From the NCBI GenBank assembly GCA_015152515.1, contig SUTV01000001.1, positions 1 through 64,000 on the forward strand: a stretch of DNA of 64,000 nt. Direction: 5' to 3'. The DNA is from Cyanobacteria bacterium SIG29. Lineage in GTDB: Bacteria > Cyanobacteriota > Vampirovibrionia > Gastranaerophilales > Gastranaerophilaceae. The position numbers were made by a program, and so were the translations under genes. Below are positions 1 to 64,000 of this stretch, piece by piece (within the stretch, counting starts at the first letter, position 1; every line of letters begins with the position of its first letter). A model generated the notes under the pieces. That model searched no databases. It was not told the origin of the DNA and saw only the letters and a list, made by a program, of their open reading frames with translations.

Positions 1-2693
1 AGAGTGATACTCCATTTACTCAAACAATTGATAAAGTTCAATTACCTGCTGAACAAATTGAACATATTACAGATGGTTTAGTTAATTCATTAAATTCTGA
101 AGATGAAAAATTATTAGAATCTACTCACGGTGTTTTAACTGAGTTAATTGATAAATCATTAGCTAATAATGATATATCTATTATTAAATCAATAATAGTA
201 GCTGGTGGTGATAATGATAAATTAGCTCAAGTACAAAAATTAATTAATGATAATAATTTAATCGATAAAATCAATACTAGCAAAATTGAAGATAATATTA
301 AAACTTCACTAGTAGAAAAATTAAATGAAATTAAAGGTAAAGAAGCTCCACAAGAAACTTCAGAAGAAAAAGAACAAGAACCAAAACCTACACTTGATGA
401 ATTTTTAGCAAGTATAGAAGACCCTCAAACTAGAGGTTTTTATGAACAATTATTCAAAATACACGATTATGAATCATTTGGAGAAAATACAGACATACCA
501 AATTATTTCCAAACAGTTTATTCAGATAAATTTGCTAGTGGAACAATAAGAAGTGCTGGTTGTGGTATTACAAGCTTGGCAATGGTTTCTTCATATTTAA
601 CAGGAGAAAAAATAACACCTGATATGCTTACAAATAATTATACAGGTGATAATCCAGCATCAGCACTTGTTGCAGGAATTAAAAACTTAGGATTAAATGC
701 AGAATATATAAATGGATGGGGTAATTGTTTAGATAATCTTGATGCTGCACTTGAAGCAGGCAGACCAGTTATTGCAAACTTTAGAGAACCATCATTATTT
801 ACTGATGCAGGACACTTTGTTGTAATTGCAGGTAAAACTGAAGACGGCAAATATATTGTAAATGACCCTAATATAGAAAATTACTATAATCAAAGTATGG
901 TAGATGGTTTTACAAATGGCTTTACTAGAGAACAAATATCTCAAGGTTTAAACCATATGTACATTTTTGATGCAAAAGAAGGTGGAAAAACTTCTGGACA
1001 AGAAACAAATAAACCAACAACATCTTCAACTCCGACTGTTAGAACTGACTCAACAACACCAACAGTTAGAACAGAAACTCCAGCGGTTAGAACAGAAGCA
1101 CCAGCTGTAAGAACCACATCAACGAATGATTCACAAACTCATCTACAAATTAGAGGTGGAAACAACACAACTCAACCATCAGATGATGATATGATTGCTG
1201 TTGCACATAGAGGCTTTAGTTCAGAAGCACCAGAAAATACATTAGCATCAATTCAAATTGCAAAAGAAAATGGCTATAGCGCAGTTGAATTAGATATTTC
1301 TTGGACAAAAGACGGAGTACCTGTTTTATTGCACGATGATACAATAAATCGTACTTCAAATTGCAATCAATCTTTAAAATGTTCAGATTTAAACTACTCA
1401 CAACTACTACAATACGATTTTGGTATAAAATTTGGCGAAGAATTTGCAGGTACAAAAATACCTACATTTAGAGAAGCTTTAGAATGTTGTAATGACAACG
1501 ATATGCAATTCTTTGCAGAACTAAAAGATACAGATGATTTTGACTATAATAAAGCAGAACAACTTGTTGAACAAGTTATTTCATCTGGTATGCAAGACAA
1601 AATCACTTGGATTAGTTTTGATAGTAACGCATTAGAACTAATTAATACAGCAATGTCAAATGCAAATTTACCTGCAAAACTTGGTTATCTATCTAGAGAC
1701 AAAGTAACAGATAAAACAATTGATATTTTAAAAGATTTACAAACAGGAAATAACGAAGTATTTTTAGACATCAAAGCTTCACAATTAAATGAAGCAGGTG
1801 TTAAAAAATTGAACGAAGCAGGATTTGAATATGGTGTTTGGACAGTTAATGATGCTTCTCAATTAGATAGACTTGATGATTTAGGAGTTAGTGCTGTAAC
1901 AACAGACAAACTAACTCAAGACAAACTTGATGAATACAATGATGAAGATATAACTCCAGTTGCTGTAAAACCAACAACAACTACAATCGATATAAGAAAC
2001 CCTAATAATAATCTATTTATAAATAATTTAGATATAGATGTTAATTATATTAATGATGGAAAATCAATGCCATATGCTTTAATAGCACCTAAAAATGTTG
2101 ATCCAAATGCACAACTACCTGTATTAGTATACTTACACGGTGGCGGTTCTTGTAACGGAAGCGGTGAATATTTCACAAGTAGAGGAATTGTGAAAGCACT
2201 TTCTGAAACAGAACTAGCTAATTTTAACGGTTATATAATTGCGCCACACTTAGCAAGCGGTTATGAAGATACTTGGATTGGCGACAAAGCAGAAGCAAAT
2301 CTTCGTCAATTATTAAACGATTTCACATCAACTCATAATGTTGATAGAAATAATATTGCACTTGCTGGAAACAGTTTAGGTGGACAAGGTACTATTTATA
2401 TGGCAGGTAAAATGGGAGATGTATTCTCTCGAGCAGCTGTATTAAGTGGATATGGACAAACTGCAGTAGATCCATCAACTATTAAAATACCAATTAGAGG
2501 TTATGTTGGAACTACTTCAAAAGGTGAAGACCCAGATAGTATCTACTATATGCAAAAAAACTTTGGAGCAAAAATCGGCGAAGAAAATATAACCCAAATT
2601 GAAGCTTCACACAACGGATTAACAAATGCTGTATTTAACTTAGATACAGACGGAAATGGTGTAGCTGATGTACTTGAATGGTTATTTACATAA
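1..2693 (+). CDS. Multidomain hydrolase: C39-like peptidase, GDPD and esterase domains (5' end missing)
   Basis: The reading frame is open from base 3, so the gene starts before the window; 896 residues are visible. After a helical N-terminal part comes a C39-like peptidase region with Cys in AGCGITSLAM (fragment residue 187) and His in GHFVVIAG (271). A short linker repeating a T-V-R-T-E-type unit follows. Next is a glycerophosphodiester phosphodiesterase domain (HRG at about 402, ENT, ELD, HDD motifs). The last 220 residues look like a secreted alpha/beta esterase with an LHGGG oxyanion motif and nucleophile Ser in GNSLGG (791). The extreme C-terminus has a DTDGNG calcium-loop-like motif. 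The order suggests a secreted enzyme attacking several bond types. Domain calls are by motif; substrates are unknown. Confidence 0.8.
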   Translation, partial: SDTPFTQTIDKVQLPAEQIEHITDGLVNSLNSEDEKLLESTHGVLTELIDKSLANNDISIIKSIIVAGGDNDKLAQVQKLINDNNLIDKINTSKIEDNIKTSLVEKLNEIKGKEAPQETSEEKEQEPKPTLDEFLASIEDPQTRGFYEQLFKIHDYESFGENTDIPNYFQTVYSDKFASGTIRSAGCGITSLAMVSSYLTGEKITPDMLTNNYTGDNPASALVAGIKNLGLNAEYINGWGNCLDNLDAALEAGRPVIANFREPSLFTDAGHFVVIAGKTEDGKYIVNDPNIENYYNQSMVDGFTNGFTREQISQGLNHMYIFDAKEGGKTSGQETNKPTTSSTPTVRTDSTTPTVRTETPAVRTEAPAVRTTSTNDSQTHLQIRGGNNTTQPSDDDMIAVAHRGFSSEAPENTLASIQIAKENGYSAVELDISWTKDGVPVLLHDDTINRTSNCNQSLKCSDLNYSQLLQYDFGIKFGEEFAGTKIPTFREALECCNDNDMQFFAELKDTDDFDYNKAEQLVEQVISSGMQDKITWISFDSNALELINTAMSNANLPAKLGYLSRDKVTDKTIDILKDLQTGNNEVFLDIKASQLNEAGVKKLNEAGFEYGVWTVNDASQLDRLDDLGVSAVTTDKLTQDKLDEYNDEDITPVAVKPTTTTIDIRNPNNNLFINNLDIDVNYINDGKSMPYALIAPKNVDPNAQLPVLVYLHGGGSCNGSGEYFTSRGIVKALSETELANFNGYIIAPHLASGYEDTWIGDKAEANLRQLLNDFTSTHNVDRNNIALAGNSLGGQGTIYMAGKMGDVFSRAAVLSGYGQTAVDPSTIKIPIRGYVGTTSKGEDPDSIYYMQKNFGAKIGEENITQIEASHNGLTNAVFNLDTDGNGVADVLEWLFT

Positions 2694-2696
2694 TAT

Positions 2697-4571
2697 TTAA
2701 TTTTTCTTTTGAAGTTGATGAGATTCAATCATAACCATAAGAACAGAAATATCAGCTGGTTTTACACCACCAATTCTTGATGCTTGTCCCAAAGTTGTAG
2801 GTCTTATCTTAGAAAGTTTATCTCTAGTTTCAATTGAAATATGTTGAATAGTTTTATAATCAATATCATCAGGAATTCTAATTTTTTCTAATTTTCCTGA
2901 CATATTAACTTGTTCAATTTGTCTTTTAATATAACCATCATACTTAATTTTAACTTCAACTTGTTCATATACATCTCTAGTTAAATTCATATCTTTAGTA
3001 GATTTATCAGCTTCAATTAAAACTTCATAAGTAATATTTGGACGTTTAATAAGTTCTGATAGTTTTAAACCTCTATCAATATTTTCACCATATTTTGATA
3101 AAACAGAATTAACTTTATCAGATGGAGAAATTTTAGTTTCTTTTAATCTTAAAATTTCATCTTCAATAGTTTGTTGTTTTTTCAAATATGAAACATAACG
3201 TTCTTGAGATATTAAACCAGCATCATAGCCAATTTTAGTTAAACGTTCATCTGCATTATCTTGTCTTAAAAGTAAACGATATTCACTCCTAGAAGTTAAC
3301 ATTCTATAAGGTTCATCAATATCTTTTGTAACTAAATCATCAACTAAAGTACCAAGATATGATGATTCTCTAGATAAAGTAATCATTTCTTTATTTTGAA
3401 GATATTTTATAGCATTAATACCTGCCAACAAACCTTGAGCAGCTGCTTCTTCATAACCTGATGTACCATTTATTTGACCTGCGCAGAATAAACCTTTTAC
3501 ATTTTTTGTCATTAATGAATGTGTTAATTGAACGGCAGGCATATAATCATATTCAACAGCATAAGCAGGTTTCATAACATGAACATTTTCTAAACCAGGA
3601 AGAGAACGCAACATCTGAATTTGAACAGATGCAGGCAAGCTTGTTGAAAAACCTTGAACATACATTTCATAAGTATCAATACCTTCTGGTTCAATAAAAA
3701 TATGATGAGAAGGATTATGTGCAAATCTAACAATTTTATCCTCAATAGAAGGACAATATCTTGGACCAATGCCGTGTATTAAACCAGAATACATTGGAGA
3801 TTTATCAAGATTATTTTTAATAATTTCGTGTGTTTGAGCAGTAGTTCTTGTTAAATAACAAGGGTATTGTTTTCTAATTGGTCTATCTGGCAAGAATGAG
3901 AAAAACGAAGGATTTTCATCCCCTGGTTGAACAATCATTTTATCAAAATCTATTGTTCTAGCATCAACTCTAGCTGGTGTACCAGTTTTTAATCTTCCAA
4001 TATTGAACCCTAATTTCTTCAAAGATGGTGATAAACCTTTAGCACTTGCTTCACCTAACCTACCAAATTCTAAATATTGAAGACCAACCCAAATTCTTGC
4101 TTCAAGAGAAGTTCCTGTAGTCAAAATAACAACAGGAGCAAAATATTCTTGTCCAAATTCATCTTTTAGACCTTTAACTTCATTATTTTCAACTAAAAGT
4201 TCAGACATAGTGCATTGTTTTAAAGAAAGATTTTCTTCTTTTTCTAAAAGATTTCTAACAAATCTCATATATTCTTTTTTGTCTGATTGAGCACGAAGAG
4301 CTCTAACTGCAGGTCCTTTAGAAGAATTTAATGTTTTAAGTTGCATATAAGTAGCATCTGTCGCAATAGCCATAATTCCGCCAAGCGCATCAATTTCACG
4401 AACCAAGCAAGATTTTGCCGGACCACCAATTGCAGGGTTACAAGGCATAAGCGCAATATTATCAAGATTTAAAGATGCCAACAAAGTTTTTGCACCAAGT
4501 TTTGAGCAAGCTACCGCTGCTTCACATCCTGCGTGTCCCGCACCTACTACTATTACATCATACTTAAACAT
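2697..4571 (-). CDS. mnmG: tRNA uridine-5-carboxymethylaminomethyl modification enzyme MnmG
   Basis: This is the FAD-dependent partner of MnmE (GidA), which modifies U34 of certain tRNAs in the cytoplasm. The N-terminus has the dinucleotide-binding motif GAGHAGCEAA. Family signatures follow, including PCNPAIGGPAK, the RLKTGTPAR stretch, GYEEAAAQG, and a C-terminal helical domain with RPTTLGQASRIGGV. Length is about 624 residues, normal for the family. I chose the ATG at 4571, which gives MFKYDVIVVGAG; the upstream ATG would add nine hydrophobic residues not expected in the family. The gene converges on the upstream hydrolase with only 3 bases between stop codons and no obvious terminator. Confidence 0.97.
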   Translation of the reverse strand: MFKYDVIVVGAGHAGCEAAVACSKLGAKTLLASLNLDNIALMPCNPAIGGPAKSCLVREIDALGGIMAIATDATYMQLKTLNSSKGPAVRALRAQSDKKEYMRFVRNLLEKEENLSLKQCTMSELLVENNEVKGLKDEFGQEYFAPVVILTTGTSLEARIWVGLQYLEFGRLGEASAKGLSPSLKKLGFNIGRLKTGTPARVDARTIDFDKMIVQPGDENPSFFSFLPDRPIRKQYPCYLTRTTAQTHEIIKNNLDKSPMYSGLIHGIGPRYCPSIEDKIVRFAHNPSHHIFIEPEGIDTYEMYVQGFSTSLPASVQIQMLRSLPGLENVHVMKPAYAVEYDYMPAVQLTHSLMTKNVKGLFCAGQINGTSGYEEAAAQGLLAGINAIKYLQNKEMITLSRESSYLGTLVDDLVTKDIDEPYRMLTSRSEYRLLLRQDNADERLTKIGYDAGLISQERYVSYLKKQQTIEDEILRLKETKISPSDKVNSVLSKYGENIDRGLKLSELIKRPNITYEVLIEADKSTKDMNLTRDVYEQVEVKIKYDGYIKRQIEQVNMSGKLEKIRIPDDIDYKTIQHISIETRDKLSKIRPTTLGQASRIGGVKPADISVLMVMIESHQLQKKN

Positions 4572-4801
4572 AAAATAATTATAAAATAAAAATAACAAAT
4601 TTTGTATTGTAAATAATTTGACAAAAATTCTTAATAAATCACCTATTTCTCATGACAAATCTAATTTGAAGGTCTATTATATTTTTATAGTTCGTAGGAG
4701 ATGGGACAATTAATAGTACGTTAGTTAATAGTAAATTATTTTTAGAGAGCACAAGTCTTAGCTCATTAGCTTGTGATGACGATAAATTTAGTTCTTTAAG
4801 T

Positions 4802-5182
4802 ATGTCTGCAATGTTAGCAAGAGGCGAAGTTCCAGAAGTTCATAGAAGAACTGCTGATAACTACATGGTTATCAAAAAAATTTATGGAGCACCAGTTGTT
4901 CAACCTCGTATTAACAACCAAGAAAAAGCTTTATTATCAAAATATGACTTTAATCCATTAGAATTTTCAACTATTAAACAAATTAACGAAGAACTTTCTT
5001 TCTTAAAAAGATGGTCAATGTCTTTAGAAAAAAACCTACGCAACGATGCAAATGAAATCATTCAAATTAGAGCGAAAGAACTTAAATTTTTAGTAGCATC
5101 TAGATACGTTAATTTAACTAGTGAAATATATTCAGGTTATAAAGCACTTGAAAAATATTTTGAAGAAATTTCAAAATACTAA
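4802..5182 (+). CDS. Unknown protein, probably with an N-terminal extension lacking ATG
   Basis: I do not recognise this 126-residue, mostly helical and basic protein. The ATG at 4802 has no Shine-Dalgarno sequence. The same frame stays open back to 4691 and reads like protein (for example NSKLFLESTSLSSLAC). A GGAG lies at 4697-4700, placed well for a non-standard ATT start at 4709. An ATG at 4701 sits one base out of frame, so one extra G in the run after it would restore a normal start. The true N-terminus is therefore unsettled. It lies 10 bases before an isochorismatase gene and is probably co-transcribed with it. Confidence 0.55.
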   Translation: MSAMLARGEVPEVHRRTADNYMVIKKIYGAPVVQPRINNQEKALLSKYDFNPLEFSTIKQINEELSFLKRWSMSLEKNLRNDANEIIQIRAKELKFLVASRYVNLTSEIYSGYKALEKYFEEISKY

Positions 5183-5192
5183 AGGAATGAAA

Positions 5193-5726
5193 ATGAATAC
5201 TATAAACAATAAAGAATGTTTAGTTCTTGTAATTGATGTACAAGAAAAACTTGTTAATATGCTTACTGATGAAAAAGTAAAAGAAAACGCTATTAAAATA
5301 GCAAAAGCTTTTGGCATTTTAAATTTACCTGCAATCATAACAGAACAATATCCCAAAGGACTTGGTTCAACTATTCAAGAAATAAAAGAAGCACTTCCTA
5401 ATGCTAAATATTTTGAGAAAACAAATTTTAGTGCTTTAAAAGAAAATGGAATAAAAGAAGCTTTAACAAAAAAACAAGTTATATTATTTGGTATCGAAAC
5501 TCACATTTGTGTATTACAAAGCGCATTTGATTTATTAAATCTAGGTTATGAAGTATTTATTGTTAAAAATGCTTGTGGTTCAAGACAAGAAGATAACAAA
5601 GATACTGCATTAAAAAGATTAATGCACGCTGGCGCACAGATTGTTACAACAGAAATGGTTTTATTTGAATTATTAGAAGGTTCTAAACACCCTAATTTTA
5701 AAGAAATACAAGCATTAATTAAATAA
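5193..5726 (+). CDS. Isochorismatase-family cysteine hydrolase
   Basis: This 177-residue protein belongs to the isochorismatase-like (YcaC/nicotinamidase) fold. It has the catalytic Asp in VIDVQEKL, a Lys in FEKTNFSAL, and the nucleophile Cys near residue 106 in GIETHICVLQ. The family hydrolyses amides or isochorismate-like ethers; the substrate cannot be told here. The ATG at 5193 is preceded by AAAGGA, which overlaps the stop codon of the gene before it, implying translational coupling. A longer frame from 5121 runs inside the upstream gene and is not credible. Its last 12 bases overlap the convergent radical SAM gene. Confidence 0.85.
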   Translation: MNTINNKECLVLVIDVQEKLVNMLTDEKVKENAIKIAKAFGILNLPAIITEQYPKGLGSTIQEIKEALPNAKYFEKTNFSALKENGIKEALTKKQVILFGIETHICVLQSAFDLLNLGYEVFIVKNACGSRQEDNKDTALKRLMHAGAQIVTTEMVLFELLEGSKHPNFKEIQALIK

Positions 5727-6746
5727 CTTTTTTAATAAAGACTTCTTTTCGTTGTCAGCATTTAAATTTTGCAATCTTTCATATATTTCAAAATTGCAAT
5801 TAAGTTGTTTAGCGCGTTTTCTTGCATATTCAACCAATTTATAAATATATTTTGGAACTTTACCTTTGTGTTCTAAATACCATGTTTCTTCTAAATCCAT
5901 AACAGTTGTATATAACCCTGCTTCATAATTAGCTTGAAGCCATTTTTCAATTTCTTCAACATTATCATTTATCCCTGGAATAATGATATATTTTGCGCCA
6001 ACCAAATATCTACCCAAAAAGGTAGTATGTAGAGCATATTTTCTAATAGTTTCACGAACCTTATCATAACAAGGTACTTTTTTAACCTTCATAAACGTTT
6101 CAGAACTTCCAGAATCAACAGAAACAACAACATATGCTCTAATTTCATTAATAGCTCTTGCTAAAGCAGGACTAAATAATATACCAGAAGTATGTACCCT
6201 TATCCCCCAATAAAAATTATCTAAGAAATAAGTAACCAAATCTTCAAACTCACTCAACAAAGTAGGCTCACCGCCACCAAAAGAAATCATACCTCCAGGA
6301 CGAAGAATACCTTTTTCCATCATTTCTTTAACAATCGGTAAAACATCATAATATTTATCAACTTTTAGCTCTTCTCTATGTTGAGTTGCATAACAATAAA
6401 TACATTTAGAATTACAATTTAGCCAGTGACTGATATATAAATTATCAATGTATCTTTCTTGACTCCAATTTTTTTCTTCTAAATGAACACAACCTATACA
6501 AGTAGAATTAATTTTCCCTTTTTTATGAAAGCGACGAAAAATATCTTTGACATAAAAAACTCTATCCCAATCGATTTTTTGACCAATATAATTATTGCGA
6601 ATCATAGTATGTCCGCCACCTTCATGGCTACAATGACAGCACATAGTAAGCTTAGAATTAAAGAACACAATACCATGTTCAATCCAAGGACAACTGTAAT
6701 AACAGCCATCTTTTTTACTTACATATCTTTTGTCATAAATAAACAT
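5715..6746 (-). CDS. Radical SAM protein with N-terminal SPASM-like cysteine domain (paralogue A)
   Basis: The 343-residue protein has the radical SAM cluster motif C111-x3-C115-x2-C118 (CNSKCIYC) and the SAM-binding GGGEP stretch. About 90 residues precede this core. They carry C19, C36, C37, C39 and a CxxC at 83-86, in a layout like the auxiliary-cluster SPASM domain that normally sits at the C-terminus. Radical SAM/SPASM enzymes modify peptides or act as anaerobic maturases; no substrate is apparent. It is the last gene of a three-gene leftward operon; its ATG abuts the previous stop, and its GAGGAA ribosome site lies in that gene's end. Confidence 0.85.
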   Translation of the reverse strand: MFIYDKRYVSKKDGCYYSCPWIEHGIVFFNSKLTMCCHCSHEGGGHTMIRNNYIGQKIDWDRVFYVKDIFRRFHKKGKINSTCIGCVHLEEKNWSQERYIDNLYISHWLNCNSKCIYCYATQHREELKVDKYYDVLPIVKEMMEKGILRPGGMISFGGGEPTLLSEFEDLVTYFLDNFYWGIRVHTSGILFSPALARAINEIRAYVVVSVDSGSSETFMKVKKVPCYDKVRETIRKYALHTTFLGRYLVGAKYIIIPGINDNVEEIEKWLQANYEAGLYTTVMDLEETWYLEHKGKVPKYIYKLVEYARKRAKQLNCNFEIYERLQNLNADNEKKSLLKKLFN

Positions 6747-7625
6747 CTATTTCCTCAATAATTTTTCAATTTTGTCTGAAAATTTAATAGTTAAATTATT
6801 AATTTCAGATAATTCTTTTACGAATTTAAAGATATCAACTAAATATGCAGGCGTAGAACCTGATAATTCATTATACCACTTCTCATCAATATCAAAAGAA
6901 AACTCAACAACACCTTGATTTTTAAATAACATAAACCAGTCAATAATTTCTTTTGTATTATCATTAATTCCTTTAACTAAAGTATAGGATAAGACAATTT
7001 GTTTTGAACCTCTACCAAGAAAATCGATATATTTTCTTATATTAGAAAAAGCAATATCAAACTTATTAATACCTTTTATTTTTTCATATATATAAGGACA
7101 TCCAGAATCAAAACCTATAATTATTTTTAATACTTCTTTCGCCATTGCTTCAGCAACTGAATAACAATGCCTCATTGCAGATGTATATAAAACAATATCC
7201 TTCATTCCATAATTAATAAAATAATATAAAAGTTTATCAAATTCAGGATGAAGCGTAGAATCACCACAAGTAAAAATTATTTTTGTTTTCTTATCAATTA
7301 AACCAACATCAATCAGCTGAACAATAAAAGGCATAATATCATAATGATAAACATTTAATAATTCATCAATTTTATCATCAGCACAATATTTGCAATTCAA
7401 GAAACAACATTTCCAATGAGAAAGGACAACAGAATCTAAAGGCAAAGATAAAGAATGTACTTTCTTAATTTTATCAACATCAAGCCAAATACCATCAAAT
7501 TTTTCTATAATAATTTCTTCATTATTATTTTTTGATTTATAAATAACATTAGAATTTTGGGCAAAAATTAGAGTATTTGAATCATTTACCGAACTAATAT
7601 TTTTATTTATAAAATTTTTAAACAA
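6747..7625 (-). CDS. Divergent radical SAM protein lacking the N-terminal cysteine domain (paralogue B)
   Basis: The 292-residue protein retains the cluster motif C74-x3-C78-x2-C81 (CFLNCKYC) but is strongly diverged from its three neighbours. The GGGEP SAM-binding motif has become TCGDSTLHPEF. The first 70 residues have no cysteines, so the SPASM-like domain of the paralogues is absent or replaced. The end still aligns in character (KGINDNTKEI, FSFDIDEKWY). The only available start is TTG at 7625. It lies between paralogues C and A with 2 and 0 bases of spacing, so the three are surely one operon. It could be a partner subunit rather than an independent enzyme. Confidence 0.75.
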   Translation of the reverse strand: MFKNFINKNISSVNDSNTLIFAQNSNVIYKSKNNNEEIIIEKFDGIWLDVDKIKKVHSLSLPLDSVVLSHWKCCFLNCKYCADDKIDELLNVYHYDIMPFIVQLIDVGLIDKKTKIIFTCGDSTLHPEFDKLLYYFINYGMKDIVLYTSAMRHCYSVAEAMAKEVLKIIIGFDSGCPYIYEKIKGINKFDIAFSNIRKYIDFLGRGSKQIVLSYTLVKGINDNTKEIIDWFMLFKNQGVVEFSFDIDEKWYNELSGSTPAYLVDIFKFVKELSEINNLTIKFSDKIEKLLRK

Positions 7626-7627
7626 AA

Positions 7628-8590
7628 TTATGACCTATTTTCTCTATCTCTATTAAAATTAGAAGCTCTTTCATATAATTCACAACTATCGATATCAAAT
7701 TGTTTATAACACTCAAATACAAAATCACAAATAACTGAAATGTATTGAGGAATATTATTTCGATTTTCTTTGAACCAATTATCTTCTATATCGAAAGCGA
7801 TATTTTTAATTCCAGCTTCACGAGTCTTTTTCATAAATTTCTTAATTTCAGATAAACTATCATTTATGCCTGGAATTAAAACATACTTTGTTCTAATTAA
7901 ACCATTTTTTGTTTTGGCATATTTAGCCATATTTTGCCAAACTTTATCAAAACAAGATACTTGTTTAATTTTTTCATATGTTTGCTTAGAACCAGAATCT
8001 ACAGATGTAATTAATGTAATTTTTCCTAATTTTAAACCTTTTTCAATAGCAGGCGAATATTTAATACCATCAGAATGAATTCTAATATTATGAACATCAT
8101 ATTCTAAAAGCAAATAAACTAATTCTTCAAATTCATTAAGAATAGTAGGTTCACCACCGCCAAAAGTTACTGTTGCGTTCTTAGATAAAACACCTTTTTC
8201 AATCATATCTTTAATAACAGGATAAATATTATAAGTCTTGTTATTATTGAAAAACTTTTTATCTTTTTCTGTATAGCAATAAATACAATTACAATTGCAA
8301 TGAGTAAAATGACCAATTAAAACTTCATCAATATAGTTATCAATATTCCAATCATGTTCTTTTAAATAATAACAACCTTTACACTTTTCAGGAATAATAC
8401 CTTTTTTCAAATCATCACGCATTTTATTACGATTTTCAAAAACCTTATCCCAATCAATTAACTCACCTTTGTAATCTCCAATTTGTAATAGATTACCGCC
8501 ACCTTCATGAGAGCTAATACAACAAATCAAAACTGAACTTGAAAAAAAAGTAATCCCATGCTCTAAATGAATACAACTTGTATATTTCAA
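7628..8590 (-). CDS. Radical SAM protein with N-terminal SPASM-like cysteine domain (paralogue C)
   Basis: The 320-residue protein has the radical SAM triad C98-x3-C102-x2-C105 and GGGEP. Its N-terminal cysteine domain has C6, C23-C24 and C70-x2-C73 at the same spacing as paralogue D, with the shared signatures EHG, SHEGGG and IDWDKVF. It is the first gene of the leftward three-gene operon and is transcribed divergently from paralogue D across a 142-base region. The function of the family is unknown to me; the conserved cysteine spacing argues that the N-terminal domain binds an extra iron-sulfur cluster. Confidence 0.85.
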   Translation of the reverse strand: MKYTSCIHLEHGITFFSSSVLICCISSHEGGGNLLQIGDYKGELIDWDKVFENRNKMRDDLKKGIIPEKCKGCYYLKEHDWNIDNYIDEVLIGHFTHCNCNCIYCYTEKDKKFFNNNKTYNIYPVIKDMIEKGVLSKNATVTFGGGEPTILNEFEELVYLLLEYDVHNIRIHSDGIKYSPAIEKGLKLGKITLITSVDSGSKQTYEKIKQVSCFDKVWQNMAKYAKTKNGLIRTKYVLIPGINDSLSEIKKFMKKTREAGIKNIAFDIEDNWFKENRNNIPQYISVICDFVFECYKQFDIDSCELYERASNFNRDRENRS

Positions 8591-8675
8591 AACTTTACCT
8601 TACATAACTTTTAAACATAATCATTATATCTATAATTAAAAACAAAAACAAGAATTTTAGTAATTCTTAGTATTC

Positions 8676-8703
8676 TTGACTCATATATAGTATGTTGTAA
8701 ACT
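8676..8703 (+). promoter_or_regulatory. Predicted sigma-70 promoter for radical SAM paralogue D
   Basis: A -35 box TTGACT (8676-8681) and a -10 box TAAACT (8698-8703) are separated by 16 bases, 29 bases upstream of the ATG at 8733. The region is shared with the divergent operon beginning at 8590. Prediction by consensus only. Confidence 0.5.
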
Positions 8704-8732
8704 AATATATAGAGAATAAATGGGATTATGTA

Positions 8733-9698
8733 ATGAAATACTTAAGTTGCCGATATATTGAGCACGGGATGGATTTTGAACATACAAGGCTTGAAACTTG
8801 TTGTTTTACTTGTCATAGTGGCGGTGGAAGAATAACTCTTAAAAATGAATATAATGGTGAAGCAATAGATTGGCAAAAACTGTTTGATAAAAAAAGAAAA
8901 TATAGAATAGAACACAGAAAAGGTAATTTAATGCCAAATTGTGTTGGATGTATTTTTCTTGAAGAAAAAGAATGGGATGAAGAAGATTACATAAACTTCT
9001 TACAATTCAATTATTGGGTTGCATGTAATAGCAAATGTACTTATTGTTATGAAGTACAAAATAAAAAATTATTTGAAAAAATAAAACCATACAATACCGT
9101 TCCAATCATAAAAGAAATGATTGATAAAAATATTTTAAGACCAGGGGGAGAAGTTTCTTTTGGAGGTGGAGAACCAACAATAGCACCTGAATTTGAAGAA
9201 CTAATCAATCTTCTTGCAAATAGTGGTTTCAGAAACATGAGAATACACTCATCTGGTATTAAATTTTCACCAGCAATCGAAGCTGCAATAAAAAAAGGAG
9301 TACTTAATGTTGTTGTTTCTATTGATGCAGGTTGCGAGAAAACATATAAAAAAATAAAAAATGTTAATGCATATAAAAAAGTAATTGAAAACATGAAAAA
9401 ATATGCACAAGCAAACAAAAATGGTTACGGATTAATGACATCAAAATACATTATTATTCCAAATGTTAATGATAATAGAAAAGAAATAGATATGTGGATT
9501 GATAGTGTAGTAAAAGCTGGTGCAAAGTGGCTTGCTTTAGATATTGAAGATGTATGGTATAAAACAAATCGTTCAACAATTTCAACATATTATTTAGATT
9601 TAGTTAATTATGTTATTAACAGAGCAAACGAATTAGGAATGAAAATTGAATTATATGACAGAGCAAGAGGATTAAAAGAAGGAAAAAACATTCTTTAA
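8733..9698 (+). CDS. Radical SAM protein with N-terminal SPASM-like cysteine domain (paralogue D)
   Basis: The 321-residue protein has C98-x3-C102-x2-C105 (CNSKCTYC) and the GGGEP motif. The N-terminal cysteine domain has C6, C23, C24, C27 and C70-x2-C73, with EHG, CHSGGG and IDWQKLF signatures shared with paralogues A and C. It is divergent from the other three and has its own promoter. No short precursor-peptide gene was seen beside it; the next gene downstream is a papain-like protein. The role is unknown. Family membership is secure, substrate is not. Confidence 0.85.
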   Translation: MKYLSCRYIEHGMDFEHTRLETCCFTCHSGGGRITLKNEYNGEAIDWQKLFDKKRKYRIEHRKGNLMPNCVGCIFLEEKEWDEEDYINFLQFNYWVACNSKCTYCYEVQNKKLFEKIKPYNTVPIIKEMIDKNILRPGGEVSFGGGEPTIAPEFEELINLLANSGFRNMRIHSSGIKFSPAIEAAIKKGVLNVVVSIDAGCEKTYKKIKNVNAYKKVIENMKKYAQANKNGYGLMTSKYIIIPNVNDNRKEIDMWIDSVVKAGAKWLALDIEDVWYKTNRSTISTYYLDLVNYVINRANELGMKIELYDRARGLKEGKNIL

Positions 9699-9765
9699 CA
9701 TTTGTCATAAAATAGCAATTTTTTATGTTCATATTTTTTTATATAGAAGAAGGTAAAGTATTGCT

Positions 9766-11124
9766 ATGTTAAATATTCAAAGAATTAACAATTCTAACTA
9801 TATTTTTAATAGAAATAATACAAAGGTGAATGAAACACCTTCTAAAAATAATGCACTATGTAGCGTTCCAATGAAAAGCGTAGATAGTGCTAATTTAATG
9901 GCATACCATCCTTCATTTACTAGCAATAATACAATAGAAACTCAACCTTCAGAAAAGAAACAACTTGAAACTGTTCTATCTAAATTAGATAAACAAACAA
10001 AAGAAGTTGTTCACAGATTAGATCAACGAGGAATATTAGCGAACACTGATTCTAATGATGGTTCTTCTGTTTTAAACAATTTATATAAAATTGCAACAGA
10101 ACCTAGAATTAGAGGATTATCTGACAAACAAATTTTAACAGAAGTTATCAATGCACTAGATAATCCAACTTCAATAACACAAAAATTTGGAGATATTCCA
10201 AACGAAATTGCGAATGAAATTTCACAAGAAACTCAAAGCCCATTCCCTGAACAAGCAAAGAATGTTATTTCTTCTTCTTGTGTTGTGGCAAGTATGGAAT
10301 TTAATTTAGCAAGCAAAAAACCAGCAGAATTTGTAAGATTTGCTCAAGGTTTAAGCGGAAAAGATTATAGTGTTGATAAAAATATAAAAATGTCTGCAAT
10401 TTCAAATGGTACACTTTCTAGTTTGTGGCATTTAAGAGAATTCAACACAGAATATAAAATTTCTAACAACTGGGATGATGTTCAAATAAAAATAAAACCT
10501 GATAGAAATGCAATTGTTAGAGCAAGAGTTCAATCTTCATATAAAGATCCTAATGAACGTTCTTGCGTTGATGTATTAATACAATCAGCATTATTAAATT
10601 TAGGTTCTCAACACACTTATGATGCAATAACAGATGAAAGAACAGGTAAATTTAATTCAGATAAATCAGGTTTAACTGATTTTGAAAAAAACTTTGTAGA
10701 AGAAGTTGTGTTTGAACAACCAAAAATTTCAGTAGTTTATCAAAATTTAGATGAAAACGGAATATTAACAGGCTACAACTGTGAATTATCTGAAATGAAA
10801 CAACATATACTTAAATCATTAGAATTAGGTGAAAATGTAATTGTTGGATATACTCATTTAGATGAAAATAAACAAGTAAATGGTGGTCATGAAATCACTA
10901 TAACCGGTTACAAACAAGACAATCAAGGTAAAGGTTATTTTATTTGTAATGATACTGATGATAACAAAGATAACTTAATTCAAATTAGCGAAGAAAAACT
11001 ATTACCAGTTATTCATCATGCCGGAATTTCAAAAGCAGCATTAAGTGAAAATGATGTTGTAATTGAAGCTTGGAGAGAAATTGTTGATGAATTTCAAAAA
11101 ATGTTAAAAGAAGAACAAAAATAA
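9766..11124 (+). CDS. Putative papain-like (C39/C1-type) cysteine peptidase
   Basis: The 452-residue protein opens with a polar, Asn-rich stretch (INNSNYIFN) and an HPSF element near residue 49, resembling the S-F-G-K tag of other proteins here. A helical middle part leads to a Cys in ISSSCVVAS, near residue 169. A His follows in NGGHEITITGYK, then an Asp/Asn-rich turn NDTDDN. The Cys-His-Asn/Asp order and the GHxxxITGY context fit a papain-fold protease or a relative. No classical signal peptide is present. It is a single gene ended by the hairpin at 11145. Other possibilities are a transglutaminase-like or an inactive papain-fold protein. Confidence 0.6.
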   Translation: MLNIQRINNSNYIFNRNNTKVNETPSKNNALCSVPMKSVDSANLMAYHPSFTSNNTIETQPSEKKQLETVLSKLDKQTKEVVHRLDQRGILANTDSNDGSSVLNNLYKIATEPRIRGLSDKQILTEVINALDNPTSITQKFGDIPNEIANEISQETQSPFPEQAKNVISSSCVVASMEFNLASKKPAEFVRFAQGLSGKDYSVDKNIKMSAISNGTLSSLWHLREFNTEYKISNNWDDVQIKIKPDRNAIVRARVQSSYKDPNERSCVDVLIQSALLNLGSQHTYDAITDERTGKFNSDKSGLTDFEKNFVEEVVFEQPKISVVYQNLDENGILTGYNCELSEMKQHILKSLELGENVIVGYTHLDENKQVNGGHEITITGYKQDNQGKGYFICNDTDDNKDNLIQISEEKLLPVIHHAGISKAALSENDVVIEAWREIVDEFQKMLKEEQK

Positions 11125-11144
11125 AAAAATTTTTTATATAAAAA

Positions 11145-11173
11145 AAAGAACGATATTACTATCGTTCTTTTTT
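11145..11173. terminator. Bidirectional intrinsic terminator
   Basis: An 11-base-pair stem (AAAGAACGATA with its complement) encloses a TTAC loop, with A and T runs on either side. It can end both the rightward peptidase gene and the leftward repeat lipoprotein gene. Confidence 0.85.
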
Positions 11174-11191
11174 GTATTTGATTATTTTCGA

Positions 11192-14080
11192 TTAAACAGT
11201 TACATTTAAACCTTGATTTTGTTTAGTTGCTGCTTTATCTATAAAGAAATTAGTTAATCTACTCATCATTGAAGAGTTTGCTTGTGCTGATTGAGCAGAA
11301 GCTGTTTGAACTACAACTGGTGCTTCAGAAGTACTAGCTGCTAAAGATATACTTGGTTCTTCTTCATTAACGATTGGCTCATCAGCTGGAACATCATCAC
11401 ATCCTTCATCAGGAGCTTGAGTTGGAGCTTGAGTTGGAGCTTCAGTAGGCGCTTGTGTTGGAGCCTCTGTTGGAGCTTGAGTTGGAGCTTCAGTTGGAGC
11501 TTGTGTAGGAGCTTCATCTGGGAATCCAGGTTCTGGTTCTTCAATTACAGGCTCAGATGGCTGAGTTGGGCATTCTGTAGGCGCTTGTGTTGGAGCTTCA
11601 GTTGGAGCTTCAGTTGGAGCTTCAGTTGGAGCTTCAGTAGGCGCTTGAGTTGGAGCTTCAGTTGGCACTTCAGTTGGAGCCTCTGTTGGAGCTTCTGTTG
11701 GGAAACCAGGTTCTGGTTCATCAATTATAGGTTCAGATGGCTGAGTTGGACATTCTGTAGGAACTTCTGTTGGAGTTTCAGTTGGAACTTCAGTTGGAGT
11801 TTCTGTAGGAATTTCTGTTGGAGCCTCTGTTGGAGCTTCTGTAGGAACTTCTGTTGGAGTTTCAGTTGGATCTATAACTGGAACATCTGTTGCAGTTGGC
11901 ATTGTTGGAAGTTCAGGTTCTGTTGTTGGATCGATAACAGGAACATCTGTAGCTGTTGGCTGAGTTGGAAGTGTTGGACCTGTTGGATCTGTTGGAACAG
12001 TTGGTTCAGTTGGAACTGTTGGTTCTGTTGGAACTTCTGTTGGAAGAGTTGGATCTTCTTCTGGAACAGTTGGCTCTGTTGGTTCAGTTGGACAAGTTGG
12101 CTCAGTTGGAACAGTTGGTTGAGTTGGTTCTGTTGGCTGAGTTGGTTCTGTTGGTTGAGTTGGCTCAGTTGGTTGAGTTGGCTCAGTTGGTTGAGTTGGT
12201 TCTGTTGGCTGAGTTGGTTCTGTTGGTTGAGTTGGCTCAGTTGGCTGAGTTGGCTCAGTTGGCTGAGTTGGTTCTGTTGGTTGAGTTGGCTCAGTTGGTT
12301 GAGTTGGCTCAGTTGGTTGAGTTGGCTCAGTTGGTTGAGTTGGTTGAGTTGGCTCAGTTGGTTTTGTTGGTTCTGTAGGTTTTGTTGGTTGTGTTGGTTC
12401 TTCAGGTTTTTCAACAGCAACCATTTGTTTACATAAATTAATTCTATAAGTAAATTGAGGAAGGTTTAATTTTACACCATCAACAAATTTAGAATTACCA
12501 TCTTTATCAACAAAACTGAAATCATTCATTCTTGCTAAATTAATTGTTGAATTTTGAATAATTTCTTCTAAAGATTTACCTTCAACATCATAATCAGGAT
12601 TTACATCAAAAACACCATAATTATGAACACCATTTTTATCTTCCATTGGAGCTGCAAAAATATCTAAATTTGCATATACAACTTGTTGTAAAATTTGGCT
12701 AGCAAATTGTTCTCCATATTCAATATCATCATTCATTACCAATTGACCATCTTTAACATATGCAAATGCACCTTGTTTATCTGGTGATTGGTAGAATTGT
12801 AAAACATCTACTAAGCTATATACATCACCTGCTGCCATTTTATCACCTTGTCTATCAACAATTAGAATAGACTTATCATCTTTACCATCAATAGCAATTG
12901 ATGGAGAAATTTGATAAATGATTGCATTTCTATCACCATCTGTATAAGCAGCATCGTGAGCTTGGTTTCTTAATGTTGTAACGCTTGGTAATGTAATACC
13001 AACGATTAAATCTTGTGTATTAGCTTCAATTACTCTGTTAAGATCATCAATACTACCTGTATTAAGAATTTCGAAGAAGTTCATATCATCTAATACATAT
13101 TCAAATTCTTTTGCATTTTCTGGAGCATTAACAATTGCATATACAATATCTCTATATGCTTCATCATTAATATCTTCACCATATGCAGAATGAACCATAT
13201 CTGCGAAAGATGAATATTCACCATCTAATAATTGGTCTTCACCTTTTACAATACTTGCACTATTAATACTTGGAGCATATGTATTTGATGATTGACAGAA
13301 TGTAACATCATCTTTTTCTGTTCCTTGAACTTGATATACAATATCAGGAATAATTAATAATCTTGTATCTAATGCTTGATCTGAACTAGATTTTCCTTGA
13401 TATAGATTTAATGAAGCAATATCATCATAGCTATCTGCATTATCACCTAATTCTAAATGAACATATCTAGATAATGATGGATTAGCTTGAATTACTTCGT
13501 CAATAAATTTATTTCTTAAGAAATCAACATATTCTGGATCTTGAGCATCAATTGCTTCAGAATATGTTTTTGCAAAAATTTCGCCTAATGTATTACCTTC
13601 AGAAACATCTTCAGATTTTTCTTCAGTGATTGTAACAATTACTGATCCTTGATCATTTCTAGGTAAATCTTTATCTGGTGTATAAACAACTTGACCTTTA
13701 ACATTTGTAAAATAGAATTCTGTTACAGGCATTGAAACAAATCCAACATCAACTAAAGAAATTTTTGAACCAGCTGGATTTGCAGCATCTAAATTAGCAC
13801 CCATTTGGTCAAGTGTTTCTTGTGAACCTTGAGCTTGTTGTTCACTTTGATTTACTGATGGAGGAAGAGTATTTTGAGCTGGACCACAACCACTCAATGA
13901 AGTTACTAATGCCATTAAAGCACCAGCACCAGCACCAGCTCTTACCATATTTGCTTTTGATATATGACCTTTTTCGTCTTTACCAAAAGTTACTGATTGA
14001 TAATTATTATTTTGTTGTTTATTTTGTATATTTTTTAATTTAATGTTTGGGATATTTGCAGAAATATTGCTAATTCTCAT
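11192..14080 (-). CDS. Large lipoprotein with long Pro-Thr-Glu repeat stalk
   Basis: The 962-residue protein starts after AAGGAG. The first 50 residues contain the V-T-F-G-K tag (30-34). A hydrophobic stretch ending in a lipobox-like LSGC follows, implying export and lipidation despite the unusually long N-region. Residues of about 70-550 form an unrecognised globular region. About 330 residues of tandem TEPTQP units then give way to TEAPTQA/TEVPTE-type units, broken by two copies of a PSEPxIxEPEPGFP spacer. A short non-repetitive tail closes the protein. Such acidic proline stalks usually span the cell wall or present a domain at the surface. No enzymatic motif was seen. Confidence 0.8.
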   Translation of the reverse strand: MRISNISANIPNIKLKNIQNKQQNNNYQSVTFGKDEKGHISKANMVRAGAGAGALMALVTSLSGCGPAQNTLPPSVNQSEQQAQGSQETLDQMGANLDAANPAGSKISLVDVGFVSMPVTEFYFTNVKGQVVYTPDKDLPRNDQGSVIVTITEEKSEDVSEGNTLGEIFAKTYSEAIDAQDPEYVDFLRNKFIDEVIQANPSLSRYVHLELGDNADSYDDIASLNLYQGKSSSDQALDTRLLIIPDIVYQVQGTEKDDVTFCQSSNTYAPSINSASIVKGEDQLLDGEYSSFADMVHSAYGEDINDEAYRDIVYAIVNAPENAKEFEYVLDDMNFFEILNTGSIDDLNRVIEANTQDLIVGITLPSVTTLRNQAHDAAYTDGDRNAIIYQISPSIAIDGKDDKSILIVDRQGDKMAAGDVYSLVDVLQFYQSPDKQGAFAYVKDGQLVMNDDIEYGEQFASQILQQVVYANLDIFAAPMEDKNGVHNYGVFDVNPDYDVEGKSLEEIIQNSTINLARMNDFSFVDKDGNSKFVDGVKLNLPQFTYRINLCKQMVAVEKPEEPTQPTKPTEPTKPTEPTQPTQPTEPTQPTEPTQPTEPTQPTEPTQPTEPTQPTEPTQPTEPTQPTEPTQPTEPTQPTEPTQPTEPTQPTEPTQPTVPTEPTCPTEPTEPTVPEEDPTLPTEVPTEPTVPTEPTVPTDPTGPTLPTQPTATDVPVIDPTTEPELPTMPTATDVPVIDPTETPTEVPTEAPTEAPTEIPTETPTEVPTETPTEVPTECPTQPSEPIIDEPEPGFPTEAPTEAPTEVPTEAPTQAPTEAPTEAPTEAPTEAPTQAPTECPTQPSEPVIEEPEPGFPDEAPTQAPTEAPTQAPTEAPTQAPTEAPTQAPTQAPDEGCDDVPADEPIVNEEEPSISLAASTSEAPVVVQTASAQSAQANSSMMSRLTNFFIDKAATKQNQGLNVTV
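11408..12412 (-). repeat. Tandem Pro-Thr-Glu coding repeats
   Basis: Two repeat blocks lie within the lipoprotein gene. Bases of about 12080-12412 encode near-identical 6-residue TEPTQP units (18-base periodicity). Bases of about 11408-11860 encode TEAPTQAP/TEVPTE units. The GGTTGAGTTGGC-type unit recurs many times on the plus strand with only synonymous changes, which favours length change by slippage. Open frames on the plus strand here are artefacts of the repeat. Confidence 0.9.
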
Positions 14081-14256
14081 CTAAACTTACTCCTTGATAT
14101 AAAATAATCTAATTAACTAATGACTGAACATATAAAAAATTGCGAAAATCATGTTTGGAAAAAAGATTATTTTTACATTTATTAACAATAAGTTATAATT
14201 TAAACCCTTGCGATAATGAAAAAATAAATATATTATTAAAAAAGGAGTTTATAGGA

Positions 14257-14481
14257 ATGGGAAAATCTAAAAAAAGAAATTTTCATAAAAGCACAGATGA
14301 ACTTGGCTCTATTTTGAAAAGAGATGATGTAATATTTGATATTATTTCAGATATAAAAAGTAATAAGCTTTCAGATAAAACCCAAAAGCTTATTAATTTA
14401 TTTGGTATAACAGCTGAAGAACTTTCTGAAGCCGGAGCTTCTTTTGAAGAAATCTCTAGCATCAAACAATTTATTTATTAA
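14257..14481 (+). CDS. Small conserved-looking helical protein of unknown function
   Basis: The 74-residue protein has a basic N-terminus (MGKSKKRNFHK) followed by an acidic helical body. I start it at 14257 because AAGGAG lies 9 bases upstream; the longer TTG-started frame from 14140 has no ribosome site. The C-terminal stretch with ITAEELSEAGASFEEIS is reminiscent of helical protein-interaction domains, but I do not recognise a family. The last 11 bases overlap the 3' end of hisS on the other strand. Confidence 0.6.
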   Translation: MGKSKKRNFHKSTDELGSILKRDDVIFDIISDIKSNKLSDKTQKLINLFGITAEELSEAGASFEEISSIKQFIY

Positions 14482-15703
14482 TTTTTATAAGTTCTTCAAA
14501 TGTTTTTCTTTCCTGAGTCGCGTTAGATAAATCCTTAATAGTATAATAATTATTTTTTAATTCATCTTCACCAATAATTACCGCATATTTTGCAATTTTA
14601 GAAGCTTTTTCAAGCTGTTTTGCAAATTTTCTAGAATTATAATCTAACTCTGCAGAAAAACCATTTTTTCTTAATTGAACTAATAATTTGAAAGCTTCCA
14701 ATTGATTATCAGATACAACAAAGAAATCTAACTTATCTTGTTCAACTTGTGGAATTAAAGCATTAAGTCTTTCAACACCCATTGCCCATCCAACTGCAGG
14801 TGTATGAACTCCACCCAAAGTTTCAACCAAGCCATCATATCTTCCACCACCACAAACAGCATTTTGTGAACCTAATGAATTAGATTTAATTTCAAAAACT
14901 GTTTTAGTATAGTAGTCTAAACCTCTTACCAAGAATGTATTTTCTTCATATTTTATATTCAAGGCATCTAAATATGATTTTAATTTATCATAGTGAGTTG
15001 AACACTCATCACATAAATTAATGCCAGATACAGCTTCTTTTAAATTATATTCTTCAAATAATTTATTACATGTTTCATTTTTACAATCTAAAATTCTTAA
15101 AGGATTTTTTTCATATCTAGATTTGCAATCTTCACAAAGACCATCTAAAAATGGAGCAATCGCCTTTTTTAAATTTTCTTTATATTCTTTTCTACATACA
15201 TTACAACCTAATGAATTAATTTCTACAACTAAATCATTCAAGCCTAATCCTTTTAAAAATTCAGTAGCAAGCATGATACATTCAGCATCAGCAGAAGCAT
15301 CTTGAACACCAAACATTTCAACACCAATTTGATGGAATTGTCTTTGTCTTCCAGCCTGAGGTCTTTCATATCTAAACATTGGTCCTTTATACCATAATTT
15401 TACAGGTGGACTTTCTCTATGAAAACCATGCTCTAAATATGCTCTAACAACGCCAGCTGTATTTTCAGGACGAAGTGTCAAACTTCTATCACTTTTGATA
15501 AAAGTGTACATTTCCTTATTAACAATATCTGTTGTATCACCAACTCCGCGTTCAAATAAATCAGTATCTTCAAAAATAGGAGTTCTAATCTCTTTAACAT
15601 TTGCTCTTGAAAAAACTTCATTAGCAACTTTTTCAATATGTTGCCAATTAGTAATTTCATTTGGCAATATATCTTTTGTTCCTTTTGGTGCTTTTATACT
15701 CAT
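14471..15703 (-). CDS. hisS: Histidine--tRNA ligase
   Basis: The 410-residue class II synthetase charges tRNA-His. Visible motifs include KGTKDILP at the N-terminus, motif 2 around RPENTAGVVRAYLEHG and FRYERPQAGRQRQFHQ, and the histidine-binding RGLDYYTKTVFE and GGGRYDGL. The internal cysteine pairs (CNVC, CEDC, CDEC) are common in one bacterial HisRS branch. The ATG follows GAGAGGTAATT. That ribosome site is part of a perfect palindrome at 15710-15723, so initiation might be modulated. Confidence 0.97.
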   Translation of the reverse strand: MSIKAPKGTKDILPNEITNWQHIEKVANEVFSRANVKEIRTPIFEDTDLFERGVGDTTDIVNKEMYTFIKSDRSLTLRPENTAGVVRAYLEHGFHRESPPVKLWYKGPMFRYERPQAGRQRQFHQIGVEMFGVQDASADAECIMLATEFLKGLGLNDLVVEINSLGCNVCRKEYKENLKKAIAPFLDGLCEDCKSRYEKNPLRILDCKNETCNKLFEEYNLKEAVSGINLCDECSTHYDKLKSYLDALNIKYEENTFLVRGLDYYTKTVFEIKSNSLGSQNAVCGGGRYDGLVETLGGVHTPAVGWAMGVERLNALIPQVEQDKLDFFVVSDNQLEAFKLLVQLRKNGFSAELDYNSRKFAKQLEKASKIAKYAVIIGEDELKNNYYTIKDLSNATQERKTFEELIKINK

Positions 15704-15709
15704 AATTAC

Positions 15710-15723
15710 CTCTCTTAAGAGAG
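15710..15723. promoter_or_regulatory. Palindrome covering the hisS ribosome-binding site
   Basis: The 14-base perfect palindrome CTCTCTTAAGAGAG lies just before hisS, and its downstream half contributes the purine-rich ribosome site. On the minus strand a TATAAT sequence (15724-15729) sits immediately upstream. It may be an operator or an RNA hairpin; no factor can be named. Confidence 0.4.
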
Positions 15724-15741
15724 ATTATATAATAAACAAAA

Positions 15742-17421
15742 TTAACTTTTAAGATTTAATGGGATACTAACTATAAATTCAGTGCCAACATCTTCTTTTG
15801 AAACAAAAGAAATAGTGCCTTTATGCAATTCTACAATTTTTTTAGAAATCGATAATCCAAGTCCTGTTCCCATTCCAATTTTTTTAGTAGTATATCCAAC
15901 GTTAAAAATTTTGTTTTGCTGATTTTGAGGAATTCCACAACCGTTATCTTTTATTTTTACAATTAAATTAACATCATCATACGAAGTAATTATTTCGATT
16001 ATTCCATCTTTATCTGAATTTAAAATACTATGACATGCATTAACTAATAAATTCATAAAAACCTGATTTAACATATTTACTCTACACATTAAATTAGGAA
16101 GTTGAGCATAATTTTTAACAACTTTAATATTATTTTTTAATTCATGCGCCATTAATTTTAATGTTAAATCTAATTCTTTATTGATATCAGCTTCTTGGAG
16201 TTCAGCTTCATCAAGTCGAACAAATCTTTTTAACGATTTAACAATATTTGAAATTCTTTGTACAGCTTCAATATCAATATCATTTAATTCAGTTAAAATT
16301 TCCAATTGATTTTTATCTAAACTTTGCTTATCTTTAATCAGTTTAGAAATCATTGAACTGTTAGAATTAATAGAAGCCAATGGGGTATTAATTTCATGTG
16401 CAACACCAGAAACCAATTGACCAACAGAAGCCATTTTTTCAGTATTAATTAATTGAATTTGAGTTTCTTTCAATTCTTTTAATGTTATTTCTAATTTTTT
16501 ATTCTTTTTATTTAATTGATGAATTAATCCAGCTTGAATAATAGAACTAGCAAGCTGAACAGATATAGACTGCAAAATTTCAGAATTATCTTCTAAATTA
16601 AACTTATGTTTTGTAAAGGTTACAATAATACCTAATAATTTATTTTTATTATAAACAGGAATAATTACCCTTGTAACACCTCGTGGCAAAATTTCAGAAG
16701 AATTATGGAATTCTTTTATACAAGAAGAAACAACAATTTCTTTATTCTTAATTTTGCTAATAATATCATCTTCGTACTGAGTAATAACACCAATATCAGA
16801 ACAATTAACACAATATTTTATTTCAAAAGAGTTTTTTTCTTTCATTGAAAAATAAGTTTTATATGAGCCAATTAAATTATTAATTTCTTCTAGGGCAGAA
16901 GATAAAACGGTTTCAATGTCATTAGTTTCTCTAATAACAAGCGAAATTCGATTAATAATACCCATTTTTAAAACTTGAGTTTGAGATAATTCTTGTTGTT
17001 TTAAAAATTTATCTGCCGTTTCTTTTACATCATTATAATTATTCTCTAGTTTAAAATATTTGTCTTTTAAACCAATTAACTCTTGAGAAGAAGTAACGTC
17101 TTTAAATACCAAAATTTTATATTTATCAAAATCAAATGAATATATATAATAATATTTATACTCTTCCTTTAAATTTTGAAAAGAACAAATAGTATGAACA
17201 TTTTCTTTATTTTTCAAGATAATATCTATTGGAGTGACATTCGTAAAACTATCCGAAGATAAAAAGCACAAATTAAAATTAAAACGCTTTTTTAATCTCT
17301 CAAAAGAAGAAAAACCACTAAATTCAGAAACAAATAAATTATTTTTAAAAACAATCTGTTTGTCACTATTAAAAGCACAAACAGAATCAGTTAAATTATT
17401 TAAAAATTCTAAATTTTCCAT
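15742..17421 (-). CDS. Cytoplasmic sensor histidine kinase (PAS/GAF-type input)
   Basis: The 559-residue protein has no membrane segment. Residues of about 1-115 look like a PAS-type domain, a coiled coil follows, and about 150-290 resembles a GAF domain. Another coiled coil leads to the phospho-acceptor His342 in the H-box (SGVAHEINTPLASI). The ATPase domain shows an N-box, DNGCGIP and GMGTGLGLSI. No response regulator gene is adjacent, so its partner is elsewhere; the NarL regulator at 50215 is one candidate. It sits 6 bases after the DUF212 gene in the leftward block and 38 bases before hisS. Confidence 0.85.
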   Translation of the reverse strand: MENLEFLNNLTDSVCAFNSDKQIVFKNNLFVSEFSGFSSFERLKKRFNFNLCFLSSDSFTNVTPIDIILKNKENVHTICSFQNLKEEYKYYYIYSFDFDKYKILVFKDVTSSQELIGLKDKYFKLENNYNDVKETADKFLKQQELSQTQVLKMGIINRISLVIRETNDIETVLSSALEEINNLIGSYKTYFSMKEKNSFEIKYCVNCSDIGVITQYEDDIISKIKNKEIVVSSCIKEFHNSSEILPRGVTRVIIPVYNKNKLLGIIVTFTKHKFNLEDNSEILQSISVQLASSIIQAGLIHQLNKKNKKLEITLKELKETQIQLINTEKMASVGQLVSGVAHEINTPLASINSNSSMISKLIKDKQSLDKNQLEILTELNDIDIEAVQRISNIVKSLKRFVRLDEAELQEADINKELDLTLKLMAHELKNNIKVVKNYAQLPNLMCRVNMLNQVFMNLLVNACHSILNSDKDGIIEIITSYDDVNLIVKIKDNGCGIPQNQQNKIFNVGYTTKKIGMGTGLGLSISKKIVELHKGTISFVSKEDVGTEFIVSIPLNLKS

Positions 17422-17427
17422 TATTCC

Positions 17428-17877
17428 CTATTGAAATAAATAATAATGATTTATAAATGCAAGAGTAATACCTAATAAAGCACCAACAAAAACTTCAAAA
17501 GGTGTATGTCCTAATAATTCTTTTAATCTATCAGATTGCATTTGACCATTATTATAAAAATCATCACGAATTTTGTTTAAACAAGCTGCAATTTTACCTG
17601 TTGAACGTCTTAAACCTGCAGCATCATACATAACAACAAGTGAATAGCCAAGTGCAATTGCAAATTCTATAGAATCGAAACCACAAATGAAACCAACAGT
17701 TGTTGATAATGAAATAACACCAGCAGTATGAGAACTTGGCATACCGCCTGTTGTGGCTAAAACTTGAAAATCAACTTTTCTAGTTTTAATAAAATGACCA
17801 ATAAACTTTAATAACTGAGCCACAAAAGCAGCTTCAAGTCCATTAACTATAATTTCATAACTTGTATTTAAGAACAT
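17428..17877 (-). CDS. Divergent PAP2-family membrane protein (DUF212)
   Basis: The 149-residue membrane protein matches the DUF212 family (YuiD-like, distantly related to PAP2 phosphatases). It shows GGMPSSHTAGV and YDAAGLRRSTGK, which correspond to the phosphatase-like motifs, plus several hydrophobic helices. Its start overlaps the end of ispA by 10 bases. A role in dephosphorylating isoprenyl phosphates would suit the neighbourhood but is inference. Confidence 0.85.
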   Translation of the reverse strand: MFLNTSYEIIVNGLEAAFVAQLLKFIGHFIKTRKVDFQVLATTGGMPSSHTAGVISLSTTVGFICGFDSIEFAIALGYSLVVMYDAAGLRRSTGKIAACLNKIRDDFYNNGQMQSDRLKELLGHTPFEVFVGALLGITLAFINHYYLFQ

Positions 17878-18764
17878 TTCTTTATCCCCTCTACAATATC
17901 TTCCAATATCCCAAATAAAATTTCAGAATTGATATTGCTTTTTTCAAGTATATCACAAGCTTGATTAGATAGGAATAGTACTTGTTTTTTTGCTTCTTCT
18001 AGACCGTACATAGCCACATAAGTTGATTTTTCTACATTTGCATCCTTACCAGGTGTTTTACCTAAAGACTCTAATGTTGAAGTAACATCTAAAATATCAT
18101 CATAAATTTGGAATAAATGCCCATACAATTGAGCAAATAAAGTTAAAGAATCAATTTTCTTTTTAGGTGCTTTAGCAATAATAGCACCTGCTTTAACGGC
18201 CAATTCAAATAATTTTGCTGTTTTATATTCATAAATGTAATTCAAAGTTTCTTTTGAAATCTTTTTATGTTCTGAATCAATATCAACCATTTGACCAGAA
18301 ATAATTCCATCAACACCAGCTGCGATAAAAAATTCATTCAAAACTTTCATTAATTGTGTTGGTTTAACAGATTTTGGAGTTTTATCTAAAATCAACTTTG
18401 GCGCATAGCTTAAAAAAGCGTCACCAGCTAAAACTGCAGTATATTCGCCAAACACTTTATGATTAGTTAATTTGCCTCGTCTATAATCATCATTATCCAT
18501 ACAAGGTAAATCATCATGAATTAAACTTTGACAATGTAACATTTCTATAGCGCATGCTGTTGGTAAAATTTCTTCGATTGAAGCACCTAATAATGTTGCA
18601 ACTTCACAAGCTATAACAGGACGCAATCTTTTTCCACCAGCTAGTAAAGAATATTTCATTGATTCATAAATTTTATCCGGATATTTTACATCAATATATT
18701 TATCTAAATGTTCATCAACAATTTCCCTAAATCTATTAAATTTTAATTTTGCAGCTTCATTCAT
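17868..18764 (-). CDS. ispA: Polyprenyl (farnesyl/geranylgeranyl) diphosphate synthase
   Basis: The 298-residue trans-prenyltransferase condenses isopentenyl diphosphate with allylic diphosphates. The first Asp-rich motif is DDLPCMDND with RRG after it; the second is QIYDDILD. The spacing and length match bacterial IspA/CrtE proteins; chain length cannot be decided reliably. It lies 6 bases downstream of rsgA and overlaps the DUF212 gene, indicating one operon. Confidence 0.92.
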   Translation of the reverse strand: MNEAAKLKFNRFREIVDEHLDKYIDVKYPDKIYESMKYSLLAGGKRLRPVIACEVATLLGASIEEILPTACAIEMLHCQSLIHDDLPCMDNDDYRRGKLTNHKVFGEYTAVLAGDAFLSYAPKLILDKTPKSVKPTQLMKVLNEFFIAAGVDGIISGQMVDIDSEHKKISKETLNYIYEYKTAKLFELAVKAGAIIAKAPKKKIDSLTLFAQLYGHLFQIYDDILDVTSTLESLGKTPGKDANVEKSTYVAMYGLEEAKKQVLFLSNQACDILEKSNINSEILFGILEDIVEGIKKCS

Positions 18765-18770
18765 CTTTTT

Positions 18771-19772
18771 CTATATTTCCTTATGAATATTTTGATTATT
18801 TGTTTTTCTAGATATATTTCTCTTCTTATGAGATATTTTTGTCATAATTTTATTTTGATTATATTTAACTCTACCTTCATCTTTTATAGATTTTTTTGAA
18901 ATCATTTCTTTATACTCATTTGCTTCAGAAACAAACTTCTTGTAACTATCATACCTTGAAGTAGACATAGACTCAATGATATCTTGAGCGCCACAACCAA
19001 TTTCACCAATATGCAAACAGTCTTTAAATTTACAATTTAACTCATGGCAAGAAAATTCAACAAAAAGTTTTTCAATTTCATTCGGCAAAAGAAAATCAAA
19101 TTTCAAATGAGAAAACCCTGGAGTATCAACAATAAAAGAATTTTTATCAATATCTATTAATTCACAATGTCTTGTTGTATGAACACCTTTTTGAGTTTTG
19201 TCACTAACAGGAAGCGTTTTTAATTTTGAAGAATTTAAAAGTGCATTAATTAATGAAGACTTACCAACACCAGATTGACCACATAAAATCGAAGTATTAT
19301 CTTTTAAAAATGGTTTCAATTCTTCCAATCCTGTTTTTTCAAGCGCAGAAGTAAAAACGACTTCATAACCAAGTGGAATATACATATCAATAATTTCTGC
19401 TTTTAAATCATCAAATTCATCAATATCTTCTTTGTTAAAACATAAAATAGGTTGAATTTTATGATATTCACAATGTGCAATATATCTATTCAACTGTTCA
19501 TATTGTAAATCAGGAGCCTTTAGCGCAGATACAATAATTACTTGTGAAACATTAGCAACTTTTGGCTTATTAATAAGATTAATTCTATTAACAGGACAAG
19601 AAATAAAAGCTTGCATAGAATTTTCATCAAATTGTTCTAATTCAACATAATCACCAGTGTAAATATCTTCTTTTTGTTTTTTTAAAACACTTTTAATCTT
19701 TGCTTCAACAACTCCAAGTTCTGTTTCCACATAATAAAAATCTGAAAATATCTTAACAACACGCCCTATCAT
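18771..19772 (-). CDS. rsgA: Ribosome small-subunit-dependent GTPase RsgA
   Basis: The 333-residue circularly permuted GTPase acts in late 30S subunit maturation. An N-terminal OB-fold is followed by the permuted GTPase motifs: NKEDID, then the P-loop GQSGVGKSSLINALL and DTPGFSHLKF. The zinc-knuckle domain has CHELNCKFKDCLHIGEIGC. A basic tail of about 40 residues follows. I use the ATG at 19772 (MIGRVVKIFSDFYYV); the frame's earlier ATG adds ten unlikely residues. It begins the leftward rsgA-ispA-DUF212-kinase block. Confidence 0.95.
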   Translation of the reverse strand: MIGRVVKIFSDFYYVETELGVVEAKIKSVLKKQKEDIYTGDYVELEQFDENSMQAFISCPVNRINLINKPKVANVSQVIIVSALKAPDLQYEQLNRYIAHCEYHKIQPILCFNKEDIDEFDDLKAEIIDMYIPLGYEVVFTSALEKTGLEELKPFLKDNTSILCGQSGVGKSSLINALLNSSKLKTLPVSDKTQKGVHTTRHCELIDIDKNSFIVDTPGFSHLKFDFLLPNEIEKLFVEFSCHELNCKFKDCLHIGEIGCGAQDIIESMSTSRYDSYKKFVSEANEYKEMISKKSIKDEGRVKYNQNKIMTKISHKKRNISRKTNNQNIHKEI

Positions 19773-19867
19773 AGTAAAAATATTATAACAAAAAATATGC
19801 ATAAATAAATATTTAAGTTATAATAATAAGCGAAAATAGAAGTGTATAAAAAAGAAAAGAGAAAAAC

Positions 19868-22003
19868 ATGGTAGAATCAAAAAAAATTCAAATACCTGTT
19901 GGCGACAAAGTAGTTGAAATTGAAACAGGTAAGTATGCAAAATCTGCTACCAGCTCAGTAACAGTACGCTGTGGAGATACAATGTTGTTTGTACACGCAG
20001 TGGTTAGCCCAGAACCAAGAGTTGGTATCGACTTTTTCCCATTATTGATTGATTATGAAGAAAGAATGTCATCAATCGGACGCATCCCAGGTGGTTACAA
20101 TAGAAGTGAAGGTAAAGCAAGTGATAAAGCAATTCTTGTTTCACGTTTAATTGATAGACCAATCAGACCTTTATTCCCTAAAGGTTACAGAAATGATATT
20201 CAAATCGTAGCTCAACTATTCAGCTATGACCAAGAAAACCAACCAGATACATTAGCAATGTTAGGCGCATCAGCAGCATTAATGTTGACAGGCGCACCAT
20301 TTGAAGGACCAATCGGTGCTGTTAGAGTTGCAAAAATTGATGGACAATTAATTGCAAACCCAACTCACCAACAAGCTGCTAAATCTGATTTAGATATTGT
20401 TATTTCTGGTACTCACGACAGCGTAATCATGGTTGAAGCTGGTTGTAAATTCGTTACAGAAGACGATATTATGGAAGCTGTTGAATTTGCACAAGTAGAA
20501 ATCAGAAAACAATGCGAAGCTCAACTTCAATTTGCAAAAGATTGCGGAGTTGAAAGAGAAGAATTCGTTAACCCATACGATACTACAGAACTTAAAAATT
20601 TAATTTCTGAAGTAGCTGGCGATATGATTTTTGATGCATATCACAACTTTGATAGAACATACAGACAAGAAAAATTAGCAGAAGCTAAAAATCTTGTAAA
20701 AGAAAAAGTTGAAGCACTTCCAGAAGACCATTACATAAACAAAATCATTGAAGAAACAGGTATTGATTTTGTTTCTGAAGAATTCAAAGCAGCAGAAAAG
20801 AAAGTAATGCGTGCAATGATTTTAGATGAAGGTGTTCGTGCTGACGGAAGAAAACCAAATGAAGTTCGTCCAATTTGGTGTGAAGTTGGTGTTATTCCAA
20901 GAGCACATGGTTCAGCGGTATTCACAAGAGGACAAACACAAATTCTTTCTGTTGCAACATTAGCTGGTCCAGGTATGAAACAAGAACTAGACGGTGTTGA
21001 TCCTGAAACTGAAAAAACTTATATGCATAAATACATCTTCCCAGGATTTTCAGTTGGCGAAGTAAAACCACTACGCGGGCCAGGAAGAAGAGAAGTTGGT
21101 CACGGAAACTTAGCTGAAAGAGCGAATGTTCCAGCGCTTCCATCACAAGAAGAATTTGGTTATACAATCAGAGTAACATCTGATGTATTAGAATCAAATG
21201 GTTCAACATCAATGGGTTCAACCTGTGGTTCATCAATGGCATTAATGAACGCTGGTGTTCCAGTAAAATGCATGATTGGTGGTGTTGCTATGGGTATGAT
21301 TACAGAACCTGACCGCGAACCAGTTGTATTAACAGATATTCAAGGTATTGAAGACTTCCTTGGCGATATGGACTTCAAAGTTACTGGTAATGATGATGGT
21401 ATTACAGCTCTTCAAATGGATATGAAAGCAAAAGGTATTGCAAACGATACTTTAAGAAGAGCATTAGCTCAAGCAAAAGAAGGTAGATTACACATCTTAT
21501 CTAAAATGAGAGAAGCTATCACAGAACCTGCAAAAGATTTATCACCATATGCACCAAGAATCTTCACAATGACAATTCCAACTGAAGATATTGGCGCTGT
21601 AATCGGACCTGGTGGTAAAAATATTAGAGGAATCATCGAAGCATCTGGTGCAGAAATCGATATTCAAGACGATGGTAGAGTAACAATTACATCTAATGAC
21701 AAAGAAGGTGCTGATATTGCAAAATCTATGATTAACCAAATTACATTCAAACCTGTAGAAGGTATGGTATGCAAAGGTAAAATCGTTAAAATAGTTCAAT
21801 TCGGTGCATTCGTTGAATTAGCTCCAGGCAAAGATGGCATGGTTCACATTTCTCAAGTTTGCAAAGAAAGAATCGAAACTATCGAAGGCAAACTAAATGT
21901 TGGAGATGTAGTAACTGTTAAAGTTATTAAAATCGACGATAGAGGAAAAGTAAGCTTAACAATTAAAGGCGTTACAGAAGAAGAAGCAGCTAATTGCCAA
22001 TAA
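19868..22003 (+). CDS. pnp: Polyribonucleotide nucleotidyltransferase (PNPase)
   Basis: The 711-residue phosphorolytic exoribonuclease has two RNase PH domains around a helical linker, then KH (IGPGGKNIRGIIEASGAEIDI) and S1 (VEGMVCKGKIVKIVQFGAFVEL) RNA-binding domains at the C-terminus. Length and order are typical. A TATAAT at 19819 suggests its own promoter, divergent from rsgA. A strong hairpin follows the stop codon. Nothing unusual was seen. Confidence 0.98.
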   Translation: MVESKKIQIPVGDKVVEIETGKYAKSATSSVTVRCGDTMLFVHAVVSPEPRVGIDFFPLLIDYEERMSSIGRIPGGYNRSEGKASDKAILVSRLIDRPIRPLFPKGYRNDIQIVAQLFSYDQENQPDTLAMLGASAALMLTGAPFEGPIGAVRVAKIDGQLIANPTHQQAAKSDLDIVISGTHDSVIMVEAGCKFVTEDDIMEAVEFAQVEIRKQCEAQLQFAKDCGVEREEFVNPYDTTELKNLISEVAGDMIFDAYHNFDRTYRQEKLAEAKNLVKEKVEALPEDHYINKIIEETGIDFVSEEFKAAEKKVMRAMILDEGVRADGRKPNEVRPIWCEVGVIPRAHGSAVFTRGQTQILSVATLAGPGMKQELDGVDPETEKTYMHKYIFPGFSVGEVKPLRGPGRREVGHGNLAERANVPALPSQEEFGYTIRVTSDVLESNGSTSMGSTCGSSMALMNAGVPVKCMIGGVAMGMITEPDREPVVLTDIQGIEDFLGDMDFKVTGNDDGITALQMDMKAKGIANDTLRRALAQAKEGRLHILSKMREAITEPAKDLSPYAPRIFTMTIPTEDIGAVIGPGGKNIRGIIEASGAEIDIQDDGRVTITSNDKEGADIAKSMINQITFKPVEGMVCKGKIVKIVQFGAFVELAPGKDGMVHISQVCKERIETIEGKLNVGDVVTVKVIKIDDRGKVSLTIKGVTEEEAANCQ

Positions 22004-22020
22004 TTTTTTAACATAATATA

Positions 22021-22062
22021 ATAAGCCCAGATGGTTTTAAACCATCTGGGCTTATTAATTTT
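22021..22062 (+). terminator. Intrinsic terminator after pnp
   Basis: A stem of about 15-16 base pairs (ATAAGCCCAGATGG with its complement) has a tiny loop and is followed by TTTTTG. It lies directly before the ribosome site of the patatin gene, so that gene probably has another promoter or relies on read-through. Confidence 0.85.
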
Positions 22063-22072
22063 TGAGGTGATT

Positions 22073-23254
22073 TTGGAAAATAAAATTAAATATAATTGTA
22101 TATTCGGTGGTGGCGGAGTACGCGGAATTTGTTACATTGGCGCATTAAAAGCATTAAATGAACTTAATATAGAAATCGATTCTATTGCAGGTTCATCAGT
22201 AGGTGCCGTTTTTGCTGGATTACTTGCTGCCGGATACAATGCAGAAGAAATTAAAGAACACTTTTTTGATTTCAATTTTAATATGTTTAGAGACATTAAT
22301 ATAAATATATTTAATACTGATATTTCATTGAGCAAAGGTGAAATATTTTTAGATTGGTTAAGAGATAAATTAAATAAAAAATTGAACAAAGATAAAGTCC
22401 GTTTTAAAGATTTAAAAAAAGACTTATATATTCTAACTTTAGATTTAAATACAAATACACCTTTTATATTTTCAAAAGAAACAACACCAGAAGAAGAAGT
22501 TGCATTTGCGATAAGGACATCAGCTTGCTTACCAGGATTAATGAAACCAATTAGTTTAGGTGATGCGTTGCTTGTTGATGGAGATTTAACTAAAAGTTGG
22601 GCTGGTTGGAAAATTTATGATGAATTAAATACTTCTAATACAAGATTACTTGAATTCAGATTAGAAGGAACAAAAGATAATGGCGTATTTAAAAATCCAA
22701 TGGATTATTTAAATTCAATTATAAGTACTATTTGGTATCTATGTACCGAAAACATTTATAATTCAAATAATCAAAATGATAGATATGATTATGTTGTAAT
22801 TGATGCAAAAGATGTTATTCTTTTTGACTTTGCAATAGAAAAAGATATTAAAGAAAAACTTGTTGATAAAGGTTATGAAACAACAAAAAAATATTTTAAA
22901 AATACACTCATAAAAAAGAAAAAAGATATCTTACCTATATATATTAATATAGAAAACAACTTAAAATTATTAGAAAAATCAATATCTAATAATAATCCAA
23001 CAGAAGCTTTATTTGTTATCAATGAAATTTTATCTTCAATGCACGAAGATACAAAATATATTGATATATCTATTTACGAAAAAATCAAAGATTTAAAAAA
23101 TTCTCTACAAAAAAATATCAAAAAAACTTTTTTAACAAAAAGAATTGATAATGAAAAACAAATAAAAGAACGCACAGAATTCATAAATATGCTTGTAAAA
23201 GAAAGAATTGACGATTTAAATAATTATATAAAAATTTACAGTAATAAAACTTAA
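22073..23254 (+). CDS. Patatin-like phospholipase
   Basis: The 393-residue protein has the oxyanion motif GGGGVRGICYIGAL near the N-terminus, the nucleophile in GSSVGA, and the catalytic Asp in VDGDLT, as in patatin lipases. The C-terminal 150 residues are a helical, lysine-rich extension. I start at TTG 22073 because GAGGTGAT, a near-perfect anti-SD match, lies just upstream. A longer ATG-started frame would run through the pnp terminator stem. No signal peptide is present, so it acts in the cytoplasm or is exported unconventionally. Confidence 0.85.
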   Translation: MENKIKYNCIFGGGGVRGICYIGALKALNELNIEIDSIAGSSVGAVFAGLLAAGYNAEEIKEHFFDFNFNMFRDININIFNTDISLSKGEIFLDWLRDKLNKKLNKDKVRFKDLKKDLYILTLDLNTNTPFIFSKETTPEEEVAFAIRTSACLPGLMKPISLGDALLVDGDLTKSWAGWKIYDELNTSNTRLLEFRLEGTKDNGVFKNPMDYLNSIISTIWYLCTENIYNSNNQNDRYDYVVIDAKDVILFDFAIEKDIKEKLVDKGYETTKKYFKNTLIKKKKDILPIYINIENNLKLLEKSISNNNPTEALFVINEILSSMHEDTKYIDISIYEKIKDLKNSLQKNIKKTFLTKRIDNEKQIKERTEFINMLVKERIDDLNNYIKIYSNKT

Positions 23255-23333
23255 GAAAAAGAGCATGTTCTAACAAATTATTTTATAATTGATTTTTATA
23301 CAAGTACTTTAGATATATAGAGTGGAGAATAGA

Positions 23334-24188
23334 ATGGCTGGCGAAAGCACTATAGAGAGAATAAATATCAACAGTGAAGAACTACAACGAAACGAAAGTT
23401 TGGCGATTTTTAAAATTGTTGATGGATTAAAAGAAATTTTAGAAGAAGATAGACAACAAAAACAACCATTATTCTTATCTCTAAATGATAAATTATTAAT
23501 AAACCTGGTAAAAGAACACATAGAAAACAAACAAAGACAATGCTTAATAGGTATAACAGGAGAATCAGCTTCTGGTAAAACAACATTAGTAAATTATGTA
23601 TCTAAAGCATTAAGAAAAAAATTATTTAGCGAATCATATACTTCCTTATGTTGTGATGATTACTATAAAGATACATCTGACGAATTAAAAAAAGCAGGCA
23701 GTTATGAAGAACTATATAAAACTGGGTTCAGTTTCGATAAACCAGATGCAATCAATTTAGAGCTTATGAGAGCTCATTTAATCAGTTTAAAACACGGTTG
23801 TGGTGTAAATGCTCCAGAATATGATTTTGTTACTTGCGAAAGCATTCCAAATAGAGCATATAAAAATCCAACTAGAACAATTTTAGCTGAAGGACTTTAT
23901 GTTCTAGGTGAAGAACTAGTTGATTTATTTGATGTAAAAGTTTATGTGTTTACACCATACGAAAAAATACGCGAAAGATGGTTCGCTAGAGCAATTTCAA
24001 GAGGAAAAACTGGTTCTGCAGCAGAACATCAATTTGAAGATGTAAATTCAACAGCACAAATTTATATTAGACCAACTATGAAAAATGCAGACATTGTTAT
24101 AAATGGTTTAGCAAGCGCAGAATACATTGAGGAAATTACAACAAAAATTATAAATTTAGTAAATGATGTTATAAATTTTTATAGATAA
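23334..24188 (+). CDS. Uridine kinase / phosphoribulokinase-family kinase
   Basis: The 284-residue protein has a P-loop ITGESASGKTT near residue 75, then CCDDYYKD and FDKPDAINLELM, as in uridine/cytidine kinases. An N-terminal helical extension of about 70 residues makes it longer than typical Udk. The ATG at 23334 is preceded by GGAG at good spacing; an in-frame GTG at 23322 is less likely. The substrate could be uridine or another small molecule. Confidence 0.8.
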   Translation: MAGESTIERININSEELQRNESLAIFKIVDGLKEILEEDRQQKQPLFLSLNDKLLINLVKEHIENKQRQCLIGITGESASGKTTLVNYVSKALRKKLFSESYTSLCCDDYYKDTSDELKKAGSYEELYKTGFSFDKPDAINLELMRAHLISLKHGCGVNAPEYDFVTCESIPNRAYKNPTRTILAEGLYVLGEELVDLFDVKVYVFTPYEKIRERWFARAISRGKTGSAAEHQFEDVNSTAQIYIRPTMKNADIVINGLASAEYIEEITTKIINLVNDVINFYR

Positions 24189-24453
24189 TAAAAAATACTA
24201 AAATAATAAAATATTTAGAAAATTTACATTTTTTTGTAAAAAAATGTAAATTTTTTTTATAAAAAAATATTTATTTATTAAAGAAAATATTAAAAAAGTC
24301 GATAAAAAAAATGGATAAATAAAGAGATTAAGGGTTAATCAAAAATAAAAAATCCTTAAAAAATCAAGACTAAGTAATATTTTAGCGATGGCAATTATTT
24401 GATTTGTCGTGTTTTAGTATTTATGTAGTCTCGTCACAGGCAAGGAGAATATC
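24189..24453 (+). other. Intergenic region with terminator and probable 5' leader
   Basis: This stretch of 265 bases holds one A/T-rich hairpin (24219-24258) and then an AT-rich run with no coding frame of note. The last 90 bases carry the AAGGAG ribosome site of the next gene. No convincing promoter boxes were seen. Confidence 0.5.
24219..24258 (+). terminator. Intrinsic terminator after the uridine-kinase-like gene
   Basis: A long A/T-rich stem (AAAATTTACATTTTTTT with its complement) has a two-base loop and is followed by a T run. Confidence 0.65.
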
Positions 24454-24738
24454 GTGGCAAAAGCGACACCGATGGCAGCACTACAACTTCATATTAATAG
24501 ATTAAGAAACTTTCTGAACTTCACAAAGGCATTTCTAAAAAAGAACAACCCTATAAAGACAACAGTTCAAAATACAGTTATGTACTTCCAAGAATTGTTT
24601 ACTCTAAAACAAAAGATCAAAAAGATTCAATATCGTATTAACTATGAAAAATACAAACTAAAAAAGACAGAACTGATTCTAGCACAGAATTCAGAACACG
24701 TGTTTTTAAAAGGCAGATCACTCAATCAAACAAGGTAA
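24454..24738 (+). CDS. Small basic helical protein of unknown function
   Basis: The 94-residue protein starts with GTG, preceded by AAGGAG seven bases upstream. It is strongly basic, with long helices (MAALQLHINRLRNF, LKQKIKKIQYRINYEKYKLKK). I do not recognise it. It lies 6 bases upstream of a coiled-coil gene and surely forms a pair with it. Codon use is richer in C and G at third positions than in the neighbours. Confidence 0.65.
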   Translation: MAKATPMAALQLHINRLRNFLNFTKAFLKKNNPIKTTVQNTVMYFQELFTLKQKIKKIQYRINYEKYKLKKTELILAQNSEHVFLKGRSLNQTR

Positions 24739-24744
24739 ATAAAA

Positions 24745-25083
24745 ATGGGATTTTTAGTAGCATTTACAAGACAGATGTATTTGACAAGCTATGTACATAG
24801 TTTGCAAGTGAAGGTCAAAGATATTACCGAACAAAAATTGGAATTAACAGAAACAATAAGCCAATTATCAACTCAAATTAGTGATATTGGTGACAATGAT
24901 TCGCCTGCTGTTAAAAAGCTCAAAGCCCGAATGACGGAGCTAGAAAACCTCGATAAGCAGCTGGAAATGAGGATGAAAAAATATCAAACTCAACTAGATG
25001 CAGCGAACGCAGAACTTCAATCAACAACTCAAGGCGTTCAACAATTAGCTCAAAGTTCATTCTCACCAAAATATTGTCAATAA
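24745..25083 (+). CDS. Small coiled-coil protein of unknown function
   Basis: The 112-residue protein has a short hydrophobic start (MGFLVAFTRQMYLTSYV) and then about 75 residues of heptad-like coiled coil, ending in a Gln/Ser-rich tail with a cysteine. It is paired with the basic protein upstream and closed by a strong terminator. Its architecture resembles small structural, chaperone or secretion-stalk proteins, but no family is recognised. Confidence 0.65.
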   Translation: MGFLVAFTRQMYLTSYVHSLQVKVKDITEQKLELTETISQLSTQISDIGDNDSPAVKKLKARMTELENLDKQLEMRMKKYQTQLDAANAELQSTTQGVQQLAQSSFSPKYCQ

Positions 25084-25084
25084 T

Positions 25085-25116
25085 AAAAAAAGGAACAGTT
25101 CTCTGTTCCTTTTTTA
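25085..25116 (+). terminator. Intrinsic terminator before the lipid operon
   Basis: The stem AGGAACAG with CTGTTCCT is extended by A-T pairs, has a TTCT loop, and is followed by T7. Confidence 0.88.
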
Positions 25117-25117
25117 T

Positions 25118-25145
25118 TTGACAAAATACATCTTCAATTTAAAAT
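25118..25145 (+). promoter_or_regulatory. Promoter of the yceD-rpmF-pls/fab operon (near-leaderless)
   Basis: A consensus -35 TTGACA (25118-25123) and a -10 TAAAAT (25140-25145) are 16 bases apart. Transcription would start about 7 bases on, at 25151-25153, on or beside the first ATG codons of yceD. No ribosome-binding site fits between them. Confidence 0.75.
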
Positions 25146-25149
25146 AAAA

Positions 25150-25644
25150 ATGATGAAGATAAATATTACAGACTTAGAAAACACAGAAAATAAAATAATA
25201 AATATAGAATTTTCTGAAATATTTGAAGAATTTAATAAGGAAAAACCTGTTAAAGCAAACTTAGAAATCAAGGAATTAGGAAGCATAATTAAAATAACAG
25301 GGGAAATTAATGCCTTATTAAATTTAACTTGCGATATGTGTTTAAAAGAATTTACTAAAGAAATGAACATAAATATTGAAGAATTCTTTACAAAATACAC
25401 ATTGAATGAAACAGGAGCAAGTGAGTTTGAAATAAAGCAGGACGGCTTTATCGAAGATTTAAATGGTTCAAATGAAATAGATATTACAGATTTAATTTAT
25501 CAAAGTGTAATATTAAATATACCAAATAAACTTGTTTGTGATATAAATTGTAATGGGAACGAAAAAGTTAATGAATATTTAAACAATAAACCAATCGACC
25601 CAAGATTAGAGATTTTTAAAAATATTAAAATAGAAAAGGAATAA
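25150..25644 (+). CDS. YceD-family (DUF177) protein
   Basis: The 164-residue protein matches the DUF177/YceD family by the central CDMCLKEFTKE pattern and the acidic stretch ahead of NPxDPRLEIFK-like residues. Its place directly before rpmF is the classic arrangement. The family is linked in plants and bacteria to 23S rRNA accumulation; its exact action is unsettled. ATG codons at 25150 and 25153 fall 5-8 bases after the -10 box, so the transcript is probably leaderless. Confidence 0.88.
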   Translation: MMKINITDLENTENKIINIEFSEIFEEFNKEKPVKANLEIKELGSIIKITGEINALLNLTCDMCLKEFTKEMNINIEEFFTKYTLNETGASEFEIKQDGFIEDLNGSNEIDITDLIYQSVILNIPNKLVCDINCNGNEKVNEYLNNKPIDPRLEIFKNIKIEKE

Positions 25645-25648
25645 AATC

Positions 25649-25852
25649 ATGGCAGTACCAAAGAAAAGAACAGGCAAATCAGCCCAAGGACATAGAAGAG
25701 CTAACTGGAAAGGCTCAGTACCAGAAACAACTATTTGTACTAATTGTGGTGCAACAGTATTAACACACACAGTATGTACAGAATGTGGAACATATAAAGG
25801 CCAAGTAGTAAGCAAAAAAGCAGTTGCTACAGAAGTTAAAGACGCAGAATAA
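25649..25852 (+). CDS. rpmF: 50S ribosomal protein L32
   Basis: The 67-residue protein has the L32 start MAVPKKRTGKSAQGHRRANWK and a zinc ribbon with CxNC and CxxC pairs (CTNCGATVLTHTVCTECG). It lies 4 bases after yceD, with AAAGGA before its ATG. Confidence 0.97.
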   Translation: MAVPKKRTGKSAQGHRRANWKGSVPETTICTNCGATVLTHTVCTECGTYKGQVVSKKAVATEVKDAE

Positions 25853-25880
25853 TAAGAAGAAAATGGGGATATAGAATAGT

Positions 25881-26939
25881 ATGACTAGGATAGCGATAGA
25901 TGCAATGGGAGGAGATTACGCTCCTAAAGCGGTAGTAGAGGGCGCTGTATGGGCAGCAATGGAATATAATATTCCCATTGAATTAGTTGGTAAATTATAC
26001 GATATAGAAAGAGAACTTGACCGCATTGACCAAGAAGGACTTGTTGTTGGTGGCGGCATTTTCCCTGCAAGAAAAATTAAAGTAAACACAAAAGCCCTAG
26101 ACATTAAAAAGACTCACGCATCAGAAGTAATCGAAATGGGTGAAGCTCCTGGTCAAGCTATTAGAAAAAAGAAAAATTCATCAATAGTATTAGCAGTAAA
26201 ATCAGTTGTTGAAGGAAGTTCAGATGCTGTTGTTGCAGCAGGTTCAACTGGTGCTGCTATGGGTGCTAGCTTATTCGGTTTAGGCAGACTACCTGGAATT
26301 GAAAGACCAGCTATTGCAACCGTTTTACCTACAATGAAAGGACCTTTGGTTCTTATAGACTCAGGTGCTAACACAGACTGTACACCTGAAATGTTATACC
26401 AATTCGGTCTAATGGGTTCAGCTTACGCTAAATCTGTTTTAGGCATAGATAATCCTAGAGTAGCAGTTTTAAATATAGGCGAAGAAGCTGGTAAGGGTGA
26501 TGAATTAGCTAGAGATACTTATAAAAAATTTGATGAAAACAAAGACAAAATTAATTTTATAGGTAATGCGGAAGGTAAAGAAATCTTTTTAGGTAATTGT
26601 GATGTAATTGTTTGTGATGGTTTCGTTGGTAACGTAACATTAAAAACAATTGAAGGTGTAGCAAGAATGTTCTTCTACATGGTAAAACAAGAATTTTATA
26701 GAGACCCAATTTCAAAAGTAATTGGTGTTTTAGTAAAACCTATACTAAAGAAAATGTATGCAAAAGTTAATTATGAAGAATTTGGCGGTGCATTATTACT
26801 TGGTGTTAAAGGTATTACAGTAATTTGTCACGGAAGATCTTCAGCATACGCAATTAAGAATGCCGTAAAAGTTGCATATAATGCAATTGAAGCTGGCGTA
26901 AACCAAAGCATTGCTTCATATTACGGGGAGAAAGAATAA
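25881..26939 (+). CDS. plsX: Phosphate acyltransferase PlsX
   Basis: The 352-residue peripheral membrane enzyme makes acyl-phosphate from acyl-ACP for phospholipid synthesis. The N-terminal RIAIDAMGGDYAP, the ASEVIEMGE stretch and the GSTGAAMGA motif are diagnostic. It is followed after one base by fabH, in the standard lipid operon order. Confidence 0.96.
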   Translation: MTRIAIDAMGGDYAPKAVVEGAVWAAMEYNIPIELVGKLYDIERELDRIDQEGLVVGGGIFPARKIKVNTKALDIKKTHASEVIEMGEAPGQAIRKKKNSSIVLAVKSVVEGSSDAVVAAGSTGAAMGASLFGLGRLPGIERPAIATVLPTMKGPLVLIDSGANTDCTPEMLYQFGLMGSAYAKSVLGIDNPRVAVLNIGEEAGKGDELARDTYKKFDENKDKINFIGNAEGKEIFLGNCDVIVCDGFVGNVTLKTIEGVARMFFYMVKQEFYRDPISKVIGVLVKPILKKMYAKVNYEEFGGALLLGVKGITVICHGRSSAYAIKNAVKVAYNAIEAGVNQSIASYYGEKE

Positions 26940-26940
26940 A

Positions 26941-27939
26941 ATGAATATTCCAATAAAAATTGCTGGTATTGGTTTTCAAGTTCCGAAAACCGTTATCACT
27001 AATGATGATTTGACTAAAATTTTAGACACATCTGACGAATGGATTAAAACAAGAACAGGTATTGAAAAAAGACACGTTCTTTCTGGAAATGAAACAGCTG
27101 TTGAACTTGGTATTGAAGCTGGTAAAAAAGCTTTATCAAAGTCAGGAATTCCTGCAAGTGAAATTGATTATATTATTTGTGCAGCTAGTTTAGGAACACA
27201 CATTTATCCATCAACAGCTTGTGAAATACAAAGAGCAATTGATGCAAAAAATGCAGCTTGTTTTGATATAACAGCAGCATGTTCAGGTTTAATTTATAGC
27301 ATGGGCATCGCTAGAGGTTTAATTAAATCAGGCATGGCAAAAAACATTTTAATTGTTGCAACAGATGCGGTTTCAAGATGTGTTGATTGGACAGACAGAG
27401 CTTCATGCGTATTGTTTGGTGATGGAGCAGGTTCTATGATGTTAACAGTTTCAGATGATGAACAAGATGATATTTTAGCTATTGACTTAAAAGCAGAAGG
27501 TCACATTGGACATCATATTCAAATGGCTACTCCAGGTAAGAATTGTCCACTAGTTGAACCAAATGATGAACCAAAAATGTTTGTTAATATGGATGGAAAA
27601 GAAGTTTACAAATATGTTGTAACAAAATTACCAAACTATATTGAAAAATGTGTTGAAAAATCAGGACTAAAAATGGATGAAATCGATTATTTAGTTCCTC
27701 ACCAAGCAAACTTAAGAATTATTGAAGCTTTAGAGAAACGTTTAAACTTTAATCCAGAAAATGTTATGTCTAATATTAAAGATTATGCAAACACATCAGC
27801 TGCCTCTATTCCAATTACTTTAGTTGAATCAATTGAAAACAATAAAATGAAATTACCATGTAGCGCAATTCTTACAGGTTTTGGCGCAGGCATGACAGTT
27901 GGTACAGCAGTAGTTAGACTTAGAGAAGGTATAGTTTAA
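26941..27939 (+). CDS. fabH: Beta-ketoacyl-ACP synthase III
   Basis: The 332-residue enzyme starts fatty acid chains from acyl-CoA and malonyl-ACP. The catalytic Cys lies in ITAACSGLIY, the His in VPHQANLRI and the Asn in YANTSAASIP. I place the start at ATG 26941, just after plsX, where GGGGAGAAAG serves as ribosome site. Its stop overlaps the fabD ATG by one base. Confidence 0.97.
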   Translation: MNIPIKIAGIGFQVPKTVITNDDLTKILDTSDEWIKTRTGIEKRHVLSGNETAVELGIEAGKKALSKSGIPASEIDYIICAASLGTHIYPSTACEIQRAIDAKNAACFDITAACSGLIYSMGIARGLIKSGMAKNILIVATDAVSRCVDWTDRASCVLFGDGAGSMMLTVSDDEQDDILAIDLKAEGHIGHHIQMATPGKNCPLVEPNDEPKMFVNMDGKEVYKYVVTKLPNYIEKCVEKSGLKMDEIDYLVPHQANLRIIEALEKRLNFNPENVMSNIKDYANTSAASIPITLVESIENNKMKLPCSAILTGFGAGMTVGTAVVRLREGIV

Positions 27940-28883
27940 TGAAAAAATACGCATTAGTTTTCCCAGGACAAGGTGCGCAAAAAATTGGAATGGGAAAAGA
28001 TTTATATGAAACTTCTTCTGCTGCAAAAAAAGTTTTTGAAACAGCAAATGAAGTTTTAGGTTACAGTATTTCAGATATGTGCTTCAACGGAAACGAAGAA
28101 GACTTAATGAAAACAATTAATTCACAACCTTGTATTCTTACAGTAGAATTAGCAGCACTAGAAGCATTTAAAGAAAAATGTCCTGACTTAAAAATAGCTT
28201 GTAGCGCAGGACACAGTCTAGGTGAATATGCGGCATTATACGCAGCAGGCGTTGTGGATTTAAAAACCGTATTAAAATTAATACAAAAAAGAGCATTTTT
28301 AATGAATGAAGCTGCAGAATCTACAGATGGAGCAATGGCTGCAGTTATTGGATTAGATGACGAAACAGTTATTAAATTAACACAAGAAATTGAAGGCGTT
28401 TATGTTGCAAACTTCAACTCAAATGGTCAAGTTGTTATTACTGGCGACAAAAATGCAATTAATAACAGCATTGATAGATTTAAAGCTGCTGGAGCAAAAA
28501 GAGTACTTCCTTTGGCAGTATCTGGAGCATTCCACTCACCATTAATGAAAGAAGCAGGAAACTCTTTTGTTGATTTTATAAAAGAATTTAAATTCAACAA
28601 TGCAAATGTAAATGTATACACAAATGTTGATGCAACAGCAACAACAAAAGCAGAAGATTTTATAGAAAAACTTCCAAAACAAATTTCATCATCAGTTTGT
28701 TGGACTCAAACAATTAACAACATTGCAAACGAAGGTATTACTGATTTTATTGAAATTGGACCTGGAAAAGTATTAGCAGGTTTAAATAAAAAAATCAATA
28801 CTGAATTGAATACAATGAACATATATGATGTTGAATCATTAAATACAACACTAGAATTATTAAAAGAAAAGGAGCTTGTATAA
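27939..28883 (+). CDS. fabD: Malonyl-CoA:ACP transacylase
   Basis: The 314-residue acyltransferase loads malonyl groups on ACP. It has FPGQGAQ near the start, the active serine in GHSLGEYAAL, and His in SGAFHSPLM. It overlaps both neighbours by one base (TAATG), indicating translational coupling through fabH-fabD-fabG. Confidence 0.97.
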   Translation: MKKYALVFPGQGAQKIGMGKDLYETSSAAKKVFETANEVLGYSISDMCFNGNEEDLMKTINSQPCILTVELAALEAFKEKCPDLKIACSAGHSLGEYAALYAAGVVDLKTVLKLIQKRAFLMNEAAESTDGAMAAVIGLDDETVIKLTQEIEGVYVANFNSNGQVVITGDKNAINNSIDRFKAAGAKRVLPLAVSGAFHSPLMKEAGNSFVDFIKEFKFNNANVNVYTNVDATATTKAEDFIEKLPKQISSSVCWTQTINNIANEGITDFIEIGPGKVLAGLNKKINTELNTMNIYDVESLNTTLELLKEKELV

Positions 28884-29611
28884 TGACAGATAATAAAGTT
28901 GCACTTATTACAGGTGCTTCAAGAGGTATAGGAAGAGCATGTGCTATTGAATTAGCAAAAGCTGGTTATAATATAGCAGTTAGTTATGCAGGTAATGATG
29001 AAGCTGCAAATAAAACAGTAGCTGACTTACAAGATTTAGGTGTAAAAGCAAAAGCTTACAAATTTGATGTTGCAGATAAAGATGCTTGTGCAAAAGCAGT
29101 TGAAGATGTAATAACAGAATTTGGCGGTTTAGATGTATTAGTAAATAATGCCGGTATTACAAGAGATGGTTTATTTTTAAGAATGAATGCAGAAAACTGG
29201 GAAGCAGTTATCAATACAAATTTAAGCAGTGCATTTTACATGTCAAATCCAGCAATAAAAACAATGGTAAAACAACGTAGTGGCTGTATTATTAACATGT
29301 CAAGTATCGTTGGGGTGATGGGTAATGCTGGTCAAGCAAATTACGCAGCGGCAAAAGCTGGTTTAATAGGTTTCACAAAAACTTTAGCGAAAGAACTTGG
29401 CTCAAGAAATATTAGAGTTAACGCTATTGCACCAGGCTTCATACAAACAGACATGACAAAAGATTTAGACCCAACAAAAATGGCAGAACATATTCCACTA
29501 AAAAGACTTGGTATGCCAGAAGATATAGCAAAAGCAGTTAAATTTTTAGCTGTTGATGGCGAGTATGTAACAGGTCAAGTATTAGGCGTTGATGGCGGAC
29601 TTGTTATATAG
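28883..29611 (+). CDS. fabG: 3-oxoacyl-ACP reductase
   Basis: The 242-residue short-chain dehydrogenase uses NADPH to reduce 3-oxoacyl-ACP. The cofactor motif is TGASRGIGRA, NNAG follows, and the catalytic Ser-Tyr-Lys lie in INMSS and YAAAKAG. Length and context are typical. Confidence 0.96.
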   Translation: MTDNKVALITGASRGIGRACAIELAKAGYNIAVSYAGNDEAANKTVADLQDLGVKAKAYKFDVADKDACAKAVEDVITEFGGLDVLVNNAGITRDGLFLRMNAENWEAVINTNLSSAFYMSNPAIKTMVKQRSGCIINMSSIVGVMGNAGQANYAAAKAGLIGFTKTLAKELGSRNIRVNAIAPGFIQTDMTKDLDPTKMAEHIPLKRLGMPEDIAKAVKFLAVDGEYVTGQVLGVDGGLVI

Positions 29612-29616
29612 TTTAC

Positions 29617-29630
29617 AAATTTGCAAATTT
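29617..29630. promoter_or_regulatory. Palindromic operator candidate over the acpP promoter
   Basis: The perfect palindrome AAATTTGCAAATTT overlaps the -35 box of the promoter before acpP. Such symmetric AT-rich sites are typical of dimeric repressors; which one binds is unknown. Confidence 0.4.
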
Positions 29631-29648
29631 AAATGTAAATAGTATAAT
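29621..29648 (+). promoter_or_regulatory. Predicted promoter of acpP-fabF
   Basis: A -35 TTGCAA (29621-29626) and a perfect -10 TATAAT (29643-29648) are 16 bases apart. They lie in the 92-base gap between fabG and acpP and would give extra transcription of the abundant carrier protein. Confidence 0.65.
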
Positions 29649-29703
29649 AATTAAAGAAATTAAATATTAATGTATTAGTTAAGTAAAAATGAGGTAGAAA
29701 AAA

Positions 29704-29937
29704 ATGAGTGACGTACTAGAAAGAGTAAAAAAAGTTGTAGTAGAACAATTAAGCGTTGATGAAAGCGCAGTTACTCCAGAAGCTAGCTTTACAGCAGACT
29801 TAGGTGCTGATTCTTTAGATACAGTTGAATTAGTTATGGCTTTTGAAGAAGAATTCGGTTGCGAAATTCCTGATGAAGAAGCTGAAAAAATTGCAACAGT
29901 TCAAGACGCAGTTAATTATATTGAAGCAAACTCTTAA
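29704..29937 (+). CDS. acpP: Acyl carrier protein
   Basis: The 77-residue acidic protein carries the phosphopantetheine serine in [16 protein letters not shown] ribosome site precedes the ATG. It holds growing acyl chains for the Fab enzymes encoded around it, and has its own promoter in the upstream gap. Confidence 0.98.
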
Positions 29938-30026
29938 TCGCTCAATAAATTAATTAAATTTCAATGAGGGGTTCTTTATATTCAAGTTCTCCTCATTATT
30001 TTAATAGATATTTTAAAAGGTGTAAA

Positions 30027-31286
30027 ATGACAAAAAGACGAGTAGTAATAACAGGGATGGGCGTTGTTTCTCCATTTGGAGTTGGCTCAGAAACGTTATG
30101 GGAAAATGTTGTAAATGGAAAAAGTGGTGTATCTAGAATCGAAAATATGGGCGATATGACAGGACATTCTGTTCTAATTGCTGGCGAAATAAAAGAGTCT
30201 ACTTTTAATCCAGAAGACTACTTCGAACCAAAAGAAGCAAAAAGATTAGATAAATTTTTACAATATTCTCTTGTAGCCGCAAGAGAAGCTGTTGCGGATT
30301 CTGGTATAAAAGAATCTGGTATTGATCCATTCAGATTTGGCGTAATTGTTGGTAGTGCAGCTGGTGGATTTAATACAATTCAAAAAGGTTACGAAGCAAT
30401 GGTTACAAAAGGACCAACAAAATGTTCTCCATTTACAATTCCAATGCTTATCTGCGACATGGGTGCAGGTAAAATATCAATTGAAGTCGGCGCAAAGGGT
30501 ATAAATAAAGCAGTTGTAACAGCTTGCGCAACAGCGGCACATTGTATTGGTGATGCCTTTAGATCTATTCAATATGGTGATGCTGATGCAATTATTGCAG
30601 GTGGTAGCGAATCAACAATTTGTACTATTGGTTTAGGTGCCTTCACAGCAGCAAAAACATTATCTAAACGTAATGATGAACCAACAAAAGCCTCAAGACC
30701 ATATGATAAAGATAGAGATGGCTTTGTAATGGCAGAAGGTGCTGGCATTCTAATTCTTGAAGAATTAGAACACGCTAAAAAACGTGGTGCTAAAATATAC
30801 GCAGAAATAATTGGATACGGACAAACTGGGGATGCTTATGATGTTGTTGCTCCACATCCAGAAGGATTAAGTGCTGCAAAAGCAATGGAATTAGCTTTAG
30901 CTGATGCAAACATTAAACCAACTGATGTTCAATACATAAACACTCACGGAACAAGCACACATCTAGGTGATATTGCAGAAACAATGGCAATTGCTAAAGT
31001 ATTTGGTGATAAAACTCAAAATCCAAATTTAAGAATAAGTTCAACTAAATCAGAAACTGGCCATATGTTAGGTGCTTCTGGTGCTGCTGAATCAGTAATT
31101 TGTATTAAATCAATACAAAATGATATAGTTCCACCAACAATAAACCTAGAAAACCTAGATGAAGAAGTTGCAAACTTAAATTATGTTGCAAACAAAGCAG
31201 AAAAGACTCCTGTTAACATAGCATTAACAAATTCTTTTGGTTTTGGTGGACATAATGCAGTATTAATATATAAAAAATATAACTAA
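30027..31286 (+). CDS. fabF: Beta-ketoacyl-ACP synthase II
   Basis: The 419-residue elongating condensing enzyme has the catalytic Cys in VTACATAAHC and His residues in NTHGTSTHLGD and SETGHMLGASG. I start at ATG 30027 (MTKRRVVITGMG), preceded by AAAGGTG; the longer frame would add 21 residues unlike the family. It closes the lipid operon before a strong terminator. Confidence 0.97.
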   Translation: MTKRRVVITGMGVVSPFGVGSETLWENVVNGKSGVSRIENMGDMTGHSVLIAGEIKESTFNPEDYFEPKEAKRLDKFLQYSLVAAREAVADSGIKESGIDPFRFGVIVGSAAGGFNTIQKGYEAMVTKGPTKCSPFTIPMLICDMGAGKISIEVGAKGINKAVVTACATAAHCIGDAFRSIQYGDADAIIAGGSESTICTIGLGAFTAAKTLSKRNDEPTKASRPYDKDRDGFVMAEGAGILILEELEHAKKRGAKIYAEIIGYGQTGDAYDVVAPHPEGLSAAKAMELALADANIKPTDVQYINTHGTSTHLGDIAETMAIAKVFGDKTQNPNLRISSTKSETGHMLGASGAAESVICIKSIQNDIVPPTINLENLDEEVANLNYVANKAEKTPVNIALTNSFGFGGHNAVLIYKKYN

Positions 31287-31305
31287 AGAGAATAAACAAT
31301 AAAAC

Positions 31306-31345
31306 AAAAATACATACAGAAATAAGCTTCTGTATGTATTTTTTA
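31306..31345 (+). terminator. Intrinsic terminator after fabF
   Basis: A stem of about 16 base pairs (TACATACAGAA core) has a six-base loop and is followed by a T run. Confidence 0.85.
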
Positions 31346-31445
31346 TATTAACATTTGTTAACAATAAAAAATCAAAAAGTCAATTTATCTAACTAAAAAT
31401 ATTTTATTAATATATCGGATAAGGATATATTATGGGAGGAAAATT

Positions 31446-32648
31446 ATGTCATCAATTAATTCAATTGGAGGAATAAACTACAAAGACTGGCAAGGTTTGC
31501 CAAGTCAAACTACAGTGTCTAATCCAACAGAAATACACACTAAATCTATTTCTGGAACAGAAACAGATAGTTTTGAATCATCAAAAAAACCTGATAACTG
31601 TAAAGATGGAAAAGACGATGGTAAAATTGGTTTTTGGGGCGCACTTGGTAATGCTATAAAAGGTGTCGGAAAAACTATTGTAAACGGCGTTAAAGGAATG
31701 TTTACAAATAAAGAAGGAAAATTCTCACTCGGAAAAACATTATTATCAATTGGTACTGTTGCATTATGTATTGCTGTTCCAGCAGTTGGGGTTGCAGCCT
31801 GCGTAGTTGGTGGAACAATGGGTGCAATACAAGTTGGAAAAGGCATTCATAAAGCAGCAACAGCAGAAACTGACGCACAAGCCGAACAAGCATGGCAAGA
31901 AATAGGTGGCGGAACCTTTACAGTAGCAGCTTCAATAGTTGGTGCAAAAGGCGGAATGAAAGCAATGAAAACATCAGCTGCGAAATCAGGCGCAAGTGCA
32001 CTTCAAAATGTTGATGATGCTATAGCAGCTGGACAAAAAGTTACATTTAGACAACGTGCAAAAGCATTTGGTTCTGATGCTGTTTCTTCAGCAAAATACA
32101 ATATAAATCAAGCCAAGACAACATTCAAACCATATGCAGAAGCAGGAAAAATAAAATATGCAGAAGCAAAAGCAGCAAAAATACAAAAAAATTCTGCAGC
32201 TTTAACACCAGACGAACTACACGCAGTGAATAATGCAAAATATCAAAGAATGTTTGCAGGCGATGATACGCTAGCTGTTCTAGATAAAATGGATGACATA
32301 AGTGGAGTAGCAAATAAATACTATACACAAGGAAAAGCAGCAGGAATAAATGCAATAAAACATCCTATACAAACAGCTAAAAGTGCTTGGGCTTCAGCAA
32401 AAGGAGTTGTAACAAAAGAAAATGCTGGTAAATTATGGGCAGGCATAAAAGAATCAGTATCAAAAGCAAGACACACAAGCGTTAAAGATATCGGTTCAAA
32501 ACTATCAGGAACAGCTAAGAATATTTATGCAGAATTGATAAATGGAGAATCTACATACGCTCAAGCAGTTCAAAAATATGGATACGATAACGTAGCACAA
32601 GTACTTCAATATGTAGGTGGAACAATATTCTCAATGGAAAATATATAG
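31446..32648 (+). CDS. Unknown protein with glycine-rich hydrophobic segment
   Basis: The 400-residue protein follows a strong GGGAGGA ribosome site. After about 60 polar residues comes a Gly/Lys segment, then a hydrophobic hairpin of alternating Gly, Ala and Val (around residues 97-135). A long, basic, Ala/Lys-rich helical tail runs to the end. There is no signal peptide. The pattern of soluble ends around a Gly-rich membrane-insertion hairpin recalls secreted pore-forming or translocator proteins, but I recognise no family. Confidence 0.7.
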   Translation: MSSINSIGGINYKDWQGLPSQTTVSNPTEIHTKSISGTETDSFESSKKPDNCKDGKDDGKIGFWGALGNAIKGVGKTIVNGVKGMFTNKEGKFSLGKTLLSIGTVALCIAVPAVGVAACVVGGTMGAIQVGKGIHKAATAETDAQAEQAWQEIGGGTFTVAASIVGAKGGMKAMKTSAAKSGASALQNVDDAIAAGQKVTFRQRAKAFGSDAVSSAKYNINQAKTTFKPYAEAGKIKYAEAKAAKIQKNSAALTPDELHAVNNAKYQRMFAGDDTLAVLDKMDDISGVANKYYTQGKAAGINAIKHPIQTAKSAWASAKGVVTKENAGKLWAGIKESVSKARHTSVKDIGSKLSGTAKNIYAELINGESTYAQAVQKYGYDNVAQVLQYVGGTIFSMENI

Positions 32649-32664
32649 TCAAAAATATATAATT

Positions 32665-32697
32665 AAAAAAGAGGAAGCTTATGCTTCCTCTTTTTTA
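32665..32697 (+). terminator. Intrinsic terminator
   Basis: The 14-base-pair stem AAAAAAGAGGAAGC with complement has a TTAT loop and a T run. Confidence 0.9.
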
Positions 32698-32835
32698 TTG
32701 CATAAGTATTTTTATATCATCAACAGGATTAGTAATTTGATACACAGAAAACATTTCTACTAGTCCTTGCAATATATTAAGACTCAATATATTAGGACAA
32801 CTTTCATAAAGAATATTTTAGGAATTTCAAATATT

Positions 32836-32934
32836 TTAAATTAAAAATATGCGATAAATAAGAGGCAAAATAAAAACTATTAAAGAATTTGTACCTATAC
32901 AAAGTGAATTATAATAATTAAAAAATTTATTCAT
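32836..32934 (-). CDS. Possible 32-residue membrane peptide downstream of glutaredoxin
   Basis: An ATG at 32934 lies a few bases after the glutaredoxin stop. It is preceded by AGAGGTGAT, a near-perfect anti-SD match. The frame codes 32 residues: a polar start with one Cys, then about 18 hydrophobic residues (SLIVFILPLIYRIFLI). Size and composition fit a small single-pass membrane protein. The ribosome site is the main support; conservation is untested. Confidence 0.45.
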   Translation of the reverse strand: MNKFFNYYNSLCIGTNSLIVFILPLIYRIFLI

Positions 32935-32943
32935 AAATCACCT

Positions 32944-33210
32944 CTAATTTTCTAAAATTTTGTCTAATTCACCAGAATTATTTAATTTTTCAAGATTATC
33001 AAACCCACCAATTCTTTCATTCCCAATTATAATTTGTGGAACAGTGACATTTCCTTGAATACCATAATATTGTCCAATATGTTTTCTATATTCTTCTTCG
33101 TTTGGGGAAATATCAATTTTTTTATATGGAATATTTTTTCCATCTAAAAGTTTCATTGCCTTCACACAATAAGGACAATAATCAAGATAATAAATTACAA
33201 CATCTTTCAT
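32944..33210 (-). CDS. Glutaredoxin
   Basis: The 88-residue thiol-disulfide protein has the active site CPYC and the cis-proline motif TVPQIIIG, with GGFDNL for glutathione-type binding. It is of the Grx3 type. It may be followed by the tiny membrane ORF in the same transcript. Confidence 0.93.
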   Translation of the reverse strand: MKDVVIYYLDYCPYCVKAMKLLDGKNIPYKKIDISPNEEEYRKHIGQYYGIQGNVTVPQIIIGNERIGGFDNLEKLNNSGELDKILEN

Positions 33211-33288
33211 AAAACACCCAAAATAATCTAATAAACATTAGAATTATTAAAGGAAAACATAAGAATATTATCAGACAAAAGAATAATA

Positions 33289-34062
33289 TTATTTACTAAT
33301 TCTATGAATTAAATCTTTAATATTATTTTTTTCATCTTCAGGCAAATCAAAATTTAAATAATCTTGCAAATACTCAATTGCACTTTCATTATCATTTCTA
33401 GCCATAAATAATATACCAAGCTTTTTATATGATGGATGAAAATTTTCATTAACAGACAAAGCTTTTAAATGATTTGATATTGCTTTATCAACATTGTCAT
33501 TAGCTTCGTATGTAATTGCTGTTTGATAATATAAAACAGCATTGTCATTAACTTTTTCTAAAACATTTTCATAATTTTCAATTGCACTATCATAGTCACC
33601 AAGCTCAAATTGAATATTACCCAAATCCCAAAAAGCATCAAGATTATCAGCATCAATATCCAAAATTTCAAATAATTGCTCCATAGCTAAATCATAACGG
33701 CAATCTTCCAAATAAAATCTAGATAAATAATGTCTTAAAGCAATTTCCTGCGGCATAATTGTAACGCCATTTTCTAAAAGATTTATTGCTTCAACAATAT
33801 TCTTATTTCTATAATAAACATCTGCTAAATTAATATATGTTTGAACAGAATTTGGATTAAAAGATAAAGTTTTAATAAAATATTCTGAAGCCAAATCATC
33901 TTGAGCTAACTTTGAATAACAAAGACCAATGTTATTTAAAACATTAGGATTATTTTTATCTTGTTCCAAAACTAATTTAAAAGCATCAATAGCTTTTTCA
34001 TAATCACCAGCCTTGAAAGAATCAAGCGCTTGTTGTAAATCAATATTTATTTTATTTTCCAT
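33289..34062 (-). CDS. Tetratricopeptide repeat protein
   Basis: The 257-residue protein consists of about seven TPR units from residue 6 on, with the usual A/G/Y/A spacing (for example SFKAGDYEKAIDAFKLVLEQ). It has no signal peptide or enzymatic domain, so it probably acts as a scaffold. It is divergent from yebC, 45 bases away. Confidence 0.88.
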   Translation of the reverse strand: MENKINIDLQQALDSFKAGDYEKAIDAFKLVLEQDKNNPNVLNNIGLCYSKLAQDDLASEYFIKTLSFNPNSVQTYINLADVYYRNKNIVEAINLLENGVTIMPQEIALRHYLSRFYLEDCRYDLAMEQLFEILDIDADNLDAFWDLGNIQFELGDYDSAIENYENVLEKVNDNAVLYYQTAITYEANDNVDKAISNHLKALSVNENFHPSYKKLGILFMARNDNESAIEYLQDYLNFDLPEDEKNNIKDLIHRISK

Positions 34063-34107
34063 AATTTTATATTACAATAAAAGAAAAAATTATGAAAGGA
34101 AATATAT

Positions 34108-34860
34108 ATGTCAGGACACTCAAAGTGGTCAACCATTAAACACAAAAAAGCAGCAGTAGATGCAGCAAGAGGTGTAACCTTCCAAAAATTTTCTAGAGAA
34201 ATTATTGTAGCTGCAAAAATGGGCGGTGCAGACCCAGCTGGCAATTTTAGATTAAGAACAGCGATTGATAGAGCAAAAGCAGCAGGTTTGCCAAACGATA
34301 ATATAAAAAGAGCTGTAGAAAAAGGTGCTGGTGGCGGAGGCGCTGACAATGTTGAAGAATTAACTTATGAAGGATACGGCGCTGGCGGTACTGCAATATT
34401 TATTGAAGCAATGACTGATAATAGAAACCGTACAGCAGGCGACATTAGAAGTTTCTTCTCTAAATTTGGTGGAAACTTAGGCGAAACTGGATGTGTTGGT
34501 TGGATGTTTAAACAAGTTGGCGCAATAGAATTTGATAAAGAAACAACAGACTTTGATAAATTATTTGAAGCAGCTATTGAAGCTAATGCTCAAGATGTTG
34601 TTGACGAAGAAGATATTTATAAAGTTATTACAGCACCAGAAGATTTTCAATCTTGTGTTGAAACTTTAGAAAAAAATGGGTTCAAAGGAAAATCTGCTGA
34701 ATTAACAAGAATTGCAGAAAATACAGTAGAAGTTACTGATGAAAAAATAGCAACAAATATTTTAAGATTAATGTCTAAACTAGAAGAACACGATGATGTT
34801 CAAAATGTATATTCTAACTTTGATATTGACGATGAGTTAATGGAAAAAATAGACGTTTAA
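34108..34860 (+). CDS. YebC/PmpR-family protein
   Basis: The 250-residue protein has the signature MSGHSKWSTIKHKKAAVDAARG, GGADPAGNFRLR and the GPGG-like GAGGGGADN region. Family members act as transcription regulators or, as recent work suggests, assist ribosomes at proline-rich stretches. That second role would suit a cell making the long Pro-Thr-Glu protein at 11192. Ribosome site AAAGGA. Confidence 0.95.
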   Translation: MSGHSKWSTIKHKKAAVDAARGVTFQKFSREIIVAAKMGGADPAGNFRLRTAIDRAKAAGLPNDNIKRAVEKGAGGGGADNVEELTYEGYGAGGTAIFIEAMTDNRNRTAGDIRSFFSKFGGNLGETGCVGWMFKQVGAIEFDKETTDFDKLFEAAIEANAQDVVDEEDIYKVITAPEDFQSCVETLEKNGFKGKSAELTRIAENTVEVTDEKIATNILRLMSKLEEHDDVQNVYSNFDIDDELMEKIDV

Positions 34861-34874
34861 AAAAATATATATTT

Positions 34875-34900
34875 AAAAGCCCTCATTAAGAGGGCTTTTT
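34875..34900. terminator. Bidirectional terminator between yebC and the zinc-ribbon gene
   Basis: The stem AAAGCCCTC with GAGGGCTTT has a five-base loop, with A and T runs on both sides, between two converging genes. Confidence 0.88.
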
Positions 34901-35410
34901 CTAAAATTTCAATTTAATGAATCTAGTTAACATACTTGGATTTTGCATCCTTTTTGCGTGTTCTAAATTTGCTTGTCTTAATTCTGCACCAACTTTAGAA
35001 TATAATTCTTTAATTACATCAGCTGCTCTTTCTTCTTCAGTTGCATATTGAGCACGAATTTTATCTAATTCACAATGATCTAAAAATTTACCACCACAAC
35101 CATAACATTCATCAACTTGAATTTCATGTTTTGCACTAGCATAATTTTTTACCATCTTCATACTGCAAACAGGGCAAATTCTTGTTTCAGAAGAATCAAC
35201 AACATTATATTCTTTACCTTCAAAAGCACTAACTAATGGTTGAATATCTTCATGTTGCTCATCAAATTTCGCAAATTCTCTGTTGTCAAAATAAATACCA
35301 CCACAACCATTAACACAAACATCTAAATTAACACCTGCACTAGGCATATATATCTTATCCATTTTTTTACCACAAGCAGGACAATAAATACTTTCTAAAT
35401 TATCAGCCAT
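34901..35410 (-). CDS. Protein with two TFIIB-type zinc ribbons
   Basis: The 169-residue protein has two zinc-ribbon units: CPACGKKMD with CVNGCGGIYFDNREF, and CPVCSMKM with CYGCGGKFLDHCEL. They match the zf-TFIIB family found in many small bacterial proteins. A charged helical tail follows. I start at ATG 35410 after GAGGTATTT; the longer frame adds a spurious hydrophobic leader. Function is unknown; the ribbons probably bind nucleic acid or protein. Confidence 0.85.
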   Translation of the reverse strand: MADNLESIYCPACGKKMDKIYMPSAGVNLDVCVNGCGGIYFDNREFAKFDEQHEDIQPLVSAFEGKEYNVVDSSETRICPVCSMKMVKNYASAKHEIQVDECYGCGGKFLDHCELDKIRAQYATEEERAADVIKELYSKVGAELRQANLEHAKRMQNPSMLTRFIKLKF

Positions 35411-35483
35411 AAATACCTCAATTCTAATATAATTAGATTTTAACATATTTTTCAATAATATAATCATATATATAGCCGAAAAC

Positions 35484-35510
35484 AAAAGCCCTCGATAAAC
35501 GAGAGCTTTT
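35484..35510 (-). terminator. Intrinsic terminator of the SLH protein gene
   Basis: Read on the minus strand, AAAAGCTCTCG pairs with CGAGGGCTTTT (one G-U pair) around a five-base loop, then a T-rich run. Confidence 0.75.
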
Positions 35511-35527
35511 GAATTAACAGGAAATCT

Positions 35528-37519
35528 TTATTGTTCTTGACATCCAAATGCAATAGTAACTTTTTCTCTAGGATTAACAGAAGAAACTTTCATTCCTTTT
35601 GGGTCAATTAAATATGTAATTTCATCACCAGAGTATTGGAATAAGCCCATAGTACCTGATAATGCAGTTCTAGTTAAATCAACAGGCGCAGTTACAATAG
35701 CTTTACCAACATCTAAATAACTTCTACCAGCAGCAGCAAATTGACCTTGGAAAATTTCGCCAGTACCAACACCAATACCACTAACAGTTTGTTCAACAGC
35801 ATTACTAGCACTAACAATAGCACCACCAACGGTTCTACCAACATTACCTAATAAACCACCTGTCCAAGTGAATGGGAATTCTACAAGCCTTGCAACTGGA
35901 TTTGGCTTTTTAATTTTATTAACTTGAGCAGTTAATACTTGGTTAGGTAAATCTGCTTTACACTTACCAAATTTAATTTTTTCAAATGATAATCTTAAAG
36001 CGCCTTGACAATGTTTAGTTGGTCTAACAACTTCTAAAACTTTACCATATACATTTGAACCAGCTGGGAATTCTACACCATTTATTGTTACAGCATCAAT
36101 TGTTTTAGCTGCAAATCTATCACCAACATGAGCAGATTTCGCACTAATTTCATCATTAAAAGTTAATTGAAGAGTTGGAATAGTAACGACTTCTTCTTTC
36201 TCATAAAAAGCTTTTTTAGGTTCACAACCGCAATCTGCAGAAGTAATTTTATCATCTTTACTATATCCCATAGCAACACGAACATTTTCTAGCATAGAAG
36301 CAATTTCAGCACGACTTGCATCTTTATTTGGTGAAATTTGATTTGGATTAGGGAATTCAGATATACCACCAGATTCTAATACTTTTGCAACAGGAACTTT
36401 TGCCCAAGCTGGAACATCATTTCCATCACAATATTTACTTAAAATATCTTGAGCCTTACAATCATCCATTGGACAATTAATACCTTTTGCCATAATAGTA
36501 AAAGCTTCTGCCCTAGATATTGGTTGATTTGGTTTAAATAAATTATTTGGATAACCAGACATTAAACCATTAGAAACAGCCTTTGCAATAGTTTTATTTG
36601 CCCAATGTGAAGATGGAACATCTTTAAACATATTGTTAGGAGAAGTAACATCATTATTTAAATTAAGACCTTTAACAACCATTGTTGCCATTTCTGCACG
36701 AGATACAGGCAAATTTGGTTTAAATGTTCTATCAGGATAACCAGCAATAATATTATTATCTGTCAAAATATTAATGTCACAACTAGCCCAATAACCATCA
36801 GGAACATCTTCAAAAGCACTAACAATTGGTGCAGCTGCGCCTGTCATACCAGAATATTCAAATGGTTCATAAGACTTTTGCATAGCTTCCATACTAGTAT
36901 TAGTATGAATTTGCACAGGACATCCACATTGATTTTGATTATTATCTACTGATATTCCTCTAGAGCAAGGACTATCCAAACACGGAATTGGTGCAGCAGC
37001 ACCAGTAAAATCACCATTTTCACAACCGCAATCAGAAACACATGTTGGAGTTGCAACAGGAACACCACTAAAACCAGCACAAGATGAATCTCCAGTATAT
37101 AAACCATTATTGCGTTCACCTACTACTTGGTTATGACCATATATAGCATTTGGATAAGCATATACTTGTTGTTCAAATTTTTTACCATCAGTTGGTTGTG
37201 GACAAACAGCACAAGTTGGGTCTGACGGAACAGGACATTGCGCTAATGGTGGACAAGGATTGCAATCATCTGATATCGGTTTACAAGAATTGCAATCATT
37301 TGCTTTTTTAGTTTTACAAGAACATTTATCAATATCATTAAGACATTTTGGACATTTTGCAGTTTTTGGTGTCACAGGAGAAGGGCATCCAGACAAAGGG
37401 CAAGCTGCCAAAAGCTCATTTGAAGATTGTGTAGTAGTTTCTTGTGTAAAACCTGCATTTGTACCTGCTAATACGCCGATTGTTACTACGGCAGCAAGTG
37501 TCATTTTGTTTAATTTCAT
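35528..37519 (-). CDS. SLH-domain envelope protein with cysteine-rich N-terminal region
   Basis: The 663-residue protein has a signal peptide (cleaved after about TNAGF), a strong AAGGAGG ribosome site, and about 200 residues rich in Cys and Pro (C-PxCxxC pairs). Three S-layer homology domains follow: one with DVPDGYW, one with DVPSSHW and a degenerate third. The C-terminal 220 residues form a beta-rich domain (VGDRFAAKTIDAV, GSNVYGKV) with an amphipathic Gly-rich insert. SLH domains tie proteins to peptidoglycan or wall polymers. The many cysteines suggest disulfide cross-linking at the surface. Confidence 0.85.
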   Translation of the reverse strand: MKLNKMTLAAVVTIGVLAGTNAGFTQETTTQSSNELLAACPLSGCPSPVTPKTAKCPKCLNDIDKCSCKTKKANDCNSCKPISDDCNPCPPLAQCPVPSDPTCAVCPQPTDGKKFEQQVYAYPNAIYGHNQVVGERNNGLYTGDSSCAGFSGVPVATPTCVSDCGCENGDFTGAAAPIPCLDSPCSRGISVDNNQNQCGCPVQIHTNTSMEAMQKSYEPFEYSGMTGAAAPIVSAFEDVPDGYWASCDINILTDNNIIAGYPDRTFKPNLPVSRAEMATMVVKGLNLNNDVTSPNNMFKDVPSSHWANKTIAKAVSNGLMSGYPNNLFKPNQPISRAEAFTIMAKGINCPMDDCKAQDILSKYCDGNDVPAWAKVPVAKVLESGGISEFPNPNQISPNKDASRAEIASMLENVRVAMGYSKDDKITSADCGCEPKKAFYEKEEVVTIPTLQLTFNDEISAKSAHVGDRFAAKTIDAVTINGVEFPAGSNVYGKVLEVVRPTKHCQGALRLSFEKIKFGKCKADLPNQVLTAQVNKIKKPNPVARLVEFPFTWTGGLLGNVGRTVGGAIVSASNAVEQTVSGIGVGTGEIFQGQFAAAGRSYLDVGKAIVTAPVDLTRTALSGTMGLFQYSGDEITYLIDPKGMKVSSVNPREKVTIAFGCQEQ

Positions 37520-37926
37520 TTTTCCTCCTTGTTCGTAAAAGAAATGTTACAGGCAAACACTTCTTTATATTCTATAAAAATTATCTATATAATCTTTCTC
37601 TACCTTTGAATTATGATACTTAGTGGCACCTTTGTTCATTACCAAATTTAATCATTTATATAGGCTATTCTTTTTGGAGGATAAACTTGAAAATAAACTT
37701 GAAGAAATCATACTCAGAGCTGATTTAAAAAATAACCAAATTGATAAAATAAAATTATAGAATTAAGGTTTTAATCAGATGAATTTAAATGAACACTGCT
37801 TACTAAATTTTTTAATAAATCCAGACGAACTAAAAGATTTATCTGAAATTTTTGTGAAAAATATTGAAGAAATTGAAAAAATAAGCAAAATAGATAATAA
37901 TTAATTTATAATCTATTGGAGTAAAC
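37520..37926 (+). other. Long intergenic region before the cyclase gene
   Basis: This 407-base region holds the SLH gene's 5' leader on one side and a 41-residue ORF at 37779 on the other. In the middle, GGAGGATAAACTTG (around 37677-37690) is a good ribosome site followed by a TTG-started 14-codon frame. No strong promoter boxes were identified. Confidence 0.4.
37779..37904 (+). CDS. Possible 41-residue acidic small protein upstream of the cyclase
   Basis: ATG at 37779 opens a 41-codon frame of acidic, helical character (NPDELKDLSEIFVKNIEEIEK). An AAGG lies about 10 bases upstream. It ends 22 bases before the cyclase ATG, so the two would share a transcript. The amino-acid pattern looks real rather than random, but the ORF is short and unverified. 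Confidence 0.4.
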   Translation: MNLNEHCLLNFLINPDELKDLSEIFVKNIEEIEKISKIDNN

Positions 37927-39798
37927 ATGAGTAATTTTTTTAATTTCATATATAGACATAGATATGATATTTTTTCTATTTTAGTCCTAGTTCTATTGAC
38001 TACTTTTGTTATAACTTTTTTACCTCAAAAAGAGACAAAAGAGCTAATAAATTATATGGAAAATAAATCTTTTGATATAAGACAAAGAATAATATCAAAA
38101 GAGAAAAAAAGTAATAATGACATAGTTATTATTACTGTTGATGACCCTTCATATGAATTTTTAATTGAAAAATATGGTGATTGGCCAGTACCAAGAAATG
38201 TTTACGGCGATATAGTAGAATATGTTCAAAGCCAAAATCCGAAGTATATTGTCTTTGATTTATTATTTATTAAATCTCTAAAAAGAATTCCAGGTAGTGA
38301 TAGCAAATTTTTAAAAATATATGATAAATATGATAATATTTATACTGCATTAAATTTTGATGATTACGACTATAATTTAAGAATACCACCAATAATTGAT
38401 AAAAAAATATCATCAAATATTAAATTCAATGAAAACAATATAAAACCTATAAAATTCACAAATTGTAGAACAATACTTCAAGAAATAATAGATAAAACAG
38501 ATAAAATTGGACATATAAACACTCCAAAAGCAGATGATGGATTTACGAGAGAAATACCAGTTTTTGTTAGTTATCCTGAATACAATCAAGATACTTTAAA
38601 AGAAGTTAAACAAAACAATTATCTATATTTAACAATAAAACTTTGCATTGACTATTTAAACAAATACGAAAATGCAAATATAACAGATTTAATTGTGAAT
38701 AATAACAATGAATTAATTCTAGGTTCTAGAACAATTCCTTTGACTCAAAATGCAAAAACCATTTTAAATTGGTACGGAGACACAGGTTTAGTTGATAATA
38801 CAACATTTAAATATGTTTCTTTTTGGGAAATAATAAAATCAATTGAAGCAGAAAAAAACAATGAAAAATCTATACTGGATAGTGATACATTTAAAGATAA
38901 AATTGTATTTATTGGAACAAGTGTATTTTCATTATCAGATATTAAAACAGTTCCAACAAGTAAATCTCTACCAGGAGTTGAATTACACGCAACCTTATTT
39001 AACAATGTTTTAGACAACAATTTAATACACAAAGCATCATTACAATACAATATAATAATTGCTGTATTATTAGCACTATTATCAGGATACACTGCATTTA
39101 AAATTCGTTCAGTTTATATATCTGTATTCTTATTTTCAATATTAATAATGAGCTTTTTATATTTTTCAACATACATTATGAAAGCATACAATGTGTGGAT
39201 TTGGATTGTTATTCCATTAATTTTTGCACTGCTAATTTTCGTAAGTTCTTTCATAGTAAAATATTTATTAAAATCTAGAGATTTTGAATACACGTACAAA
39301 TTAGCAACAACCGATGGTTTAACAGAACTTTTTAACCACAGATTTTTCCAAGAACAAATAAAAAATAAAATAGAATATGCAAATAAAACAAAAGGCGAAT
39401 TCTCATTAATATTACTAGATATAGACTTTTTCAAAAAATTCAATGATAAGTATGGACACCAAGCTGGTGATGCTGTTTTAAGACATGTAGCCAAGACTTT
39501 AAAATCTTGTGTTAGAACAGAAGATTATGTTTGCCGATATGGTGGCGAAGAAATGACTATAATCTTAAACAACACAAAAAATGATGCTGCAATAAAAATA
39601 GCACAAAAAATCTGCGACACTATTGCAGGCAAAAAATATGAATTAACTCCGGATTTAGAAGTTAATATTACAGTTAGCTTAGGAGTTGCAACATACCCAC
39701 ATAATGGCAAAACATCAACAGAATTAATTGAATATGCAGATAAATGTCTATATAAAGCAAAAGAAAATGGAAGAAACCAAGTTGGATTTATAGAATAA
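37927..39798 (+). CDS. CHASE2 sensor diguanylate cyclase
   Basis: The 623-residue membrane enzyme makes cyclic di-GMP. A first membrane helix (15-32) is followed by an extracytoplasmic CHASE2 domain of about 300 residues (starting with FDIRQRII and VDDPSYEFLI). Three further membrane helices (about 377-445) precede a GGDEF domain. The active loop is GGEEM (539-543), an accepted active variant, and RTED just upstream is an intact inhibitory I-site. It therefore looks active and feedback-controlled. The signal sensed is unknown. Confidence 0.9.
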   Translation: MSNFFNFIYRHRYDIFSILVLVLLTTFVITFLPQKETKELINYMENKSFDIRQRIISKEKKSNNDIVIITVDDPSYEFLIEKYGDWPVPRNVYGDIVEYVQSQNPKYIVFDLLFIKSLKRIPGSDSKFLKIYDKYDNIYTALNFDDYDYNLRIPPIIDKKISSNIKFNENNIKPIKFTNCRTILQEIIDKTDKIGHINTPKADDGFTREIPVFVSYPEYNQDTLKEVKQNNYLYLTIKLCIDYLNKYENANITDLIVNNNNELILGSRTIPLTQNAKTILNWYGDTGLVDNTTFKYVSFWEIIKSIEAEKNNEKSILDSDTFKDKIVFIGTSVFSLSDIKTVPTSKSLPGVELHATLFNNVLDNNLIHKASLQYNIIIAVLLALLSGYTAFKIRSVYISVFLFSILIMSFLYFSTYIMKAYNVWIWIVIPLIFALLIFVSSFIVKYLLKSRDFEYTYKLATTDGLTELFNHRFFQEQIKNKIEYANKTKGEFSLILLDIDFFKKFNDKYGHQAGDAVLRHVAKTLKSCVRTEDYVCRYGGEEMTIILNNTKNDAAIKIAQKICDTIAGKKYELTPDLEVNITVSLGVATYPHNGKTSTELIEYADKCLYKAKENGRNQVGFIE

Positions 39799-39827
39799 AA
39801 AAAGACCACCTATATGGTGGTCTTTTT
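39799..39827. terminator. Bidirectional terminator between the cyclase and rubrerythrin
   Basis: The stem AAAGACCACC with GGTGGTCTTT has a TATAT loop, with A and T runs outside. Confidence 0.9.
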
Positions 39828-39830
39828 AAT

Positions 39831-40373
39831 TTAATAATTAACTTTATGTTCAAAGAAATATGCTTTAGGATGTTTGCAAACAGGACACATTTCAGGTGCT
39901 TCTTCACAAGTAACATGATGTCCACAATTTGCACATTCCCAAACAATTTTTTCATCACGAACAAAAACTGTTTGATTTTTTACACTTTCTAAAAGTTTAC
40001 GATATCTTTCTTCATGAGTTTTTTCAATTTTAGCAACCATTTCAAATAAAATAGCTAAATCATCAAATCCTTCTTCTTTTGCTTCTTTTGCAAATGTAGA
40101 ATACATTTCAGTCCACTCATAATTTTCACCAGATGCAGCATCTTCTAAATTGATAAGTGTTTGTGGAACAGAACCACCATGCAAATATTTAAACCATATT
40201 TTAGCGTGCTCTTTTTCATTATTAGCAGTCTCTTCAAAAATTTTACTTATTTGAACATAACCTTCTTTTTTTGCTTGTGAAGCATAATAAGTATATTTAT
40301 TTCTAGCTTGAGACTCACCTGCAAAAGCAGTCATTAAATTTTGTTCTGTTTTTGAACCTTTTAAGTTTGACAT
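39831..40373 (-). CDS. rbr: Rubrerythrin
   Basis: The 180-residue di-iron peroxidase reduces hydrogen peroxide in anaerobes. Diiron ligands are visible in [21 protein letters not shown] and the later [14 protein letters not shown]. The C-terminal rubredoxin-like domain has CANCGH and [11 protein letters not shown]. The ATG follows AAGGAG. It supports an anaerobic lifestyle with occasional oxygen exposure. Confidence 0.96.
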
Positions 40374-40523
40374 AATATTCTCCTTTTTCTTATCAAATAA
40401 TAAACAATTTTTTTAATTTTTTCAATTAGAATATGTAACATTTTTATAACAAATTTAGTATAAATAGCACGAAATATGTTTCAATAACGTTATAAAAATG
40501 AATATAAATTGGAGTCTAGGATA

Positions 40524-42914
40524 GTGAAAATTAACAACATTAGCGCGATTACAACAGTAACAAACAAAGAATCAAAAGCAAATCAAAAACAAAACAACCA
40601 ATACGCATCTCATCCTCAAATAAAATCATTATCAAACATATATTACACTCCAATATCATTTGGAAGAAGCACTGCTGAACATAAAAGCTGGGGCGCAAAA
40701 ATAGACCCAATTACAAAAGAAGCAAGCTTTAAAATATTGACTTATCCAGACACAAAAAAAGTAACAGTAACAGTTGAAAAACGCGATTCTAAAAAAGAAC
40801 CGAAAATATACGAACTAGAAAACGTAGGCGAAGGTATCTTTCAAAGCAAAAGAAGAATTCCTGCTGGAGAAGTAGAACATGGCGATAGATATTTTTATAC
40901 TATTGAAAAAGGTAATGGAGACATAGATAAAGTAAAAGACCCATACTCTTTCAGACAAGAAACTTTACTAGGCGAATCAACTATATATGATCATTCATTA
41001 TATGAATGGAATGATAGCGAATGGTTTAAAAACAATACAAATAGAATTTCTAGATTAGCAAATAAAAATAATGGTTTAAAACCAGTTGATAGCGCTTGTA
41101 TCTACGAACTAAACATCGCTTCATTAACCAAAAAAGGAACTTTTGAAGGCGCAAAAGAAGTTATTAAAAAACTTCCAGAGTTAGGATTTAATGCAATTGA
41201 AATAATGCCAGTAGAAAATACTTTCTCTTTTAACTGGGGATATGATGGCGTTGATAAAATGGCTCCATCAGAACATTTAGGCGGACCTGATGGTTTAAAA
41301 TCTTTAGTAGATTTTGCACACGAACAAGGCTTAAATGTAATTATGGATATAGTTCCAAACCATTTAGGACCAGATGGTGCTTCACTTAAAAAAACAGGTC
41401 CATTCATAAAAGGAAATAATCAATTTGGCGAAGCCTTCAATTTTGAAGGTGAAAACTCTAAGTATGTTAGAGATTACATAGTAAATGCAGCACTAAACTG
41501 GTTAGAAAACTATCACTGCGACGGCTTACGCTTAGATATGACAAAATTTATGGAATCAGACTATACAATGAAACAAATTGCAGCTGAAGTTAATTACCAC
41601 AAGCCAGATGCCTTCTTAATTGCAGAAGATTCAAGAAGTTCAATTAGTGTTGACGATAATGGAAACTTTTGGAATAACTGGGATGAACCACACGACAAAC
41701 GTGTTGTAAACCCATTAAAATCATATGAATCAGGCATTGGAGAAAGCGAAGCTGTTCACTGTGAAGCAATAGATAAAATTGCAAAAGGTGAAACAACAAT
41801 TGGAAGACTTGGTTTTGATAGCGAATGGGATTTTAACTATTATCATCAACTTAAAAATGGTTTATACGGAATTATAGATTTAGACGCTTTTGAAAAAGCT
41901 TGTTATTGTGCTCAAGATAGAGTAAAATACGTTATGAGCCACGATGAAATTGGCAACTTTGAAGGTAGCAGATTAATTTCAAAATTATTAGTACCAATGC
42001 TACAACTAAATGAAAATGTAACACTTAATAAAAAAGATTTAGAAAGAGCAAAAGCACTAAGCAAGAAAAACAATCAAAGTTTAGAAGACGCAACTCAAAC
42101 TGTAAGATTTCAAAAAGCACAATTTACAGCAGAAAAGCTTGCAACCTTATTACAATCAGGCAAATTAAAAAAATATGATACTTCATCTGCAACATCAAGA
42201 CCTTGGGCAAATGCAGTTGACAGAGCATTTACAAAAGATATTTTAGAGCCATTAGGCATTAAACCATCATCAGATATAACATATAGTCGTTTACAAACAA
42301 TGTATCAAAAATGTACAGATAAATTCGAAATGGCACTTGCAAGAACTTATTCAATTCCAGGACCAAAAATGGTTTTCCAAGGTGATGAAAGTGCAGATTT
42401 AACACCATTTAGATTTTTCAGACAATTTGATTCTGTAAGAAATGAAGAATATCTATATACAGAAAAAGGATACAAAACAGGTATAGAAGCTCTTAAAGCA
42501 TCAACTTTAGGTACTACAAGATTACAATCAACAAAGTTTAGAAACCTAAGTCGCGATTTAAATTTAATAACTAAAAACAATCCAGCTTTAACAAGAGGAG
42601 TACTAGTTGCTGAAAACACAGTAAAACACCACGCTTCAAAAGTATTAGCAACACATGCAAGAGACACAGAATCAAGCAATGAAATCTTCTCTATAACAAA
42701 CTTTAGCGATGCATCATACCCAAGAAGCGATGCTTCTGCTTACTATATTAAATTCCCAGCAGGAAAATGGGTAGAAATAATCAATACAGAAGACAAAAAA
42801 TATGGTGGAAATAGTGAATTTAACAACACTAATATCATAGAAAGCAACGGATATGATAACTCTGCTATAAAATTAGCTGGTCAATCAACAAAAATATTTA
42901 AAAGGGTTGGTTAA
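40524..42914 (+). CDS. GH13 alpha-glucan enzyme with N-terminal S-F-G-R tag
   Basis: The 796-residue protein starts at GTG 40524 (GGAG nine bases upstream). The first 50 residues are Asn/Ser-rich and end in the tag ISFGR (44-48). A CBM48-like beta domain follows. The GH13 barrel shows region I DIVPNHLG (275), nucleophile Asp338 in GLRLDMTKF, acid Glu368 in IAEDS and Asp474 in SHDE. The pattern around YHCDGLRLD is close to maltooligosyltrehalose trehalohydrolase (TreZ) and branching enzymes. A helical insertion of about 120 residues lies after region IV. No classical signal peptide. Confidence 0.85.
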   Translation: MKINNISAITTVTNKESKANQKQNNQYASHPQIKSLSNIYYTPISFGRSTAEHKSWGAKIDPITKEASFKILTYPDTKKVTVTVEKRDSKKEPKIYELENVGEGIFQSKRRIPAGEVEHGDRYFYTIEKGNGDIDKVKDPYSFRQETLLGESTIYDHSLYEWNDSEWFKNNTNRISRLANKNNGLKPVDSACIYELNIASLTKKGTFEGAKEVIKKLPELGFNAIEIMPVENTFSFNWGYDGVDKMAPSEHLGGPDGLKSLVDFAHEQGLNVIMDIVPNHLGPDGASLKKTGPFIKGNNQFGEAFNFEGENSKYVRDYIVNAALNWLENYHCDGLRLDMTKFMESDYTMKQIAAEVNYHKPDAFLIAEDSRSSISVDDNGNFWNNWDEPHDKRVVNPLKSYESGIGESEAVHCEAIDKIAKGETTIGRLGFDSEWDFNYYHQLKNGLYGIIDLDAFEKACYCAQDRVKYVMSHDEIGNFEGSRLISKLLVPMLQLNENVTLNKKDLERAKALSKKNNQSLEDATQTVRFQKAQFTAEKLATLLQSGKLKKYDTSSATSRPWANAVDRAFTKDILEPLGIKPSSDITYSRLQTMYQKCTDKFEMALARTYSIPGPKMVFQGDESADLTPFRFFRQFDSVRNEEYLYTEKGYKTGIEALKASTLGTTRLQSTKFRNLSRDLNLITKNNPALTRGVLVAENTVKHHASKVLATHARDTESSNEIFSITNFSDASYPRSDASAYYIKFPAGKWVEIINTEDKKYGGNSEFNNTNIIESNGYDNSAIKLAGQSTKIFKRVG

Positions 42915-42929
42915 TATAATATAAACAAA

Positions 42930-42963
42930 AAAAGAAGGAGAAGTTTAAACTTCTCCTTCTTTT
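42930..42963 (+). terminator. Intrinsic terminator overlapping the end of the opposing gene
   Basis: A 14-base-pair stem (AAAAGAAGGAGAAG with its complement) around TTTAAA ends the GH13 transcript. Its right arm encodes the last codons of the leftward gene at 42945. Confidence 0.8.
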
Positions 42964-43511
42964 ACCATTCTCATATCTACATAATCAAATCCTTTTAAAG
43001 AGCCGTCTCTCTTATATTTAGGATCAAAATAAACATTCATAGAAAGCTTTTCGCCATTTTGATTTTTTACTTGTCTACAATTATAGCGTAAGAAATCTCT
43101 TATCTTTTTGAAATAATCATTAGTCGCCAATCTTGTTTCAAATGAACTTGAACGACCAGTTCTTTCGATAGATTCACTTTTCGCCATTCCAATAGGTTTA
43201 GCTAAATTTGTTACAGTATCAACATCACTGCCTGTAATAATATAACTTTTTGCTGAATCATAATCATAAACGCTTCTAACTGCTCTTACTCTTCTATAAT
43301 CTGAATCATAAGAAGCATAATTGCTAACGAAAGCATCATTTTTATTGCTTTTTGCTGTACCATTTAAATTTCTTACAACAAAACTTTGGCATTTTTTGAT
43401 GTTTTCTGGTTTCATAACACGAACATACTTATCATCCACCGGATTTTTAGCATAATATGTTATAGGCACAAACGCTTTAAATGACGGAGATTGAACACTA
43501 TTTAATTTCAT
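42945..43511 (-). CDS. Unknown protein with N-terminal S-P-S-F motif
   Basis: The 188-residue protein starts MKLNSVQSPSFKAF, an S-F element close to the tag of its neighbours, and has no membrane segment. The rest is mixed alpha-beta with many Tyr, Asp and Arg residues. I recognise no family. The extreme 3' end codes through the terminator of the convergent GH13 gene. Length, composition and N-terminus resemble the tagged protein at 45110, so the two may be distant relatives. Confidence 0.65.
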   Translation of the reverse strand: MKLNSVQSPSFKAFVPITYYAKNPVDDKYVRVMKPENIKKCQSFVVRNLNGTAKSNKNDAFVSNYASYDSDYRRVRAVRSVYDYDSAKSYIITGSDVDTVTNLAKPIGMAKSESIERTGRSSSFETRLATNDYFKKIRDFLRYNCRQVKNQNGEKLSMNVYFDPKYKRDGSLKGFDYVDMRMVKEGEV

Positions 43512-43585
43512 TTTAAAACCTCTTAATTTTGAATTTCAATTAAATTAAAATCTATAAAAAAATTTTTTGCTATTTTTTCGAAAAA

Positions 43586-43945
43586 TTACATATCAAGCTG
43601 ATATATTGTACGCTTTTTCTTTATATAAAATGTCAAAGGTACCTGAAAAACATTTTCACAAGCTTGAACACTCCAAATTTCTTTCCAATATCCAGAAACA
43701 AATTTACCTTTTTTCTTAACAACATCATAAGGATAATGAACTATTTGAGTGTTGGTAACATTGTAATTAAGACACGCAGGATATTTTTTGGCTGAACGTT
43801 TATAAATATCTTTAACAACTAAATACTGCAAATTATCATTAGCAATTGATTCACCAGGCAAAGGGAAATTCATGTCATAACCACGAGCATATGAAATGCC
43901 CGCAGTTATTAACATAAATAAAAATATAAAACTAAATTTTTTCAA
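43586..43945 (-). CDS. Small secreted protein of unknown function
   Basis: The 119-residue protein has a clear signal peptide (MKKFSFIFLFMLITAGISYA, cleaved after Ala). The mature part of about 99 residues has two cysteines (in YPACLNY and QACENVF) that could form a disulfide, and it is beta-rich. It lies 11 bases downstream of the serpin-like gene and is probably co-transcribed with it. I recognise no family. Confidence 0.7.
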   Translation of the reverse strand: MKKFSFIFLFMLITAGISYARGYDMNFPLPGESIANDNLQYLVVKDIYKRSAKKYPACLNYNVTNTQIVHYPYDVVKKKGKFVSGYWKEIWSVQACENVFQVPLTFYIKKKRTIYQLDM

Positions 43946-43956
43946 TTATTTCTTCC

Positions 43957-45006
43957 TTATTCTTTAACAAGAAAATCTGTATCATTAACTTTCATAGCAT
44001 AATATGGTTTTTCTTTACCTTGTTCCATTAAGAATAAAACAAATGGTTTATTAAACAAGAAATATCTAGGTTGTGTAGGTTGTGGTTCTAAAGCAGTTTT
44101 CATAATAGTAATAATTGCTTCACTTTTCAAACTACCACCTTTATTATCAAGATTAAACTGAATTGTTTGTAATGCTTGAGAAACTACAAATTTAGTTCCT
44201 TCAATTTTTCTTCCACAAAGCTCATCATAAGAAATTGTTTTATCAACTTTTAATTCAGGAACATTTAACACATCTTCCTTGAAAAATTTTGTATTTTGTT
44301 GATTTTGAGATACATCTGCAAAATAATTTTCAAAAGTATCTTCTTTATCTGTTCTATAAAGAATAACATCTTCTTTTTCTTTTGTTTGTAGTCTTACAGC
44401 ATATTCATCTGGTGAATTATAGAATAAAACATCAACATTTTTTCTTAATTTTGCATCAGATTTTTCATCTACACCAAAATATTTAACATTAAATTCTGAA
44501 CCATTAAATGGAGCAGCAACTAATTTATCGAAAGCAGTTAAAAAGTTAAAATTTTTCTTTAAAATTGAATAGAATAAATAAGAATTTTTAGCTTCCCAAT
44601 TAACCATACCAAGAAGATCACTTGTTTCATTAAATTTCTTTTTGATATTTTTTTCAATTTGCTTTTTTAATTTTTTAGAAATTTTTCCATATGTTGTATA
44701 ATATGATTCTTCTGAAAGAATATCTGATGTATAAAGTTTTTTATTTAATTCATCAGCAATTGGAGGATTTCCACCAACAAAATTTACAGGACCTTTCACA
44801 AATTTTTCAGATAATTCATTCCAAACCAATTGAAAAGTTACACACCACAAATTATTTTGTACATCACGGTATGTTGTAACTGATTGAACTGGTGCTGGAG
44901 CATAAGTTGCTTTTTTAAAAAAAGGAAAAGAAAAACTTGGTAAACAAAAAGAAAAACTAACTACAATTAATAATAATAATGTTAAAAATACTTTTTTAAG
45001 ACTCAT
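43957..45006 (-). CDS. Secreted protein, possibly serpin-like
   Basis: The 349-residue protein has a signal peptide (MSLKKVFLTLLLLIVVSFSF and on). The C-terminal stretch FNKPFVLFLMEQGKEKPYYAMKV strongly resembles the serpin C-terminus (PF-x-F then a final strand). The preceding segment KSEAIITIMKTALEP could serve as a reactive loop. NFVGGNPPIADELNKKLY and the Lys-rich helices would be earlier helices. If it is a serpin it inhibits serine or cysteine proteases outside the cytoplasm. Similarity rests on the end region only, so the call is tentative. Confidence 0.55.
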   Translation of the reverse strand: MSLKKVFLTLLLLIVVSFSFCLPSFSFPFFKKATYAPAPVQSVTTYRDVQNNLWCVTFQLVWNELSEKFVKGPVNFVGGNPPIADELNKKLYTSDILSEESYYTTYGKISKKLKKQIEKNIKKKFNETSDLLGMVNWEAKNSYLFYSILKKNFNFLTAFDKLVAAPFNGSEFNVKYFGVDEKSDAKLRKNVDVLFYNSPDEYAVRLQTKEKEDVILYRTDKEDTFENYFADVSQNQQNTKFFKEDVLNVPELKVDKTISYDELCGRKIEGTKFVVSQALQTIQFNLDNKGGSLKSEAIITIMKTALEPQPTQPRYFLFNKPFVLFLMEQGKEKPYYAMKVNDTDFLVKE

Positions 45007-45109
45007 TTAAATACCTTTCAATTATATATTTATAAATATTATACCTTAAAATAGCAAAATATAATTTGCTAGGTTTTAAAGTTGATAAATATTAATAAAA
45101 GGGGAAATT

Positions 45110-45673
45110 ATGTCTATTCAGTCAATAAGCTTTGGAAAAACAGCAGTAATGACATGTACAATAAAAAATGCCGAAACAAAAAAAAGACAAGAAGCAACAC
45201 TATATAAAATGAATCCACAAGATAGAGAAGACCAAAGAGATGTAAGATTTAGCAAACAAACAAGATGTATTGCAAGAGATTTTGAAGCTGATATGGCAAG
45301 ATTACAACCTAATTATGATTACTATTTACTAACAAATGATAAAACAAAAGAAGTAATATCTTGTGCTCAAACATCAAGACATTATAGAGCAAGTAACACA
45401 ACTTATTCAGGTGTTTCAACTCTAATTAATGAAATGAAAGAAAATGAAAAATATCTAAGAGCAGGCGAGCCACTTTTAGCATATTTAGCACACAAATCTT
45501 TTTCTCAATATGATAAATGTATTGCAAGCGCAGTTGATTTAGAAGAAGCTCCTTCTTTAAAAGGTTGTAAATTTACACAATTAAAAAATGGAGACTGGGT
45601 AATACCAGAAAAAAGATACCATATGTTAATTGACCAAGCAGAAAAAAGAAACGATATTAGTTTTATTGGATAA
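45110..45673 (+). CDS. Tagged small protein, possibly acetyltransferase-like
   Basis: The 187-residue protein opens directly with the tag ([10 protein letters not shown]). The segment [18 protein letters not shown], the helix [10 protein letters not shown] and the end [24 protein letters not shown] recall the strand-helix order of GNAT acetyltransferases. No clear acetyl-CoA motif is visible. GGGGAAA precedes the ATG. The last 11 bases overlap rnhA on the opposite strand. Confidence 0.6.
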
Positions 45674-46148
45674 CATCATCTAGTAAATTATCACTTTTAG
45701 ATGAAGCCACAGCCAACTCGTCACAACGTTCATTATATTCATGACCATTATGACCTTTAACCCAAACAAGGTTTATTTCATGTGGTTTCATTGCTTGCAA
45801 TAATCTAAGCCATAAATCAACATTTTTTACAGGTTTTTTGCTTGCATTTTTCCAATTATTTTTTTGCCAACCTTCAATCCACTTTTGTTCAAAAGCATCA
45901 ATAAAATATTTACTATCAGATGTTATTTCAACTTTGCAAGGCTTTTTCAAGGCCTCTAAACCAACAATAACAGCTAATAATTCCATACGATTATTAGTAG
46001 TTAATTTATAACCTGCAGTAAGTTCTTTTTGATGATAGGTACCTGTTTTATCCTTATAGCGCAAAACGGCTCCATAACCACCTGCACCAGGATTACCACT
46101 GCAGGCCCCATCTGTATATAATTCAACAAATAATTTTTCTTCGCCCAT
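45663..46148 (-). CDS. rnhA: Ribonuclease HI
   Basis: The 161-residue enzyme cuts RNA in RNA-DNA hybrids. The catalytic residues appear in [27 protein letters not shown] and the final NERCDELA. The [12 protein letters not shown] loop is typical of bacterial type I. It converges with the tagged gene at 45110. Confidence 0.96.
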
Positions 46149-46274
46149 AAGATGATGTTAAAACATACCAAGTAATTAAGTCAATAATAAAATCAATGTA
46201 TTATTCTAATATTTTATTTTGTAACAAATTCACGAAATCAAATCAATATTAGTTTTCATACAACTTTAATAGTT

Positions 46275-47339
46275 ATGAATATTCAAAACTCAATTTTCAA
46301 TAGACAATTTTCTTTAAACTTGCACCAAACACCGCAAGTATTTTTGCCATTTAAATGTAACGACGAAGGAAATACAAAAGAAGTAACAGAACTTTCAGGC
46401 AAAACACCAACGATTATTCCTAATGATTGTCAACTAAGATTGGGAAATAACTATTCATTAAACATGTTAAACCCAAAAGTACATAATTTATTAGATAAAA
46501 AAGGTGAAATTTCAGTAGGAACAAGTTCTAAGTGTAATATGATTTTGCCTAATTTTTATAATGGAGTAACCCTTCAACATTTAAGAATACAAAAAGTCGG
46601 AGACACGCTTATTGCAAGTGATAACAGTTCAAAGACTGGAACAAAAATCATTCCAAGAAAAGAAGTAAAAGCATTTCAAGTTGGAACAAAAGACATAAAA
46701 CTTGCACAAGGAGAACTTGGTGATTGTTATTTGCTTGCAACAATCTATGCTCTATCACGCACAAGTAACGGACAAAAATTATTAGAAAAAATGGTTTCTA
46801 TGGATAAAAATGGAAATTCCATAGTAACGTTTAAAGACAAAAATCCAATTAAAATTACTCCATCAGAATTGGATAGTGAAAGACAGACACAAGATAAAGA
46901 TTGGGCTTGTGGTGAAATTGGAACAAAAGCGATTGAAAGAGCTTATGCAAAATTAATAAAAGAAAACTCAGCTGAAGCAAACTCTGTGCAAATAGACAAA
47001 GGTGGCTTTCCTCTTGTAGCATTAGAAACGCTAACAGGAATAAAAGGTCAAGCAGAACATATAACAGAAGATAATGCAGAATTAATACTTCAAAAAATAG
47101 AACAAAACGGATTGGATAACCAAATTTTAATGTGTTCTACACCGCATAATGGTAATTATGGAAAATATAGAGATAAAAAACAAAAATTTATAACAGGACA
47201 CGCATACGCAATAAAAAATATAAATTCAAAAAAAGGAACCATTGAAATTATAAATCCTCATAATACAAAAAGAAGTGAATTTATTTCTTTTGACGAATTT
47301 AAACAAATCTTTGATTTTATATACACAGCAAAAATTTAA
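46275..47339 (+). CDS. FHA domain-calpain-like cysteine protease
   Basis: The 354-residue protein has an N-terminal Asn-rich start, then a forkhead-associated-like domain (about 52-127). Its features are SVGTSSKCNMILP, VTLQHLRI, and the DNSSKTGT end typical of FHA. From about residue 140 a calpain catalytic core follows. Cys151 lies in QGELGDCYLLATIYALS, His309 in TGHAYAIKN and Asn327 in INPHN. The fold-specific order Cys-His-Asn is complete, so it should be active. FHA domains bind phosphothreonine, implying recruitment to phosphorylated targets. No signal peptide or ribosome site is seen. Confidence 0.85.
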   Translation: MNIQNSIFNRQFSLNLHQTPQVFLPFKCNDEGNTKEVTELSGKTPTIIPNDCQLRLGNNYSLNMLNPKVHNLLDKKGEISVGTSSKCNMILPNFYNGVTLQHLRIQKVGDTLIASDNSSKTGTKIIPRKEVKAFQVGTKDIKLAQGELGDCYLLATIYALSRTSNGQKLLEKMVSMDKNGNSIVTFKDKNPIKITPSELDSERQTQDKDWACGEIGTKAIERAYAKLIKENSAEANSVQIDKGGFPLVALETLTGIKGQAEHITEDNAELILQKIEQNGLDNQILMCSTPHNGNYGKYRDKKQKFITGHAYAIKNINSKKGTIEIINPHNTKRSEFISFDEFKQIFDFIYTAKI

Positions 47340-47439
47340 AAAAATATTATTTATAAATGTACAACTAAGTAGACAATATATTTTCTTAATAAACAATTAT
47401 AAACATACAAAACTAAAAAGACTTTATTATATTTCACAA

Positions 47440-48537
47440 CTATGCTTCTTGTGGAATTAAAATTTCATATCCACTATCTCTTAAAGTTTTTTCTTTTTTT
47501 GCCAGTTTTAAATCTTCATCAACCATTTCATTAACTAACATTTCAAGATTATAAGTTGGTTTCCAACCTAGTTTTATTCTTGCTTTAGTATAGTCACCCA
47601 TCAAACAATCAACTTCTGTTGGTCTAAAGTATCTTGGATCAACTTCAATTAATGTTCTTCCAGTAGCTTTATCAATACCTTTTTCTTCTATACCTTTACC
47701 AACAAATTCTAATTCAATACCTAAACGTTTAAATGCCATTCTACAAAAATCTCTAATTGAGGCTGTGACACCAGTTGCTAAAACATAATTATCAGGTTCA
47801 TCTTGTTGAAGAATTTTCCACATTCCTTCTACATAATCTTTTGCATGTCCCCAGTCACGTCTAGCATCAAGATTTCCTAAATATAATTTATCTTGCAAAC
47901 CAACTTTGATTTTAGTCGCTGCCATTGTAATTTTTCTTGTAACGAATGTTTCTCCACGTCTTGGAGATTCATGATTAAACAAAATACCATTTGAAGCAAA
48001 AATACCAAAAGCTTCTCTATAATTTATACAAATCCAATATGCATATAATTTTGCAACAGCATAAGGAGAACGGGGATGAAACGGAGTAGTTTCTTTTTGA
48101 GTTGGTTCTTGAATCAAACCAAATAATTCTGAAGTTGAAGCCTGATAGAATTTTGTTTTCTTTTCTAATTTATTCATTCTTATTGCTTCTAACATTCTTA
48201 GTGTTCCTAAAGCATTACAATCTGCAGTATATTCAGGACAATCCCAAGAAACTTTAACATGCGATTGAGCAGCTAAATTATAAATTTCGTCTGGTTCTAT
48301 ATCATGTACCAATTTTATTAAACTTGAAAAATCAGATAAATCACCATAATGCAATTTAAAATTAGAATCTTTATGAATATCTTGATATAAATGATCAATT
48401 CTTGATGAATTAAAAGAAGAAGATCTTCTTTTAATTCCATGTACTATATAACCTTTTTCTAATAGTAATTCCGCCAAATAACTACCATCTTGGCCTGTAA
48501 TACCAGTAATAAGTGCTTGTTTAATATCTTTACCCAT
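47440..48537 (-). CDS. gmd: GDP-mannose 4,6-dehydratase
   Basis: The 365-residue SDR enzyme makes GDP-4-keto-6-deoxymannose for surface glycan sugars such as fucose. Cofactor motif [15 protein letters not shown], then the [10 protein letters not shown] stretch, and the catalytic YxxxK in SPYAVAKLY. The partner epimerase (fcl) is not in the window. It stands alone. Confidence 0.96.
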
Positions 48538-48900
48538 TAAATTATAATCGCTACGAACCTATGTATTTCTATAAAAAACAAAATCTAATACATCAATTTT
48601 TATACAAAACATGAGCATCTAAATTTGAAATTTTATTTAATTGATTTTAACATGAAGATTAATATATTAACAGTTATATTAATTTTTTGTTATATTCTAC
48701 CAGTTTTTCATGGAAACATTATAAAAGATTAAAACAAAGTATTTCAGCATGTTTATTACATTATTTGTAAAAAATATTTTATACTTAGACAAAACAAATT
48801 TAAGAAAATATTTATGCAATAAAAAATTCTTACTATTAAAAAGTATAAGAAAATTAATTTTCAATAGTAAGAATTTTACTTTATACCTAAATTGAAGAAT
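48538..48900 (-). other. Intergenic region with terminator and a doubtful 26-residue ORF
   Basis: The 363-base region holds the terminator of the adenylate kinase gene (48823-48877). A hydrophobic 26-codon ORF lies on the plus strand (48652-48732) without a ribosome site. The rest is AT-rich with nothing clear. Confidence 0.4.
48823..48877 (-). terminator. Intrinsic terminator after the adenylate kinase gene
   Basis: A 15-base-pair stem (AAAATTCTTACTATT with its complement) spans a 25-base loop that contains a second A/T palindrome, and on the minus strand ends in T6. Confidence 0.6.
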
Positions 48901-49623
48901 TTATGCTAAATCTTCTTCAATACTTTCATTAATTTGAGATTGAACCGCACTAATATCTAGATTAGCATCAATTGGGACAACTTTATCACCATAGTAATTT
49001 ACAAGAGTATCTTTAACACCATTATAAACAACAATTCTTGTCCTTAGTTTATCAACGGTATCATCTTCTCTATTTTGATATTTTGCCCTAGCTGTCATTC
49101 TTTCAATTAGTTTATCTTCATCTACAACAAGCTGAATAACTTTAATTTTTGCATTTTCTTCTGAATTTAGTTCATCTATCATTCGTGCTTGTTCTTCAGT
49201 TCTTGGGAAGCCGTCTAAAATATAACCTTTTTGGCAATCTTTTTGAGAAATTCTATCAACTAAGATTCTTTCAAACAACTCTGTTGGCACAAGTCTGCCA
49301 CTATTCATATATTCTCTTGCTTCAAGACCTAATTTTGTTTCATTTTTTACTTCTTCTCTCAACAAATCACCAGTCGAAATATGAGCAATATTTAATTTTT
49401 TAGCAAGTTTTTCTGCCTGAGTGCCTTTTCCACTCGCTGGCGGTCCAAGAAAAATATAAATTGTTTTTTCTTTTAATTGAGGTTCATTACTTTTTTCTTG
49501 AACTTTCCCACTAAAAGAAAATGTATCAGCTTTTAATGGAGATAACATTCCTCTTCTTTGAAAAGAAACATTATTCCTATAATTATTCACACTAAAACCA
49601 CTAGAAATTTTTGAAATAAACAT
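48901..49623 (-). CDS. adk: Adenylate kinase with N-terminal S-F-S-G-K tag
   Basis: The 240-residue enzyme interconverts ATP, ADP and AMP. The P-loop is FLGPPASGKGTQAEKL; STGDLLREEV and DGFPRTEEQA follow. The LID is of the short type (AKYQNREDD), without a zinc finger. About 50 extra residues precede the kinase core. They contain NNVSFQRR and DTFSFSGK (35-40), like the tag on other proteins here. An N-terminal extension on adenylate kinase is unusual. Another, untagged adk for general metabolism may exist elsewhere. Confidence 0.85.
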   Translation of the reverse strand: MFISKISSGFSVNNYRNNVSFQRRGMLSPLKADTFSFSGKVQEKSNEPQLKEKTIYIFLGPPASGKGTQAEKLAKKLNIAHISTGDLLREEVKNETKLGLEAREYMNSGRLVPTELFERILVDRISQKDCQKGYILDGFPRTEEQARMIDELNSEENAKIKVIQLVVDEDKLIERMTARAKYQNREDDTVDKLRTRIVVYNGVKDTLVNYYGDKVVPIDANLDISAVQSQINESIEEDLA

Positions 49624-49719
49624 ACAACACCTCTCACAGATTTAATAATAACATAGAAATTATCTGTAATTATGAAATGTTAAGATAAATGTAAACTGTA
49701 CTTAGACAAGAAAGTAAAG

Positions 49720-49777
49720 TAGGTTAGACTTCAGTCTACCGATTATTTATATTTGGTTGACTAAAGTCAACCCTACT
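49720..49777. repeat. REPIN-like inverted pair of REP palindromes
   Basis: Two related 22-base REP-type units face each other across 14 bases. The first is GTAGG followed by a near-perfect hairpin with AGTCTA (49720-49741). The second, read backwards, is GTAGG followed by a perfect 8-base-pair hairpin around GGTTGACT (49756-49777). GTAG at both outer edges is the hallmark of REP elements moved by RAYT transposases. No transposase is in the window. Confidence 0.7.
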
Positions 49778-49896
49778 TACTCAAAGTCATTATTTATCAA
49801 ACTGCAAGACAATTTATAGTTTACAGGATAAAAACCAAACTGACCGTTATAATCAAACTGGTCGTTAAAATACAACTTTTATAAATCAACAACAAA

Positions 49897-49918
49897 AAAA
49901 GAGCCTTTCGGCTCTTTT
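49897..49918 (-). terminator. Terminator of tRNA-Ser
   Basis: The stem AAAAGAGCC with GGCTCTTTT has a four-base loop; on the minus strand a T run follows. Confidence 0.85.
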
Positions 49919-49924
49919 AAAATT

Positions 49925-50011
49925 AGGAGGAGGTGGGATTCGAACCCACGGTACGCTCGCACGTACGACGGTTTTCAAGACCGCTCCAATCAACCGCTCT
50001 GGCACTCCTCC
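49925..50011 (-). tRNA. tRNA-Ser (anticodon UGA)
   Basis: The minus strand folds as a class II tRNA: acceptor GGAGGAG with CTCCTCC, D arm with GCGGTTGA, and anticodon loop CTTGAAA giving UGA. A long variable arm (CGTACG...CGTACC) and a T arm with GTGGG-TTCGAAT-CCCAC complete it. The 3' CCA is not encoded. The discriminator base is T rather than the usual G of serine tRNAs. Confidence 0.93.
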
Positions 50012-50214
50012 ATCGCTTGATTATTATATTAATAAAAAAAAAATTAATTGTAAAGTACTAAAATTTAAATAAGTTATTTTTATTTTTTCTTCAGCTTATT
50101 TTATTTGTCATAATGCCTTATTTTTTAAGAATTCTAAGTGATTAAAACATTTTGCAATTTATAATTTTGAGAGATTTGTTCAAATAAAAAACAAATCTCT
50201 TAAACCATTGGAAA

Positions 50215-50898
50215 TCAAATAATATTTTCTTTTATAGCTTTAACAGCTGCTTGAACTCTATCATCTACACAAAGCTTTTGCAGAATACTACAAACATGCG
50301 CTTTAGCTGTATGAACACTAACAATTAATTCTTTTGCTATTTCGGTATTACTTTTACCTTTTACTAGATGTTTTAATACTTCTAATTCTCTTTCAGTTAA
50401 TTGAGCTCTTGCATCTTGAATTTCTGTAGTATTCATCAAAGAAATGTTTTCTGGTTTTGGAAAGAAATTTAAAGCAGCAGAAGAAACAGCAGGATCAACA
50501 AAACAAGCACCTTGTGCAACATTTTTAATAACTTCAGATAAAGTTTCTGGAGAAATATCCTTTAAACAATATGCATTAGCGCCTGCTCCCAACGCTGCAA
50601 TAACTTCTTCATTTCTTTCATGCGAAGTTAAAATAATAACTTTTACAGCAGGCATAATTTCTTTTAGTTTAATAGTAGCTTCAAGACCATTCATTCCTGG
50701 CAAACCCAAATCCATTAAAACGACATCAGGTTGCATTTTCTGAATAACTTTAATCCCTTCTACAGCATCTTCTGCTTCACCAACAACATCAATATGTGAA
50801 TATTCGTTTAATGTTGATTTTAAACCAACTCTTGTCAATTTATAATCTTCAACAATTACAAGTTTAACAACAGTCTTTTCTTGAGCTATTTCGGTCAC
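50215..50898 (-). CDS. NarL/FixJ-family response regulator
   Basis: The 227-residue transcription regulator has a receiver domain (VEDYKLTRVGL; phospho-acceptor Asp in VLMDLGLPG; Lys in CLKDIS). A C-terminal LuxR-type helix-turn-helix follows (LTERELEVLKHLVKGKSNTEIAKEL). I use GTG 50898, preceded by GAGGAAGG; the longer TTG frame lacks spacing for a ribosome site. No kinase is adjacent; the cytoplasmic kinase at 15742 is a possible partner. Confidence 0.92.
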   Translation of the reverse strand: MTEIAQEKTVVKLVIVEDYKLTRVGLKSTLNEYSHIDVVGEAEDAVEGIKVIQKMQPDVVLMDLGLPGMNGLEATIKLKEIMPAVKVIILTSHERNEEVIAALGAGANAYCLKDISPETLSEVIKNVAQGACFVDPAVSSAALNFFPKPENISLMNTTEIQDARAQLTERELEVLKHLVKGKSNTEIAKELIVSVHTAKAHVCSILQKLCVDDRVQAAVKAIKENII

Positions 50899-51020
50899 GA
50901 CTAGCCTTCCTCTCAATATCTTACTCTTACAAAATACATTTAAACAAATAATAATTTTAATTAAATTGCCCGCATGTCTATATTAAAATTAAACACATGG
51001 GGAATACAATAAAATTATTT

Positions 51021-51509
51021 TTATTTAATGTTTTTACTTGAAGCCATTGAACCAACACCAAAAACATCAAAAACACAAGTTTTAACAGCATTTACAGCCA
51101 ATAAAACACCAGCAACTTTGCTTGGAATACCTTTAGTAGCCAAAGCAACAGCACCTAATGCGATGTTTGGAATTTCATCTACAATTGTTTTACCAAAACC
51201 ACCAACATATCCTTTTGTTTTTGAATATGGATGGAATAATGAAAAGCTTTGTTGGAAATCAAACCAGTGTTTTTTCAAGCCACAAACGGTCGCACTTTCT
51301 TTTGGTGAAACCATATAGTTTTTATATTGTTTAAAAAATCTATCAGCAGACTCAGTATTATCTGTAACAATGGCTTTTTCTCTTCCATTAACATGAGAAT
51401 CATAAACAACAGAAGCAACTGTTGCCACACCAAGAGCTTTCGACATAATCCCTAAAGGTTTTCCCGAAAATTTCTTTACTGCACTTGTTATTACTGGAAT
51501 GATTGCCAT
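51021..51509 (-). CDS. Unknown small protein with hydrophobic segments
   Basis: The 162-residue protein has two moderately hydrophobic segments (GIMSKALGVATVASVVYDS and IALGAVALATKGIPSKVAGVLLAVNAV) and a basic tail ending SSKNIK. There is no signal peptide. I recognise no family. It lies 21 bases downstream of the Asn/Gln-rich HEAT-like protein, so the two may work together. Confidence 0.65.
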   Translation of the reverse strand: MAIIPVITSAVKKFSGKPLGIMSKALGVATVASVVYDSHVNGREKAIVTDNTESADRFFKQYKNYMVSPKESATVCGLKKHWFDFQQSFSLFHPYSKTKGYVGGFGKTIVDEIPNIALGAVALATKGIPSKVAGVLLAVNAVKTCVFDVFGVGSMASSKNIK

Positions 51510-51530
51510 CTTACTTACCTTTTTTAATTT

Positions 51531-52328
51531 CTATCCTTCTTCTTCACTTTTAACTTTTGGAGGATCATTATCAATAATTTCCATTCTTGTTTGAGCAGCT
51601 TTTAACAAAGCTTCTGTAGCCATTTTTGCTTCTTGTCCATATAATTTATCAGAAGTTTGCAAGTTCTTTAACAATTGAACAGTATTTTCATCACCGTGAG
51701 CTATTTCACCAGAAATACCACTCATTGCTAATAATCTATTATTCGCTTTGGGGTCTTGCAACGCAATATTTAATAAAGCATTTAAAGCTGGATCATCATA
51801 ACGAGAAGAATCTTCGCCAAATCTCTTTAATAAATCTACAATACCTGCTTTTCTAACATTTTCGTCTGGACTTCTCAAATAATTTTCAATTGTTTTTATA
51901 TAATCATCAGTTAATTCAACAACCTTTTTTGTTCTTTGGTTTGCTTGTGTTTGATTAATTGATGTAGCTGCAATTGGTGTACTTGCAACTGGTGCTTGAT
52001 TATTATTTGTCACAGGTGCAATATTTGTTGTTGAATTTGGTGCTTGTGGATTAACAATAGGATATGAAGCATTAGCCACAGAATTTGAACTTGGCCCACC
52101 AATACCAGATGGATTATAAATATAAATATTTACACCATTTGTTGCCTGTTTTGAATTTGGGTCATATATAGAAGTAGTTGGATAATTATAAATTTGAGGT
52201 TGAGAGTTAGGTGTTGAAACACTAACTGTACCTTGTTGACCATTATTAGTCGCAACTGTAGAACCATTATTATAATTAACTAATGGCATTTGCGAATTAT
52301 ATTGATTGTTTAATGGCATTTGGTTCAT
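51531..52328 (-). CDS. Asn/Gln/Pro-rich protein with C-terminal HEAT-like repeats
   Basis: The 265-residue protein begins with 130 residues of low complexity, rich in Asn, Ser, Pro and Gln (SQMPLVNYNNGSTVATNNG). The second half is helical and acidic (KTIENYLRSPDENVRKAGIVD, ALNALLNIALQDPKANNRLL), with the spacing of HEAT-like repeats. No enzymatic motif or signal peptide is seen. The disordered half suggests a scaffold or a surface-exposed linker. Confidence 0.65.
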   Translation of the reverse strand: MNQMPLNNQYNSQMPLVNYNNGSTVATNNGQQGTVSVSTPNSQPQIYNYPTTSIYDPNSKQATNGVNIYIYNPSGIGGPSSNSVANASYPIVNPQAPNSTTNIAPVTNNNQAPVASTPIAATSINQTQANQRTKKVVELTDDYIKTIENYLRSPDENVRKAGIVDLLKRFGEDSSRYDDPALNALLNIALQDPKANNRLLAMSGISGEIAHGDENTVQLLKNLQTSDKLYGQEAKMATEALLKAAQTRMEIIDNDPPKVKSEEEG

Positions 52329-52464
52329 AAGTATCCCTTACTGTCACTATTAAAATAAACACCTAAAATTAAAAAAACATGCTATTTTTGAACAATTTAT
52401 TTAAGTTTTGTAACATATAACAAAAAAATTTTTATAATGATAAAATTTAAAAAGGAGAGATATT

Positions 52465-52902
52465 ATGAATACAAATAAAATTATTGTTGCAAGCGATCAC
52501 GCAGGATTTAATTTAAAAGAAAAAATTATCACTTTTCTAAAAGACGAAGGATATGATGTAACAGATAATGGCACATATTCTACAGATGCTGTTGATTACC
52601 CAATAATAGCAAAAGATACAGCTCAAAAAGTTGCAAACAATAATTTTTCAAAAGGTATTTTAATCTGTGGTAGCGGAATTGGAATGAGCATAGCCGCTAA
52701 TAAAATAAAAGGTGTTCGTGCTGTAGTTTGTTCTGATACAACATCTGCTAGATTTTCAAGACTGCATAACAATGCAAACATTCTTTGTTTTGGAGAAAGA
52801 ATTGTTGGGGAATATTTAGCAAAAGACATTTGCAAAATCTGGCTTGAAACAGATTTTGAAGAACAAAGACATCTAAAAAGAGTTAATCTTATTGAACAGT
52901 AG
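52465..52902 (+). CDS. rpiB: Ribose-5-phosphate isomerase B
   Basis: The 145-residue enzyme interconverts ribose-5-phosphate and ribulose-5-phosphate in the pentose phosphate pathway. The SDHAGFNLKEK start, the catalytic Cys in ILICGSGIGMSIAANK, and the HNNANILCFGER stretch are diagnostic. AAGGAGAG precedes the ATG. Its last 14 bases overlap the opposing REC-STAS gene. Confidence 0.95.
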   Translation: MNTNKIIVASDHAGFNLKEKIITFLKDEGYDVTDNGTYSTDAVDYPIIAKDTAQKVANNNFSKGILICGSGIGMSIAANKIKGVRAVVCSDTTSARFSRLHNNANILCFGERIVGEYLAKDICKIWLETDFEEQRHLKRVNLIEQ

Positions 52903-53797
52903 TTTCATCAGAAATTTTTGAAATAGCTTCTTCTACTGAATTTGCATATGGAATAACATCTTCCAAGTAAGCAAAAGCTAAGGCTTCTCTAACCTTTGCA
53001 GATGGGTTTACTATTACAAATTTTCCACCATTTTCTGCGCATATTTTATATATATCAGCAAAAATATAAGCGTTTTCTGTATCAAAAACAGAAATTTCTC
53101 TCATATCAAATAAAACATTTTTAGAACCTGTGTACATTGAAGAATTAATATTTTTAATTAATACATCAAATATTTTAGGCTCATTAAAACTTTTAATAAA
53201 GAAAGAAACAATATTATTGTTAATTACATACCTTGTAAAAGCAACGTTCTTTTCTGATTGGAAAGAAGTGCATAAATATTTTAATAATTTAGAATGCCAA
53301 TTTTTATCTTTTTGAATGTAGAAATCAACGCCTAATTCATAACAATGTTCAATTAAAGAATTATCATCAGTACTTGAAATAACAACTATTTTACAATAAG
53401 AATTTGTTTCACTTCTGCGTTTAACTGCTGATTGAATTAAATCAAAACCATCTGAACTATCTGGCATAAATAAATCAACAATTATACAATCAAATTGTGC
53501 TTTTTGTATTTCTGCCATTGCTTCATCTTTATGACGCGCAACCATTGGAGTAACACCAATTTTTTTCAAAACAGTATTTAATTGGAAAATTGATAATTCT
53601 AAATCATCAGCAATTAAAATCTTTTTATTTTCTAAAGAATCAATTTTAACATCTGATGAAAAAGCATATATTTTTCTTTCAATTTCAATTAACGCTTCAC
53701 TTATGTCACTTTGAGTAATTTCACTTTTTAAAACTTTATCACTCATTGATGCTAATTCAAATAATTTATGTAGTTGTTCTTCCGTAATATTCATCAT
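52889..53797 (-). CDS. Receiver (REC)-STAS two-domain protein
   Basis: The 302-residue protein has a short helical start, then a receiver domain (ILIADDLELSIFQL, phospho-acceptor Asp in CIIVDLFMPD, Lys in YIQKDKNW). The last 110 residues look like a STAS domain (KNVLFDMREISVFDTENAY, GGKFVIVNPSAKVREAL), as in anti-sigma factor antagonists. It lacks a DNA-binding domain, so it probably relays phosphorylation to a protein partner such as an anti-sigma kinase. AGGTTGAA precedes the tandem ATGs. Confidence 0.8.
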   Translation of the reverse strand: MMNITEEQLHKLFELASMSDKVLKSEITQSDISEALIEIERKIYAFSSDVKIDSLENKKILIADDLELSIFQLNTVLKKIGVTPMVARHKDEAMAEIQKAQFDCIIVDLFMPDSSDGFDLIQSAVKRRSETNSYCKIVVISSTDDNSLIEHCYELGVDFYIQKDKNWHSKLLKYLCTSFQSEKNVAFTRYVINNNIVSFFIKSFNEPKIFDVLIKNINSSMYTGSKNVLFDMREISVFDTENAYIFADIYKICAENGGKFVIVNPSAKVREALAFAYLEDVIPYANSVEEAISKISDETTVQ

Positions 53798-53967
53798 TTC
53801 AACCTATTTACTTTGTTTTATAGTAACAAATTTTTTGCAAACTTTCAAGACGATTTTACTACCAAATAATAATTTTTGTAAGGAACATGACAAAAAATAT
53901 TTTTTAATGGTTTAATGTACATGTATATCGTTTTTTAGTTAATTTATTATTCGTTGAAAGTATAAAA

Positions 53968-55167
53968 ATGAAAAATAATCTTATTATTAAATTATTTACT
54001 ATAGTTGTTATTTTCTTTTTATTTGCTACTCAATCTTTTGCAAAAGTAGAAAATAATTTTATTTCAAAAGTTATCATTGACTCACCAACAAGAAATAACT
54101 TTTCTCTTAACCTGTTATTTGATAAAAACTACAAAGGTAGCGCATTTCTACAAAAAATAGAAACAGGCGCTTACTATGTATATTTACCAGATACAACAAC
54201 TAATGGTAAAAGACCACAAATTATATACAACAACAAATACGATAAATCAAAAATAAAACTTAAAATTGAAGAAAAAAGCAATTCAAAAGATAAAACTGGA
54301 TTAAATTATGTCAGAATTACGGTACAAATGGCTGATGATTATCCAATAAAATTAATTTCTGGATTAAATTCTGAATATAAAACAAACTTAATTGTTATGA
54401 AAAATATTGATTACTTAGGATTAACAATGCTTATTTTGTTAGCAATATCAGCATTCTTAATTTTCAAAGTAATGAGAAAATGCAAACCTACAAACAATAT
54501 TTATAGTACACCTTCTCGTTCTTATGAATACTTAAAATCTCAAACAGAATATTTAGATGAAATAAGAAGAACTGGCGAAGAACAAGTACAAAGAACTATT
54601 AGAGAAAAAGAAATTTCTAAAAATAGAATAAGACAAGCTGACAAAAATTCTTTCGATTGCTTTGATATTCCATATGCAGAAGAAACAAATAATTCTAATA
54701 ATGTAGAATTTCATAGCACATTAAATCAAGCGTCAAAATTATTAAAACAAAAACCATCATTAGTAAAATTAAGACATACAAACCCTATTACAAGGGCAGA
54801 CAATAAAGCTTTGGCAGGTTTTGAAATGCCAGCGGTTGAAGATATGTTTCCTAAAAAAAAGGTGGAAAAAAAAAGCCAAAATCAACCTCCACAAGTAGAA
54901 AAACATGCTGAACTACTATCTGTATTAAACATAACCCCTAATAAAGGATTTTACTTAACAACTGTTGATGATACTTTTGCTTTATTTGGGTTTATAAACG
55001 AAAATGTTTTTCTATTTAAAAAATTTAATGACTTATCACAAATAAATTTACAAGCTCGCTTTTATGATAAAAAAGGTGATAACGACGTTTATATCGTTAG
55101 ACTCGATAATTACAAGGCCATGATTGAAATTTCTAATACTTCAATGATGGAATTAGCTAAAATTTAA
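53968..55167 (+). CDS. Envelope protein with AMIN-like ectodomain and one membrane helix
   Basis: The 399-residue protein has a signal peptide (to QSFA), a beta-rich ectodomain of about 120 residues (SKVIIDSPTRNNFSLNLLFD, as in AMIN domains), a membrane helix at about 149-168, and a 230-residue charged cytoplasmic part with a helical start and a beta-rich end. This layout would link the wall to an intracellular process. It is 2 bases upstream of the solute-binding protein gene. Confidence 0.7.
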   Translation: MKNNLIIKLFTIVVIFFLFATQSFAKVENNFISKVIIDSPTRNNFSLNLLFDKNYKGSAFLQKIETGAYYVYLPDTTTNGKRPQIIYNNKYDKSKIKLKIEEKSNSKDKTGLNYVRITVQMADDYPIKLISGLNSEYKTNLIVMKNIDYLGLTMLILLAISAFLIFKVMRKCKPTNNIYSTPSRSYEYLKSQTEYLDEIRRTGEEQVQRTIREKEISKNRIRQADKNSFDCFDIPYAEETNNSNNVEFHSTLNQASKLLKQKPSLVKLRHTNPITRADNKALAGFEMPAVEDMFPKKKVEKKSQNQPPQVEKHAELLSVLNITPNKGFYLTTVDDTFALFGFINENVFLFKKFNDLSQINLQARFYDKKGDNDVYIVRLDNYKAMIEISNTSMMELAKI

Positions 55168-55169
55168 AA

Positions 55170-56330
55170 ATGAAAAAATTTATTTTATTTTTAATAATTA
55201 TAATATGCAGTTTTCTTGCAATTTTATTTGTTAATAAAAAACCAAATGAAGATAAAGTGTCATTTGCAACTTGGGGTTCTCAAAGTGAGATAAAAATAAT
55301 AAAAGAACTAATTAATGATTTTGAAACTTCGACAAAAATCAAAGTTGAACTTATACACATACCACAAAATTATTTTCAAAAAATTCATTTATTATTTGCT
55401 TCAAACCTAGAACCTGATGTGATTTTTATAAATAATCACTATCTTAAAATGTATTCAGATGCAAACTTATTAGAAGATTTAACTCAATATATAAACGAAA
55501 ACGAATACCATAAATCTGCAATAGACTGTCTTAAATCTGATAACAAAATATATGCAATTCCAAGGGATATTTCTTCTTTGGTTTTGTATGTTAATAAAGA
55601 TATTGTTATTGAAAAAAACATTAAAATTAAATCATTAAATGAATTAAAAGAACTAGCAAGCAAATATACAAACGAAAAACATTTTGGAATAAATTACGAA
55701 GAACTACCTTTATTTTGGTTATATTTTTTAAATGCAAATGGTGGTGGGGCAATATCAGATGATGGTAAATCAATAATAATAAATAAAAAAGAAAGCATAA
55801 ATGCATTAAACATATACTCAGATTTTATTAACAAATACCATATAGCTCCAACAAAAGCACAAATAGGAAGCAAAACAACGGCTCAAATGTTTATAAACGG
55901 AGAATTAGCCTTCTATTTAGGTGGGAAATGGATGATGCCTAAATTTAAAGAAACAATTAAATTCAAATTTGAAACAATAGAATTCCCTTCAAGTGAAGAG
56001 AAAAAATTATATGTTGATGCATCAGGCTGGGCAATTAGTAAAAAATCAAAAAACAAAGAAAATGCAATTAAATTAATCCAATTTTTATCAGGCGAAGAAG
56101 CGTCTGAAAAATTTAATAATAGCGGATTAATCACTCCAGCAAGAATAACAAATCAAAACAATACATTTACTCAAATGTTAATAAATACAAAACCAACACC
56201 AACAAACAAAAACTATGGAAAGATTAATGATATACTAAAAGAAAAAGGTTTAAGCGTATTATCTGGAGAAAAAAGAGCAGAAGAAGCCTTTGATACAAAA
56301 ATAATAAGAGAGTTAGAGAGTTTACTATAA
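55170..56330 (+). CDS. Extracellular solute-binding protein, family 1 type
   Basis: The 386-residue protein has an N-terminal hydrophobic anchor (FILFLIIIICSFLAILFV) with no clear lipobox. The family-1 sugar-binding-protein pattern follows: VSFATWGSQSEIKIIKELINDFE, EPDVIFINNHYL, YAIPRDISSLVLYVNK, and the GWAISKKSKNKENAIKLIQFLSG end. Such proteins feed sugars or oligosaccharides to ABC transporters, but no permease or ATPase gene is near. It overlaps the next gene by one base. Confidence 0.85.
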   Translation: MKKFILFLIIIICSFLAILFVNKKPNEDKVSFATWGSQSEIKIIKELINDFETSTKIKVELIHIPQNYFQKIHLLFASNLEPDVIFINNHYLKMYSDANLLEDLTQYINENEYHKSAIDCLKSDNKIYAIPRDISSLVLYVNKDIVIEKNIKIKSLNELKELASKYTNEKHFGINYEELPLFWLYFLNANGGGAISDDGKSIIINKKESINALNIYSDFINKYHIAPTKAQIGSKTTAQMFINGELAFYLGGKWMMPKFKETIKFKFETIEFPSSEEKKLYVDASGWAISKKSKNKENAIKLIQFLSGEEASEKFNNSGLITPARITNQNNTFTQMLINTKPTPTNKNYGKINDILKEKGLSVLSGEKRAEEAFDTKIIRELESLL

Positions 56331-57628
56331 TGGAATTTTTAGAAAGAATTTTCAAATTAAAAGAAAATAATACGAATGTAAAAACTGAAATTTTAGCTGG
56401 GTTAACAACATTTTTTACTATGTCATATTTATTTATTTTAAGCCCTAAAATTTTAGCTACAACAGGACTAGATTTCACCTCAACACTCACTGCAACAGGA
56501 TTATTTGTATTTTTAACAAGTGTTTTTATGGGTTTATACGCAAATAAACCTTATGCCGTAGCACCGTTTTTAGGAGAAACAGCTTTTATTGCTTTTACTG
56601 TTTGCGCAGGGCTAGGCTTTTCAATAAAAACATCTCTAGGAGCAATACTAGTTTGCGGTGTTATTTTATTATTTTTATCAATATTTAATGTAAGAGCATA
56701 CATAGTAAAACAAATACCAGAAGCAATAAAAATAGCTTTCTGTACAGGTTTGGGACTATTTTTTATATTCATAGCGTTAAGAGATATAGGAATAGTAAAC
56801 TTTACACAAAATTCAATTCCGTTAGAAATTGGTAATTTTACAAAATTGCCAATATTTCTAGGTATAATAAGCTTTTTAACATTAATTACTCTTGTTAAAA
56901 AGAAAATTCAAGGTGCTGTATTAATTTCAATTGCACTAACTACAATTTTAGGAATTATTTGTGGAGATGTAGAATTACCAAAAGCTATAATTTCATTGCC
57001 AGCTTCACCAGTTCAATCACTAATGCAAATAGATTTTTCAGGATTATTAAACAAAGATTTTATTCCTATATTCTTTGTTATCTTTTTATTAGTGAATATT
57101 GATACAGCGGGGGCTTTAATAGGTTTAAGCTACAAAACAAATCAAGGAAATGGCGATAATGATTTTAAAAAGCCAATGATTGTTGATTCTATTTCAACAA
57201 TAATAGCACCACTATTTGGAACAACAACTCCAGGCGCATATTTAGATTCTATGACAGGAATCAACGCTGGCGGTAGAACAGGTTTAACTGCAATTACAGT
57301 AGGTTTTCTTTTCTTATTAGGACTTATTTTTACACCAATAATTACTATAATTCCAGCATATGCTTATGCTCCGGCACTTTTATATGTAGGAATTTTAATG
57401 ACAACAGTTATTGAAAACACAGATTTTAAAGATATTTCAGAATTTGCACCAATCATTTTTACAATCAGCACAATGATTTTCACATACAACATTGGTTCTG
57501 GAATTATAGCTGGATTTATTATTTATCCAATTATGAAACTATTATGTGGACAAAAAAATAAAACAAACATAATCACTTGGATTTTGTTTGTTTTATCAAT
57601 AATTTTCTTTATAATTTATCCATATTAG
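56330..57628 (+). CDS. AzgA-type NCS2 purine permease
   Basis: The 432-residue protein has about 12-13 membrane helices. Signature stretches are EILAGLTTFFTMSYLF, VAPFLGETAFIAF, GTTTPGAYLDSMTGINAGGRTGLTA and the final NIGSGIIAGFI, as in the AzgA (hypoxanthine/guanine/adenine) branch. It probably takes up purine bases. It is translationally coupled (TAATG) to the solute-binding protein gene, an odd pairing. Confidence 0.9.
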   Translation: MEFLERIFKLKENNTNVKTEILAGLTTFFTMSYLFILSPKILATTGLDFTSTLTATGLFVFLTSVFMGLYANKPYAVAPFLGETAFIAFTVCAGLGFSIKTSLGAILVCGVILLFLSIFNVRAYIVKQIPEAIKIAFCTGLGLFFIFIALRDIGIVNFTQNSIPLEIGNFTKLPIFLGIISFLTLITLVKKKIQGAVLISIALTTILGIICGDVELPKAIISLPASPVQSLMQIDFSGLLNKDFIPIFFVIFLLVNIDTAGALIGLSYKTNQGNGDNDFKKPMIVDSISTIIAPLFGTTTPGAYLDSMTGINAGGRTGLTAITVGFLFLLGLIFTPIITIIPAYAYAPALLYVGILMTTVIENTDFKDISEFAPIIFTISTMIFTYNIGSGIIAGFIIYPIMKLLCGQKNKTNIITWILFVLSIIFFIIYPY

Positions 57629-57845
57629 ATATTCAACAAAACAAAAGTTGAAAATCTATTTTTTCTATTCATAAATTTAAATAATGCTGACATAATAAGC
57701 TCCTTGTATATATATAAAGTATATATTCATTGTAGAATTGCGTGTTTTTTTAAATAATTAAAATTTCTTAACAAAGAAAAAAAAAGATAAAGTATAAAAA
57801 ATTCATGTCGATAAATAAAATATGGGTGTATTTAAGGAGCAAAAA

Positions 57846-58382
57846 ATGAAGAACAAAAAAACAGTTTGCGAAATTGACATAGAAACTAGCTTGAACGAAG
57901 TAAACAATTTAGAAAATTATATTGGAAATTTTTTAGATAATGAAAATTTTAGTAAGCTAAATTATTTAAGTGATGAAGAAGAAAGACAAAGTATCAATAT
58001 CGATGATACAACAGCTGAATTTGTTTCTATTGATATAGATTCACTTGCTCCATATTCTAAATTAATCACAGAAAAAGAATTCTTTAAAATTGTTGGTTCT
58101 TCAAATGGTAAAACGATTAATAAAAGAAGCGGTCTATATCAAGAAAGCCTATTTGGACATTATTTAGAAGCAAAAGCACTTAAAGATGAAGGCTATATTG
58201 AAGATGTTTTAAAGAAAGCAGTTATTCTTAAATACAACGAAAGTTATGTAAAAAGCTTAATGAATAGCAAAAAATTTATGAAAGAATGGAGAAAAAATTT
58301 CGGTAATTTTTCACCACTAAAAGAACTAAGACAATCAGGAAATTTAAGAAAAATAAATACAATAAAAAATTCAATTTTTTAA
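57846..58382 (+). CDS. Unknown soluble protein
   Basis: The 178-residue protein starts at ATG 57846 after AAGGAG six bases upstream. It has an acidic N-terminal half (ETSLNEVNNLENYIG, EEERQSINIDD) and a basic, helical C-terminal half (KEWRKNFGNFSPLKELRQSG). No known motif or signal peptide is visible. It is a single gene closed by a strong hairpin. Confidence 0.65.
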   Translation: MKNKKTVCEIDIETSLNEVNNLENYIGNFLDNENFSKLNYLSDEEERQSINIDDTTAEFVSIDIDSLAPYSKLITEKEFFKIVGSSNGKTINKRSGLYQESLFGHYLEAKALKDEGYIEDVLKKAVILKYNESYVKSLMNSKKFMKEWRKNFGNFSPLKELRQSGNLRKINTIKNSIF

Positions 58383-58388
58383 AAACAG

Positions 58389-58417
58389 AAAGAAGCGATT
58401 TTATCGCTTCTTTTTTT
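58389..58417 (+). terminator. Intrinsic terminator
   Basis: The stem AAAGAAGCGA with TCGCTTCTTT has a five-base loop and continues into T7. Confidence 0.88.
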
Positions 58418-58458
58418 ATATAATGATATAATTTATTAAGACTAGGGAGAGTTTACTA

Positions 58459-59073
58459 ATGATAAGGTTATTACTTGTAATATGTTTTTTAATAATGACA
58501 TTTAACTTACAAGCAAGTGCAGAAGTATTAGCACATAAAATTTATGCCATATCACATTTTCAATACAACATGGATGAAATACACGAAAATAGTATATTAG
58601 AATTTCATTCAATAGATGATTATAAAATATCTGATGTCGATACAGTGCCACAAAATTCTATTATAACAATTAAAGTTAATAAAATAATTTATGCAAAACG
58701 TGGAAAAAGAGATGGATATTTAAAAGTAAAATTAATTTCCTATACAATACCAGAACAAGATAATAAGACAAAAAATATAAGTAGTAAAAATTTAATTGGT
58801 TCTTTAAAATTGACAACAAAAAAGGACTTAAAAGGGATTGCAAAAAATACAGGCATATCAGTTGTTGGACATGTTCTTAAAGTTCCCGGATTTTCGCAAG
58901 CAGTTGCTGCTACAAAAGGTTTAATAAAGCCAAATCCAAATCAAAATAGACTTCAATCAGTTGGAACAAATGTATATAAAAGTACACCGCTTGTTTATAC
59001 AGAAAAAGGTAAAAATATAAAAATTGATGAAGATTCAATAGTATTAATTAAAATAAAAGAAAAAGACGAATGA
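58459..59073 (+). CDS. Secreted beta-rich protein resembling the SLH protein tail
   Basis: The 204-residue protein has a signal peptide ending at ASA. The beta-rich mature part (PQNSIITIKVNKIIY, GYLKVKLISYTI) leads into an amphipathic Gly/Val segment (GISVVGHVLKVPGFSQAVAATKG) and a final strand DEDSIVLIKIKE. This is the order of elements in the C-terminal domain of the SLH protein at 35528. It overlaps the membrane protein gene by 4 bases. No family is recognised. Confidence 0.65.
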   Translation: MIRLLLVICFLIMTFNLQASAEVLAHKIYAISHFQYNMDEIHENSILEFHSIDDYKISDVDTVPQNSIITIKVNKIIYAKRGKRDGYLKVKLISYTIPEQDNKTKNISSKNLIGSLKLTTKKDLKGIAKNTGISVVGHVLKVPGFSQAVAATKGLIKPNPNQNRLQSVGTNVYKSTPLVYTEKGKNIKIDEDSIVLIKIKEKDE

Positions 59074-60590
59074 GAATATTATTTTTAATTACCCTTTTCC
59101 TATTTTGTATAGGAATGACTTGCATTAATTGCACACCAGATAATGATTTATGGGCAAGATTAATTGCCGGAGAACATATTGTAGAGAACCTAAATGTATT
59201 AAAATATGATTTTTTATCATACACACCAACTCATCCTTGGTATGACCATGAATGGGGTGCTAGTATTTTCTTTTATCTTGCATTAAAACATTTTGGCTCA
59301 GAAGGATTAATAGTATTAAAAGGTATATTAATAGCACTTACAATGTTTTTCTGCTACAAAACAATTGAACTAAACAAGCCAAAATCAACTGTAAGCTACA
59401 ATATCTTATATTTTGCAATAATGTTTCTAGCCGTTGAACAAAATATGGGACAAACAATTAGATGCTTGCTATTTACAAGTTTGTTTTTTTCAATTTTCTT
59501 ATACTTATTAGAAAAAGCACGACAAGGAAAAACAAAAAGCTTAATTTTATTACCAATAATTATGCTATTTTGGTCAAACATACATGGCGGTGCTTTAAGT
59601 GGTATAGGACTTATAGGAATATATTGTGTTGGGGAATTCTTAAACAAAAAACCAATAAAATGGTATATTGTTACCCTATTATCGTCATTAGCGGTTCTAT
59701 TTATAAACCCATATGGAATAGAATATGTTAAATTTTTATTCTACGCAGGAACAATGGATAGAACATTCATTACAGAATGGACAAGTCCATTTGATAAATA
59801 CTATATTGGTGAATATTTAAAATACAAAGTATATTTAGTATTTATAATTTTAACAAGCGCTATTTATTTAATTAAAAATAAAATCAATTACAAGAATCTA
59901 GATAAAACAAAATTACTTATAATACTTGCAATGATTTATTTATCTGTAACACACATAAGACATATTTCCTTTTTTGTATTAACAACAGGGACTCTTTTAT
60001 ATAATGAATTTTACTCAATATTTAACTCATTTATAGATAAATTTAAATTTAAAAATGAAGAAAATAGAAAAACTTTTAATCTTGCAAAAAATGTAATAGT
60101 TTATTTCCTTTTACTATTAATTTCAATTCCACAACTATTAAATACAAACAAAGAAATTAAAATTACAGAAACTAAATATCCAAGATTTGCGATAGAATTT
60201 ATTAAAATAAATAAAATAGAAGGCAATTTATTTATAAATTTTGATTGGGGTAGCTACGCAGCATACAAGCTTTATCCAAACAATTTAATAGTAATGGATG
60301 GAAGATATGAAGAAGTTTATAATCCGGATTTATTATTACAATTAAAAGATTTCCATCTTGTAAAAGACGATTGGTACAAGATAATTAGAGACTATAAAAC
60401 AGATGTAATGATATTAGAAAAAAAATATCCAGTATTTGAAGAAATAAAAAAACATAAAGATTGGAAACTAGTTTTTGAAAACAATTTATCTGGTGTTTTT
60501 ATTCCAACATCTAAATTAAAAAAACATTATTATCTACCAATACCAAATGATGAATATTACAATAAAACATTATTTAATAAATTTAATTAA
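59070..60590 (+). CDS. Multispanning membrane protein, GT-C glycosyltransferase-like
   Basis: The 506-residue protein has about 10-11 membrane helices. An early loop has CTPDNDLWARLIAGEHI and YDFLSYTPTHPWYDHEWG, the acidic and His-rich layout of GT-C glycosyltransferases that use lipid-linked sugars. The C-terminal 100 residues form a soluble domain (FINFDWGSYAAYKLYP, MDGRYEEVYNPDLL). It probably decorates envelope polymers or proteins. The call is by architecture, not by a specific family match. Confidence 0.65.
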   Translation: MRILFLITLFLFCIGMTCINCTPDNDLWARLIAGEHIVENLNVLKYDFLSYTPTHPWYDHEWGASIFFYLALKHFGSEGLIVLKGILIALTMFFCYKTIELNKPKSTVSYNILYFAIMFLAVEQNMGQTIRCLLFTSLFFSIFLYLLEKARQGKTKSLILLPIIMLFWSNIHGGALSGIGLIGIYCVGEFLNKKPIKWYIVTLLSSLAVLFINPYGIEYVKFLFYAGTMDRTFITEWTSPFDKYYIGEYLKYKVYLVFIILTSAIYLIKNKINYKNLDKTKLLIILAMIYLSVTHIRHISFFVLTTGTLLYNEFYSIFNSFIDKFKFKNEENRKTFNLAKNVIVYFLLLLISIPQLLNTNKEIKITETKYPRFAIEFIKINKIEGNLFINFDWGSYAAYKLYPNNLIVMDGRYEEVYNPDLLLQLKDFHLVKDDWYKIIRDYKTDVMILEKKYPVFEEIKKHKDWKLVFENNLSGVFIPTSKLKKHYYLPIPNDEYYNKTLFNKFN

Positions 60591-60593
60591 ACA

Positions 60594-60628
60594 AAAAATA
60601 ACCACAAATAAAATTTGTGGTTATTTTT
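60594..60628. terminator. Bidirectional terminator before the annexin-like gene
   Basis: A stem of about 15 base pairs (AAAAATAACCACAAA with its complement) with a TAAAA loop separates converging genes. Confidence 0.88.
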
Positions 60629-60647
60629 CAAATTAATAAAATATTAT

Positions 60648-62114
60648 CTATTCATCAATAAGGGCATTCAAAATATTATCAACATATTTATCTTCTGCGC
60701 CAAACCAAACACGATCTTCAGTCAATTCGTTCATCAAATCAAAATCTGGATATAAAATTTGGCAAGCCATAATTATTTGAGCTTTTTGATCAGCTGGTAA
60801 TTTATCAAATTTCGACATATAACCAGTTGCATCTGATTTTTGGAAAGCTTGATAATATTCAATAGCACTATCAACTACATCTCCTGGAATATCTTCAACT
60901 GTATTCCATCCGCTAGCTTTAAGAGCTTCTGCCATAGATGCATCATATAATACATTTCTCAATTCAGTTTCTGCACCACCAGAATAATCACCTTGTATTG
61001 CAGACATTAACGAATGTCCATATTTTTCTTCATATGCTTTCATAATTTTTACAATATCGGCGCTATTATAATTTCCACTTAGTAGGTAGTTGCTTACCAC
61101 ATCTTCATCTGTACCCAATTTACCTTCAGTAGCAGAATACAACGCCGCAACTATTGTTTTTACTTGAGCATCACCTAATTGTGAAGCATCACCTTCTGAA
61201 TATGAATTAGCTTTTATCTCATCAATGTTAGTTTTATCATCAGAAATTGGTTTACCCAATTTAGATTTATTAGCTTCAATTGCTTCAGCTCTTGTACAAC
61301 CTGCCAATTTCATATAAGCAGAGATTTCTTTTTCATCTTCTTCAGAATATCTAATATAAGTACCGCGTAAATCTTCTAATACTTGATTGATATCAGCACC
61401 TTCTGGAATAATATCTTGTATTGCTTTAGGATTATTTTTCCAAAAATCAATTACACTAGCTGCATTTGCAAAATCATCCGTATCACTTTCGGTAACAATA
61501 TCATACAAAAGTGCTCTAAGTTCATTTAATGTTGCATCACCAACATCAGCAGTCGCTGGATTTTGAGCTGGTGTTCCATCACCACCGTCACCTAGACCTG
61601 CAGGAGGAGTCTGTTCACCACCACTAGGAGGGGTAACACCATCATCACCACCACCTACTGTTCCATCAGAACCTGTATCTGATGAACTGCCATCAGGTTT
61701 GTAGCCTTCAAGAGCTTCTTCTGAATCTGCTTCACCATAAGAGCTGAAAAACAACGAATCTGAACTAACAAAACCATCTTTTGAAATTAATTTTAATTCA
61801 TCATAAGACAATTTATTATCACCATTTTGGTCAAGAATATCTGCAAATAAAGCCAATTGCTCATCTGTTACAGAAGAACCTTCAACTTGAGGAATTTGTT
61901 TTAAATAATCATTAACAAAATCATCGACAGCCATATCTGACATATCTTCTTTAACTTCAAATAAAGATACATTCTGACCAGCAGCGCTAAATCCCATTTC
62001 TGCAACAGCATCAATGTCATCACTCAGTTCATCAAATCTTTCGCTATTAACTTCTTTAGAGCCATTATTCTTCAGATAATTAATAACGACATCATTCCAA
62101 TTTACTTCAGCCAT
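60648..62114 (-). CDS. EF-hand protein with annexin-like repeat
   Basis: The 488-residue acidic protein starts at ATG 62114 after AAGGAAG. Residues 95-106 form a canonical EF-hand loop (DQNGDNKLSYDE). A Gly/Asp/Pro-rich linker follows (about 130-185). From about residue 312, VKTIVAALYSATEGKLGTDEDVV and the helices ending YEEKYGHSLMSAIQGDYSG match the annexin repeat, including the GxGT calcium-loop pattern and the closing D-x-SG. A weaker related stretch lies around 193-240. Such proteins bind calcium and, in annexins, acidic membranes. No signal peptide is present. Confidence 0.75.
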   Translation of the reverse strand: MAEVNWNDVVINYLKNNGSKEVNSERFDELSDDIDAVAEMGFSAAGQNVSLFEVKEDMSDMAVDDFVNDYLKQIPQVEGSSVTDEQLALFADILDQNGDNKLSYDELKLISKDGFVSSDSLFFSSYGEADSEEALEGYKPDGSSSDTGSDGTVGGGDDGVTPPSGGEQTPPAGLGDGGDGTPAQNPATADVGDATLNELRALLYDIVTESDTDDFANAASVIDFWKNNPKAIQDIIPEGADINQVLEDLRGTYIRYSEEDEKEISAYMKLAGCTRAEAIEANKSKLGKPISDDKTNIDEIKANSYSEGDASQLGDAQVKTIVAALYSATEGKLGTDEDVVSNYLLSGNYNSADIVKIMKAYEEKYGHSLMSAIQGDYSGGAETELRNVLYDASMAEALKASGWNTVEDIPGDVVDSAIEYYQAFQKSDATGYMSKFDKLPADQKAQIIMACQILYPDFDLMNELTEDRVWFGAEDKYVDNILNALIDE

Positions 62115-62138
62115 AACAAACTTCCTTATATTCTTCAA

Positions 62139-62509
62139 TATATCTTTTATCGACTATTTAAAATAAAACTTTAATTTTTTAAAAAACAATATAAAGTTTT
62201 GTTAAGAAGAAATAATTAAAAAAAGCAATTCTCTCAAAAAAAAAAACTTTATATAAGAGTAAGCAGTAGATACTCAAAAGGAGGAAATCGAAACTAAATT
62301 TAAAAAAACACAAAGAGGCACTGTTAAGGGCGAACATAATCAGCCATTTTAGGCGAAATGATTAACAAAAAAATTTTTTTTACTCTCTCTCTTAATATCC
62401 TCGTGTTTATTTGATGTTTGCAAACTCTGCAAACATTTTTTTTTGCTTTTTTACCAAAAATAAAGACAAATATATAGCAAAATTTTATTAATTTGGGTTT
62501 AGTAGAAGT
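62139..62509 (+). other. Intergenic region with a cryptic short transcript
   Basis: This 371-base region contains a strong AAAGGAGG (62277-62284) not followed by a usual start codon, a hairpin with T run (62414-62444), and no good long frame on either strand. See the matching finding. Confidence 0.4.
62414..62444 (+). terminator. Intrinsic terminator of an unassigned transcript
   Basis: The stem ATGTTTGCA with TGCAAACAT has a five-base loop and is followed by T9. No annotated plus-strand gene lies just upstream. Confidence 0.75.
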
Positions 62510-64000
62510 ATGAGAATACAAGCCAATTATACGACAATTAAACCTATTCAAAATATAAATTCCACTAACGACAAAAAGCATTTAAGTTTTCCTTCTAACA
62601 ACTCTTATCTAGAATCTTTTAAAGAAAACTATAAATCTTTTAATATTTCTTTTGGAAAATTTCAAATTTTACCAATAAGCCCTACAAAATATAAAAAAAG
62701 AATGAAAGACCTTGAAACAAAAGGTTTAGAAAAAGCTTTTGCAAAAAATATTGCATCATTGCCTGATGATAAATACGAAAGAGCAAATGAATTATTTAAT
62801 AAAGGTGTTAACCCTGAATTTGTTGGAGATATAATAATACTTAAAGAACAAAACTATAAACAGGCACTTAAATTGTGGGATAAAGGAATTTTCGATGCTA
62901 GTATTTGTTCAATAGCAAAACTAGATGAAAAAGATTTCGAAAGAGCTTTAACTTTAATAAAAGAAGGTATTGATTCAGACTGTGTAAATTTATTTGTTAA
63001 ATTATCACCGATGGAATATAAAAGAACTATTGAATTAATGAATCAAGGCTACCCTCCAATAATCGCTGCTAATTATTCAAAACTTACAGATGAAGAGATA
63101 AAAACAGCTGAAGAACTTCTTAGCTATGATGCAGATATTGAAATTGCAGTTAGAGTTTCTAAATATGATATAGATAGAAAAGAAAAATGTTTAAATCACG
63201 CAAGGGAAGGAATTGATCCTGAATTTATTTCAGAACTATCAAATTTAACAGAAGAACAAAACATAAGGCTAGCAGAACTAAAAGAATTAAGAATTGGAGA
63301 TTCAAATCTTGCCGATTTAGCGAAGCTAAATAAAAAAGATTATCAAAAAGCACTAGAACTAATTAAAAAAGGTGTTTATGAAGATTACATTATCTTTATT
63401 TTAGAACAAGAAAAGAAGAATAATAATAAAGAATATAAAACATACAGAAATAGAGGTTATAGTCAAACCTCTGCTTTAGCTATTTCTCTACTGCAAGATG
63501 AAGAAATTGAAGCTTTAGAACAAATCATAAAGAAAAATCCAAAAATGAAAGATTTATTTAAAGATGAATATGATGTTAGTGTAATTGATATACAAAATGA
63601 TGATGGTTACGAAGCTATATTAACAAAAGAAATGAGAACAGAAAATGGAACAAAAATAACTTTAGTTCGAACATTTAACGAATATGGCGAAGAAACAAAA
63701 AGCAGAACTGAAAAATACAAAGACAACTCTACTTCATCTATTATGAGTAATAAGAGCAACGTATTCAAAACACAATACGATAAAAATGGAGAAATTAAAG
63801 AATTAATAGAATATGTTCACGATTTAAATACAAAAGAAATTATAGGAGTAATACACTCAAAAAAATCAAATTTATTACCAGGTGTATTTGAATCAGTTTA
63901 TTACAATATTTCCGATTTCAAGACAACTTCAAGTAACGATATAAATGCAATAGATACAAATATAGAAGATGCTGTAATATCAAATGGAGAACCAATATCT
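62510..64000 (+). CDS. Tagged protein with helical repeats (3' end missing)
   Basis: The frame is open from ATG 62510 to the window edge (497 residues). The N-terminus has the tag ISFGK at 46-50. From about residue 70 to 320 the protein consists of helical repeats of about 28-36 residues, each with a L-x-x-x-x-Y/F-x-R/K-A-x-x-L-x-x-x-G-I pattern (DDKYERANELFNKGVNPEF, DEKDFERALTLIKEGIDSD). Beyond that the sequence turns beta-rich. It resembles effector-type or scaffold repeat proteins. The ribosome site is weak (GGGTTTAGTAGAAGT). Confidence 0.75.
   Translation, partial: MRIQANYTTIKPIQNINSTNDKKHLSFPSNNSYLESFKENYKSFNISFGKFQILPISPTKYKKRMKDLETKGLEKAFAKNIASLPDDKYERANELFNKGVNPEFVGDIIILKEQNYKQALKLWDKGIFDASICSIAKLDEKDFERALTLIKEGIDSDCVNLFVKLSPMEYKRTIELMNQGYPPIIAANYSKLTDEEIKTAEELLSYDADIEIAVRVSKYDIDRKEKCLNHAREGIDPEFISELSNLTEEQNIRLAELKELRIGDSNLADLAKLNKKDYQKALELIKKGVYEDYIIFILEQEKKNNNKEYKTYRNRGYSQTSALAISLLQDEEIEALEQIIKKNPKMKDLFKDEYDVSVIDIQNDDGYEAILTKEMRTENGTKITLVRTFNEYGEETKSRTEKYKDNSTSSIMSNKSNVFKTQYDKNGEIKELIEYVHDLNTKEIIGVIHSKKSNLLPGVFESVYYNISDFKTTSSNDINAIDTNIEDAVISNGEPIS

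What the first reader, a model, noticed from the sequence alone, without database searches (positions are those of the whole stretch)
11192..64000. A shared N-terminal S-F-G-K tag on unrelated proteins
Proteins with no common domain carry the same short element close to the N-terminus, after an Asn/Ser/Ile-rich lead often starting M-x-I. It reads V-T-F-G-K in the repeat lipoprotein (30-34), I-S-F-G-R in the GH13 enzyme (44-48) and I-S-F-G-K in the small protein at 45110 (6-10). It reads F-S-F-S-G-K in adenylate kinase (35-40) and I-S-F-G-K in the repeat protein at 62510 (46-50). Looser forms occur at 42945 (S-P-S-F-K) and 9766 (H-P-S-F). The tag lies outside the catalytic cores. This suggests a sorting, export or compartment-targeting signal. 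In the lipoprotein it lies before the lipobox, so it does not behave like a normal cleaved leader.
Basis: partly seen in the sequence, partly recalled or inferred. Interest (0 to 1): 0.8.

Follow-up and report, generated by a model that had tools for sequence, protein, structure and literature searches.

The report
Shared N-terminal targeting tag, gut bacteria
Many unrelated proteins in this group of gut bacteria begin with the same two-part disordered tag, which ordinary copies of the same enzymes lack in the cases read; it looks like an undescribed sorting or export signal, perhaps for a filament-less flagellar secretion machine.

Summary
A profile trained on other genomes finds 18 of 650 proteins tagged in a 44% sample of the genome, against a mean of 3.7 and maximum of 9 in 50 shuffles. 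The tag is bipartite: M-x-I-x-x-[IVL], an Asn/Ser/Gln-rich, acid-poor lead, then [IV]-[ST]-F-[GKS], often extended to PLxxDTVSFSGK. A DNA pattern for DTVSFxG matches 57 times in 48 genomes of this family (control 9), and 29 times in 69 others of the phylum (control 29). Adenylate kinase, GH77 and glucose-6-phosphate isomerase each have a tagged extra copy and untagged copies in this genome. The tag is predicted disordered; 0 of 18 have a Sec-like stretch.

Best reading: a sorting signal, most likely for the flagellar-type type III apparatus kept in a genus where 21 of 23 genomes show no flagellin. Lead composition fits type III signals. The route is inferred: linkage is weak, spacing differs from flagellar substrates, secretion is untested. 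BMC shells are absent in 38 of 38.

The parts
9766..11121 (+). 452-aa protein, weak tag (HPSF at residues 48-51, bases 9907-9918); N/S-rich lead
   Evidence: only sub-threshold Pfam hits; below the profile cut-offs
11195..14080 (-). 962-aa repeat protein with a lipobox-like stretch after the tag (VTFGK at 30-34, bases 13979-13993)
   Evidence: profile score 14.6; no Pfam family
40524..42911 (+). GH13 protein, distantly TreZ/GlgB-like (ISFGR at 44-48, bases 40653-40667)
   Evidence: Alpha-amylase 8e-15; TIGR02402 7e-67, below its curated cut-off; profile score 20.7
42948..43511 (-). 188-aa protein, short-spaced tag (SPSFK at 8-12, bases 43476-43490)
   Evidence: profile score 13.1
45110..45670 (+). 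187-aa protein, short-spaced tag (ISFGK at 6-10, bases 45125-45139)
   Evidence: score 12.4, below the cut-off of 13 used
48904..49623 (-). Second adenylate kinase; disordered lead 1-44 with core DTFSFSGKV at 33-41 (bases 49501-49527)
   Evidence: ADK 6e-47; tag conserved in 4 relatives; residues 1-44 pLDDT below 50; untagged copy elsewhere at G000:C6:113282
62510..64000 (+). Repeat protein that runs off the window, tag ISFGK at 46-50 (bases 62645-62659)
   Evidence: score 12.0; below the cut-off
46275..47336 (+). Calpain-type protease with weak FHA match; M-N-I-Q start and LPFK at 24-27, doubtful member
   Evidence: Peptidase_C2 3e-13; not over the profile cut-offs

Best explanation
The element is the core of a bipartite N-terminal sorting signal. 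Its start, M-x-I-x-x-[IVL], is hydrophobic at positions 3 and 6. A disordered, Asn/Ser/Gln-rich, acid-poor lead follows, and then the core [IV]-[ST]-F-[GKS], often within PLxxDTVSFSGK. A cellular receptor reads the signal as peptide and sends the proteins out of the general cytoplasm. The most likely route is the flagellar-type type III apparatus (FliE, FliF, FliH, ATPase, FHIPEP, rod-type proteins, and FlhB in the relatives) that the window's genus keeps although flagellin was found in only 2 of its 23 genomes. Cargo includes extra copies of sugar and glycogen enzymes (GH77, GH13, an isomerase, a phosphoglucomutase-isomerase fusion in relatives, a GlgC-like transferase), adenylate kinase and many proteins of unknown function. 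Shown: the motif, its enrichment, its lineage limits, lack of Sec-like stretches, and untagged copies of some enzymes; disorder is predicted. Inferred: that it sorts at all, that the route is type III, and the destination.
For: Enrichment against shuffles and in an independent sample. DNA pattern for DTVSFxG: 57 matches in 48 family genomes against 9 for the reversed control, 29 and 29 in the 69 other genomes of the phylum sample (my tally of its table; frames were not checked in that call). In 26 of 30 fetched loci a match lies within the first 80 residues of an open frame by the script's count; one of these (L120) is by eye a pilin-like start. The core is coded by different codons (TCN, AGY), so selection acts on the peptide. 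GH77 proteins of many genera share the tag, while six fetched copies and this genome's other copy start at the domain. No D/E in residues 7-12 in 18 of 18 tagged against 59 of 115 untagged M-x-[IVL] proteins (in 4 of the 18 the F of the core lies at 8-12, which favours this). All three P. syringae type III rules hold in 11 of 18, 10 of 115 and 29 of 606 (rules from the abstract of PMC3338616). Apparatus: FHIPEP-family match in 38 of 38 relatives, full length in 47 of 48 family genomes; FlhB in 37 of 38; flagellin in 2 of 23 genomes of the genus; the operon by Pfam. Precedent: Chlamydia type III signals on GlgA, GlgB, GlgX, GlgP, MalQ and MrsA, though not on GlgC (passages of PMC4829429).
Against: No secretion data. 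The window's genome has no FlhB match; it is 82.5% complete, so a gap is possible but not shown. FliPQR was not searched genome-wide. G067 has tagged proteins but no full-length FHIPEP, although it has FlhB. Two of 15 genomes of other families of the order lack the roughly 700-bit FHIPEP (both are under 85% complete). FHIPEP is present in lineages where DTVSFxG is not enriched. Linkage is weak: a type III gene lies in 3 of 24 tagged GH77 loci, 0 of 6 untagged GH77 loci, 0 of 30 DTVSFxG loci, 0 of 30 and 0 of 20 isomerase loci, and 1 of 10 random stretches. Near FlhB in nine genomes of the genus no gene reaches the tag cut-off. Rod-type proteins of the operon do not bear the tag. Two tagged proteins have a lipobox-like stretch after the tag, which suits Sec better. 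The P. syringae paper reports that its patterns are not absolutely required. In G033, of another family of the order, a 100-kb sample gave 1 of 103 against 0.7 expected. Other gut genomes of the group were described with a complete flagellum (PMC3787301).
Confidence: 0.48

Rival explanations
1. The tag is a real sorting or docking signal, but not for type III export: it gathers proteins on an internal body, a membrane site, a glycogen granule or a protein shell other than a BMC, or uses another exporter.
For: Several enzymes of one metabolic area carry it, as one would expect of co-localisation; some tagged GH77 proteins end in a hydrophobic tail (by eye); the place of the core varies widely (F at 8-64); some relatives have the apparatus without the enriched motif.
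Against: BMC shell proteins absent in 38 of 38. Other copies of the same enzymes stay untagged in this genome, so the main pathway is not moved as a whole. The lead has the composition known from type III signals.
Confidence: 0.34
2. The tag is not for sorting: it is a regulatory or assembly element such as a degron, a chaperone or protease site, a docking peptide for one partner enzyme, or a site of modification.
For: The core is short and lies in a tail predicted to be disordered; a helicase is among the tagged.
Against: Cargo is very mixed (49 clusters at a looser cut-off, some of them chance hits), and the start M-x-I-x-x-I together with an acid-poor lead is not explained by a single docking site.
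Confidence: 0.13
3. Chance: AT-rich coding and low-complexity N-termini give SFGK-like strings by themselves.
For: The core alone is not significantly enriched near N-termini in the test sample (p = 0.15); 3.7 of 650 hits are expected by shuffling, so a few of the 18 are probably chance.
Against: 18 observed against at most 9 in 50 shuffles, 15 if the three with a homologue in the training set are left out; conserved in orthologues; DTVSFxG pattern 57 against 9.
Confidence: 0.03

Closest known systems
N-terminal type III secretion signals of injectisome substrates (Pseudomonas syringae rules; Chlamydia glycogen enzymes)
   Same: Aliphatic residue at position 3, no acidic residues in the first 12, often Ser-rich; metabolic enzymes without signal peptide in the Chlamydia case (PMC3338616 abstract; PMC4829429 passages).
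   Different: A shared sequence motif; [quoted passage not shown] Secretion not tested here. GlgC had no type III signal in Chlamydia, whereas a GlgC-like protein is tagged here.
Bipartite export signal of early flagellar subunits (hydrophobic N-terminus plus gate recognition motif)
   Same: Two elements: hydrophobic residues near the start and a hydrophobic, Phe-containing motif downstream (PMC8983047: abstract, introduction and part 1 of section 6).
   Different: In FlgD export is best when the two signals are about 24 residues apart; here F lies at 8-64 and the residue four places after F is mostly not hydrophobic.
Encapsulation peptides of bacterial microcompartments (recalled)
   Same: Short extension on metabolic enzymes.
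   Different: No BMC shell protein in 38 of 38 genomes; no helix predicted in the tag of adenylate kinase.
Incomplete flagellar gene set of the gut genome MEL.A1 (PMC3787301, passages read)
   Different: The paper reads it as ongoing genome reduction and describes complete flagellar gene sets in other gut genomes; the presence of full-length FHIPEP in 47 of 48 family genomes suggests a kept function. That the window's family is the same group is inferred.

Membership tests
Type III secretion signal (P. syringae rules) | Aliphatic residue or Pro at position 3 or 4 | tested here: met
   18 of 18, but position 3 is part of how the set was chosen
Type III secretion signal (P. syringae rules) | No acidic residue in the first 12 | tested here: met
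   18 of 18 against 42 of 115 untagged M-x-[IVL] (residues 2-6 are part of the profile); residues 7-12 only: 18 of 18 against 59 of 115, p = 2e-5
Type III secretion signal (P. syringae rules) | At least 10% Ser in the first 50 | tested here: inconclusive
   11 of 18 against 20 of 115
Type III secretion substrate | Export apparatus encoded in the genome | tested here: inconclusive
   FHIPEP, FliF, FliE, FliH, type III ATPase and rod-type proteins present; FlhB not found in this genome, found in 22 of 22 others of the genus; FliPQR not searched genome-wide
Type III secretion substrate | Apparatus-dependent secretion | not testable with these tools
   needs an experiment
Early flagellar substrate signal | Hydrophobic residues at the extreme N-terminus | tested here: met
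   I, V or L at position 3 in 49 of 49 cluster representatives; chosen partly by this feature
Early flagellar substrate signal | Gate recognition motif (F-x-x-x-hydrophobic form, recalled; FlgD 36FLTLL40) about 24 or more residues downstream | tested here: not met
   F at 8-64, lower quartile 13; fourth residue after F mostly N, A, E or K
Sec signal peptide | N-terminal hydrophobic stretch | tested here: not met
   0 of 18 against 99 of 610 untagged, simple hydropathy rule, residues 3-35
BMC encapsulation peptide | BMC shell proteins in the genome | tested here: not met
   PF00936 in 0 of 38 genomes; found in 2 of 14 control genomes
Encapsulin cargo peptide | Encapsulin shell in the genome | not tested
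   no search left
Sorting tags known to NCBIfam or Pfam | A family model that covers the tag | tested here: not met
   no model over its cut-off lies on the tag in the two ten-protein NCBIfam scans or the seven ten-protein Pfam scans that held tagged proteins; two weak Pfam matches under their cut-offs do run over it, DUF3847 in L012 and FlgM in L103

The most novel reading that the evidence does not exclude
A whole family of gut bacteria uses one conserved peptide code, M-x-I-x-x-I ... DTVSFSGK, to send extra copies of glycogen and sugar-phosphate enzymes and many unknown proteins through a flagellum-derived secretion machine that has lost its filament. It would be a type III system whose substrates do share a readable motif, and it would act on something outside the cell.
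Probability: 0.33. Interest if true: 0.9.

Novelty: new variant of a known kind. Interest (0 to 1): 0.76.

Why it matters
If the tag is an export signal, the outside or organelle proteome of these hardly cultured gut bacteria can be listed from sequence alone. It would also explain why gut members keep flagellar genes without a filament, which has been read as genome reduction, and it would give a type III system with a visible signal, useful for studying substrate recognition. If it is instead an internal address, it points to an undescribed body for sugar metabolism. In both cases the claim is testable with a reporter.

Tried and rejected
BMC compartment: rejected, no shell proteins in 38 of 38. 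Chance: largely rejected. Sec leader: rejected by a simple hydropathy rule. RNA- or DNA-level signal: judged unlikely because the core is coded by different codons. A known sorting family: no NCBIfam or Pfam model over its cut-off on the tag.

Gene linkage to the secretion apparatus as a strong argument: tried and found weak. Beside the FHIPEP-C-domain-only gene, tagged genes occur in most of the loci of the window's genus that I could see (shared ancestry; one visible genus locus had none) and beside GH77 in two other genera, but in none of the eight visible loci of G067 and other families fetched, nor in G033 (part of the output was cut from view). Around FlhB, a 5'-nucleotidase-like and a roughly 470-aa protein recur in family genomes outside the genus, but only 2 of 93 genes within 4.5 kb pass the cut-off, the nine FlhB genes themselves counted among the 93; in nine genomes of the genus and two of other families none does. 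A tagged adenylate kinase lies about 2 kb from a FliE/FliF-type operon in one relative, L006. Systematic count.

A first profile score held penalties for acidic and hydrophobic leads. Lead composition and Sec counts from it are partly circular, so the report uses the score without penalties. The list of 49 clusters comes from the penalised score at a cut-off of 12, where 4.45 of the 25 hits in the genome sample are expected by chance; two clusters (L171, L174) come from the outgroup genome G165 and are probably false.

Small control samples of about 100 kb per genome have low power: G038 and G033, both in the order, did not show a significant association by the simple rule. Untagged-copy pattern: of 30 isomerase loci fetched, 29 isomerases score far below the cut-off and one (L069, G031, the only isomerase match in that genome) has a tag-like start at score 9.7. 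Whether the tagged phosphoglycerate kinase of L005 has an untagged partner was not checked.

Papers: the listings showed me no paper about a shared N-terminal motif or a type III effector set in this group; only these searches of an open-access library stand behind that.

I believe it is a member of Gastranaerophilales (non-photosynthetic relatives of Cyanobacteria); this is recalled and inferred, not a tool result. The four nearest named records are goat and sheep gut isolates titled only Bacterium.

Full report
What was checked. The window is the start of a 408,530-base contig of a 1.54-Mb, 13-contig genome that is 82.5% complete. GC of the window is 29.5%.

Enrichment. I took a discovery sample (window plus L008-L025) and wrote down a rule before reading a second sample (L026-L040). 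In the second sample the core occurs in 9 of 57 proteins starting M-x-[IVL] and in 7 of 238 others (p = 8e-4); in the first, 23 of 95 and 10 of 260. The core alone was not significantly denser near N-termini in the second sample (p = 0.15). A position-specific profile trained on tags from other genomes, with a shuffle that keeps the first six residues, finds 18 of 650 proteins against a mean of 3.7 and a maximum of 9 in 50 shuffles. Three of the 18 have a homologue in the training set. Genes were called by a simple script of mine, not by a gene finder. With the same cut-off, two samples from outside the order gave 0 of 84 and 0 of 93, two of presumed Cyanobacteria 0 of 100 and 0 of 93, and one more outgroup 1 of 87; within the order, G038 gave 2 of 101, G067 2 of 91 and G033 1 of 103, each with 0.7 to 0.8 expected. 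These samples are small and do not by themselves show a difference.

Form of the tag. Among 49 cluster representatives, position 3 is I in 41, V in 4 and L in 4; position 6 is I in 25, V in 12 and L in 6. The core reads V (24) or I (9), then S (37) or T (6), F (48), then G, K or S (40), then G in 23 (the set was chosen with a profile, so these figures partly restate it). The longer form PLxxDTVSFSGK appears in several genera. The lead of the 18 tagged proteins, counted from residue 7, has 20.2% Asn (6.5% in untagged), 10.9% Ser (7.0), 7.9% Gln (3.2) and 3.0% Asp plus Glu (11.2). In adenylate kinase the model gives pLDDT below 50 for residues 1-44 and a confident kinase domain after it (only five sequences in the alignment). 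In five adenylate kinases D33, T34, F37, G39, K40 and V41 do not vary.

Lineage limits. A DNA pattern that covers DTVSFxG was run over 117 genomes of the phylum. By my tally of the table, the window's family (48 genomes) has 57 matches against 9 for the reversed pattern, and the other 69 genomes have 29 against 29. In the order-wide run 75 of 117 genomes have a match. These calls count matches on both strands in any frame. Of 30 loci fetched, 26 have a match within residue 80 of an open frame by the script's count; by eye one of these (L120) is a pilin-like start rather than a tag. Serine and threonine are coded in different ways, so the peptide is conserved, not the DNA.

Which proteins carry it. 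Over the profile cut-off in this genome and with a Pfam name: GH13, adenylate kinase, DEAD/DSHCT helicase, calcineurin-like phosphoesterase, GH77, one NTP transferase, phosphoglucose isomerase and a DUF2963 protein; the others have no Pfam match over its cut-off. A second NTP transferase (L024:14294), an HNH protein (L019:10717) and a DHH protein (L039:6721) show the core but do not pass the profile. In relatives: phosphoglycerate kinase (score 12.5), RelA/SpoT and HD proteins, a fusion of phosphoglucomutase with an isomerase domain, and an FtsH-like protein just under the cut-off (score 11.3). NCBIfam links both NTP transferases weakly to GlgC, far below its cut-off.

Copies without the tag. 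This genome has a second adenylate kinase beside secY-like and map-like genes that starts directly at the kinase domain (names by eye). It has three isomerase genes; the tagged one is extra, the two others start without the tag. Its other GH77 gene, L028:13052-14965, starts without the tag. GH77 occurs in 60 of 60 family genomes, with two or more matches in 51. Of 30 fetched GH77 loci, six hold an untagged copy that starts at the domain; most of the other 24 start with MK[IV] or similar and a [VIL]SF[GK]R-type core, a few with a weaker one. Residues R341, D343, E411 and H471 do not vary over 14 tagged and 5 untagged copies, so the tagged ones look catalytic (roles of these residues recalled). 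An exception in the isomerase family: the only match in G031 has a tag-like start.

Candidate route. A FHIPEP (FlhA/SctV) match is found in 38 of 38 relatives (what follows is my reading of its table). A high-scoring type above 860 bits is in 13 of 15 genomes of other families of the order and in 0 of 23 of the genus; a type of about 700 bits is in 13 of those 15 and in 23 of 23 of the genus, two of them partial. Flagellin is found in 2 of 23 genomes of the genus, one of them a fragment, and in 14 of 15 of the other families; it was not searched in other genera of the window's family. FlhB is found in 22 of 23 genomes of the genus, not in the window's own. Full-length FHIPEP is in 47 of 48 family genomes of the phylum sample. 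The operon in this genome, by Pfam, holds the type III ATPase, FliH, FliF, FliE, a transglycosylase and four rod-type proteins; the protein in the place of FliG has no Pfam match. G067 lacks full-length FHIPEP but has FlhB and tagged proteins. [quoted passage not shown] its authors read that as reduction and describe complete flagellar sets in other gut genomes (PMC3787301, passages).

Why type III. The lead has the composition described for type III signals of P. syringae (abstract of PMC3338616): all three rules in 11 of 18 tagged, 10 of 115 untagged M-x-[IVL] and 29 of 606 untagged proteins. That paper also says these patterns are not absolutely required. Chlamydia puts type III signals on glycogen enzymes including MalQ and a phosphoglucomutase, but not GlgC (PMC4829429, passages), which is close to part of the cargo here. 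Early flagellar subunits have a two-part signal (PMC8983047: abstract; introduction; part 1 of section 6), but with a spacing that many tags here do not have.

What speaks against it. No experiment; linkage is weak and absent at the 30 DTVSFxG loci; the apparatus occurs in lineages without the enriched motif; rod-type proteins do not bear the tag; and two tagged proteins carry a lipobox-like stretch behind it. I therefore hold the tag as real with high confidence, sorting as likely, and the type III route as the best of several.

Verdict. A real N-terminal tag of this family and probably of its order, to my knowledge undescribed (papers searched only), with a plausible but unproved export route.

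Noticed in passing
L126:4489-5949 (G000:C13, about 396,500-397,950): A protein with only the cytoplasmic part of FHIPEP (profile 321-652) and a different N-terminal part; matches of this kind occur in 38 of 38 relatives (my reading). In one flagellated relative it sits beside hook-like genes (by eye). Role unknown.
   Followed up: partly
L075:1322-4243, L080:1311-4232, L086:1453-4404: Tagged fusion of phosphoglucomutase with a phosphoglucose isomerase domain; Pfam was run on L086 only, the two others resemble it in sequence.
   Followed up: partly
window 5715-9698: Row of radical-SAM-like proteins, three of which share a CC...HEGGG or HSGGG stretch near the N-terminus (family not tested).
   Followed up: no
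window 60648-62138 and 576-2693; L010:1154-4975: EF-hand or dockerin-like D-x-N/D-G-D/N stretches in large proteins (not tested).
   Followed up: no
L108, L109, L118: RelA/SpoT-type domains on three tagged proteins of other genera (the L118 match is below its cut-off).
   Followed up: no
A2 alignment, C-terminal end: Several tagged GH77 proteins end in a hydrophobic, tail-anchor-like stretch that the five untagged copies in the alignment lack (by eye).
   Followed up: no
L236-L244: In the nine family genomes outside the genus whose FlhB region was read, a sigma-like gene follows FlhB (by eye), and in most a 5'-nucleotidase-like gene comes next (Pfam on two of them).
   Followed up: partly
L069:1054-2688 (G031): The only isomerase match of this genome is a longer protein with a tag-like start (MLISPIQI, score 9.7).
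   Followed up: partly
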